Source: a virus
Reading direction: 5' to 3' (one strand)
Length of the DNA stretch: 33,722 nucleotides
Virus record (IMG/VR): IMGVR_UViG_3300037826_000280
Span: 1-33,722 of that record
Made by a program: the position numbers and the translations under genes. The notes below the pieces were generated by a model. The model was not told the DNA's origin. It made no database searches and worked only from the letters and a program-made list of their open reading frames with translations. This document shows, piece by piece, positions 1-33,722 of the stretch (position 1 is its first letter; every line of letters starts with the position of its first letter).

Positions 1-135
1 GCCACCCTGTGCGTTAGCCATGCAGGTGACGGCATCAAGGAGTTCAGAATCACCGAGAGGGTCTCGATCGCTCTTGAACTCAACGGTCAACGTCTCACCC
101 GAGGCGATATTCTCCTGCAGCGTCGATCGATCCAT
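1..135 (-). CDS. AlbA_2-type DNA-binding protein, N-terminal fragment (runs off the window)
   Basis: This is the first 45 codons of a leftward gene cut by the window edge. The start ATG at 135 follows a good AGGAG ribosome binding site; an in-frame ATG at 180 has no such site. The peptide has the opening pattern of AlbA_2 (Schlafen AlbA_2-like) domains: a Glu/Thr/Val stretch leading to VEFKSD near residue 20, then ELLDAV and CMANAQGG near residues 35-45. The family is found in putative transcription regulators and helicases linked to defence or mobile elements; which subtype this is cannot be told from the fragment. The 130 bases between it and the next gene hold only a short, stop-interrupted peptide that may be a gene remnant. 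Confidence 0.7.
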   Translation of the reverse strand, partial: MDRSTLQENIASGETLTVEFKSDRDPLGDSELLDAVTCMANAQGG

Positions 136-266
136 ATCCACTCCTGTTACCTCGGCTAGCTCCGAATCACCGCCGCTCATCCAACCAGCGCATCGCCCTC
201 CGCCTCAGACAGCAGCCGATCCAGCGCGGCGATGAGGCCCTAGAGCGTCCAGTTCAACCAGGTGCC

Positions 267-566
267 TCACGCCGCATAGATCACCTCGGCGCTGGAAAGG
301 ACCGACTCGCGAATCCGGGGTTTCAGGCCATCCTGGGGCACTAGATCCACCGGCCGCTCCAAGACCTCCGATAGCTCTCGCTGCATCCGGCTCAGCGTGA
401 TGAAGCCGATCCGTGCATCCGGCTCGAACTCCACCAGCACATCCACATCGCTCTCGGGGCCAAAGTCCCCCCGCACGGCCGAACCGAAGAGTTGAATCTT
501 CCGCACCTTGTACCGCCGACAGAAGTCAGCGATCTTCTCCATGGGTAAGGAGAGATACTCAGACAT
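267..566 (-). CDS. MNT-type nucleotidyltransferase domain protein
   Basis: This is a 99-residue protein of the minimal nucleotidyltransferase (MNT, NTP_transf_2) family. The signature LFGSAVRGDFGPESDVDVLV is complete: the GS and the two Asp of DVD are the metal- and nucleotide-binding residues of the polymerase-beta fold. I chose ATG 566 because AGGAG lies 8 bases upstream; longer starts add a basic extension with no family support. The start overlaps the end of the DUF433 gene by 8 bases, so the two are translationally coupled. MNT proteins often act as antitoxins that AMPylate HEPN toxins; no HEPN gene is visible here, so the role is open. Confidence 0.88.
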   Translation of the reverse strand: MSEYLSLPMEKIADFCRRYKVRKIQLFGSAVRGDFGPESDVDVLVEFEPDARIGFITLSRMQRELSEVLERPVDLVPQDGLKPRIRESVLSSAEVIYAA

Positions 567-843
567 CTTGGATCTCCTTTTGCTCCGCCTCAATTGCACG
601 ATCGATCTCAGCCCGATGGGCCGCATAGAACGCCAGTGCCTCCTCGACTTGAGACAGGGTCAGGTCGTAGTCGGTCGCGATCTTCTCGTGCGACTGCCCC
701 CACTGTTCCGCAGCGATCACGATCGTCTGCACCCGGACCCCCGTGCCGCTCACTTCCGGCGTGGGAATCCCCGCAGCGCCCCGGCGATACGTAATCTGGG
801 GGAACCTCTGTTCAACGGGTAGATTCAGCGGGCGGCGTGCCAT
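559..843 (-). CDS. DUF433 family antitoxin-like protein
   Basis: This 94-residue protein matches the DUF433 pattern: GTGVRVQTIV, then a segment built as HEKIATDYDLTLSQVEEAL, followed by an Ala/Tyr helix. In the family this is a small helix-turn-helix DNA-binding fold, usually the antitoxin of a pair with a PIN-like DUF5615 toxin. No DUF5615 gene is next to it; its coupled downstream partner is a MNT nucleotidyltransferase instead. The start at 843 is preferred because the family begins close to the ARRPLNLP segment and an AAAGGGG sits upstream. A near-consensus promoter drives it from 881-908. Confidence 0.85.
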   Translation of the reverse strand: MARRPLNLPVEQRFPQITYRRGAAGIPTPEVSGTGVRVQTIVIAAEQWGQSHEKIATDYDLTLSQVEEALAFYAAHRAEIDRAIEAEQKEIQDV

Positions 844-880
844 CGGCAAACCCCTTTGGGTGACACACATCCTATAAGAC

Positions 881-908
881 ATCATAACGATGGTTCACCG
901 AAAGTCAA
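881..908 (-). promoter_or_regulatory. Leftward sigma70-type promoter for the DUF433-MNT pair
   Basis: On the minus strand TTGACT (903-908) is followed after 16 bases by TATGAT (881-886), one mismatch each from the -35 and -10 consensus. It lies about 40 bases upstream of the DUF433 start, with no other gene between. Confidence 0.65.
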
Positions 909-942
909 GCCGTGCGCCCTCGGAGACGATGGGTCACGCCCC

Positions 943-1920
943 CTACAACCGCCAGTTATCCACCGGACTCGCCTTCCGGTGCGCCTCCTCGAAGTCGGCC
1001 CGCGCGATGTGCAGATACCGCTCCACCATATCTAGGCTCGAGTGGCCCAACAGGTGCTTCAGCGTGAAGATGTCCCCGCCGTTCCGCAGATACGTGATCG
1101 CGAAGGTGTGTCTAAACCGGTGGGGATGCACCTTCGAGACGCCCGCTCGCTCACCCAGCCGCTTCAGCAAGCGTCCCAGCGACCCCCGGCTCATCTCCTC
1201 GGGCACGTCGTACGGCCACGAGAGGAAGAGCGGATCGTCGTCCCGCAGGGTCTGCAGCCGCGGCGTCAGGTAGCGCCACAGCGTCCGCGCCGCCCGCCGA
1301 CCGAAGCGAACGATCCGCTCCTTGGCCCCCTTCCCCACCACCTTGATCGTCTGCTGACTCGTGTCCAAATCACCCAGCCGGATTCTGCACAGCTCCGAGG
1401 CTCGCACGCCGGTGTCGACCAGGATCATCAGGATCGCCCGGTCCCGGTCCGCGGTGGGACGCCGGCTGGTGGTATCCCGCGTCTTCCACGTCCGCGTGGC
1501 GTCGCAAGCCTTGAGCAGCGCCTTCATCTCCTCCTTGGTGAAGGGCTTGATCACCGGCGGTTTGACGTCCGGCTTCTCGATGGCGCGGACGATGTTCTCC
1601 TCCACGTACCCCTCGCGCACGCCCCAGGTCCACAGCGCCGACAGGTTGGTGTGGATGTTGACGATCGACTTGGGGGAGAGCTTGATCCGCCCGCGGGGCG
1701 CCACGCCATCCGGCACGCTGACGTAGCCATCCCGCAGCCAGGCGAAGAAGTGAGCCAACTGGGCACGGGTGATCGAGTCAAAGGGTGGATCCGCAGAGAA
1801 GAACATGTGGAGCTTCTTGAAGGCGTTGCGGTAGTTGCGGATCGTATGGGGGCTGCGTCCGGCAGCGGTCTTGAACAGGATGAGGCCTTCGCATGCTTGG
1901 GATAGGGCAATTTTCTTCAC
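943..1920 (-). CDS. Tyrosine recombinase / integrase (first copy)
   Basis: This protein of about 325 residues has both XerC/D-type domains. The N-terminal SAM-like core-binding domain covers roughly residues 10-120 (SPHTIRNYRNAFKKL). The catalytic domain carries the Arg in TGVRASELCRIRL, the Lys in a GKGAKERIV hairpin, HPHRFRHT (His and Arg), the LGHSS box and the nucleophile Tyr in VERYLHIA. All catalytic residues look intact. A GTG at 1920 is preferred to the GTG at 1929 because the GAGGA ribosome site directly abuts the latter. The gene lies next to a tRNA-Pro 3' fragment, as expected for an integrase beside its attachment site. Whether it belongs to the phage on its right or to a separate element on its left is not resolved. 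Confidence 0.93.
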   Translation of the reverse strand: MKKIALSQACEGLILFKTAAGRSPHTIRNYRNAFKKLHMFFSADPPFDSITRAQLAHFFAWLRDGYVSVPDGVAPRGRIKLSPKSIVNIHTNLSALWTWGVREGYVEENIVRAIEKPDVKPPVIKPFTKEEMKALLKACDATRTWKTRDTTSRRPTADRDRAILMILVDTGVRASELCRIRLGDLDTSQQTIKVVGKGAKERIVRFGRRAARTLWRYLTPRLQTLRDDDPLFLSWPYDVPEEMSRGSLGRLLKRLGERAGVSKVHPHRFRHTFAITYLRNGGDIFTLKHLLGHSSLDMVERYLHIARADFEEAHRKASPVDNWRL

Positions 1921-1945
1921 CGTGTGCACTCCTCTCTGTGACTAG

Positions 1946-1985
1946 ATTCCGATAAACCGGAGGGTGAATTCCGATAATCGGAGGG
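1946..1985. repeat. Two direct repeats upstream of the first integrase
   Basis: ATTCCGATAAACCGGAGGG (1946-1964) is repeated as ATTCCGATAATCGGAGGG (1968-1985). The copies start 22 bp apart, about two helical turns. They sit just upstream of the integrase start, so they could be operator or arm-type recombinase sites. Confidence 0.6.
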
Positions 1986-2062
1986 GGGCTTTTTTTGTCC
2001 ATAGAGAGGACAAGCCGTGTGCACTACGGTCGTCGCGGAAGGGGTTGAACCCCCTTACCGGG

Positions 2063-2099
2063 GTCCTCACGGCCAGCTAGAGGAGCTAGCCGTGAGGAC
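2063..2099. repeat. 16-bp inverted repeat beside the tRNA fragment
   Basis: GTCCTCACGGCCAGCT and AGCTAGCCGTGAGGAC pair at 15 of 16 positions around a 5-base loop. Its left arm, with the preceding CCGGGG, nearly duplicates the anticodon/variable region of the neighbouring tRNA-Pro fragment (CCGGGG-A/T-CCTCACGG). It may be a degenerate second copy of the attachment sequence or a pair of inverted core-type recombinase sites. Confidence 0.5.
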
Positions 2100-2104
2100 T
2101 TCTG

Positions 2105-2151
2105 TCGGGGCGCCCGGATTTGAACCGGGGACCTCACGGACCCGAACCGCG
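2105..2151 (-). tRNA. 3' two-thirds of a tRNA-Pro(CGG); probable attachment-site scar
   Basis: Read on the minus strand, this 47-base stretch contains everything from tRNA position 27 to 73. It has an anticodon stem CGCGG/CCGTG around the loop TTCGGGT (anticodon CGG, proline), the variable loop AGGTC, the T-arm CCCGG-TTCAAAT-CCGGG, the acceptor 3' strand CGCCCCG and discriminator A. The 5' acceptor strand and D-arm are absent; the sequence before position 27 is unrelated. A tRNA 3' portion beside a tyrosine integrase is the classic product of integration into a tRNA gene. It is therefore probably an att half rather than a working tRNA. Confidence 0.75.
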
Positions 2152-2231
2152 GTATTTGAACACCCTACAGCAGGACCCAAGACACGGGAATTATCAGGCC
2201 CCGGCGAACTGCGATGAGCGGGAACCTTGAG

Positions 2232-2265
2232 CGCCCCCACAGGTCAACCCTGTGGGGGCGTTTTT
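2232..2265 (+). terminator. Intrinsic terminator, rightward
   Basis: A perfect 12-bp stem, CGCCCCCACAGG / CCTGTGGGGGCG, with loop TCAAC is followed by five T. It separates the attachment-site region from the phage DNA on the right. Confidence 0.85.
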
Positions 2266-2287
2266 GCGTCCTGCGATAGAAGTATGT

Positions 2288-2369
2288 CGGAAGTGATATG
2301 CTTCCGCTGTTAAGGCCTTCAGCGAAGGGCTGAATCGACGCCTCGAGTGCTCCGCTCGGGGCATTTTTT
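2288..2369 (+). ncRNA. Candidate small RNA of three hairpins ending in a terminator
   Basis: Three hairpins follow each other with almost no gaps. They are CGGAAG/CTTCCG (2288-2306), TTCAGC/GCTGAA (2318-2334) enclosed by GGC/GCC, and the terminator GCCTCGAG/CTCGGGGC (2340-2362) followed by ATTTTTT. The middle part begins TTAAGGC and has the same topology as the nexus of type II-C tracrRNAs, a short outer stem enclosing an inner hairpin before the terminator. The resemblance is one of shape; I see no Cas gene or CRISPR repeats in the window. No convincing promoter is visible, because the T-run of the preceding terminator ends at 2265. It could instead be a 3' untranslated end. Confidence 0.4.
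2340..2369 (+). terminator. Intrinsic terminator, rightward
   Basis: An 8-bp stem GCCTCGAG/CTCGGGGC (one T-G pair) with loop TGCTCCG is followed by A and six T. It forms the 3' end of the candidate small RNA. Confidence 0.75.
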
Positions 2370-2381
2370 GCTGTCCGTCTT

Positions 2382-2397
2382 GATAATAACTGTTATC
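2382..2397. promoter_or_regulatory. Dispersed palindrome, site 1
   Basis: The core is GATAATAACTGTTATC. With its flanks CCGTCTT and GGTACGG it is one of the best 30-bp dyads of the set. It lies between the small-RNA terminator and the 3' end of the leftward lamin-tail gene, and is the only site not just upstream of a rightward gene. Confidence 0.7.
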
Positions 2398-2404
2398 GGT
2401 ACGG

Positions 2405-3031
2405 CTACTGCCTGTCAACCTCGACGCCGGTTGCATTGTAGAGCACGGCTGCGTCGTATTCAGCGTTGTTCCATATGGTGCCTTCGAAGCCACAGCTGTA
2501 GCCTTCTCCTGTTTGTGCCCAGATCCTGAGCGTCTGACCAGCTTCTAGCACGCCGGCCAGGCCACAGCTTTGCTCTCCTTTTTCGGAGACCAGGACCCAC
2601 CCACTCAGATCCTGGGCCTGGTTGCCGATGTTCTGGATGTCGACGTATTCAGCGCGCTTGTTGACGGTGACGATCACGACGTAGGGGCCCTGGATCGGCG
2701 TCGACGTGGGTGGCAGCGGTGTTGGCGTCGACGTGGGCGGGAGCGGGGTGTTGGTGGGTGTTGGTGTCGCCGGCTCGGGAGTCGACGTAGGCCGCGGCGT
2801 AGCCGTGGGGGTTGGCGTATTGGTGGGGAGCGGGGTAGCAGTCGGTGTCGAAGTGGCCGTTGGCGTTGGTGTTGGCGTTAGGGTTGGCAAGATCCCGATC
2901 TCTCGGAGGGTCATATCGACCATTCCGATTAAACAACAGACGGTACATCCCATAATCGCCAGAAGAGCAAGAATGACGAGAACAGCCCGACCTGGTCGAC
3001 GTTTGATCAGCTCCTTGAGCTTGTTGAGCAT
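2405..3031 (-). CDS. Membrane-anchored lamin-tail-domain protein with Thr/Pro linker
   Basis: This is a 208-residue surface protein. Residues 1-12 are basic (KELIKRRPGR near the start), followed by a transmembrane or lipoprotein-like segment at about 15-37. Residues 49-113 are a low-complexity Thr/Pro linker built of TPTPT-like units. The C-terminal domain (about 115-208) has the lamin-tail (LTD) pattern: EYVDIQNIGNQAQDLSGWVL, a Cys pair and a WNN loop near the end. LTD domains are immunoglobulin-like folds found on bacterial surface proteins and nucleases. It is leftward, downstream of the repressor, so it is probably expressed in the lysogen and could be a surface-modifying (conversion) protein. 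No Shine-Dalgarno site is visible; a hairpin lies 13 bases before the start. Confidence 0.8.
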   Translation of the reverse strand: MLNKLKELIKRRPGRAVLVILALLAIMGCTVCCLIGMVDMTLREIGILPTLTPTPTPTATSTPTATPLPTNTPTPTATPRPTSTPEPATPTPTNTPLPPTSTPTPLPPTSTPIQGPYVVIVTVNKRAEYVDIQNIGNQAQDLSGWVLVSEKGEQSCGLAGVLEAGQTLRIWAQTGEGYSCGFEGTIWNNAEYDAAVLYNATGVEVDRQ

Positions 3032-3043
3032 AGGTATCGATGA

Positions 3044-3060
3044 GCGGTCTTAGAGACCGC
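3044..3060. repeat. Perfect 7-bp inverted repeat upstream of the lamin-tail gene
   Basis: GCGGTCT-TAG-AGACCGC lies in the 37-base gap between the small leftward gene and the lamin-tail start. It has no T-run on either side, so it is more likely an operator or a translation-controlling hairpin than a terminator. Confidence 0.55.
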
Positions 3061-3068
3061 CGCCCTCC

Positions 3069-3242
3069 TTACATGCCACCTAAAACGACGGCGGGCTGGG
3101 CATCTTCTATGCGCCACCGGCGGCGTTGATGGTGGTGTTGTGCTGCATATAGCTCGCGTACCAGGTCCTCGACCTGGTGGCGGCGGTGCGGCTTGCCGAT
3201 CCAGACGTGCAACACGAGTATGGCCAGTCTCAGTCGTTCCAT
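3069..3242 (-). CDS. Small protein of unknown function in the immunity operon
   Basis: This 57-residue protein starts at an ATG with an excellent GGGAGG site 5 bases upstream, which is the main argument that it is real. The N-terminus (LRLAILVLHVWIG) is mildly hydrophobic and the rest is rich in His and Arg, including HHHQRRRWR. I do not recognise a family. It lies 38 bases downstream of the repressor on the same strand, so it is probably co-transcribed with it in the lysogen. Confidence 0.6.
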   Translation of the reverse strand: MERLRLAILVLHVWIGKPHRRHQVEDLVRELYAAQHHHQRRRWRIEDAQPAVVLGGM

Positions 3243-3280
3243 TGTGCCTCCCGAAGTTGTAGGGGGCACTCCTTGCCTGT

Positions 3281-3637
3281 CTATGCCGTGGTGTGGGCGG
3301 CGGTCTCTTCGTCCTGTTGGAGAAGGAAAGTCAGGTACTCCTCTAGCAACTGGCGACGTTCCGGCGATAGCTGGTTGATCATCCAAAGCAGACGGCGGAG
3401 CCGGCCAGTTTCAGAAGGCTCGGGAGGTAATAGCCCGGCTTTGCGGAAAACGCTTTCCGGCGGATAGTTAAACGCTTTTGCTAGACCCAGGCACAACTCA
3501 GGGCCGGGGTTGCGATCACCGTTGATGACATGGGATAGCCCGGATTGGCTCAAGTCAGCACGTCTGGCCACCTCTCGCAGTGACCATCCGCGCTCTTCTG
3601 CTTCTTTGAGAATCCATTCTCCGATATCTTCAGGCAT
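3281..3637 (-). CDS. XRE-family repressor (probable lysogeny regulator)
   Basis: This 118-residue protein has a Cro/C1-type helix-turn-helix at about residues 15-70: SLREVARRADLSQSGLSHVI forms helices 2-3, followed by GDRNPGPELCLGLAKAF. The C-terminal 50 residues are helical and charged, with no LexA-type Ser/Lys peptidase, so it is shorter than lambda CI. It is transcribed away from the early genes across an operator region with GATTAC..GTAATC sites, the usual position of a phage repressor. It may bind those sites; whether it also binds the related dispersed GATAA-N6-TTATC palindromes is an open question. Confidence 0.85.
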   Translation of the reverse strand: MPEDIGEWILKEAEERGWSLREVARRADLSQSGLSHVINGDRNPGPELCLGLAKAFNYPPESVFRKAGLLPPEPSETGRLRRLLWMINQLSPERRQLLEEYLTFLLQQDEETAAHTTA

Positions 3638-3652
3638 ACATTTAGTTTACAT

Positions 3653-3781
3653 CAGTAATCGCCCCCTCGGGCGATTGATTTGATTACCCTAGTAGTAAAG
3701 TATCAAATGTCACGTGTTTTATATGACATTCGTAACTTACTTACTATCACCGCAGGGGTTACACTGATTACCCTAGTAATC
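3653..3781. promoter_or_regulatory. Divergent operator/promoter region between repressor and early genes
   Basis: The 14-mer TGATTACCCTAGTA occurs twice as a direct repeat (3681-3694 and 3765-3778). The second copy is part of the perfect dyad GATTAC-CCTA-GTAATC (3766-3781), which ends 4 bases before the AGGAGG of the first early gene. A further half site GTAATC lies at 3655-3660. It overlaps a hairpin AATCGCCC/GGGCGATT (3657-3676). These look like two or three repressor operators. The region is AT-rich and must hold divergent promoters, but I cannot pick unambiguous -35/-10 pairs. Confidence 0.7.
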
Positions 3782-3796
3782 AACAGGAGGTGTCAT

Positions 3797-4192
3797 TTGG
3801 CGAGTACAGCTGTGAACGACTATAAGGTCAGCCTTTCGGCGTCGGTGCGAATTGCCGACGTGTTGGGTGTCGAGGCCTTCGCCGACGAGATGGAGCAGCC
3901 CCACACGGGAAACCGGGCGGAGGCCGTGCGGCGGATCGTCCCGGCTGGCCTGGCTGCGGCCGTCATCGCCGCAATGCGGCGCCGGGGCTACGGGGTCACG
4001 ATTTGCGATAACGGCAACGAAGAGGCTGACCACGTAGACTGCCGGTTTTGGCTCTTAGAGGACGATCGCCGGCGCGGGATGATGGTGGAGGGCTCCTTTG
4101 TCGACGCCGTACGCGGCGCTGCAGCTGCTGCGCTCGAGTTGACCGATCCCTCCTGGGAGGAGCTCCTGGTGGTCGAGGGTGGAGCGCAATGA
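3797..4192 (+). CDS. First early gene: ribbon-helix-helix-like protein
   Basis: I place the start at TTG 3797 because AGGAGG ends 6 bases upstream; the reading frame continues open upstream to 3680, but those codons lie in the operator region. The resulting 131-residue protein has an N-terminal part (VSLSASVRIADVLGV, then NRAEAVRRIVPAGL) that resembles a CopG/Arc ribbon-helix-helix with the usual EAVRRIV-type helix. The C-terminal half is an alpha/beta segment I do not recognise. As the first gene to the right of the operators it is in the position of Cro or an early activator. This role is inferred from position only. It overlaps the next gene by ATGA. Confidence 0.7.
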   Translation: MASTAVNDYKVSLSASVRIADVLGVEAFADEMEQPHTGNRAEAVRRIVPAGLAAAVIAAMRRRGYGVTICDNGNEEADHVDCRFWLLEDDRRRGMMVEGSFVDAVRGAAAAALELTDPSWEELLVVEGGAQ

Positions 4193-4422
4193 CCGACATC
4201 TGTTGGGATTGTGAACACCACAGTCGTGAATGCGGTTGCCTCGCAATCGAGGACGGTCCTCCTTGTGCTGAACCCGAACCGGAAACTGAGACGTGTCCGG
4301 TTTGCGGTCGTGTGATCGAGGCTAATACAGATTGTGACTTCTGTGTAACGGGCGAGTATGAGGCGTGGCGGTACGCTGCTGAGTATCGTGACTGGGAAAG
4401 ACAGTTCTTGGCCGTTTCGTGA
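4189..4422 (+). CDS. Small Cys-rich (zinc-knuckle-like) protein
   Basis: This 77-residue acidic protein starts at ATG 4189, overlapping the previous stop as ATGA. It has three Cys pairs: CWDC near residue 5, CPVCG near 36 and CDFC near 49, plus single Cys between. This suggests one or two zinc-binding knuckles. The C-terminus is rich in aromatic residues. No family is recognised. Tight coupling to the neighbours supports it being a real gene of the early operon. Confidence 0.65.
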   Translation: MTDICWDCEHHSRECGCLAIEDGPPCAEPEPETETCPVCGRVIEANTDCDFCVTGEYEAWRYAAEYRDWERQFLAVS

Positions 4423-4613
4423 TGATGGCTGTAACTCGATCTGGTCAATGGTACCGCGGCTACACGTTGGACGATACCGAGTACGACGTTCGGTGGCTTT
4501 TCAACGAGCGGTACGGCCGGGAGCCGCGGGAGATCTTTCGGAGTGGTGCGATTCAGTTGGCAGGTCCCATAGAGAAGGAGGAAGAGGATGGATCAGAAAA
4601 CGGACAGAAGTGA
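4422..4613 (+). CDS. Small early protein of unknown function
   Basis: This 63-residue protein starts at ATG 4422, overlapping the previous stop in the string TGATG, so translation is probably by re-initiation. It is rich in Tyr and Trp (GQWYRGYTL) and ends in a Glu-rich tail. The segment WLFNERYGREPREIF looks like a surface helix. I do not recognise a family. It overlaps the next gene by 26 bases. Confidence 0.55.
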   Translation: MMAVTRSGQWYRGYTLDDTEYDVRWLFNERYGREPREIFRSGAIQLAGPIEKEEEDGSENGQK

Positions 4614-5001
4614 GCAAGGAGTGAAGCGGGTTCTAGGGCATTCTTCGCCGGAGGTGACGGTGTTTCACATCGATCAGATGAAAGAATTCGAAGCGTCCAT
4701 GCAAAGGGCACAGACGAGAGACATCGTTGAATTGAAACTGGAAGAGGAGTTGTACATCGATCGGCTGATGGAAGAATGCAGCGGTGGCGAGGGCCTCGAG
4801 GAGATGGAGATGGTTTCGGCCGGCGATGTCGCGAACGACGCTTTGAGGACGATTATCGAGTCGTTGACCAGGCGGGTGGATGCGTTGGAAGAGGAGGTGG
4901 CGAATCTGAGAATGGCGTTGACGGATCGAGATCTGGGAGAGGTCCTTCGGCAATCCTCGCCAGAGGTGACCACGGTCTATCTTGAGGAAGTGAGCAAGTA
5001 G
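4588..5001 (+). CDS. Coiled-coil protein with two integrase-tail-like peptides
   Basis: This 137-residue protein starts at ATG 4588 with AAGGAGG upstream. Residues 13-30 contain VLGHSSPEVTVFHI and the last 20 residues contain VLRQSSPEVTTVYLEEV. Both match the last catalytic block of tyrosine recombinases (L-G-H-S-S-x-x-V-T-x-x-Y-L). The second copy keeps the Tyr position; the first has His there. Between them are an acidic helix and a clear coiled coil (about residues 92-112). The rest of a recombinase is absent, so it cannot be a recombinase itself. It lies immediately upstream of the integrase gene and could be a regulator or decoy of recombinase assembly. That role is speculative. Confidence 0.7.
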   Translation: MDQKTDRSEQGVKRVLGHSSPEVTVFHIDQMKEFEASMQRAQTRDIVELKLEEELYIDRLMEECSGGEGLEEMEMVSAGDVANDALRTIIESLTRRVDALEEEVANLRMALTDRDLGEVLRQSSPEVTTVYLEEVSK

Positions 5002-5008
5002 CCGTAGC

Positions 5009-5024
5009 GATAAGTTTGATTATC
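5009..5024. promoter_or_regulatory. Dispersed palindrome, site 2
   Basis: GATAAGTTTGATTATC with left flank CCGTAGC lies between the coiled-coil gene and the integrase. Its right edge abuts the AGGAGG of the integrase gene. Confidence 0.7.
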
Positions 5025-5035
5025 AGGAGGAAAAT

Positions 5036-6154
5036 ATGGTAGCAGGACAACAGGTCATTGACGTAGTAAGCTCGCCAGCGATGGTCTCCCCCCCCACCGC
5101 GATCGTGCAGCGGTCGACACCTCTACGCTCCTACAGCCCCGACCGGCAACGCGAACGCGACGAACAGCTACGGGAATGGTGGAGGCAAGCCGAAGAGGCG
5201 TGGATCAATGTCAAGGGAGCTAAGAGCAAGAATACACAGCGCGCGTACAGCGCGGCATTGCGGATGTTCAAGGAGTTCTGCGAGGAGGAGTACGCTGATG
5301 AACGGCTGTGGCTGGTGGGGGGCGTGCAGGTGAATGCCTGGCAGCAAGCTATGCGAGATGAGGACTTGGCGGAGACGACGATCAATCTCCGCCTTTCGGC
5401 ACTTTCGTCGTTTTTCGACTACGTGTGCAACAAGCACTCCGCAGTAGATCCTCGGACGGGTCAAGAGGTCTTTCTCAGAGACAACAATCCTGTGAAGCGT
5501 GTCGAGCGGGCGAAGATCGAGCCGTATGGCAAGATGGTTTCGCTTGGCGTGGATGAGGTGCGGGCGTTGCTGCAGGCGATTCCGAGAAACACAGTCTATG
5601 GCCTGCGGGACTTTGCGTTGGTCGTGACGTATCTCTACACCGGTCGACGTTCTTCCGAGGTTCGGTGCTTGCGCTGGGGCGATATCTCTACTGATCGCGG
5701 GCGTGTGTACTATGAGTGGCAGGGGAAGGGAAAGCAGCGAACGGATGAGCTCCCTCTCCCAGCCTATAACGCGATCGTAGAGTATCTCAAGGCAGCCGGG
5801 CGGTTTGACGACATTCAGGACGAGGATTACATCTTCACCGCGCTATCAGACGCGGCCACGCACTTCGACCACGTCGACGATATGCCTGAGAACAAGCCGC
5901 TCGGCTCCTGCTTTGTCAACCGTGTCGTCAAAAAGTGCGCCCGGCGGGCGGGATTGAAGTGGCGCAAGATCCATACTCACACGCTCCGCCACACGGCCGC
6001 GATGCTACGGGCAGAGCTCACCAACGACCTGAAGACGATTCAGGACTTCCTCAATCATTCCTCCCTGGCCGTTACGGAGATCTACCTGCGCCACGGGAAG
6101 AAGCGTGAGGATACGATGTGGGCCCAGGTCGAGGCGCTGATCGGCGTCGAGTAG
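5036..6154 (+). CDS. int: Tyrosine recombinase / integrase (second copy, phage early operon)
   Basis: This 372-residue protein starts at ATG 5036 with AGGAGG 5 bases upstream. After a 45-residue Pro/Arg-rich leader there is a core-binding domain (about 60-140, NTQRAYSAALRMFKEF). The catalytic domain follows: TGRRSSEVRCLRW (Arg), GKGKQRTDELPL (Lys), HTHTLRHT (His/Arg), LNHSS and the nucleophile Tyr in EIYLRHG. All catalytic positions are present. It is on the opposite strand from the first integrase and only distantly similar in sequence. Its position inside the early operon and beside a tRNA-like element suggests it is the phage's own integrase with attP just downstream. That is an inference. 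Confidence 0.93.
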   Translation: MVAGQQVIDVVSSPAMVSPPTAIVQRSTPLRSYSPDRQRERDEQLREWWRQAEEAWINVKGAKSKNTQRAYSAALRMFKEFCEEEYADERLWLVGGVQVNAWQQAMRDEDLAETTINLRLSALSSFFDYVCNKHSAVDPRTGQEVFLRDNNPVKRVERAKIEPYGKMVSLGVDEVRALLQAIPRNTVYGLRDFALVVTYLYTGRRSSEVRCLRWGDISTDRGRVYYEWQGKGKQRTDELPLPAYNAIVEYLKAAGRFDDIQDEDYIFTALSDAATHFDHVDDMPENKPLGSCFVNRVVKKCARRAGLKWRKIHTHTLRHTAAMLRAELTNDLKTIQDFLNHSSLAVTEIYLRHGKKREDTMWAQVEALIGVE

Positions 6155-6161
6155 AAGGAGA

Positions 6162-6227
6162 TGGGCGGTAGCTCAGTGGCAGAGCGCGGTCGCACCGAGG
6201 TCGGGAGTTCAAGTCTCCCCCGCCCAT
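6162..6227 (+). tRNA. tRNA-like element with a shrunken anticodon arm
   Basis: This has a 7-bp acceptor stem (TGGGCGG with CCGCCCA), T8-A9, a normal D-arm (GCTC-AGTGGCA-GAGC), the variable loop AGGTC and a perfect T-arm (GGGAG-TTCAAGT-CTCCC). Between positions 27 and 43 only 11 bases remain (CGGTCGCACCG) instead of 17, so the anticodon loop cannot form a normal 7-base loop. No CCA is encoded. It begins 8 bases after the integrase stop. It may be an attP-borne tRNA relic or a deliberate tRNA-like RNA. An alternative 7-bp pairing of GGCGGTA (6164-6170) with TACCGCC (6242-6248) would open the acceptor stem. Confidence 0.7.
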
Positions 6228-6230
6228 ATA

Positions 6231-6428
6231 GGTGGAAACCTTACCGCCAAGCCGGTGAATACATGAGACCGGCCACCAGGGAGCATTGCCCTGGGTGCGT
6301 TGACTGGACCGGGTAGGTCGCATACGCGACGGCCAAGTGTGAGTCATCTGGGGGGATGAATGTCGGCGAGGGCCTGAGACTGCGCTCACTGCTGAAGGTC
6401 TCCGGGGGTGAGAGCCCCCCACCCGGTC
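6231..6428 (+). ncRNA. Candidate structured RNA between the tRNA-like element and the winged-helix gene
   Basis: This 220-base gap has no ORF but many helices. They are GGTG/CACC (6231/6277), GCCGGT/ACCGGC (6251-6273), CACCAGGG/CCCTGGGTG (6274-6297, one bulge), GTCGC-ATAC-GCGAC (6317-6330), TCATC/GATGA (6344-6359), GAGAC/GTCTC (6376-6402) and GGGGG/CCCCC (6404-6419). The last four are enclosed by a perfect long-range 8-bp helix, GACCGGGT (6307-6314) with ACCCGGTC (6421-6428). It ends 9 bases before the ribosome site of the next gene, so it may be a leader or attenuator as well as a free RNA. I do not recognise a known class. The tRNA-neighbour position recalls phage RNAs such as GOLLD and ROOL, but it is much shorter. 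Confidence 0.5.
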
Positions 6429-6447
6429 ACCTACCATTGGAGGTTTT

Positions 6448-6804
6448 ATGAGCGATTGGTCACCTGATCGAGCAGCGGAAGCGGCGCCGGTGGTGCTGGA
6501 GGTATTCAAGCGCTGGCGGAAGAGTCGCAATGCGCTGAGCCGGCAGGATCTCGTCGGGATGACGGGGTTGAGCGATCGGCTGATCCGCTCGGCTATTGCG
6601 GAGCTCCGCCGGCAAGGATACTTGATCATCGCCGATGAAAACGGCGGTTACCGGTTCGCTCGATCCGTGGACGAGGTCCTCGCCTACACAGCTTCACTCA
6701 AGAGCCGGGTCGATGCGCTCCGTGAGGTCGTTACGGCGATGGAGTCGGCTGCAGAGGATCAGTTCGGCTCGGGATCGTTGGCTCAGCAGATGTCGATGTT
6801 CTAG
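6448..6804 (+). CDS. Winged-helix DNA-binding protein
   Basis: This 118-residue protein starts at ATG 6448 behind TTGGAGG. Residues 30-75 form a winged helix: LSRQDLVGMTGLSDRLIRSA is helix 2-turn-recognition helix, and ELRRQGYLIIADENGGYRF is helix 4 plus the wing. A C-terminal helix (about 80-105) could dimerise. The pattern is like the HTH domains of phage replication or transcription modulators. It is a candidate binder of the dispersed palindromes, one of which follows its stop codon directly. Confidence 0.75.
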   Translation: MSDWSPDRAAEAAPVVLEVFKRWRKSRNALSRQDLVGMTGLSDRLIRSAIAELRRQGYLIIADENGGYRFARSVDEVLAYTASLKSRVDALREVVTAMESAAEDQFGSGSLAQQMSMF

Positions 6805-6807
6805 GTA

Positions 6808-6822
6808 GCTAATGGGATTATC
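6808..6822. promoter_or_regulatory. Dispersed palindrome, site 3 (15 bp)
   Basis: GCTAATGGGATTATC lies between the winged-helix gene and the Gre-like gene, followed by GGAACAGG. It is the only copy with 5 rather than 6 bases between the half sites. Confidence 0.6.
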
Positions 6823-6839
6823 GGAACAGGAGGTGGCCG

Positions 6840-7052
6840 ATGTCCAACCTGGGGCGAGTGGTGCGGTTCGATTTGGATGGGATTAGACTCGAGCGGAGGC
6901 TGGTGGATTTGCCCGTGCTCGATGATCCGGGATCGGAGTTGAGCGTAGAGAGTCCGGTGGGTCGGGCTCTGCTGTCGGCCGCGGCCGGTGATGAGCTCGT
7001 GGTCAAAGCGCCGGCAGGTGATGTGGTTGTTAAGGTACAGGCTGTGGCCTAG
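6840..7052 (+). CDS. Stand-alone GreA/GreB C-terminal-domain protein
   Basis: This 70-residue protein starts at ATG 6840 after AGGAGG. Residues 20-68 match the FKBP-like C-terminal domain of transcript cleavage factors: a DLPVLDDPG loop, then ELSVESPVGRALLSAAAGDE and a final VKAPAGDVVVKV beta pair. The coiled-coil finger that carries the cleavage acids of GreA is absent. The domain alone binds the RNA polymerase secondary-channel rim, as in Rnk- and Gfh-like proteins. It could therefore be a small modifier of host polymerase. Family assignment is fairly secure; the role is inferred. Confidence 0.7.
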   Translation: MSNLGRVVRFDLDGIRLERRLVDLPVLDDPGSELSVESPVGRALLSAAAGDELVVKAPAGDVVVKVQAVA

Positions 7053-7104
7053 CACTATTGTAGCAAGGATCGAGCGTTTCGTACCCATAGATCTGGAGGA
7101 TTCG

Positions 7105-7434
7105 ATGGACATTCTCAGTAACTTGGCCTGGGAGATCGGCACGTTGGTGTCCGGTATGCTGTTGACAGCCCTGGTCCTGGCGGTCGGTCACTGGTTTGAG
7201 TGGCCACGACGATTGACGCGGGTCGAGGCCTACATCTACGGCGTCGCTTCGCTATTCGCCGGCTTTGCGCTCTGGCGCGGGCTGAACGGCGATTGGCTGG
7301 GGCCCGTGGGGCTCCTGGTCATTTGCCTGGTCGGTGGCTTGACCGTGATTCTGGCGTACAAGTGGGACGGATTTGTGCTCCGAGTGCGTCAAGCGCGGAA
7401 GGTTGAAGGCCTCGATGACGAACTCCCACACTGA
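7105..7434 (+). CDS. Small three-helix membrane protein
   Basis: This 109-residue protein starts at ATG 7105 with GGAGG 5 bases upstream. Three hydrophobic segments are visible at about residues 14-30, 40-57 and 63-84, followed by a basic cytoplasmic tail (RVRQARKVEG). I do not recognise a family. It lies in the early operon, far from the lysis genes, so superinfection exclusion is at least as likely as a holin role. The next gene overlaps its end by 20 bases. Confidence 0.65.
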   Translation: MDILSNLAWEIGTLVSGMLLTALVLAVGHWFEWPRRLTRVEAYIYGVASLFAGFALWRGLNGDWLGPVGLLVICLVGGLTVILAYKWDGFVLRVRQARKVEGLDDELPH

Positions 7435-7654
7435 GGCCTGGGACAAGGTCCGGTCGCTGGAGGATATCCAGGCGTTGCTGGCGTCGGTCGATGCACGGCG
7501 AAAGCTGATCCGGACGCACGCCTGGCGGGAGGGGTCCTGGGACGTGGTCTTTGCGGAGGCTACGGTGATGCGCGATGAGCTCGAAGCATTACGCGAGCGC
7601 TTGACGGAGTGCTGGGAGGACCTGGTCGGAGACGCACGTGGGCAAGGAGCCTAG
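7415..7654 (+). CDS. Small helical protein of unknown function
   Basis: This 79-residue protein starts at ATG 7415, overlapping the membrane-protein gene by 20 bases. It is mostly helical and charged (EDIQALLASVDARRKLI; RDELEALRERLTECWEDL), so a coiled coil is likely. No family is recognised. Its end overlaps the GTG of the DUF6011-ParB frame by 17 bases, consistent with translational coupling along the operon. Confidence 0.6.
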   Translation: MTNSHTEAWDKVRSLEDIQALLASVDARRKLIRTHAWREGSWDVVFAEATVMRDELEALRERLTECWEDLVGDARGQGA

Positions 7655-9929
7655 ATGCGCCGTATGCGGCCGGCCCCTCCGGTCGCCGGAGAGCATCGCC
7701 GCCGGCGTAGGGCCCGTGTGTGCCGGCAAGCGTGGTCGTGGTGGTAGATCAATTGGTGGTGGGTCGCGGGGGTTACCGCGGGGTCTATTCTATCTGAATC
7801 ATCAGGAGGAATCGATGGACGGTATTGGGGTCGACTTTATTGGGGTCAACGGAGAGGTGGTCGTAGAGGGCAGCCTGCGGCGCGTACCGATAACACGGAT
7901 TACCACGTCAAGGTGGCAGCCTCGGGAGCCGATCTTTGACGGCGATGCGCTATGGGAGTTGGCCAAGAGCATCAAGGAGCAGGGGCTGATCAACCCGATC
8001 GTGGTCTTCCAATCGGGAGAGACGGAGTTCGGCGATCCGCTATACGAGCTCGTCGCCGGCGAACGGCGGACCCGGGCCGTGATGGGCATCGTCTGGGCAG
8101 CGTGGGACGACGATCAGACGTCGGAGAAGGACGCCGTGATGAGACTGGCGGCGGAGGGCCTCGAGGCCGTTCCGATGCCGGCGCTGATGCAGATCCACGA
8201 GGCGGGGGTGACGATCCTGGCCAGGGTCGAGTCGGGGGAGGATCTGAGCCGGCTCCACCAGCTGGCGGTGATCGAGAACATTGAGCGCCAGGGGCTGACG
8301 CCCCTCGAGGAGGCGCGCGCGCTCCACGGCCTGCAGCAGGAGCTGGAGCTTTCCCAGCGGGATCTCGCAGCTCGGATCGGCAAGAGTCAGAGCTACGTCG
8401 CCCAGCGGCTCTCCCTCCTCGGCCTGGCCGAGGAGGCCCAGGAGGGCGTGAGTACTCGCGTACTCAGTGCGACACACGCGCGAGCTATCGCGCGGGTACC
8501 GAAGGAGCTGCAGCCGGACTTCGTGGAATGGACCACGAACGCGATCTCGCGGAGCGACTCGCCGGCGACGACGCGCCAGGTCCAGAACCGCGCGCGCGAG
8601 CTCGCGGCCTTCGTCGACCCCGACCGGTGGCTGCCCAATGGGGAGAGGGTCTACAAGCCGCAGGATCGTAACCGGTTGGCGCTGATCCGCACGCTGCTGA
8701 CCTGCGGCGGCGTCGACGTGGCCGAACACGGCAAAGATCTCCTGGGCCTAATTGCCGTTGGATGGGGAGATCACAACATATTGGCCAAGAGCCCGATCAA
8801 GGTGGTGCAGACGTATAACTTCATGCAGGCGGTTCTGGAGGCCCTGGGCTATTCTGGTCACACTCAGACGGTGTGGGACGATACAGCTCCTATGATGGGT
8901 CGAACGTGTTCGGAGTGCCTCTTCTACGGGGTCGATGTGGACTATGAGATACCCAGCCAATGGGAGCCCCATTGTAATCGAATGAAGGGTCACGATACGC
9001 TGGCCACGTGCCAGAACTTCATCGGCGTCGAGGATCCCGTTGCGATCCCGTTGGAGGTCTTTGATGTGCGCTGGTACAAGAAGGCCGGCGTCGACGTTGT
9101 CGAGGACCCGTTCCCGCATATGTCCTCGGTCAGCGCGTACGTGAACGGACTGCAGCTGGCCATTGAGCAGAAGAAGCAAGCGGAAGAGGAGGAGGATCGA
9201 AGGAAGGCTCAGAAGCATTTGGAGCCGATGAAGATGTATGTGGATTGGGTGACCAATCGTCCGAAAGAGGATCTCCGACACTTCCAGGCGCACTCCTGCT
9301 TTAAGTGTGTCCACTACGTCGCGAGCCTGGGGGAAGATCCTGAGGCCATTCCCTGCCGGTTCGCCCTCGATCCCCTGACGGACCATAGAGGCGGTAGCCG
9401 CGCGCCGAAGTATGGCGTGTTAGTGATGCGGGACGGCACGGTCCTCCCGCGGTGTGAGATGTTCTCCTACCGGAACATGCCCTTCATCGCACGAGAGGTA
9501 GGTGTCGAGCTGCCGGTCGATCGACGGATGGTGGTGGAATGGCTCCATGCTCTGGCGACAACCGGACACTACGCCACCGACGATCACAACGTGATATGGG
9601 GCGTCCTCCGGTGGTTGAACTACGGGCGATCGGGGAAGGGGAACGATTACGACAAGCTCAAGCGATACTTGATCGACAAGTGGGACGATCTCGGGGGAGA
9701 TGGGGCGATCTGCACGCTCCTCAACGTGGTGCTGAGCGAGGGCCGGCTCCGGAATGGCCGGGCCACTATGCCGGCAACGCTGTTCAACGCGGCAACCAAC
9801 AACCCCGAGGAGTTCGCGTTCATCGGATTCGACGAAGCCATTGGAGAGAAGCCAGTTTGGAGCTGGGTAGCTGATAGGTGGCCAGACGATTGGCCACGGC
9901 CGTGGGAGGATCACAGTGTTGAAGATTGA
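7638..9929 (+). CDS. ParB-like nuclease-domain protein with N-terminal DUF6011 zinc knuckle
   Basis: The open frame of 763 codons starts at GTG 7638. Residues 6-32 are a DUF6011-type zinc knuckle (CAVCGRPL, then GVGPVCAGK). A second start, ATG 7815 with AGGAGG 7 bases upstream, would give a 704-residue ParB alone, so two products are possible. The ParB/sulfiredoxin-like domain lies at about residues 80-180 (SRWQPREP, KEQGLINPIVVF, ELVAGERRTRAV). The ParB helix-turn-helix follows at about 205-280 (TPLEEARALHGL, RDLAARIGKSQSYVAQRLSL). Unusually, the long C-terminal half carries two further Cys clusters, near residues 424-454 and 554-605. Phage ParB-like proteins may partition plasmid-like prophages, regulate transcription or act as nucleases; which applies here is unknown. 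Confidence 0.85.
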   Translation: MGKEPRCAVCGRPLRSPESIAAGVGPVCAGKRGRGGRSIGGGSRGLPRGLFYLNHQEESMDGIGVDFIGVNGEVVVEGSLRRVPITRITTSRWQPREPIFDGDALWELAKSIKEQGLINPIVVFQSGETEFGDPLYELVAGERRTRAVMGIVWAAWDDDQTSEKDAVMRLAAEGLEAVPMPALMQIHEAGVTILARVESGEDLSRLHQLAVIENIERQGLTPLEEARALHGLQQELELSQRDLAARIGKSQSYVAQRLSLLGLAEEAQEGVSTRVLSATHARAIARVPKELQPDFVEWTTNAISRSDSPATTRQVQNRARELAAFVDPDRWLPNGERVYKPQDRNRLALIRTLLTCGGVDVAEHGKDLLGLIAVGWGDHNILAKSPIKVVQTYNFMQAVLEALGYSGHTQTVWDDTAPMMGRTCSECLFYGVDVDYEIPSQWEPHCNRMKGHDTLATCQNFIGVEDPVAIPLEVFDVRWYKKAGVDVVEDPFPHMSSVSAYVNGLQLAIEQKKQAEEEEDRRKAQKHLEPMKMYVDWVTNRPKEDLRHFQAHSCFKCVHYVASLGEDPEAIPCRFALDPLTDHRGGSRAPKYGVLVMRDGTVLPRCEMFSYRNMPFIAREVGVELPVDRRMVVEWLHALATTGHYATDDHNVIWGVLRWLNYGRSGKGNDYDKLKRYLIDKWDDLGGDGAICTLLNVVLSEGRLRNGRATMPATLFNAATNNPEEFAFIGFDEAIGEKPVWSWVADRWPDDWPRPWEDHSVED

Positions 9930-10173
9930 GCACGGTGGCCTGGCGATCTCCGTCGAGATCCCGGCCGGGATGGCCCTGGGGGAGATCGCCGACGCCTTCA
10001 TCCAACTGGCGTTCGCGGTGGTGGCGGAGCTCTATGGCAGCGGCGCCACCACGGAGGACCTCGGGGGCGGCAACCCGGCGATGGAACTGTTTCGGGCGGA
10101 GAACTGTATGCGGTCGGTGTGGCGAGCGATTCAGAAGGGTAGCTTCGAGGTCGACGATGCGGATACCCATTAG
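9916..10173 (+). CDS. Small early protein of unknown function
   Basis: This 85-residue protein starts at GTG 9916 with GGGAGG 6 bases upstream, overlapping the ParB-like gene by 14 bases. The N-terminal half has a beta-hairpin pattern (LKIEHGGLAISVEIP) and a hydrophobic helix (IADAFIQLAFAVVAEL). The rest is acidic. No family is recognised. Strong ribosome site and overlaps support it as a real gene. Confidence 0.6.
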   Translation: MLKIEHGGLAISVEIPAGMALGEIADAFIQLAFAVVAELYGSGATTEDLGGGNPAMELFRAENCMRSVWRAIQKGSFEVDDADTH

Positions 10174-10339
10174 CTCGACGTGGATCTGGCAGTGGACCCG
10201 GTGGCGCTTGGCAGCGGGCTATGACTGGCTGTCGTGGGAGATCTGCCTACAGCTGGACTTCCGGACGAAGCCGTTTGGTTCGTGGATGATCCGGTTGGGC
10301 ATAGGGCCCTTCACGGCGAGGCTGTATCGCGAGGTTTGA
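10157..10339 (+). CDS. Small Trp-rich protein, possible paralogue of the gene at 10830
   Basis: This 60-residue protein starts at ATG 10157 and overlaps the previous gene by 17 bases. It is very rich in Trp (WIWQWTRWRL, then YDWLSWEI) and basic. The gene at 10830 has the same size, the same MRI start, a similar Trp-rich core and a similar C-terminal beta pattern, so the two may be diverged duplicates. Its stop codon lies inside the left arm of the large hairpin element at 10336-10456. Confidence 0.5.
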   Translation: MRIPISSTWIWQWTRWRLAAGYDWLSWEICLQLDFRTKPFGSWMIRLGIGPFTARLYREV

Positions 10340-10456
10340 TGTCGACCGTCCTGGAAAGGGCGCTAGGGGGCCTTTCCCCGGCCTTGACCCAGCCGTGGCC
10401 CTGTAGAGCCGCCGCCACCCGGCATCTAGCGCCCTCCCCAGGGCGATCGACATCAA
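10336..10456 (+). ncRNA. Large imperfect hairpin element (31-bp arms)
   Basis: Two 31-base arms (10336-10366 and 10426-10456) pair at 27 Watson-Crick positions plus one G-U. The outer 10 bp TTGATGTCGA/TCGACATCAA, middle CCTGG/CCAGG and inner 9 bp GGGCGCTAG/CTAGCGCCC are all perfect. The four differences between the arms are all transitions. The 59-base centre can form further stems (GGGG/CCCC; CCGTGGC with GCCACCCGG). The element starts at the stop codon of the Trp-rich gene and ends at the AAGGAG of the next gene, so as RNA it could gate translation. It could equally be a free RNA or a small inserted repeat. It contains no convincing ORF. Confidence 0.65.
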
Positions 10457-10466
10457 GGAGTTGTCT

Positions 10467-10811
10467 ATGCGCAAAACATTTGTGAGACCAGTCCCGTCCC
10501 ATTTGTGGATGCTGGATAACATCGGTATGACCGTGGCCTTATCTTCGCTAGGTGTTTGGTCGGAGTATAAGGAGGCTGGTGATAAGTTGTTTGGCCGTGG
10601 TTTCTTCCTGCAAGCTTGGAAGCGCTACGTTTTTCCGATTTTGTTTCCGGGAGAGTATTCCAATCGGGTGCGAAGATACGAGAGCCTGGAGAAGGTGTTG
10701 CAGAGAGAGTTTATCGATGCAGTGATAAAAGCCAAGATGGAACACGGGCTCTACGATCTGCAGTTTCCGGGATGCTGTAGCACCGAAAACCCACAGGATG
10801 AGGCCGGATGA
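10467..10811 (+). CDS. Early protein of unknown function behind the hairpin element
   Basis: This 114-residue protein starts at ATG 10467; its AAGGAG (10455-10460) overlaps the end of the large hairpin's right arm, so access may depend on the fold. The sequence is aromatic and helical (FFLQAWKRYVFPILF near the middle) with a Cys pair (GCC) near the end. It is more AT-rich than its neighbours. No family is recognised. Confidence 0.6.
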   Translation: MRKTFVRPVPSHLWMLDNIGMTVALSSLGVWSEYKEAGDKLFGRGFFLQAWKRYVFPILFPGEYSNRVRRYESLEKVLQREFIDAVIKAKMEHGLYDLQFPGCCSTENPQDEAG

Positions 10812-10829
10812 GTTTGTAGGAGAGAGCGA

Positions 10830-11060
10830 ATGAGGATAGGACCGTTGATTTTGCTTGAAGGAGACGCAATAGCCGCGTGGCATTGGAAGTGGTCCATTAC
10901 GTGGCGGTGGGTGTTCTACTGGAGCCCCTACAGGCGAGATATGAACGTCGGGTTTTCGCGATTCAAGACGAACGGCGGCGTGATCCTACGGTTGACCTTG
11001 CCGGTGTTGGGTCATTGGGGACTGCAAACACAGAAGAATATGAGGCGAAAGCGACGGTAG
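10830..11060 (+). CDS. Small Trp-rich protein, possible paralogue of the gene at 10157
   Basis: This 76-residue protein starts at ATG 10830 with GGAGAGAG upstream. It contains AWHWKWSITWRWVFYW, a run of alternating Trp resembling that of the 60-residue gene upstream, followed by a basic beta-rich part and a KNMRRKRR tail. No family is recognised. A palindrome site follows its stop codon. Confidence 0.55.
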   Translation: MRIGPLILLEGDAIAAWHWKWSITWRWVFYWSPYRRDMNVGFSRFKTNGGVILRLTLPVLGHWGLQTQKNMRRKRR

Positions 11061-11061
11061 T

Positions 11062-11077
11062 GATAATGGCCGTTAGT
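11062..11077. promoter_or_regulatory. Dispersed palindrome, site 4
   Basis: GATAATGGCCGTTAGT with flanks ACGGTAGT and TGTACGG lies between the Trp-rich gene and the HTH/Cys gene. Confidence 0.65.
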
Positions 11078-11099
11078 TGTACGGAAAGGCGAGGGTACC

Positions 11100-11522
11100 G
11101 TGGGTAGAGGTGGCCGTCCGGCGAAGGTGATGGCCCGGCTCCGCCGGCGGATCTTGGATTTGTGGCTTGATCACGCGTTCTACAAGGAGATCGTAGAGAA
11201 GGTAGGTGTTAGCCAACAGACGGTTAGGACCTATACGTCTGAGGCTGGACTGGAACGCGGATCCGGATGTCACAAGACGCTGGACGGCCGGTGGCGATGG
11301 AGAAAGCTTCCGAAGCCGCGGGAGACGTTCGGAGGCGTGCAGGTGGTCGAGGCGCTGCGCAATGAGCGGCACAACGCGCCTTCCGGTTGCGATCAGTGCC
11401 CGGTAGGAGATCTCTGCGCAGAGCTGACATTGCGTAACGAGAACACGCTGGTTCTCTGCGAACGCCCCTTGCTATGGGAGATCAATGGAGAGTTCAAGAA
11501 AGGATCGGGGAATCGATGGTGA
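11100..11522 (+). CDS. HTH protein with a WhiB-like Cys motif
   Basis: This 140-residue protein starts at GTG 11100. Residues 8-55 look like a helix-turn-helix of the sigma-70 region 4 or transposase type (RLRRRILDLWLDHAFYKEIV, then VSQQTVRTYTSEAGL). A Cys cluster follows at about residues 97-105, CDQCPVGDLC, with another Cys near 119. CxxCPVxxxC is the central motif of WhiB iron-sulfur regulators and of some phage proteins. The full four-Cys WhiB spacing is not met. As the only HTH-plus-metal protein before the late switch it is a candidate late regulator, by position only. Confidence 0.65.
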   Translation: MGRGGRPAKVMARLRRRILDLWLDHAFYKEIVEKVGVSQQTVRTYTSEAGLERGSGCHKTLDGRWRWRKLPKPRETFGGVQVVEALRNERHNAPSGCDQCPVGDLCAELTLRNENTLVLCERPLLWEINGEFKKGSGNRW

Positions 11523-11755
11523 TTGGAGCGATCGTAGGTTTACTGTCGGTAGCCTGGTTGATCACGTGGCGACAGGTGCAGCAGCTGCAGAACCGGTTCG
11601 ACCATCGAGTCAGAGAATGCCGGCAGGCGCGCTCGATGCTGTATGAGTATGCATCCAGGCGTCGACCCAAGCGGCGCCGCCGGTGCTACCTGGTGCTACG
11701 CCAGCGGCCGCCCGACCAGATCCTGATGCATGGCACACCGTTCAGTGCGAACTAA
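11516..11755 (+). CDS. Small membrane-anchored basic protein
   Basis: This 79-residue protein starts at ATG 11516, overlapping the previous stop by a few bases, with AAAGGA upstream. Residues 2-18 form one transmembrane helix (VIGAIVGLLSVAWLITW), followed by a short coiled-coil segment and a strongly basic patch (RRRPKRRRR). No family is recognised. The N-in/C-out coiled-coil layout recalls inner-membrane spanins, but it is not next to the lysis genes. Confidence 0.55.
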   Translation: MVIGAIVGLLSVAWLITWRQVQQLQNRFDHRVRECRQARSMLYEYASRRRPKRRRRCYLVLRQRPPDQILMHGTPFSAN

Positions 11756-11836
11756 CTTCGTATAGTCATGGGGGAGCACATTGCTAAGACAAAGCGACAC
11801 TCAGATTAACGAAACCTACAAACTGGACATTTTGAT

Positions 11837-12658
11837 ATGGGTTTAGAGATATGGGAGGAGGTTCTAGGGGAGCTGAAGCTAGAACTGACTCAATCAGCCT
11901 ACAATACGTGGTTGGCCAATAGTCGGTTGTTGTCCTATGACGACGACGTGCTGGTCGTTGCAGTCTGCAACGAATATGCGGCGGAGTGGCTGGACAGCCG
12001 ATTGCGTGGAACGGTTGAGCGGATCGTGGCGCGCCGGATTGGCGAGGTGCAGCTGTCATTTGTTGTTAACGGTGATGGGGATGGGGACGCGGATGCAGAA
12101 ACAGTTTTGGAAAATGCACCTCCCGATCCCCCCACCCCACCGGTCGCGGTGTTCGCTCCACCGACTTTCGACACGCACGAAGCGGGATGGTTTCCGGTGT
12201 CTGAATATGAGTGTCGATTCTGGGCGCCGTATCTGGGCCGGGTGGCCTGGCGGGTGTGGGAGATCGTCCGGAAGGCGGATCGCCGGCGGGAGAAGACGGC
12301 CTGGACGCCGGCGCGGCGCTGGACGGCGCCGTCCCTGGCGGCTCAGGTGCCCTGTGGCCGGCAGGCGATCACGGGCGTCAACAGGAAGTGCGATCCTGAT
12401 CACTCGGATGCTGTGCTGCAAGACGACGGTGTCTACCGTCGGTACCAGCCTGGCGCGTTTGACCGACTCCAGGAGGCAGAGATCGCAGAGGTCGAGCGAC
12501 GTGGCCAGGGGCCCCACACGACGTACCGTGTGCGAGTTCGGACGAAGCTCCCCCTCCTCAAGCCTCAGCAGGTTCAGGGACTGAAGGCGCGGCTCCAGGT
12601 GGAGCACGATCGGTGGCTTGCCGACCACGGCTTCGATCCGGCTGACTGGGACGTGTAG
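11837..12658 (+). CDS. Replication protein with DnaA domain I at its N-terminus
   Basis: This is a 273-residue protein. Residues 4-75 match the DnaA N-terminal domain: IWEEVLGELKLELTQSAYNTW, then SRLLSYDDDVLVVAVCNEYAAEW, the segment that in DnaA contacts DnaB helicase and other partners. An Asp/Pro linker follows (about 78-105). Residues 110-270 do not contain the AAA+ motor or DnaA domain IV; they hold a basic, winged-helix-like stretch (ARRWTAPSLAAQVPCGRQAI). I infer a phage initiator or helicase loader that uses domain I to recruit DnaB. The iteron-like region directly downstream supports an origin here. The ribosome site before ATG 11837 is weak. Confidence 0.75.
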   Translation: MGLEIWEEVLGELKLELTQSAYNTWLANSRLLSYDDDVLVVAVCNEYAAEWLDSRLRGTVERIVARRIGEVQLSFVVNGDGDGDADAETVLENAPPDPPTPPVAVFAPPTFDTHEAGWFPVSEYECRFWAPYLGRVAWRVWEIVRKADRRREKTAWTPARRWTAPSLAAQVPCGRQAITGVNRKCDPDHSDAVLQDDGVYRRYQPGAFDRLQEAEIAEVERRGQGPHTTYRVRVRTKLPLLKPQQVQGLKARLQVEHDRWLADHGFDPADWDV

Positions 12659-12670
12659 CACAGCCGTTCT

Positions 12671-12871
12671 ATCGATGCGTTTGCATCGGTCTACCGATGC
12701 ATTTGCACACAAGCACGCACACATAGACGCACACAACCCCGCGCTGCGGGGTTTCTTTCACGCCGGTGCGTGCGGTGATCACGCACGCAGAATGCAATCA
12801 TACAACGATGATCCTGCTGGTCGCTGCATCGGGTCACCGGTGCGTAGCATCAATCCATCGATGCAAACGCA
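12671..12871. other. Origin-like repeat region downstream of the DnaA-domain gene
   Basis: A 200-base gap holds three copies of a GATGC-A/G-TTTGCA-type repeat: CGATGCGTTTGCATCGGT (12673-12690), CGATGCATTTGCACAC (12695-12710) and, inverted, CGATGCAAACGCA (12859-12871). It also holds a 7-bp dyad TGCGTGC..GCACGCA around the palindrome GTGATCAC (12767-12789) and a stem GCATCGG/CCGGTGC (12826-12843). AT-richer DNA follows at about 12880-12930. Iterons plus inverted repeats next to an initiator gene are typical of a phage or plasmid origin. No consensus DnaA boxes are seen. Confidence 0.5.
12737..12758 (+). terminator. Intrinsic terminator after the replication gene
   Basis: The stem CCCCGC-GCT-GCGGGG is followed by TTTCTTT. 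It lies 80 bases after the replication gene stop and inside the origin-like region. Confidence 0.75.
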
Positions 12872-12932
12872 CTCACCCAGAGGGACAAGAAAAGATAAGA
12901 AGAACCTTCAAAGAAAGAGTAGGGATATCCCT

Positions 12933-13265
12933 ATGAAAAAGACTAAACGAACCTATGTTTGGATCAACAAACGCTTGTTGTCAAATCGTCTCGCTAGCAC
13001 GAACAAAATATGGCGAATTGTTGACAAACTGGACCGAGGATATAGATGCGGTAAGTATCACAGAGTTGAATTGATGTTGCAGGACTTACGAAATGTGGAC
13101 TTCTCATCGCAGATATACCCGTGGATGAAATATGAAAGTTCGGTGGGCAAAGGCGCATGGGCATTGATGCCCCACACATGGTGTGGACACGGGTTTGCTC
13201 GCGCGTACGGAGATCCACCGTTCATGCAGGTTGTCCCACCTGTGTCGAAGTTCAGCTATAGCTAG
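12933..13265 (+). CDS. Protein of unknown function in an AT-rich island
   Basis: This 110-residue protein starts at ATG 12933 after a weak site; the open frame continues upstream through the repeat region but that part is non-coding in character. It begins MKKTKRTYVWINKRLL, is basic and aromatic, and has two Cys-His clusters (RCGKYH near 45, WCGHG near 88) that might bind metal. Base composition is clearly lower in GC than the neighbouring genes, a sign of separate acquisition. No family is recognised. Confidence 0.5.
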   Translation: MKKTKRTYVWINKRLLSNRLASTNKIWRIVDKLDRGYRCGKYHRVELMLQDLRNVDFSSQIYPWMKYESSVGKGAWALMPHTWCGHGFARAYGDPPFMQVVPPVSKFSYS

Positions 13266-13300
13266 CCGAGACTATACCGATATTGACGAGGAGGAACAAG

Positions 13301-13474
13301 GTGAGTGAGAAAAGCAAGAATGAAGATGGGGTTGTCGTCAATGGGTCATTACCCCATGTCGACGTTCCCGAAATAGCGCCTGTGCAACCGACGGTCTACT
13401 TGAGTGCGGTTTGTACAGTCTGTGGCAGGTCATTTGACTTGCATGGCCGGTGCGGGTGCTCCTCAAATGGGTGA
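13301..13474 (+). CDS. Small zinc-knuckle protein at the end of the early region
   Basis: This 57-residue protein starts at GTG 13301 because GAGGAGG lies about 7 bases upstream. The N-terminal half is charged and flexible. The C-terminus carries CTVCGRSF followed by HGRCGC, a Cys/His set that fits a single zinc knuckle. No family is recognised. It is the last gene before the late control region. Confidence 0.55.
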   Translation: MSEKSKNEDGVVVNGSLPHVDVPEIAPVQPTVYLSAVCTVCGRSFDLHGRCGCSSNG

Positions 13475-13511
13475 GAGGATGTTCTGCTCCAGGTTCGCGC
13501 TGAATGGTATC

Positions 13512-13527
13512 GCTAACGCCGATTATC
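13512..13527. promoter_or_regulatory. Dispersed palindrome, site 5, upstream of the late promoter
   Basis: GCTAACGCCGATTATC, followed by AGGACGG, ends 23 bases before the -35 box of the consensus promoter at 13551. That is a position suited to activation or repression of late transcription. Confidence 0.7.
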
Positions 13528-13550
13528 AGGACGGTTGTGAGTCCTCCGAT

Positions 13551-13578
13551 TTGACATCTCCCGTTGGCCCCATATAAT
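13551..13578 (+). promoter_or_regulatory. Consensus sigma70 promoter (candidate late promoter)
   Basis: TTGACA (13551-13556) and TATAAT (13573-13578) both match the consensus fully, with a 16-base spacer. The predicted start near 13585 would give a leader of only about 70 bases before the strong terminator at 13617-13657. It is the best promoter sequence seen in the window and the natural driver of the 20-kb late operon. Confidence 0.88.
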
Positions 13579-13616
13579 GTAAGCACAATCGAACATTCGC
13601 CCTGGTAGCATATACA

Positions 13617-13657
13617 TGGCGCACCTCCCCTCAGGGGAGGTGCGCCATTTTGTGTTT
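13617..13657 (+). terminator. Strong intrinsic terminator between late promoter and late genes
   Basis: A perfect 14-bp stem TGGCGCACCTCCCC / GGGGAGGTGCGCCA with loop TCA is followed by TTTTGTGTTT. It lies only 39 bases after the promoter's -10 box and 18 bases before the first late gene. Late transcription must therefore read through it. Confidence 0.92.
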
Positions 13658-13674
13658 CCTAAAGGAGGCTTGCG

Positions 13675-14010
13675 GTGGACGCTGTTATGGACGTCTTGCA
13701 GTGGGTGCTGGAGCACATCGAGGAGATCGCGCTGTTGGGCGCGTTGGTCGTCACGATCATCGACGGTGGGCTGAAGAAGGCGCGAGCTGTCGCCGTCTCG
13801 TTGATGCTGGAAGCGGAGAAGGTCGCCCAGCACGAGGTGGAGCTCAGTGGGCCTGAGAAGATGCAGCGGGTGTTGTCCGACCTGGTCGACCGGCTTCCCG
13901 TGAACGTCAAGGCGGTTCTGAAGGCGCTGGCCACCCTGCGAGGCCAGTCGCTTGAGGAGACGATTGCCGACCTGGCCCAGCGTTGGTACGATGCTGCTGT
14001 CAATGCCTGA
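13675..14010 (+). CDS. Holin-like membrane protein
   Basis: This 111-residue protein starts at GTG 13675, 7 bases after AAAGGAGG. There is one N-terminal transmembrane segment (about residues 15-30, EEIALLGALVVTIIDGG), followed by a helical cytoplasmic part (LMLEAEKVAQHEVELSGPEK, KMQRVLSDLVDRLP). One N-terminal helix followed by an AEK..SGPEK segment resembles phage holins of the LLH type. It is first in the late operon and precedes a second small membrane protein and the endolysin, a normal holin position. Confidence 0.6.
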   Translation: MDAVMDVLQWVLEHIEEIALLGALVVTIIDGGLKKARAVAVSLMLEAEKVAQHEVELSGPEKMQRVLSDLVDRLPVNVKAVLKALATLRGQSLEETIADLAQRWYDAAVNA

Positions 14011-14017
14011 TCCAGGT

Positions 14018-14230
14018 ATGGCCAACATCATCGAACTGATTGCGAGTGCCGGCGGAACGTTGGGGCTCGCCGTCTTTGCCATTTGGATGCTCAATAAGAC
14101 CTGGGAACTGCGCATCGAGGAGGTCAAGCGATACGCAGACTCGTTGCGAGATATGAACTGCCAAATGCGGGAGGTCATAGAGCGAAACACTGAGGCTTGG
14201 ATGAGGATGTTGGAGCGGGTCGATGGCTGA
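14018..14230 (+). CDS. Second small membrane protein, BhlA/UviB-like holin candidate
   Basis: With the ATG at 14018 this is a 70-residue protein; an ATG at 14003 would add five residues and neither start has a clear ribosome site. One transmembrane helix (about residues 5-24, SAGGTLGLAVFAIWML) is followed by a charged amphipathic helix (RIEEVKRYADSLRDMN, REVIERNTEAW). The size and layout match BhlA/UviB-type holins. It overlaps the amidase gene by 8 bases. Confidence 0.55.
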   Translation: MANIIELIASAGGTLGLAVFAIWMLNKTWELRIEEVKRYADSLRDMNCQMREVIERNTEAWMRMLERVDG

Positions 14231-14864
14231 TCAGGATCTGATCACGGTCGCCGGCATCACGGCGCGAGCATTGCGAGAGCTGGCTGCGACGTTGGAGAAT
14301 GAGATCGCCGCGGTCGACGACGAGCAGCAGCCCTTCATCGTCGACCTGGTTGGCCAGCTTCCCACGAATCGATCCCCGGATCATCCCTACCTGGTGCAGC
14401 GCGGATGGTCCTGGTGGCGCCTCCGGAAGTCGGAGGAAGTCACCGGGATCACTATCCATCACACGTTGAGCCACTCGCCCGAGGCCACGGCCGCGTATTG
14501 CTCGCGGCCGGTGAGCCAGGGTGGGAAGGGTTACCCCTCTATTCAGTACAATTACTGGGTTTCCGCCGGCGATGAGTGCACGATCTACAAGTGTGCTCCT
14601 GTCTCCTGGGCTCTCTGGCACGATCATACCGGTGCCAATCCGACGACAATCAGCATCGGTATGGCCGGCCACCTCCACACTCATAAGCCGCCGGCGGAGC
14701 AGATCGACGCCACGGCACGGTTGGTGCGGTGGCTGATGGATAGCCTGGGTTTGGAAGAGGACCAGGTTCAGGGGCATACAGACCGGTACGCCGGCACGAT
14801 TTGCCCAGGATGGTATCGGGCGCGTTGGAAGGGCGATTTCTTTGAGGCGCTACGGGGGACGTAG
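14223..14864 (+). CDS. N-acetylmuramoyl-L-alanine amidase (endolysin)
   Basis: This 213-residue protein starts at ATG 14223. The Amidase_2/PGRP fold covers about residues 70-205. The zinc-ligand His pair is in GITIHHTLS (near 77-80), the substrate-groove part includes QYNYWVSAGDE, and the second His and the Cys ligand are in GHTDRYAGTICPGW. It cleaves the amide bond between MurNAc and L-Ala in peptidoglycan to release virions. There is no signal peptide, so it depends on the holin-like proteins encoded just upstream. The N-terminal 60 residues are a helical extension of unknown role. Confidence 0.9.
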   Translation: MADQDLITVAGITARALRELAATLENEIAAVDDEQQPFIVDLVGQLPTNRSPDHPYLVQRGWSWWRLRKSEEVTGITIHHTLSHSPEATAAYCSRPVSQGGKGYPSIQYNYWVSAGDECTIYKCAPVSWALWHDHTGANPTTISIGMAGHLHTHKPPAEQIDATARLVRWLMDSLGLEEDQVQGHTDRYAGTICPGWYRARWKGDFFEALRGT

Positions 14865-15436
14865 TGAGCAGTCAGCCGACCCTTCTGGATGACCCCGTTG
14901 TTATGCCGGCACAATCTCACGGCACGACGACGGTTGACGCGCTCGAAGAATGGTTCGACGAGACGGCCTCCCCCTCCTGGAAGGAGGGCTACGACTTTTT
15001 GAAGAGTCGTGGGGTACGGCACCGGTATGCAGCATTGGCCGTATGGCTTTCCCTCTCCACTGATGATCGGGGGGATATCCAGACACGGGAAGACTTCGCC
15101 CGTTTGATGGGGGTCTCGCGATCGACGACCTACGATTGGGAGAAGAAGCATCCGGTTAGAGAGTGGGCCCAAGCCCTCCAGGTGATGCGTCTTCGAGGCG
15201 CACGTCTGGCGGAGGTCGACGAGCGGACCTATCGAGCGGCGATCTCTGCAAACGGCAGTGCGACAGATCGGAAGTTGTATTACCAGAGGGCGGGTGTTTG
15301 GGAGGATCGCGTCGGCGTGCGGCCGGTGGATCCCGATGACGGGCCGGCTGCATATGAGGACGTGACGGATGAGGAGGCAGAGGCAATCCGACGCGCGTTG
15401 GCGGAAGAAGCTGCGGGCGGTAGCCAGGCGGGATAG
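14864..15436 (+). CDS. Terminase small subunit
   Basis: This 190-residue protein starts at GTG 14864, overlapping the amidase stop by one base. The centre holds a helix-turn-helix (about residues 78-105, TREDFARLMGVSRSTTYDWE) of the kind that recognises the packaging site. A second helical block (GARLAEVDERTYRAAISANG) precedes SATDRKLYYQRAGVWEDR, which resembles the oligomerisation helices of TerS. The acidic C-terminus overlaps the large subunit gene by 68 bases. Position directly before TerL supports the call. Confidence 0.85.
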   Translation: MSSQPTLLDDPVVMPAQSHGTTTVDALEEWFDETASPSWKEGYDFLKSRGVRHRYAALAVWLSLSTDDRGDIQTREDFARLMGVSRSTTYDWEKKHPVREWAQALQVMRLRGARLAEVDERTYRAAISANGSATDRKLYYQRAGVWEDRVGVRPVDPDDGPAAYEDVTDEEAEAIRRALAEEAAGGSQAG

Positions 15437-16985
15437 CGCCGTCTTCGCCAGGGTGTGGCGGGAGGGGATTGTCCCCGGGCCACATCAGTACGAAATGGCG
15501 AAGAGGGTAGACGATAGCACGTTACAATACCAGGCCGACTTCTGGCCGCGAGATCACGGCAAGAGCGAGATCTTTTGTCTCGCTTATCCGCTACGTTTGA
15601 TCTGCGAAGATCCGAACATCCGGATCTTGATTGTGCGGAAGACTGCAACGGAAGCGGAGAAGACCGTCTCCGTCATCAAAACGGAGCTCGAGCGCAACGA
15701 GGAGCTGAAAGCGTATTACGCTCCGCACTGGGAAGAGACAGTTGGTCATCGTGATATCTCCAATGCCACGGGGACAGTCGAGCGGGAGGGACGCCGGGAG
15801 GGCGCCTGGCAACGCCGGCGGATCTACGTCAAGCGGACCAGGCGCGGGACGGACCCAACGCTCGAGGCGGTTGGCGTTGGCGGGGCGATCACGGGCGGCC
15901 ATTATGACGTGATCATCTTGGATGATGTAGAAGACGACGAGAATACCAAGACAGAGGCGCGCTTGAGGTCGCTTCTGGAGTGGTTGATGGGCACCATTAT
16001 GCAGCTCAGGGAGCCCCATACAAAGATCGCGATTGTGGGGACGCTGAAGACTGCACAACCGGACATTTACAATTTCGTTCTCAATAACCCAATGTGGTCG
16101 TGTAGGGTCGAGTCGGCGATCAAGCGGCCTCGTCTCGATAATATACATTATGACGTCATCCACAACGACGAGGGCCGAGTGGTCGACGTGGTCGTCCACA
16201 ACGAGGAAGAGATCGAGGTCCTCTGGCCGGCTAAGTGGCCGATTAAGGCCCTGTTGCTGGATATGCTGGCCAGCATCCGGAGCATATGGATCAGGGAGAA
16301 GCTGAACGATCTCCGAGCGCTGGCAGGGTCGATCTTCAAGCGGACGTGGTTTTCTTACAAGCCGCGTGAGGAGCTCCCCCGCGTCTTCGATCAGATCGTA
16401 CAGGCATGGGACACAGCCTTCGAAGACACGGATGCGGCAGACTGGAGCGTATGCGTTACGGTTGGCCTGGCGGCCGGCAAGGCCAACATCCTCGACGTCT
16501 TTCGGGACAAGCTGGAATTCTGGGCCCTTCCGCAGGCGATCAAGCGGCAGTATACCAAGTGGCGCCCGGAGGTGGTCCTGGTCGAGAAGAAGGCCAGCGG
16601 CCGGTCTGCGATCCAGGTCCTGCAGAAAGAGACGACACTTCCGATCGTTGCCGTGAAGCCGGATGGGAAAGACAAGGCGGCTAAGGCGCGATCGATCACG
16701 CCGTTCTATGAGAGCGGCCGGGTGGTCCACGTGGCCGGGGCGTCGTGGCTCGACGTCTTTGAAGACGAGCTCACGATGTTTCCGAAGGGAGCCCACGACG
16801 ACCAGGTCGATGCGTTGGTGTACGCGCTCCTCCGATTGTTCCTGGAGGAGATCCAGCAAATGAGCTCAGCACAGATCGACTGGTACGCCCAGACGGGCGC
16901 TCAGGTCGAATCGGCGGCGCCGGCGAGGACTGAGGACGAAATCGAGCGGTTACTAGAAGAGGCGGCGGTAATCAATGAGCGTTGA
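15369..16985 (+). CDS. terL: Terminase large subunit (packaging ATPase-nuclease)
   Basis: This 538-residue protein starts at ATG 15369. The ATPase domain has a Walker-A-like loop PRDHGKSE (near 60), a Walker B DVIILDDVEDDEN (near 180) and a coupling motif IAIVGTLK. The RNase H-like nuclease domain has its acids in QAWDTAFED (near 347), VLVEKKASG (near 400) and GAHDDQVDALVYAL (near 478). All expected acids are present. It pumps DNA into the prohead through the portal encoded by the next gene. Confidence 0.95.
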   Translation: MRRQRQSDARWRKKLRAVARRDSAVFARVWREGIVPGPHQYEMAKRVDDSTLQYQADFWPRDHGKSEIFCLAYPLRLICEDPNIRILIVRKTATEAEKTVSVIKTELERNEELKAYYAPHWEETVGHRDISNATGTVEREGRREGAWQRRRIYVKRTRRGTDPTLEAVGVGGAITGGHYDVIILDDVEDDENTKTEARLRSLLEWLMGTIMQLREPHTKIAIVGTLKTAQPDIYNFVLNNPMWSCRVESAIKRPRLDNIHYDVIHNDEGRVVDVVVHNEEEIEVLWPAKWPIKALLLDMLASIRSIWIREKLNDLRALAGSIFKRTWFSYKPREELPRVFDQIVQAWDTAFEDTDAADWSVCVTVGLAAGKANILDVFRDKLEFWALPQAIKRQYTKWRPEVVLVEKKASGRSAIQVLQKETTLPIVAVKPDGKDKAAKARSITPFYESGRVVHVAGASWLDVFEDELTMFPKGAHDDQVDALVYALLRLFLEEIQQMSSAQIDWYAQTGAQVESAAPARTEDEIERLLEEAAVINER

Positions 16986-18204
16986 AAGCATCTTTGATAG
17001 GGAGGAATTCAAACCGCTCCGTAGCCGGTGGAATAGCCGGCTGAAGGAGCTGGCGCGCCGGGCGTCGTATTACGATGGCTCGGTCTACAAGCATATCCCA
17101 GAGCTGTTGGGGTGGTTTGGACCTCGGTTCTATCAGAAGATCCGGCCGCTGTATCTCCCCCTGGCCAGGGCAGTCGACGTCGACGCGGGAATCATTCCCG
17201 CGGGTTGGACCTTTTCGGATGACGCACCAGAGGTCTGGGCGCCGGCTCGGAAAGCGGTGTTCGATTGGTCGAGTTGGAAGACAGACGGGGTTCTGTTAGT
17301 TCATTACGGTGCCCAGTACGGCGTTGTGGGTCTCAAGGTCGCCGACGTGCGGCTCGAGAAGCGGATTGTGATCAGCGCATTGGATCCCCAGACCTTTATG
17401 CTGGTTGGAGCTGGTGAGACGCCAGATATGGCACTGGTGATCGAGAAGCGGACCGACGCGGCCGGGAATCCGTTCCAGTATGCGGAGGTTGTGACTCCGG
17501 ACTTGATCCGAACCTTCAAGAACGGCGTGCCAATGGGGTTCGACGGTCGCGAAGCTGAGTACCAGAACGATCTGGGATTCGTTCCCTTCGTCGAGACCGT
17601 CCACATTGAGAACGGCAAGCCCCTCGGGGAGTGCACCTTTCAAAAGGCCATTCCGTTGCTCGATGAAGTCAACGGCCTCGCCTCGCGGTTGGCCGACATT
17701 GTCAACAGGCACGCTGAGCCACAATGGGCTGTCTTTGGCTCAGAGAGCTCCGATTTGGTCAAGAGCGGCGACAACGTCTGGTTCTTCCCTGGGGAAGGAT
17801 CGGATGCTCGGCCGCTCGTCGCTGACATTGACGTGCCAGGCGTTCTGGAGTTTGTGCGGGAGATCCGCGACCAGGTGCACGGCGCGCTTCCGGAACTCTC
17901 ATTTGACGAGCTACGGAAGAAGGATCAGATCGCCACAGCGACGCTGGAGCTGCAATTGATGGAGCTCGTGCTCAAGGTGCATCGGACCCGACCAAACTAT
18001 GACGAGGCCTTGGCACAGGCCCTCCGTTTGGCCGGCCGGGCGGCGCGCTCGATGGGGATCCCCGAGGTCGCGGTGCTGGATGATCCGGCATTGGCCTTCG
18101 ATGAGCAGCGGCCGGTGATACCTCTCGATCCTGAGACCCGGATGCGGCTGGAGTTGATGGAGCTAGAGCTGCAGATGCAACGGGCAATGGTTGAAGGCTC
18201 TTAA
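16975..18204 (+). CDS. Portal protein
   Basis: This 409-residue protein starts at ATG 16975, overlapping TerL by 11 bases. The sequence follows SPP1 gp6-like portals: an N-terminal helical part with a conserved ARAVDVDAGIIPAGW, a beta-rich middle (VVISALDPQTFMLV, DLGFVPFVET), then LLDEVNGLASRLADI and the long crown/stem helices in the C-terminal third. It is somewhat shorter than SPP1 portal (about 500 residues). It forms the dodecameric ring through which DNA enters and leaves. Confidence 0.9.
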   Translation: MSVESIFDREEFKPLRSRWNSRLKELARRASYYDGSVYKHIPELLGWFGPRFYQKIRPLYLPLARAVDVDAGIIPAGWTFSDDAPEVWAPARKAVFDWSSWKTDGVLLVHYGAQYGVVGLKVADVRLEKRIVISALDPQTFMLVGAGETPDMALVIEKRTDAAGNPFQYAEVVTPDLIRTFKNGVPMGFDGREAEYQNDLGFVPFVETVHIENGKPLGECTFQKAIPLLDEVNGLASRLADIVNRHAEPQWAVFGSESSDLVKSGDNVWFFPGEGSDARPLVADIDVPGVLEFVREIRDQVHGALPELSFDELRKKDQIATATLELQLMELVLKVHRTRPNYDEALAQALRLAGRAARSMGIPEVAVLDDPALAFDEQRPVIPLDPETRMRLELMELELQMQRAMVEGS

Positions 18205-18214
18205 CATCCGTATC

Positions 18215-18230
18215 GATAAGGGCGATTATG
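18215..18230. promoter_or_regulatory. Dispersed palindrome, site 6
   Basis: GATAAGGGCGATTATG with left flank CCGTATC lies between portal and Mu-F genes. Its last three bases are the ATG of the Mu-F-like gene. Confidence 0.65.
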
Positions 18231-19238
18231 CCGACAAATCCGCGTGACCAGATCCTGCGGTTGGCCACCAGGAACAAGCGGTTCCTGGACCGGCTCGATC
18301 TGCAGATGACGCGAGAGGTCAACAAGGCCTATGGCGCGGCCAGGCGGGAGCTTGTCGGCTTGATTCGGGAGCGGCGCGCGGCGCTGCTGCAGGGGACATT
18401 TCGGGGCGAGCGGTCGACACGAGAGCGTGAGCTCGCCCGTGACGTCACACTTTTACAACAGATCGAGGGGCGTCTAGCGACCCTCACTGAAGAGACGGGT
18501 GGGATCATTCAGACGAGCTGGGATGAATCGATCTCCTACGCCAACGAGTTGAGTGAGGAGGAGATCGCCGCGGTCCTCGAGGGCCTCGACGCCGATCAGG
18601 TTGTGGGGTTGCCGGGGATTGGGGATCTGCGGTTCAGCACCTCGATGATCGACTTCTCCGCGGTGGAGATCGGCCTCGAGGAGTCGCTGGCAGCGATCCA
18701 GCAGAGCCAGGCCCAGACGGCGCGGGTCCTGCGGACGGAGCTCAGGACCGGGCTGTTACGCGGTGAGTCGTTCGACGATCTAGTCAAGCGACTGATGGCG
18801 GCGAACGGAAGCGTATTCTCGAGAGGGAGGCTCTCAGCGCTGCTTGGGGCCCGCCGCAACGTGATCTATGCCAACAACGGTAGCCGTCAAGCCTGGTATG
18901 AGTACTGGGGTCAGGAGATCCCCGGCCTCGAGAAACAGGCCGTCGCGGCGATCGACCAAGATACGACGAACTGCTGTTTACGGGTTCACGGACAGATCCA
19001 ACCGTTGGGTGATCCCTATGAGCTGAAGGGTACGCCGCGGTTCGCGCCGAAGATTGCATTCCCTCCGTTTCACTGGAACTGCAGGACGTCGTCGACGGCT
19101 TACCATCGAGATTTCGAGCGGGGAGCCCAGGTCACGACGACCGATATGCGAAGGGCCGCCCGGGCGGAGATCCGGGCCCGGCGAGACGGAAGCCGGGAAG
19201 AGATTCACCCAGCGCACGCAACGAGTGGGAGAGGATAG
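18228..19238 (+). CDS. Mu-F-like minor head protein (SPP1 gp7 type)
   Basis: This 336-residue protein starts at ATG 18228. The N-terminal 200 residues are mostly helical. The C-terminal third is the Mu-F domain: an RNVIYANNGSRQAWYEYWG segment, then DTTNCCLRVHGQ and FPPFHWNCRTS, with the Cys and His that mark the fold. In SPP1 and Mu the equivalent protein is a minor capsid component bound to the portal and involved in DNA ejection and head assembly. No normal Shine-Dalgarno is seen; palindrome site 6 occupies the space before the start. Confidence 0.88.
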   Translation: MPTNPRDQILRLATRNKRFLDRLDLQMTREVNKAYGAARRELVGLIRERRAALLQGTFRGERSTRERELARDVTLLQQIEGRLATLTEETGGIIQTSWDESISYANELSEEEIAAVLEGLDADQVVGLPGIGDLRFSTSMIDFSAVEIGLEESLAAIQQSQAQTARVLRTELRTGLLRGESFDDLVKRLMAANGSVFSRGRLSALLGARRNVIYANNGSRQAWYEYWGQEIPGLEKQAVAAIDQDTTNCCLRVHGQIQPLGDPYELKGTPRFAPKIAFPPFHWNCRTSSTAYHRDFERGAQVTTTDMRRAARAEIRARRDGSREEIHPAHATSGRG

Positions 19239-19558
19239 TGGATCCTATCAAGGTTGATGTTTATCTGTTGGACCACGTCAAGGTCGGAGCGTTACGCTTC
19301 GGATGCAGCGAGATTGACGATTTGCGAGACGGTGATCAGAAACTCAACGGGTGGATCAAGTGCAATGATCTTCAGGTCCTGGTTGATCGGGATCTAGCTG
19401 ATGACGTCAAGGTCGTCACCGTATGGCACGAGATCCTTCACGGGCTGATCGAGCAAGCCGGATTCGACGATCACGACGAGCGGTTGATCACCGCACTGTC
19501 GTTTGGGCTTCATCAGGTACTAAAGGACAATCCCGACTTGGTCGGGTTGTATCGCTAA
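19238..19558 (+). CDS. HEXXH putative metalloprotease in the head cluster
   Basis: This 106-residue protein starts at GTG 19238, overlapping the Mu-F stop by one base, with GAGAGGA upstream. The motif VWHEILHGLIEQ (near residues 66-77) is a HEXXH zinc-protease helix. A second acidic/histidine stretch, DDHDERLITAL, follows about 10 residues later and can supply the third ligand. It resembles minimal ImmA/IrrE-like peptidases. It sits between the Mu-F and scaffold genes, where many phages encode the prohead protease, so a role in scaffold or capsid processing is possible. That would be an unusual fold for the job. Confidence 0.75.
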   Translation: MDPIKVDVYLLDHVKVGALRFGCSEIDDLRDGDQKLNGWIKCNDLQVLVDRDLADDVKVVTVWHEILHGLIEQAGFDDHDERLITALSFGLHQVLKDNPDLVGLYR

Positions 19559-19569
19559 CGTGGATTATG
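19554..19569. promoter_or_regulatory. Dispersed palindrome, site 7
   Basis: GCTAACGTGGATTATG overlaps the TAA stop of the HEXXH gene and precedes the first copy of the 25-bp repeat by 5 bases. Confidence 0.6.
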
Positions 19570-19574
19570 CCTTC

Positions 19575-19599
19575 CGTGGCGTAGCACGTAAAAAACGAA
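19575..19599 (+). repeat. 25-bp direct repeat, copy 1 (before scaffold gene)
   Basis: An exact 25-bp sequence, beginning CGTGGCGTAGCACG and ending with TAAAAAACGAA, lies 10 bases before the scaffold ATG. The first 14 bases form a small hairpin CGTG-GCGTAG-CACG followed by the A-run. The second copy is 574 bp downstream, before the capsid gene. Confidence 0.8.
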
Positions 19600-19609
19600 G
19601 GAGGTTGTA

Positions 19610-20143
19610 ATGGCAGACGAAGGGAAGAAGCAAGATCCAGGTCAGACGCAAGACCCAGGGGAAGGATCGGGCAAGACTCAACAGCCCGGCGGCGATCAGC
19701 AGCCGGGACCAGTCCCCTATGAGCGCTTCAAGGAGGTCAATGACCAGCTGAAGCAAATGAGTGATCGACTGGCAGAGATCGAGCAGGAGCGCAAGGAGGC
19801 CGAGGAGCGGCAGCTGAAGGACCAGGAGAAGTGGCAGGAGCTGGCCGAGAAGCGCGCGCAGGAACTCGCAGCGGAACGGCGGGCCCGGCTACGGCTCCAG
19901 GTTGCGAGCAGCAAGGGTATTCCGGCGGATCTGGCCGACCGGTTGCAGGGAGAAACTGCGGATGAGATGGCGGCCGACGCCGATCGGATGCTCGAGTATC
20001 TCAAGCCGTCCGAAGGACCGGGGGTACCGCCAAAGAAGCCTGGTGGCGGGTCAACGAAGCTGGACCTGGAGTCGATGAGCCCGGAGGAGATCCGGGAGAA
20101 GAAGGGCGAGTTATGGGACCAGGAGTTCAGCGGCTCGCAGTAG
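19610..20143 (+). CDS. Capsid scaffolding protein
   Basis: This 177-residue protein starts at ATG 19610 behind GAAGGAGG. Residues 1-37 are a Gln/Gly/Pro-rich flexible arm. Residues 40-105 form a long, highly charged coiled coil (KEVNDQLKQMSDRLAEIEQE, LKDQEKWQELAEKRAQEL). The C-terminal part ends in SPEEIREKKGELWDQEF, a short helix of the kind that binds the capsid protein. Composition, helical content and position directly before the major capsid gene identify it as a scaffold. Confidence 0.88.
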   Translation: MADEGKKQDPGQTQDPGEGSGKTQQPGGDQQPGPVPYERFKEVNDQLKQMSDRLAEIEQERKEAEERQLKDQEKWQELAEKRAQELAAERRARLRLQVASSKGIPADLADRLQGETADEMAADADRMLEYLKPSEGPGVPPKKPGGGSTKLDLESMSPEEIREKKGELWDQEFSGSQ

Positions 20144-20148
20144 GCTCC

Positions 20149-20173
20149 TCGTGGCGTAGCACGTAAAAAACGA
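20149..20173 (+). repeat. 25-bp direct repeat, copy 2 (before capsid gene)
   Basis: This is identical over 25 bp to the copy at 19575-19599. It begins 5 bases after the scaffold stop and lies 44 bases before the capsid ATG. Exact identity in non-coding DNA suggests recent duplication or strong selection. Confidence 0.8.
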
Positions 20174-20217
20174 ATGGGGCGTGAGAAACAACCCAATCAG
20201 ACGAGGAGGTAGTGAAG

Positions 20218-21114
20218 ATGGCGAATATCGGAACTGGGGAACTCAGTAACAGTCTGGCCACCATCGTGGCGGCCGAGGCGCTGGGGTACCTGAAGGCAAA
20301 CACGGTCCTGGCGCGCCTGGTGGCGCGGGACTGGGACGACGAGGTGGCTGTGCACGGCCAATCTGTGGTGATCCCGTTCACCGGCAGCCTGAGTGTCAAC
20401 GACAAGGCTGCGGACACGTCGGTCACTTTGCAGACGCCGTCGGACAGCAAGGTCACCGTGACCCTCAACAAGCACAAGGAGGTTTCGTTTCTCATCGAGG
20501 ACATCGGTCGTGCGCTGGCGCGGCCGGACTATCTGAACCAGTACATGGCAGATGGTATGCAGGTCCTGGCTGAGCAGATCGACTCCGACCTGGCCGCGCT
20601 CTACTCCGGCTTCTCTCAGACGATCGACGCCACGGCCGGCCTGGCCGAGGATGACTTCCGCGAAGCGCGTCGCCAGTTGAATTCGGCGAAGGCGCCCCTG
20701 GGTGATCGCTACGCCGTTCTGCACGAGGATGCCGAGTACGAGATGCTGGGCATCGAGCGGGTGGTGAATCGTGACTATGCGGAGAGCCTGGGGAGCGCGG
20801 CCGCGGGGTCATACACCGGTCGCTTCGCCGGCTTCGACGTGTTCATGGATCAGAAGATCGAGGTCGCTACCAGCCAGTGCAAGAATCTGTTCTTCCAGAA
20901 GAACGCTATGGTGATGGCCACCCGGCCGCTGCCTCCGGCGCCGACCGGTGCGGGCGTCATCCAACGTGTGATGAACGAAGACGGTGTGGGACTGCGCGTT
21001 ACCATCTCCTACAACCCCGACCACCTGGGCGTGCAGGTGACCATCGACGTGCTCTACGGCGTCTCCGAGCTGCGGGACAACCACGGCGTCGTCGTCAGCA
21101 CCAGCGAGATCTAG
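20218..21114 (+). CDS. Major capsid protein (P22 coat-like)
   Basis: This 298-residue protein starts at ATG 20218 with AGGAGG about 8 bases upstream. The sequence follows the P22 gp5-type HK97 fold family: an N-terminal VAAEALGYLKANTVLARLVA arm, DWDDEVAVHGQSVVIPF, a beta-hinge with KHKEVSFLIED, a long spine helix region (YMADGMQVLAEQIDSDLAAL), and FFQKNAMVMATRPLP toward the C-terminus. It builds the icosahedral head around the scaffold encoded just upstream. Confidence 0.9.
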   Translation: MANIGTGELSNSLATIVAAEALGYLKANTVLARLVARDWDDEVAVHGQSVVIPFTGSLSVNDKAADTSVTLQTPSDSKVTVTLNKHKEVSFLIEDIGRALARPDYLNQYMADGMQVLAEQIDSDLAALYSGFSQTIDATAGLAEDDFREARRQLNSAKAPLGDRYAVLHEDAEYEMLGIERVVNRDYAESLGSAAAGSYTGRFAGFDVFMDQKIEVATSQCKNLFFQKNAMVMATRPLPPAPTGAGVIQRVMNEDGVGLRVTISYNPDHLGVQVTIDVLYGVSELRDNHGVVVSTSEI

Positions 21115-21149
21115 CGCATACAGACGAGAACTGACAGAAGGAGGTTCTG

Positions 21150-21611
21150 ATGAAGACGAATCGCAAGGGCCTGATGTCGGCTGTGGCGGCATTCATTGTG
21201 GCGATGATTCTGTTGGCCGGGTTTGTGTTCGGCCTTGAGCCGGAACCACCGGTGGCGGAGGCAGCTGGAGGAGCGTCCTGGCCACTCACGATCAACTCCT
21301 CGAGCATCGCGGCCGATACGACTTGGACGGCACGGCAGTGGAGTTGGGACGGGTCCATCTACGACGAGATCGAGATCTTCTACAGCATCGACCAGGGCAC
21401 AACCAACACGACCACGCTCTACCTGGACGTCTCTCCCGATAACTCCCTGTGGGTGACCGGGTACTCTACCATCGTGAGTGCGAACGCGGCCGACGCCACG
21501 AGCTACGCGACGGCGACGATCCGCGGCCGGTACTATCGAATCCGCGCCGACACGACCAACACCAACACGATCACGCCTACGGTGCAGGTCATCCTGCGCG
21601 ATAACGACTGA
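21150..21611 (+). CDS. Exported or membrane-anchored beta-rich protein within the head cluster
   Basis: This 153-residue protein starts at ATG 21150 after AAGGAGG. Residues 1-38 look like a signal peptide or anchor: KTNRKG, a hydrophobic core AVAAFIVAMILLAGFVF, then a Pro/Ala-rich part ending in VAEAAGG, a plausible signal peptidase site. The mature part is a Thr/Ser/Tyr-rich beta sandwich (IEIFYSIDQGTTNTTTLYLD; YATATIRGRYYRIRAD). An export signal on a protein encoded between capsid and connector genes is unusual. It could be a head decoration protein with a misleading hydrophobic arm, or a cell-surface protein of the infected host. Confidence 0.65.
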   Translation: MKTNRKGLMSAVAAFIVAMILLAGFVFGLEPEPPVAEAAGGASWPLTINSSSIAADTTWTARQWSWDGSIYDEIEIFYSIDQGTTNTTTLYLDVSPDNSLWVTGYSTIVSANAADATSYATATIRGRYYRIRADTTNTNTITPTVQVILRDND

Positions 21612-21621
21612 GGAGGTCTGC

Positions 21622-21855
21622 ATGGCAACGAAGAAGAGTGAGCCCAAGGAGAAGGTCTACTATATCGTCAACCCGGCCGGAGCGGTGCACGTGGTAACGC
21701 GAGAGCACGCCAGGAGCCGTCTCCGCCAGGTCGGCTACCGGATGGCGACGAAGGAGGAGGTCGCGGCCTACAAGAAGGCGAAAGTGCAGGTGCATGATCA
21801 GCCGATCGCGGAGCCGTGGTCGCCAGAGCCGGAGCCGGAGCCGGAACTCGAATAG
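21622..21855 (+). CDS. Small late protein of unknown function
   Basis: This 77-residue protein starts at ATG 21622 with GAGGAGG upstream. The middle (KVYYIVNPAGAVHVVTREHA, then RLRQVGYRMATKEEVAAYKK) is a small alpha/beta domain seen as a hypothetical protein near phage head genes. The C-terminus is a Glu/Pro-repeat tail. It may be a head-to-tail or decoration accessory. I do not assign a function. Confidence 0.65.
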   Translation: MATKKSEPKEKVYYIVNPAGAVHVVTREHARSRLRQVGYRMATKEEVAAYKKAKVQVHDQPIAEPWSPEPEPEPELE

Positions 21856-21858
21856 CGC

Positions 21859-21907
21859 GGGCCTAGTGCCCGAAACGGCCGCCCCGTCCGGACCTCCTGA
21901 CGGGCGG
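21859..21907 (+). other. GC-rich hairpins between head genes
   Basis: GGGC-CTAGT-GCCC (21859-21871) is followed by a longer stem CCGCCCCGTC with GACGGGCGG (21879-21907, one bulged C, 10-base loop). No T-run follows, so it is not a canonical terminator. It could pause polymerase or cap mRNA ends, lowering expression of the connector genes relative to capsid. Confidence 0.5.
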
Positions 21908-21916
21908 GGCGGTCGT

Positions 21917-21932
21917 GATAATGGGAGTTAGT
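21917..21932. promoter_or_regulatory. Dispersed palindrome, site 8
   Basis: GATAATGGGAGTTAGT, preceded by GGTCGT and followed by TATACG, lies directly before the carbohydrate-binding/connector fusion gene. It includes the GGGAG that may serve as its ribosome site. Confidence 0.65.
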
Positions 21933-21938
21933 TATACG

Positions 21939-22751
21939 ATGACAGAACGAAACCACCTCTCGAACGGCCGTTTCCTACACGATCTCGATAACTGGGTGGC
22001 CAGCGGTGCTGAGTACAGCGCCGGCGATGGCGATGACCATTACGGCGTCGCTGTGTTGAGCACTGGCGGCGACTACGTCGAGCAGACATTCAGCGTGGCC
22101 CGAGTACGCGCGTACTCACTGCACGTCGCGGTCAAGGCGGTGGGCGGTGATCTGTCGGGGTCGAATGTGGTGGCTACGATCACCGACGGCGATGGGAACA
22201 CGGTCACCGAGCAAGATCTGAGTGGGACGGCCGATACCTGGACCGAGACCACAGTGAGTATCGGCCTAGCCAGCGGCACAACCTACATCTTACGGATCAC
22301 CAACAACGACGCCGGCCGGGACGTGAAGATCGACGACGTGTGGATCTGGCACGTTCCGATCACGCGGGCGGCGCTCGCGGCCCGCGTGTCGACGAAGTTG
22401 GCTAGGCTGGCCAGCGATCGGAGTCTGACCACCACCGCCAGCGGCTCCCTCACTGAAGGAGACTACACCTACGCTGTGGATGCAGGACTGCGGGCGGTGA
22501 TGGCGATCAACCCTGAGACCGGGGATCCTGATATCCGGTATGTGGGACCTGGAGACGTCAACATCGTCATCGATGCCGTCGAACGACAGATGCTGGAGCG
22601 CCTCCGAAGGGATTATGCGGTCGAGGTCGATCTCCAGCTGGGGCCGCGGCGGGAAAGTCTTTCGCAGATCAGCAAGGCGATCGGGGAGCTCACCGGAGGC
22701 GAGGGGAGTGAAGGACGCCGGCCGGAGGTGCGGAGGTTGTATCACGAATGA
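21939..22751 (+). CDS. Head-tail connector with an N-terminal CBM-like domain
   Basis: This protein of about 270 residues starts at ATG 21939; ATG 21921 is an alternative. Residues 5-145 have the layout of a CBM_4_9-type carbohydrate-binding jelly roll: NGRFLHDLDNWVASG, YVEQTFSV, DTWTETTVSIG and DVKIDDVWIW at the end. The C-terminal part (about 150-270) is helical with a repeated TRAALAARVSTKLARLA segment, ending in RRPEVRRLY, and resembles gp6-like head-tail connectors. A sugar-binding module fused to a connector is unusual; it may project from the neck. Confidence 0.65.
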   Translation: MTERNHLSNGRFLHDLDNWVASGAEYSAGDGDDHYGVAVLSTGGDYVEQTFSVARVRAYSLHVAVKAVGGDLSGSNVVATITDGDGNTVTEQDLSGTADTWTETTVSIGLASGTTYILRITNNDAGRDVKIDDVWIWHVPITRAALAARVSTKLARLASDRSLTTTASGSLTEGDYTYAVDAGLRAVMAINPETGDPDIRYVGPGDVNIVIDAVERQMLERLRRDYAVEVDLQLGPRRESLSQISKAIGELTGGEGSEGRRPEVRRLYHE

Positions 22752-23080
22752 CTAGCGGATTTTCACGGATGGCCACGACCACGGCCAGCACGAAGCGGTC
22801 ACCGGCCGCGGTGGATGGGAAGATCGGAGAGATGGAGACAAATCTCACCGGGCTTTCGATTGTGCCATTGATGCCGGTCGATCCGGACACGGTGCAGGAT
22901 CTGCCGCTGCGATCACCTCGGGAGGCGAAGCAGACGTTTGTCGAAGGTTTGCTTGATATCGTAGAGGGGGATCGGCTTGTTGTTGATTCGACTGAGTACG
23001 TGATCCGGTCGGCTGCAGAGTGGGACGGCGCTCGGGGGGACTTTCTCCACCTGGTCGTCGAGGAGTTGAAAGCGTCGTGA
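22748..23080 (+). CDS. Head-closure / head-tail joining protein
   Basis: This 110-residue protein starts at ATG 22748, overlapping the previous stop as ATGA. It is a small beta-barrel-like protein: LPLRSPREAKQTFVEG, VEGDRLVVDSTEYVIRSA and a final LHLVVEEL strand fit head-closure (Phage_H_T_join) proteins that seal the connector after packaging. The first 30 residues are flexible. The assignment rests on pattern and gene order. Its stop codon lies in palindrome site 9. Confidence 0.7.
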   Translation: MTSGFSRMATTTASTKRSPAAVDGKIGEMETNLTGLSIVPLMPVDPDTVQDLPLRSPREAKQTFVEGLLDIVEGDRLVVDSTEYVIRSAAEWDGARGDFLHLVVEELKAS

Positions 23081-23094
23081 CAATCGGGCTTATC
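23079..23094. promoter_or_regulatory. Dispersed palindrome, site 9
   Basis: GACAATCGGGCTTATC followed by GGTACGG, the same right flank as site 1. It overlaps the TGA of the head-closure gene and precedes the gp10-like gene. Confidence 0.7.
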
Positions 23095-23104
23095 GGTACG
23101 GTCA

Positions 23105-23479
23105 ATGATTGAAGACGCTGAGATCCGTGGATTGCAAGAGACCCAGGCGCGGCTAGAGCGGCTCCTGGAGAAGATCGGCGCGGGGCCCGGGCTTCGGTCG
23201 ATCATTGCGCGGGCGGTGCTGAGAGCTCACCGGTACACGACGATGATCGTGCACGTGCTCAGCGGCCGGTTGAAGAACAGCCTCTTTCCGCGGGTGACCG
23301 GACAGGTCAACCAGGTGTATGGTGTGGTAGGTACGAACGTGGCCTATGCTCCTTACGAGCACCAGCGGGGCGGCAGTCACGCGTTCTTTGACCGGACCGT
23401 TAAAGAGGATGGTCCGGCGATTGTGAGGCAAGTCGAGCAGGACGTGGCTCGTGAAGTGGATCGGGCCGGAGGAGGCTAG
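23105..23479 (+). CDS. HK97 gp10-like neck / tail-completion protein
   Basis: This 124-residue protein starts at ATG 23105. The pattern SGRLKNSLFPRV, then VYGVVGTNVAYAPYEHQRGG and HAFFDRTV, is diagnostic of HK97 gp10 proteins, with the conserved YA-x-x-x-E-x-G turn and the aromatic FF near the end. These proteins sit at the head-tail joint. The gene starts 11 bases after palindrome site 9 and ends one codon before the next start. Confidence 0.85.
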   Translation: MIEDAEIRGLQETQARLERLLEKIGAGPGLRSIIARAVLRAHRYTTMIVHVLSGRLKNSLFPRVTGQVNQVYGVVGTNVAYAPYEHQRGGSHAFFDRTVKEDGPAIVRQVEQDVAREVDRAGGG

Positions 23480-23821
23480 ATGGCGAGACAGACGTTGACG
23501 GTACAGACGATAGATTTGGACGGTCTCGAGGCGACGTACACGGCAGCGAACGGAGATGGTCATTCGTTCGCCAACGATGGCCGGGTGCTCTTGCACGTCA
23601 AGAACGGGGACGCGGCCGACAAGACGATCACGGTTCAGACGCCGGCGACGGTTGAAGGGGTCGACGTTGCGGAGGTGACCGTTACAGTCCCGGCTGGAGA
23701 GGAGCGGTTCATCGGCCTGTTCTCCCGGAAGATCTTCAACCAGAGCGGTGGTGTGGTCTATGTCGACTATAGCGCTACCACCAGTGTGACGATTGCAGCG
23801 CTGAAGGCGATCCCCCGATGA
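23480..23821 (+). CDS. Beta-rich late protein, possible virion decoration
   Basis: This 113-residue protein starts at ATG 23480 directly after the previous stop, with GGAGGAGG upstream. It is almost entirely beta strand (MARQTLTVQTIDLDGL, HVKNGDAADKTITVQT, VTVTVPAGEERFIGLF, GVVYVDYSA) and looks like an immunoglobulin-like small virion protein seen next to neck genes in other siphophages. I cannot tell whether it decorates head or neck. Confidence 0.65.
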   Translation: MARQTLTVQTIDLDGLEATYTAANGDGHSFANDGRVLLHVKNGDAADKTITVQTPATVEGVDVAEVTVTVPAGEERFIGLFSRKIFNQSGGVVYVDYSATTSVTIAALKAIPR

Positions 23822-24234
23822 GCGTCCCTTCCCGCGAGACGCGCCGCGAGAAGTTGAAGGTGCTCCTGGAGGCTGACGGTAGCTGGCAGGCGGTCTACGA
23901 CCACCAGCCGGCGTCGTTTGGTGGACAGAGCCCTATCGCGACGGTGCACAATGGCGGCGTCGAGTTTCCTTCCGAGACGTTTGGAGGGGACGAAGACGCC
24001 GTTATGGAGCTCCTGGTGACCAACTACGTCAAGCGGGACGAACCGGACGCGGCCGAGGACACGCTCGACGATCTCCTGGCGGCGGTGGTCGACGTGGTGA
24101 AGGTAAATCGGAAATCTGCTGGTTATTGGGCGAGGCTCGAGGTCTCCGGACCGACGGAGCCGGACTACTACGTCGTCGATGGAGTCCAGTACCGGGCGGA
24201 GTTGATCCGCCTGCAGGCGACGATCTACGTGTGA
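23818..24234 (+). CDS. Tail terminator-type protein
   Basis: This 138-residue protein starts at ATG 23818, overlapping the previous stop by 4 bases. An N-terminal helix (SRETRREKLKVLLEA), alternating strands, and an EDTLDDLLAAVVDVV helix followed by a two-strand C-terminus fit the alpha/beta fold of tail terminators (lambda gpU, SPP1 gp17). Its position between the neck protein and the tail tube gene supports this. Sequence signatures for this family are weak, so the call leans on gene order. Confidence 0.6.
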   Translation: MSVPSRETRREKLKVLLEADGSWQAVYDHQPASFGGQSPIATVHNGGVEFPSETFGGDEDAVMELLVTNYVKRDEPDAAEDTLDDLLAAVVDVVKVNRKSAGYWARLEVSGPTEPDYYVVDGVQYRAELIRLQATIYV

Positions 24235-24242
24235 GGTAGGCT

Positions 24243-24443
24243 ATGAACAAACGGTATCGAGTGTTGCAGAACCTGACCAGGAAAGCAGATGGTAGCCTCT
24301 TTACACCTGGTCAAGAAGTAGAACTAGATCTCAGCAGGGCCGGTGAACGCCAGCTGGTGGAGATGGGCGTCATTGAGCCGATCGAAGAGAAGCAACCGAA
24401 GAAGGAATCCAAGAAGGAGGAGGTGAGCAAGAATGGGGACTAA
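24243..24443 (+). CDS. Small basic-tailed late protein
   Basis: This 66-residue protein starts at ATG 24243. The first 45 residues form a small beta domain (YRVLQNLTRKADGSLFTPGQ, then GERQLVEMGVIEPI) that looks like a short SH3-like or FluMu-type module common in phage hypothetical proteins. The tail is a run of Lys/Glu. It overlaps the tail tube gene by 11 bases. Confidence 0.6.
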   Translation: MNKRYRVLQNLTRKADGSLFTPGQEVELDLSRAGERQLVEMGVIEPIEEKQPKKESKKEEVSKNGD

Positions 24444-24831
24444 GTATAGCTCGCAGGATCTGGAGATTACGTTCAACGGAACCGATATCACTGGGGATGG
24501 CGCGTCGCTGGATGTCGACGAGAGCGAGCCGGCCGAGGACGTCACGGGGTTCGGTGACGAGGACAGCGAGCATATCGCGTCGGGTGTGACCGAACGAAAG
24601 GCTACCTACGACGGCTTCGACTCGACCGAAGAGACGATCTACGACGCGCTGGTGCCGGGCACTGAGGGGACACTGGAGTGGTACCCCCAGGGCAATTCCA
24701 CCGGGAATCCGAAGAAGTCGGTGACTGCGATCGTGACCAACCGGAAGCGGAGCTACAAGGTTCGGAAGGCGGTTGCACTCAGTGCGGAATTCCAGCTCAG
24801 TGGCGCCGTTACTGACAGCACCGTCGCGTAG
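24433..24831 (+). CDS. Major tail (tube) protein
   Basis: This 132-residue protein starts at ATG 24433 with GGAGGAGG upstream. It shows the tail tube beta-sandwich pattern: DLEITFNGTDITGDGASLD at the N-terminus, a VTERKATYDGFDSTEETIYDAL stretch with the conserved loop helix, and EWYPQGNSTG followed by long strands AIVTNRKRSYKV and VALSAEFQLSGAV. It is short for the family. Direct position before the frameshifted tail chaperones supports the call. Confidence 0.8.
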   Translation: MGTKYSSQDLEITFNGTDITGDGASLDVDESEPAEDVTGFGDEDSEHIASGVTERKATYDGFDSTEETIYDALVPGTEGTLEWYPQGNSTGNPKKSVTAIVTNRKRSYKVRKAVALSAEFQLSGAVTDSTVA

Positions 24832-24860
24832 ATCTAACAGCAGGACTATCAGGAGGAACA

Positions 24861-25247
24861 ATGCCTAAGAAGCTGGATACCAAAGGGCGGCCCGTGAGCC
24901 GTCGCGTACCATCGGATGATCTCGAGAGCCAGGGACCCGGGACCTGGGTCGAGTTTCGACGCCGTCTGGGGATGAAACATATCAAGATGGTGGCCGAGAT
25001 GGCGACCTGGCAGGGTGTATCGTTCAAGGAGAACCCCACTCAAGTGCTTGGGATGATCGAGCGCTTTGGGGAGATCCTGAGCGAGATGCTGGTCGACTGG
25101 AACTGGACCGACGGTGAGGGCGATCCTCTGCCTAAACCGAAGAAGAACCCCGATGCAATCGGTGAGCTCACCTTCGAGGAGTTGAACTGGCTGATCGAGG
25201 CGATGGCCGAGAATCTCGGGAAAATGAGGAAGCCCCAGGGAAACTGA
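24861..25247 (+). CDS. Tail assembly chaperone, zero-frame product (gpG-like)
   Basis: This 128-residue protein starts at ATG 24861 with AGGAGG upstream. Helices around WVEFRRRLGMKHIKMVAEMA and a conserved-looking LTFEELNWLIEAMAENL at the end resemble siphophage G-type tail chaperones. The last codons are GGA AAC TGA, which form the slippery heptamer GGGAAAC at 25238-25244. About one in several to tens of ribosomes would be expected to slip to the -1 frame and make a longer protein with the 25244-25444 extension. Confidence 0.82.
   Translation: MPKKLDTKGRPVSRRVPSDDLESQGPGTWVEFRRRLGMKHIKMVAEMATWQGVSFKENPTQVLGMIERFGEILSEMLVDWNWTDGEGDPLPKPKKNPDAIGELTFEELNWLIEAMAENLGKMRKPQGN
25238..25244 (+). 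promoter_or_regulatory. Programmed -1 ribosomal frameshift site
   Basis: The heptamer G GGA AAC is in the X XXY YYZ phase, with tandem slippage of both codons possible (GGA to GGG, AAC to AAA). It is directly followed by the zero-frame TGA. The -1 frame is open from here for 66 codons. Confidence 0.85.
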
Positions 25248-25444
25248 TTCTGGATCAGCTCGCGAGGGCATTGCACCTGGGCAACGAGACTCCTCCCTGG
25301 GCATACATCGAGCTGGTGTTATGCCGGGACGTGTATCACTGCACGCGACGCGAGCTGTATGAGATGGACCCTGCGGACGTGCTCCTCGACCTCGATATGC
25401 TGGAAATCGAGACGGAGATCAAGAACCTGCATCGGTTTGACTAG
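25244..25444 (+). CDS. Tail assembly chaperone, -1 frame extension (gpT-like part of G-T)
   Basis: These 66 codons are read only after the -1 slip; there is no good independent start and no ribosome site. The peptide (LILDQLARALHLGNETPPW, then ELVLCRDVYHCTRRELYEMD) is helical and Cys-containing, like other T extensions that bridge the G part to the tape measure protein. The fusion would be about 194 residues. It ends at TAG 25444, 135 bases before the tape measure gene, the usual arrangement. Confidence 0.82.
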   Translation: MILDQLARALHLGNETPPWAYIELVLCRDVYHCTRRELYEMDPADVLLDLDMLEIETEIKNLHRFD

Positions 25445-25450
25445 AAGATA

Positions 25451-25518
25451 GGGCCGGGCTTGGGCGCGCGGGACGCCGGCGCCGACGAAGGGGGATCCTC
25501 ACCCTGCCCGGCTCTTTT
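25451..25518 (+). terminator. Terminator-like hairpin before the tape measure gene
   Basis: GCCGGGC (25453-25459) pairs with GCCCGGC (25506-25512) and is followed by TCTTTT. The 46-base loop can form its own GC-rich stem. It may partially terminate the late transcript between tail chaperone and tape measure genes. Confidence 0.5.
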
Positions 25519-25552
25519 GAGGACCAACTGGAGGAGGTTGGCTCTATGACGC

Positions 25553-25568
25553 GATAAGATCGATTATC
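25553..25568. promoter_or_regulatory. Dispersed palindrome, site 10
   Basis: GATAAGATCGATTATC is a nearly perfect dyad, with AGGACGG on its right acting as the apparent ribosome site of the tape measure gene. Confidence 0.7.
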
Positions 25569-25579
25569 AGGACGGGAAC

Positions 25580-27751
25580 GTGTCGCGAAACACCATCGAG
25601 CTGATCCTCTCAGGAACTGACCAGAACGTCTCAAGTATGCTCGACCGGGTCACCTCCGGTTTGGGCGGCTTGGGACAGGTCGCGTCTAATGCGCTGGGGG
25701 TCCTCGCCGGCAACCTGGCGACGGCCGCGATCCAGCAGGTGACCGACCTGGGCCGGGCGCTGGCCGACGATCTGGTCAACGAGGCGCCGCGACTCGAGCA
25801 GGTAGCGACGTCGTTTGAGAATCTGGCGGAAAGCGCCGGCCAGAGTGCCGACGTGGTACTGGCCTCGATGCGAGATGCTGCCAACGGCATGGTCTCCGAC
25901 GCCGAACTGATGGAGTCGTACAACCAGGCCCTTCTCCTGGTTGGGGAGAGTATGGCCGACCAATTCCCAGCGCTGCTGGAGATCGCTCAGGCGAGCGCCG
26001 CGGCGACCGGGGAAGAGGTCGGCTTCATGCTGGACAGCCTGGTCACCGGTATCGGCCGGGCCTCGCCACAGATCCTGGACAACCTGGGGTTGACGATCAG
26101 CGTCAGCGAAGCCTACGAGCAATACGCCTCGACGCTGGGTATCGCGGCAGACGAGATGAGCCGTGCCCAGCAGCAGGAGGCCCTCCTCAATGCAGTGGTG
26201 GCCCAGGGCGGCGATTTCGTCGAACGGCTGGGAGACAACACCGGCGGGGCGGCCGCGACGATCGGGCAGATGCGGACCAGCTTGCAGAACCTGAAGGATG
26301 GAGCGTTGCAGGCGCTGCTGCCGGCCCTGCAAGCGCTTCTGGAGCCGCTGGCAGGCTTGGCCGAAGACTATGGACCGGTTGTCCTTTCCTGGGCAGCGGA
26401 GTTCGGTGAAACCCTCGGATCGCTGATCGATTACTTCGTTTTCGCTGCAGAAGAGGGAGATGCACTCAATGACTTCCTGGCCAATCTACCGGAAGGCCTC
26501 CAGCCGATTGCGCAAGCCATTGGAGAGGTCCTAGCCGGCGGTGGGCTAGAGAGTCTGATCCCGGATGCTGTGCTCGAGAACGTCGATGCGTTCACTGCGG
26601 GGTTGCAGCCGGTCCTTACGACGATTCGAGACGAGATCTGGCCGGCGATTGTTGAGTTTCTCCCGACCCTACAGCTGTGGGGCGAACAACTGCTAGAGCT
26701 GGCGTCGAACGCACTTCCCCTTTTAGCTCAGGCTCTGCAGTTTGTCGTTGACAACTGGCAGATCTTCGCGGTCATCGGGGGTGTCGTCGCCGCGGTGGTG
26801 CTGGCAATCGAGGCACCGATCGTGGCAGTCATTGCGGCTCTGGCTGCTCTGTATCTGGCTTGGCAGAACGACTGGGGCGGCATCCGGACGACGCTGACGG
26901 AGTTCTGGGAGGGGAGCCTGCAGCCGGCTCTCCAGCAGATTGCAGCCTGGCTCCAGGAGCGATTGCCGGTAGCTATCGCCACGCTGAGCGCGTTTTGGAC
27001 GGAGCGGCTGCAACCGGCTATTCAGGCGGTGGTCGGATTCTTCCAGGGTAGTGTGATGCCAGTCCTATCGACCGTGGCCAATGTGGCCAGCGCGGTTCTG
27101 GGCGCAGCGATCGCGACCCTGGCGGCAGTTTGGGAGAACGTGCTGCAACCGGCACTGGCCACGGTGTGGGGATTCTTCCAGAACAGTGTCATCCCGATCA
27201 TCAACGCGGTGGCCGACGTAGCCAGCGCAGTGCTCGAGGTTGCGATCACGGCCCTGGCCGGGGTTTGGCAGAACGTTCTCCAGCCGGCGCTGGAGGCGGT
27301 GTGGGGCGTCATCTCCGACAGTGTTATCCCGGTCTTCGAAGAGATCGCCGGGTTTGTGGAGGACAACGTGGGGCCGGCGCTGGAGCGATTTGCGAATACG
27401 GTGCTGCCGCCGATTCAAGGAGCCTTCGAAGGGATCTCCGACGCGATCTCCGGAGTGGTCGATTGGCTGGGTGACCTGGCGGATCGAATCCGCAATCTGG
27501 AGCTGCCGGATTGGCTGACTCCAGGATCCCCCACACCGTTCGAGACCGGTCTGCGAGGAATCGCCGATGCGATGGGTGAGCTCACGCGAGTAAATCTTCC
27601 GCAGTTTGGCCAAGGTCTCCAGGCCGGGGGGCTCGGGGCTCCAGCGGGCGCCGGCGGCTCGGGGGTCACGTTCCAAGGATGTACGTTCATCCTCCAAGAC
27701 GTGGATGACGCGGATAGCCTGCTGCAGCAGCTGCAGGATCTGGCGGAGTAG
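25580..27751 (+). CDS. Tape measure protein
   Basis: This 723-residue protein starts at GTG 25580 after AGGACGG. The N-terminus (IELILSGTDQNVSSMLDRV) and the following Gly/Ala-rich helices (DRVTSGLGGLGQ, MLDSLVTGIGRASPQILDNL) are typical of siphophage tape measures. A hydrophobic segment lies near residues 390-425. Residues 472 to about 596 hold three tandem units of 45 residues, starting FWTERLQPAI, VWENVLQPAL and VWQNVLQPAL; a shortened 30-residue unit starts at about 442. The C-terminal 100 residues are Gly/Pro-rich. It sets tail length; by the usual rule 723 residues suggests a tail of roughly 110 nm. Confidence 0.9.
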   Translation: MSRNTIELILSGTDQNVSSMLDRVTSGLGGLGQVASNALGVLAGNLATAAIQQVTDLGRALADDLVNEAPRLEQVATSFENLAESAGQSADVVLASMRDAANGMVSDAELMESYNQALLLVGESMADQFPALLEIAQASAAATGEEVGFMLDSLVTGIGRASPQILDNLGLTISVSEAYEQYASTLGIAADEMSRAQQQEALLNAVVAQGGDFVERLGDNTGGAAATIGQMRTSLQNLKDGALQALLPALQALLEPLAGLAEDYGPVVLSWAAEFGETLGSLIDYFVFAAEEGDALNDFLANLPEGLQPIAQAIGEVLAGGGLESLIPDAVLENVDAFTAGLQPVLTTIRDEIWPAIVEFLPTLQLWGEQLLELASNALPLLAQALQFVVDNWQIFAVIGGVVAAVVLAIEAPIVAVIAALAALYLAWQNDWGGIRTTLTEFWEGSLQPALQQIAAWLQERLPVAIATLSAFWTERLQPAIQAVVGFFQGSVMPVLSTVANVASAVLGAAIATLAAVWENVLQPALATVWGFFQNSVIPIINAVADVASAVLEVAITALAGVWQNVLQPALEAVWGVISDSVIPVFEEIAGFVEDNVGPALERFANTVLPPIQGAFEGISDAISGVVDWLGDLADRIRNLELPDWLTPGSPTPFETGLRGIADAMGELTRVNLPQFGQGLQAGGLGAPAGAGGSGVTFQGCTFILQDVDDADSLLQQLQDLAE

Positions 27752-27758
27752 TCGTCGT

Positions 27759-27774
27759 GATAATCGATGTTAGC
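27759..27774. promoter_or_regulatory. Dispersed palindrome, site 11
   Basis: GATAATCGATGTTAGC followed by GAAACGG lies between the tape measure and Dit genes, 13 bases before the Dit start. Confidence 0.7.
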
Positions 27775-27787
27775 GAAACGGTGAGTT

Positions 27788-29689
27788 ATGAGCGGTGATC
27801 TGACAATCGTATCGTGGGATGGAAACAATATCAACGACGGTTCGAATTACCGGGCCGTCTTCCGGCCTGGGTTGGCTTGGGGATTACCAGGTGTACGGAC
27901 GCGCCAGGTCCGGCGCGCCGGCGGCTGGCCGGTGGCCAGCGGCATCGAGCGGCCTGGCCGCCAGCTGGTGATGTTGGTGACCATCCTTGACACGGCGAAT
28001 CTGCGCACGCGCCGCGACGAGCTCCTCCGCTGGTTTGACCCAGAAGATGAAGAGTCTAAACAATTAGTCATCGAGGACAGCGACGGTAGTGACGATCGGT
28101 ACGTCTACGCGATCTGCGAGGAGTTCAAGCCCCGGGTGATCCGCGGCGTGGCCAGCAAAGTGGCCTTTATGGTGCTCCTCACCATCGATGGAGACGTGCG
28201 ATGGCGGTCGACCAGTGAGACGTCCGACAGCTGGAGCATTACAGCTACCGGGCAGACCAACACGATCACCAACGGTGGATCTGATGATGCATATCCCACG
28301 TTCGAGCTTACTCCCACCTCGGCCAAGACTGGCGGCTACGCATACCGCGAGTTCTGGTCGGTCACGTGGCGCTCAGACAATCCGGGCACGCGGTATCCGC
28401 TGCGTCTGGGTCCTATCGATACCGCAGCGCTCATTACGGCCGGGAAGATGCAGGTTGACGGGGATGATCTACGGGTGTTCATCGACGGAGTCGAGATTGA
28501 TCGATGGATGGTTGATATCAACACGGCCAACACCTACGTCTGGATCAACGCTGATTTCCAGCCTCAGCAATCAGGCACACTCAAGACAGCGATCGCGTCC
28601 AGTGGCACGATCTCGTCGATTGAGTTCGAGGATGACGAGGACATCAGCGGGCTACCGCAGTCGGGATTGGTGCGGATCGATGACGAGCTATTTGTATACG
28701 CGAACAAAAGCGACGCTGATCGTGAGTTGACGGGGATCACTCGAGCTGCGAAGGGCACCAGCATGGCGGCTCACACGGCTGGCGATACGATTTCCTGGAT
28801 TCAGCGTGAGATCCAGGTTGTCTACGGCAACTCGTCTGTGAGCGCTCCGGACGTTGATGACGACTACAAGCCGATGTTTGTATTGGGGTCAAGCACGAAC
28901 GTTCAGTGGTATTACACCTCGTTCGGCGACGGCAATGGGAAGCGAGCAGCTCGGTGGGGTCGCTGGGGGAATGTGACGACTGATGGTCGCGGTGGTGTCT
29001 ACACCGCTACTCAACGAACGCTGGCCGATCCTTACACTGTTGCCGGCGCCTGGCTAGACGAACTGCATGGTAATGCATACGGATGGTACTTAGAAAATCC
29101 GTGTGGGATTGTGAACGTTGCCTGGGCAGACGGCTTTAAGAGAGCCGAGACAAAAGAGGATTTCCTGGTACACCTGATGTACTGGGTGCGGGATGCGGGG
29201 TGGTGGACGTGGCAGGCGACCCTGGCAGATCCATCGGCTGATAACACGTGGGAGGCCTGGTCGCAAGCTGCAGCTGGGTCGGACTGGGATCCGGCGGACC
29301 AAGTTGCAATTGGGGCATATTTCAACGCTCAGGATGTTGAAGTTGGCACCGCAACGGTTGACCTGAACTCGTCTGAGACGCCGGATCTTCTGGCGTGTGG
29401 CGAACAGGGCAATTACAGGTTGTCAGCGACTATCACCAACAACGACACAGGACAGGCGATCACTGTTGACTTTGATATGGATCTCAATGAGACGTTGATC
29501 ATCAACACCGAGGACGAAACGGTGGAGTACGATGCTGATGGAACCCGGCAGCTGCAGGCGGTAGAGACAGTTGGAGGAGTGCGGCAGTACTGGCTTCCGC
29601 TGCAGCCTGGAGACAACGAGCTTCAATTCGATGACACCGGTACGGCCGGACTGACGTTTGTCACGAAGTTCAGGGAGCGATCCTACTGA
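27788..29689 (+). CDS. Distal tail protein (Dit) with a large internal insertion
   Basis: This 633-residue protein starts at ATG 27788. Residues 1-140 follow the Dit N-terminal domain (DLTIVSWDGNNIND, LVMLVTILDTANLRTRRDEL). The last 70 residues (NETLIINTEDETVEYDADG, then YWLPLQPGDNELQFDD) match the C-terminal strand pattern of the Dit galectin-like domain. Between them about 370 residues are inserted. They include a module SGLVRIDDELFVYANKSD with GITRAAKGTSMAAH, common in phage tail proteins, and a Trp-rich part that could bind sugars. This is an evolved Dit, larger than the classical 250 residues, probably able to touch the host surface. Confidence 0.8.
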   Translation: MSGDLTIVSWDGNNINDGSNYRAVFRPGLAWGLPGVRTRQVRRAGGWPVASGIERPGRQLVMLVTILDTANLRTRRDELLRWFDPEDEESKQLVIEDSDGSDDRYVYAICEEFKPRVIRGVASKVAFMVLLTIDGDVRWRSTSETSDSWSITATGQTNTITNGGSDDAYPTFELTPTSAKTGGYAYREFWSVTWRSDNPGTRYPLRLGPIDTAALITAGKMQVDGDDLRVFIDGVEIDRWMVDINTANTYVWINADFQPQQSGTLKTAIASSGTISSIEFEDDEDISGLPQSGLVRIDDELFVYANKSDADRELTGITRAAKGTSMAAHTAGDTISWIQREIQVVYGNSSVSAPDVDDDYKPMFVLGSSTNVQWYYTSFGDGNGKRAARWGRWGNVTTDGRGGVYTATQRTLADPYTVAGAWLDELHGNAYGWYLENPCGIVNVAWADGFKRAETKEDFLVHLMYWVRDAGWWTWQATLADPSADNTWEAWSQAAAGSDWDPADQVAIGAYFNAQDVEVGTATVDLNSSETPDLLACGEQGNYRLSATITNNDTGQAITVDFDMDLNETLIINTEDETVEYDADGTRQLQAVETVGGVRQYWLPLQPGDNELQFDDTGTAGLTFVTKFRERSY

Positions 29690-30771
29690 TGGCGATGGAA
29701 GTGTTGATCGGTGACCGATTTGGTCGAGTTATTGCCGAAGTCCAGCCGGAGGTGGGGCCCCTATCGTGGCGCTTGAATCTGGTTGGAAAGACCACCCTGA
29801 CGTTCTCCCGATCCGATGACAAGGCGATCGAGGAGAATCTGCGCTATGGCAATCGCGTGCTGGTTCGCTTCGATGAGGGTCTCGGTTTGCCAGTGTGGGG
29901 TGGAACGATCGAGCCACCACGGGAGTGGACTCGCAGGGAAATCACGGTTACCTGTCGATCGATCGAGTGGACGCTGCAATACCGGCAGACGAAGAAGACC
30001 AGGTCCTTTTGGAGCACGCCAGTGGGGAGCATTTTTTACCAAGTTTTGCAAGAGATGGAGGAGCGCGAACCGATCGGGCTTCAGTTCGGACGAATCTGGA
30101 CAGGAGGTGGGCAACATTCACCTCGATATCATTTCAAGAGCATATGGTGGATCTTGACCCAATCGCTGCGATCGATGGAACAGTGTGATTTCAGGTTTGT
30201 GCCCCAACTGGCGGATGGAAAGATTACGTTCCTGGCCGAGATGTATGAGCGGCTGGGAGAAGACAAATCGGGGCGGTTTCATTTCAAAGAGGGTATGAAC
30301 ACTCACCCGGTGCGTTACACGGAACAGGGACCTATCGTAAACGAGTTCACGGCGATTGGATCGGGAGCGACCTGGGGAAAGGAGCGGCCGACACGGTCCG
30401 CCGTGGTCGACGAGAGCCGGCGGCTATATGGTCTTCGGCAGGACAGCAAGATCTTCTCGGGTGTTGTAGAATCAACGACTCTTGATCGGCACGCGTCGAC
30501 TCACGTTGAACTGCACGCTGCAGGAAACTCACGGTTGAAGCTTCGAGCAGTGAACAAGGCGCCAGCTACATTTGCTCAATACAATGTAGGAGACTCTCTT
30601 CGATGCGTTTTACCCAGCATCAAGTTTAGCGGATACGACGAGCGCGTGCGAATCTTGTCCCGCCAATATTCAGAGTCATCGGGGGATTGTGAGCTAGTCG
30701 TCGAAGAGGAAAGCGACTGGCGGGCGAAGTTTGCCGGCACCGGTGCGGAAACGACCCAAGAGGAGCTGTAG
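29689..30771 (+). CDS. Baseplate hub / tail-associated protein (gp37-like)
   Basis: This 360-residue protein starts at ATG 29689, overlapping the Dit stop by one base. The N-terminus (EVLIGDRFGRVIAEV, then LVGKTTLTFSRSD and NRVLVRFDEG) and GGTIEPPREWTRREITVTCR follow siphovirus ReqiPepy6 Gp37-like and related hub proteins. The C-terminal region carries repeated beta strands (HASTHVELHAAGNSRLKL, YNVGDSLRCVLPSI) typical of the hub's OB-like domains. No protease or lysozyme domain is fused. Gene order tape measure, Dit, hub, fibre supports the call. Confidence 0.75.
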   Translation: MAMEVLIGDRFGRVIAEVQPEVGPLSWRLNLVGKTTLTFSRSDDKAIEENLRYGNRVLVRFDEGLGLPVWGGTIEPPREWTRREITVTCRSIEWTLQYRQTKKTRSFWSTPVGSIFYQVLQEMEEREPIGLQFGRIWTGGGQHSPRYHFKSIWWILTQSLRSMEQCDFRFVPQLADGKITFLAEMYERLGEDKSGRFHFKEGMNTHPVRYTEQGPIVNEFTAIGSGATWGKERPTRSAVVDESRRLYGLRQDSKIFSGVVESTTLDRHASTHVELHAAGNSRLKLRAVNKAPATFAQYNVGDSLRCVLPSIKFSGYDERVRILSRQYSESSGDCELVVEEESDWRAKFAGTGAETTQEEL

Positions 30772-30772
30772 C

Positions 30773-30788
30773 GATAATGAGCCTTATC
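30773..30788. promoter_or_regulatory. Dispersed palindrome, site 12
   Basis: GATAATGAGCCTTATC with flanks CTGTAGC and GATAGGG. It spans the first possible ATG of the fibre gene (30777), so a bound protein would also cover the translation start region. Confidence 0.7.
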
Positions 30789-33149
30789 GATAGGGATATG
30801 CAGTCTCAAGACGTCTTCGATCGAATCGAGGCGCTTGAGTCTGATCTCCGAGAGATTAAGGAGTATGCTCTTTCTCCCCAGGCGGCGGGAACGGTTCCGG
30901 AACAGCCGACCTGGTCGACGCTCTCGGGCTGGGTCATCACCGGTGAGGTCTTTCGGGATGTAGGCGGGAAGATCGTGCTGGATCCATCCGAGCCAATGAT
31001 CCAGGTGGCCAGCGGTGGCTACATTCAGTCGAGCGATTACGTGGCGGGCACCTCGGGCTTCCAAATTGATGGGGGTGCGGCAGAATTCAATGATGTAACG
31101 GTCCGCGGGACGATCTATGCGCCGGCGGGAGAGATCGGTGGATTTGACATTGGCGCGAACACGCTCACGACCGACTCCGGCGCCGTGGGGTTGAATAGCG
31201 AGGCGACGGCCGGGACGGATTGGCGGATCTGGGCCGGTCACGCGTCGCCCGGATCGGCACCGTTCCGGGTCGACGAGAGCGGGAACCTGGTGGCGACGTC
31301 AGCCACGATCACCGGCCAGGTAACGGCAACGAGTGGTGAGATTGGTGGATGGACCGTCACGGCCACTGAACTGCACAACTCTGATTTGTGGCTAGATGCT
31401 GATGCAAAAAGCATCGCCGTCAATGATCAGACGTTTGGGAATCAAGGGTTCCAGGTCGAGTACAACAGCGGCACCCCGCGTATGTACATTGGCGATGGTG
31501 AGCAGAGATACTTCGAGTTCGATGGTACCAATGTAACGATTGGCGGCGGGTTACTGGTTCATGGTCAACTTGAGGCGAGTGTACTTAGCTACGAAGCGAT
31601 CCAGGCTACAAGTGGGAGCATCCTGGTTACACTGTCTGCTGGTCGGCTACTGAACGATGCGACGACAGTTGCCAGTCCTACCACGTTCGATCTCGACATC
31701 GAGGACCCGGAGTATGGGCACGTGCAACTGTTTTCGGCCAGCGATGTGCTGCGGCTTAGAAAGACAGATGGCACCGAGAATTGGGTCACTGTAAGCTCGG
31801 TGACGGACAACACGACGTACTACACGTATACGTGCACGCTCAGCGACGGTTCGGCCACCACGTTCAATGCAGGCACGCCTGTTCTCAACTACGGGCAGTC
31901 CGGTGACGGTCTCCTGTACATGAGTGCAGACGACGCGGATGCGCCGTTCTACTCTGTGCGAACCTGGGAGACGAATCCGTGGACTGAGGCCAATGTTACC
32001 GAGGTTGTTCGCATTGGCAACATGAGGAATGCGTTCGGAACTGGTGCGAACGATAGGTATGGGTTTGCCATTGGAGATTACTCTGGTGGAAACTACCTGT
32101 CATACAATGCAGCTGCGTCCGATACGTTCTATCTGAGCGCCGGTGGTGGGAATGTAGCACTAACGAACGATGGACTGTCTTTATCTGAGGGCAGTGGAAC
32201 TGCCCAATCTGTCTCATGGCCAAGAGCTAAGATCTATGGACAGAACTATGGCACCTATGACAGCCTGCTGTGGATTGGTGCGCAGGCCAGTTTCTCGACT
32301 GGAGACAGTCGTGTTACGATTCAGGCCAGGGATGGCAACGTTGATTACGCTCAGCTGGTTGTGTCGTCCGATCCGACTTACAATCTTGGCGTGACGATCG
32401 AGGGAGACTATCCGGATCTGTACGTTGATGGTTATGTTCACAATCATGGTATAGGTTTAATGGCGCTCTCGGCACTGCCGATGTCCACAGGGCAAGTCTG
32501 GGTTATGCCAATGGCTCGCAGCGCAGCCGTGATCGAGACGGTTCCCTGGGGCACCAACGGTACCGTCAATGGGACGTGGCGGGACGCAAGACTCTCGACT
32601 GGTGTGTTCTACAACTCGTTTGATGGGTCGAACGACTGGCATTCCTGGGCCGATGGCACCAAGACGACACCCCGTTACAATCTGACCTGGGTGGGGTGGG
32701 TACGGTTTGACAGCGATGCTGGTGGTAGCGCAGAGATGGTTGCTGCTCAGTTTGCATCTGGAGATGGCTGCTGGTTTGTGGACAGGCGTGATTCGACAAA
32801 TAGTGGCACGCTGTATGCGGGTTATTATATCAGCAGTACGCAGTACACGATAGAGACCACCAACGAGTACACTGGCGGGTCGTGGTACTGCGTTGGGTTC
32901 ACGTACAACTACGATTCTGATGGTGGTGGTCTGTTCGTGGGCAAGACTGATGGAACGTATGAGTGGGTGACCAATGCGCAGACCGGCACGCTTGACAATG
33001 GTGCGGCAGATTTCACAGTGGGTGCGGGGGACAGCGGTGCTCTGAAGATGGACGGTGACATTGCTCGCCCGTGGGCCTTGATGTCCGTAGCCGTGACTGA
33101 GAGTTGGTTTGAGCAGTATCTAGAGATGACACGTGGTCTGTTTAGCTAA
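30777..33149 (+). CDS. Tail fibre / receptor-binding protein with C-terminal LamG-like domain
   Basis: This 790-residue protein starts at ATG 30777 (AGGAG 11 bases upstream); ATG 30798 is an alternative. Residues 8-30 form a trimerising coiled coil (QDVFDRIEALESDLREI). Residues 40-560 are repetitive beta structure with recurring GEIGGW/GEIGGF and TATSGEI motifs, like other siphophage fibres. The last 220 residues form a LamG/concanavalin-like jelly roll: NSFDGSNDWHSWAD, YNLTWVGWVRFDSD, GGSWYCVGFTYNYDSDG and FTVGAGDSGALKMDGDIARP. It probably binds a cell-surface glycan. It ends 12 bases before the last gene. Confidence 0.82.
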   Translation: MSLIDRDMQSQDVFDRIEALESDLREIKEYALSPQAAGTVPEQPTWSTLSGWVITGEVFRDVGGKIVLDPSEPMIQVASGGYIQSSDYVAGTSGFQIDGGAAEFNDVTVRGTIYAPAGEIGGFDIGANTLTTDSGAVGLNSEATAGTDWRIWAGHASPGSAPFRVDESGNLVATSATITGQVTATSGEIGGWTVTATELHNSDLWLDADAKSIAVNDQTFGNQGFQVEYNSGTPRMYIGDGEQRYFEFDGTNVTIGGGLLVHGQLEASVLSYEAIQATSGSILVTLSAGRLLNDATTVASPTTFDLDIEDPEYGHVQLFSASDVLRLRKTDGTENWVTVSSVTDNTTYYTYTCTLSDGSATTFNAGTPVLNYGQSGDGLLYMSADDADAPFYSVRTWETNPWTEANVTEVVRIGNMRNAFGTGANDRYGFAIGDYSGGNYLSYNAAASDTFYLSAGGGNVALTNDGLSLSEGSGTAQSVSWPRAKIYGQNYGTYDSLLWIGAQASFSTGDSRVTIQARDGNVDYAQLVVSSDPTYNLGVTIEGDYPDLYVDGYVHNHGIGLMALSALPMSTGQVWVMPMARSAAVIETVPWGTNGTVNGTWRDARLSTGVFYNSFDGSNDWHSWADGTKTTPRYNLTWVGWVRFDSDAGGSAEMVAAQFASGDGCWFVDRRDSTNSGTLYAGYYISSTQYTIETTNEYTGGSWYCVGFTYNYDSDGGGLFVGKTDGTYEWVTNAQTGTLDNGAADFTVGAGDSGALKMDGDIARPWALMSVAVTESWFEQYLEMTRGLFS

Positions 33150-33161
33150 AGGAGGGAGAGT

Positions 33162-33722
33162 ATGTCGTTGATGAAAGTTGAGCTTTCGTTCGCAGAACGG
33201 TGCTGTCTATCGGACGTACTTCAGCGTCAGAAGGGAGACATCGAGACGGCTCGTCACATCCGTGAGATCCGCCAACGATTCGATCTCCGTGACGCGACCA
33301 GAGTATTGGACAAAGTCAACCTGGAGCTTCGGCGTATTGGTCGTGTTGCGACATGGGACGAGATCAATGAAAATCTCGTTCCGCTTCTTGAATGGGTCAT
33401 TACTGAAGAAGCCCGATTTGATCAAGATGAGAAAGCGAAGAACCGTGATGAGATCTTGGATGCTCTCAGGCAGGTGAAGAAATGGATTGAGAAGGCACGA
33501 CTTGAGAGACGATCGTTCACGATTGACAGTGCATACGTTCGATGGATAAAAGAGAAGGGATTCGAGGGTATCGACTGGTCGAAGGTCAGGATCAAGACAC
33601 CGACCGGAGTGCAAGAGAAGACGCTGGATGTTGACCTTGGACGGATGGAGGCGTTTGCATCGCTTGATGAGGCGCTTACGGCTGCTCGGCCTGTGCGCGA
33701 GGAAGCCGTAGCAACAACCTGA
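33162..33722 (+). CDS. Protein of unknown function after the tail fibre
   Basis: This 186-residue protein starts at ATG 33162 with AAAGGAGG upstream and ends exactly at the window edge. It is helical and highly charged (SDVLQRQKGDIETARHIREI, LDALRQVKKWIEKARLERRS). The N-terminal half resembles small regulatory or chaperone-like helical proteins; no catalytic motif is seen. Downstream of a fibre it could be a fibre chaperone or the first gene of the next module. I do not recognise a family. Confidence 0.65.
   Translation: MSLMKVELSFAERCCLSDVLQRQKGDIETARHIREIRQRFDLRDATRVLDKVNLELRRIGRVATWDEINENLVPLLEWVITEEARFDQDEKAKNRDEILDALRQVKKWIEKARLERRSFTIDSAYVRWIKEKGFEGIDWSKVRIKTPTGVQEKTLDVDLGRMEAFASLDEALTAARPVREEAVATT

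What the first reader, a model, noticed from the sequence alone, without database searches (positions are those of the whole stretch)
2382..30788. Dispersed 16-bp palindrome GATAA-N6-TTATC at 12 gene junctions, extending to a 30-bp dyad
Twelve sites (starts 2382, 5009, 6808, 11062, 13512, 18215, 19554, 21917, 23079, 25553, 27759, 30773) share G-A/C-T-A-A at the left and T-T-A-T/G at the right. Eleven are exactly 16 bp and one is 15. All lie at gene junctions, often over the stop or start codon, none deep in a gene. The best copies extend outward to CCGTA(G/T)C ... G(G/A)TACGG, giving about 30 bp of dyad symmetry. Relics may exist at about 7786 and 24834. Known parallels are mycobacteriophage stoperators (repressor sites in short intergenic gaps) and ParB centromere sites; this phage encodes an XRE repressor, a winged-helix protein and a ParB-like protein. 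The operator GATTAC-CCTA-GTAATC by the repressor is also 16 bp and differs by one base per half. I infer a genome-wide silencing or partition system.
Basis: partly seen in the sequence, partly recalled or inferred. Interest (0 to 1): 0.8.

Follow-up and report, generated by a model that had tools for sequence, protein, structure and literature searches.

The report
Dif-like recombination sites tile phage genome
About every 2 kb, this phage carries a 28-bp site shaped like the target of a cut-and-join enzyme that the phage itself encodes, and in related phages whole blocks of genes have been swapped precisely at such sites, which suggests these viruses exchange parts like interchangeable modules.

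Summary
The window holds 13 strong copies of a 28-bp dyad, CGTMNYGATAA-N6-TTATCRNKACG, plus one 15-bp variant at 6808. Two copies were missed; both lie inside genes (7889 in the ParB-like gene, 16137 in terL). Spacing is far more regular than chance.

The 11-6-11 layout with ATAA-N6-TTAT is that of Xer/dif core sites, not of a repressor or parS site. Relatives carry 6-20 dispersed sites each, with different arms and a 6- or 7-bp spacer. The feature that tracks the sites is a tyrosine recombinase (Int2, 5036-6154) with all catalytic residues. XRE, ParB and winged-helix genes do not track them.

Between relatives, homology starts and stops at the sites far more than at other gene junctions. Spacers differ within a genome but are kept between corresponding sites, and arms tend to follow their own flank. 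This resembles Acinetobacter pdif modules, extended to phage core genes and probably run by a phage enzyme.

The exchange evidence comes from relatives; the window has no close enough relative. Binding and recombination by Int2 are inferred. Int2-mediated silencing (like MrpR of SPbeta) remains the main rival.

The parts
2376..2403 (.). dif-like site, spacer TAACTG
   Evidence: 32.4 bits
5003..5030 (.). dif-like site, spacer GTTTGA, just upstream of int2
   Evidence: 29.2 bits
6802..6828 (.). variant dif-like site with 5-bp spacer TGGGA
   Evidence: sequence
7883..7910 (.). dif-like site, spacer CACGGA, inside the ParB-like gene (new)
   Evidence: 22.4 bits
11056..11083 (.). dif-like site, spacer TGGCCG
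   Evidence: 25.4 bits
13506..13533 (.). dif-like site, spacer CGCCGA
   Evidence: 28.5 bits
16131..16158 (.). dif-like site, spacer TATACA, inside terL at codon ~256 (new)
   Evidence: 25.0 bits
18209..18236 (.). dif-like site, spacer GGGCGA, after portal gene
   Evidence: 26.7 bits
19548..19575 (.). dif-like site, spacer CGTGGA
   Evidence: 20.7 bits
21911..21938 (.). dif-like site, spacer TGGGAG
   Evidence: 25.2 bits
23073..23100 (.). dif-like site, spacer TCGGGC
   Evidence: 27.8 bits
25547..25574 (.). dif-like site, spacer GATCGA, before tape-measure gene
   Evidence: 27.1 bits
27753..27780 (.). dif-like site, spacer TCGATG, after tape-measure gene
   Evidence: 27.7 bits
30767..30794 (.). 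dif-like site, spacer TGAGCC
   Evidence: 29.5 bits
5036..6154 (+). Int2: tyrosine recombinase, 372 aa, catalytic R205-E208-K231-H315-R318-H341-Y350 intact; proposed to bind the sites
   Evidence: Pfam Phage_integrase 2.9e-24; XerC/XerA-like; residues invariant in 27 rows; 11/11 dispersed-site phages
943..1929 (-). Int1: second, XerA/XerD-like tyrosine recombinase beside tRNA-Pro(CGG); probable chromosomal integrase

Best explanation
The repeats are core recombination sites for the phage's own tyrosine recombinase Int2: two 11-bp arms ending in TAA around a 6-bp (in one clade 7-bp) overlap. They divide the genome into modules of about 2-4 kb. Each site has its own overlap sequence, which works as an address: sites within one genome do not match, while corresponding sites of related phages do. 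In a co-infected or lysogenic cell, Int2 would recombine matching sites of two phage genomes. Two such events, a cointegrate followed by its resolution, would swap the module between them, as proposed for Acinetobacter pdif modules. SHOWN by computation: the sites, their dif-like geometry, regular spacing, link to the Int2 clade, intact catalytic residues, homology breaks at sites in relatives, conserved spacers with arms tending to follow their flanks. INFERRED: that Int2 binds and recombines them, the two-step route, and that the same process acts in the window's own lineage.
For: (1) The 11-6-11 ATAA-N6-TTAT layout is the Xer motif (PMC11705084). (2) Relatives carry their own versions: G004 10 sites, G007 9, G010 16, G015 18, G016 16, G017 about 19, G018 17-18, G023 16-17, G025 6, G026 8. 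(3) Spacing CV 0.25-0.39 against about 0.9 in 9 of 11 genomes, p<=0.0014. (4) Of the TerL-found relatives with long contigs, those with sites have int2 (window, G004, G007, G010) and those without int2 have none (G008, G012). (5) The 7-bp-spacer phages G007, G025, G026 are one supported Int2 clade (100/99) although G025/G026 have an unrelated TerL. (6) Perfect 11-bp-arm dyads lie 17 bp past the int2 match in G021/G022. (7) R-E-K-H-R-H-Y intact in all rows. (8) G010/G018 homology steps 36-45 at sites against 14-16 at other junctions, p<=0.0004, robust to window size and shifted-site control. Repeated with G002, L152, L155, L156 (37.8 against 17.3, pooled p<0.0003, pairs not independent). (9) Crossover fine structure: at the TTTCGA site G016 is L155/L156-like to the left and G002-like to the right (0.96) with spacer 6/6 shared. 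At the terL/portal site L155 and L156 are identical for 200 bp to the left and through the spacer, then carry G002-type and G016-type right arms. (10) Arm similarity follows flank similarity (Spearman 0.39, p=0.0075; 9 for, 2 against, 2 ties). With both flanks unrelated the spacer is still 91% identical. (11) Non-coding spacers G010/G018 51/54 identical against 71% at four-fold sites. (12) Spacers with at most 1 mismatch within a genome are depleted (6 vs 14.5, p=0.006; subsets 0.03 and 0.002).
Against: No binding, cleavage or recombination was measured. The boundary effect is absent in G016 against G017 and in most distant pairs, including every comparison with the window. Spacer identity in G016/G017 (0.76) equals the neutral rate (0.77). 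Two window sites lie inside genes, and no domain swap in TerL is visible at 16137. Some swaps do not fit simple matched-spacer exchange: G010 and G018 have CACACA and TCACGA in swapped order around an unrelated module. Several int2 phages (G014, G019-G022, G024) lack dispersed sites. Contigs are metagenomic, so rare chimeric joins cannot be excluded.
Confidence: 0.55

Rival explanations
1. Int2 (or another phage protein) binds the sites only to silence the prophage, as the recombinase-fold repressor MrpR does on SPBRE in SPbeta, or like mycobacteriophage stoperators. Module boundaries would coincide because both prefer gene junctions.
For: Even spacing, gene-junction location, phage-specific arms and two recombinase-family genes fit. 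SPbeta is a real precedent (PMC10516654).
Against: MrpR lost key catalytic residues; Int2 keeps all. A repressor does not explain site-specific spacer conservation, depletion of near-identical spacers or arms following flanks. No sigma-70-like promoter enrichment upstream of sites, only a weak one downstream (p=0.04). Site junctions show more homology breaks than other junctions.
Confidence: 0.2
2. The host XerC/XerD pair recombines the sites, as with pdif sites in Acinetobacter plasmids; Int2 is only the integrase.
For: ATAA-N6-TTAT is the canonical Xer core, and G004 has two distinct arm types like XerC and XerD arms (PMC13141974).
Against: Arms differ between phages of one TerL family, and the 6/7-bp spacer follows the Int2 clade. 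A dyad sits beside int2 in single-site relatives. Hosts are unknown, so host dif could not be compared.
Confidence: 0.1
3. The sites do something else (binding site of an unknown factor), and mosaic exchange happens by ordinary homologous or Red-like recombination through the short conserved stretches.
For: Phage annealing proteins recombine diverged sequences (PMC2327257, title and abstract).
Against: Shared stretches are often only about 17-28 bp with unrelated flanks, yet breaks fall at the site. Other gene junctions are not used equally.
Confidence: 0.1
4. XRE repressor stoperators or a ParB centromere.
For: Both genes are in the window, and N15-type dispersed centromeres exist (own knowledge).
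Against: XRE has its own GATTAC-N4-GTAATC operators and neither XRE promoter examined (window, G004) carries the motif. ParB not found in G007, G023, G025, G026. XRE not detected in G007, G010, G025, G026.
Confidence: 0.05

Closest known systems
pdif / dif modules of Acinetobacter plasmids
   Same: 11-6-11 ATAA-N6-TTAT sites; many per replicon with mostly different spacers; crossover within the site; recombination needs identical or nearly identical spacers; modules replaced between two matching sites (PMC13141974, PMC11705084).
   Different: Here the sites tile whole tailed-phage genomes including core virion genes at regular 2-4 kb spacing, arms are phage-specific, one clade has 7-bp spacers, orientation does not follow strict C/D alternation, and the likely recombinase is phage-encoded.
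SPbeta MrpR (YopR) and its SPBRE repeats
   Same: Tyrosine-recombinase-fold phage protein with dispersed sites in the prophage (PMC10516654).
   Different: MrpR lacks key catalytic residues; SPBRE is a 15-bp motif with sites at regulated promoters (PaimR, PyosX). Int2 is catalytically intact and the sites are not promoter-linked.
Mycobacteriophage stoperators
   Same: Many copies in short intergenic gaps, diversified between phages (own knowledge).
   Different: Stoperators are short asymmetric repressor sites; these are 28-bp dyads with an information-poor 6-bp centre conserved site by site.
Boundary or linker sequences in phage mosaicism
   Same: Conserved short sequences at module borders (own knowledge).
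   Different: Here the borders share one site type with recombinase geometry and a cognate recombinase candidate.
Phage-borne integrons and attC sites
   Same: Recombinase sites flanking phage genes (PMC9892861, abstract).
   Different: attC/attI sites are a different site type, found there as imported cassette clusters rather than genome-wide module borders.

Membership tests
dif / pdif (Xer) module system | 11-bp arms around a 6-bp centre with ATAA-N6-TTAT | tested here: met
dif / pdif (Xer) module system | Partner sites have matching spacers; sites that must not recombine differ | tested here: met
   In relatives: conserved between corresponding sites of G010/G018, near-duplicates depleted within genomes; weaker in G016/G017
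dif / pdif (Xer) module system | Module exchange with crossover inside the site | tested here: met
   Met in relatives by sequence comparison; no close enough relative for the window
dif / pdif (Xer) module system | Recombined by host XerC and XerD | not testable with these tools
   Host unknown; correlations point to Int2
dif / pdif (Xer) module system | Alternating C/D site orientation | tested here: not met
   Window arms near-symmetric; G004 sites mostly one orientation, G010/G018 mixed
MrpR/SPBRE-type recombinase-fold repressor | Recombinase fold with lost catalytic residues | tested here: not met
   All seven catalytic positions intact
MrpR/SPBRE-type recombinase-fold repressor | Sites at regulated promoters | tested here: not met
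   No enrichment upstream, weak downstream
Stoperator system | Dispersed sites match the immunity repressor's own operator | tested here: not met
   XRE operator region scores 2.6 bits; G004 XRE promoter lacks the motif
Stoperator system | Sites in short intergenic gaps | tested here: met
   12 of 14
ParB/parS partition | ParB present wherever sites are present | tested here: not met
   Not found in G007, G023, G025, G026
Tyrosine recombinase family (Int2) | Phage_integrase domain and R-K-H-R-H-Y residues | tested here: met
Integron attC | attC folded boxes and IntI integrase | not tested
   Int2 resembles XerA/XerC/XerD more than IntI

The most novel reading that the evidence does not exclude
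A family of tailed phages keeps its whole genome as a string of interchangeable modules, each junction carrying an address-coded site for a phage-encoded recombinase, so that co-resident phages swap matching modules by programmed site-specific recombination: a dedicated mechanism for phage mosaicism.
Probability: 0.45. Interest if true: 0.95.

Novelty: new variant of a known kind. Interest (0 to 1): 0.85.

Why it matters
How phage genomes become mosaic at gene borders is a long-standing question, usually answered by illegitimate or homeologous recombination plus selection. Here is a phage group with a visible, testable alternative: enzyme-specific sites at module borders, with spacers that could define which modules are exchangeable. 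If true, it explains modular evolution in these phages mechanistically and could give a new recombinase toolkit with many mutually exclusive overlap addresses. If the sites instead only silence the prophage, it would still be a second case, after MrpR, of a recombinase-family protein with genome-wide sites.

Tried and rejected
RNA hairpin reading: the arm variants C2 and G15 never occur together, so there is no compensation. Rfam: no match. Megablast of a 16-kb stretch in INPHARED: no match. ParB, XRE and winged-helix as binders: presence does not follow the sites. Promoter operators: no upstream enrichment. Domain swap in the window's TerL at 16137: the N-part is more conserved in every pair, so no signal. 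SPbeta as a geometric match: the candidate repeat found at two promoters is short and AT-rich, not 11-6-11. Gordonia phages Dmitri (partial record) and Malibo, which have two integrases, showed no TAA-N6-TTA excess. A window-int2-only scan found no close relatives. A first generic dyad count was dominated by codon bias and some EM outputs for phages without sites are low-complexity noise. One large comparison timed out and was rerun smaller. One search used a sequence typed in error and is disregarded. AF020713 was not held; NC_001884 was used instead.
Full report
WHAT IS THERE. All twelve reported elements exist. Aligning the eleven 16-bp copies shows two 11-bp arms, consensus CGTMNYGATAA and its complement, around a 6-bp centre with almost no shared sequence. 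A half-site matrix used as a dyad gives 13 hits above 20 bits, then a gap to 9.9; shuffles reach at most 15.9 and other spacer lengths give nothing comparable. Two hits are new: 7889 in the ParB-like ORF and 16137 inside terL. Site 6808 is a 15-bp variant. With it there are 14 sites, mean spacing 2184 bp, CV 0.29 against 0.91 for random placement. Twelve of 14 lie outside gene interiors against 2.8 expected. The arms do not compensate like RNA: the second base is A or C on either side, and C on one side never meets G on the other.

NOT THE NAMED BINDERS. XRE (3281-3637, minus) has its own GATTAC-N4-GTAATC elements in the 3640-3790 promoter region, and the best of these scores 2.6 bits with the site matrix. 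In the circular relative G004 the XRE promoter also lacks that phage's dispersed motif. A whole-genome family comparison shows that XRE, ParB and the winged-helix gene are each missing from several phages that have the sites.

RELATIVES. The window is an IMG/VR record with no near relative in INPHARED. TerL relatives and Int2 relatives were read as full contigs. Eleven genomes carry dispersed sites with the same build but their own arms: for example AGGCRCAATAA / TCGTCYCATAA in G004, AGTATCRRTAA in G010 and G018, GTTTCGGTAA-like in G016 and G017, and CTGGGGATAA with a 7-bp spacer in G007. Among the N6 genomes, spacer position 1 is A in 1 of 125 sites and position 6 is T in 1 of 125. Spacing is regular in nearly all.

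LINK TO INT2. Int2 is a tyrosine recombinase. Most genomes were collected by Int2, so its presence in 11 of 11 is partly built in. Less circular evidence: among TerL-collected relatives with long contigs, those with sites have int2 and those without int2 (G008, G012) have no sites. The three 7-bp-spacer phages form one supported Int2 clade although G025 and G026 have a different TerL. Relatives without dispersed sites can carry a single dyad next to int2, perfect over 11 bp and 17 bp past the int2 match in G021 and G022. All seven catalytic residues are invariant. A second recombinase, Int1, lies beside tRNA-Pro(CGG) in the window and in G023, so chromosomal integration may be Int1's task (inferred).

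MODULE BORDERS. In G010 against G018, translated-homology steps at sites average 36-45 percentage points against 14-16 at other gene junctions (p<=0.0004), unchanged with other window sizes and against shifted-site controls. Examples: TerS-TerL replaced by a TerL of 23% identity between two sites while the portal after the second site is 86% identical; unrelated multi-gene modules between 32621 and 35998 in G010 and between 13678 and 16809 in G018; an extra module in G018 between 6808 and 9083. G016 against G017 shows no effect, and other pairs are weak or null. A second set (G002, L152, L155, L156, fetched with a portal query) repeats it: 37.8 against 17.3, pooled p<0.0003, pairs not independent.

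CROSSOVER POSITION. At the TTTCGA site, G016 resembles L155/L156 on the left (left arm 11/11) and G002 on the right (right arm 10/11, flank 0.96), spacer shared by all. At the terL/portal site, L155 and L156 are identical for 200 bp up to and including the spacer; then L155 has the G002-type and L156 the G016-type right arm. There the right arm is also portal coding sequence with synonymous differences, and the left arm is shared by all phages, so this site is less clean. At TGCGGG, L155 and L156 match on the left (0.94) and not on the right (0.61), spacer identical. Over 45 pairs arm similarity follows flank similarity (Spearman 0.39, p=0.0075; one-sided cases 9 for, 2 against, 2 ties); where both flanks are unrelated the spacer is still 91% identical. 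Two G010/G018 pairs were matched by spacer and bias this slightly, and pairs within a site family are not independent.

SPACERS AS ADDRESSES. Within genomes no two spacers are identical, and pairs with at most one mismatch are depleted (6 against 14.5 expected, p=0.006; less dependent subsets 0.03 and 0.002), while pairs with at most two mismatches are not. Corresponding non-coding spacers of G010 and G018 agree at 51 of 54 bases against 71% at four-fold degenerate sites. G016/G017 do not show this. These are the rules expected if overlap identity controls partner choice, as measured for pdif sites (PMC13141974; PMC11705084).

READING. The simplest account of geometry, recombinase link, border effect, arm behaviour and spacer rules is a system of recombination sites used for module exchange between phages, most likely by Int2. 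Silencing by Int2, on the model of MrpR (PMC10516654), explains location and spacing but not the spacer and crossover patterns; both roles could coexist. The window itself has no close enough relative to test exchange directly, and biochemistry is absent. The gene calls are heuristic and the contigs metagenomic.

NOVELTY. It works like pdif modules but fails strict orientation alternation, covers core phage genes, and probably uses a phage enzyme; host XerCD use could not be tested. Searches of the open library found no report of such an arrangement in phages, which is weak evidence of novelty because subscription papers are not held.

Noticed in passing
G004 (locus L017, contig 40509-40934, minus) and G020 (contig 22651-23430, minus): In two circular phage genomes the N-terminal ~37-41 residues of the XRE repressor are fused in frame to C-terminal parts of Int1, breaking XRE just after its recognition helix. 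Int1 also survives only as C-terminal fragments in G016 and G026.
   Followed up: partly
window 943-2179 and G023 57916-59147: Int1 lies directly beside a tRNA-Pro(CGG) in both phages, suggesting tRNA-Pro as chromosomal target.
   Followed up: partly
window 3640-3790: GATTAC-N4-GTAATC-like operators between the divergent XRE and the next gene, probably the XRE operators.
   Followed up: partly
window 7638-9929: 763-aa ParB-like protein with DUF6011, ParB_N and HTH_ParB domains, resembling nucleoid-occlusion protein Noc (2e-36); no ParA was seen among the families scanned.
   Followed up: no
L020 (positions 12849, 15324, 17649, 17866): A TerL relative without int2 carries four near-identical palindromes AAATRCGAAAACGTTTTCGYATTT and a ParB gene; possibly parS sites.
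   Followed up: no
window 267-885 minus: MntA-like nucleotidyltransferase next to a small ORF, likely a type VII toxin-antitoxin pair.
   Followed up: no
window 19575-19604 and 20150-20179: 30-bp direct repeat, 93% identical, CGTGGCGTAGCACGTAAAAAACGAANGRGG, upstream of two structural genes.
   Followed up: no
window 2405-3031 minus: Lamin-tail-domain protein with a long TPTPT-type linker; such linkers are common in Chloroflexota, a hint at the host (own knowledge).
   Followed up: no
Gordonia phages Dmitri (L144) and Malibo (L145): Isolated phages with two tyrosine integrases around the immunity region, an arrangement like int1/int2 here, but without detectable dispersed dif-like sites.
   Followed up: partly
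L014 (G002) around 476-1202: Array of 66-bp tandem repeats inside the relative's contig.
   Followed up: no
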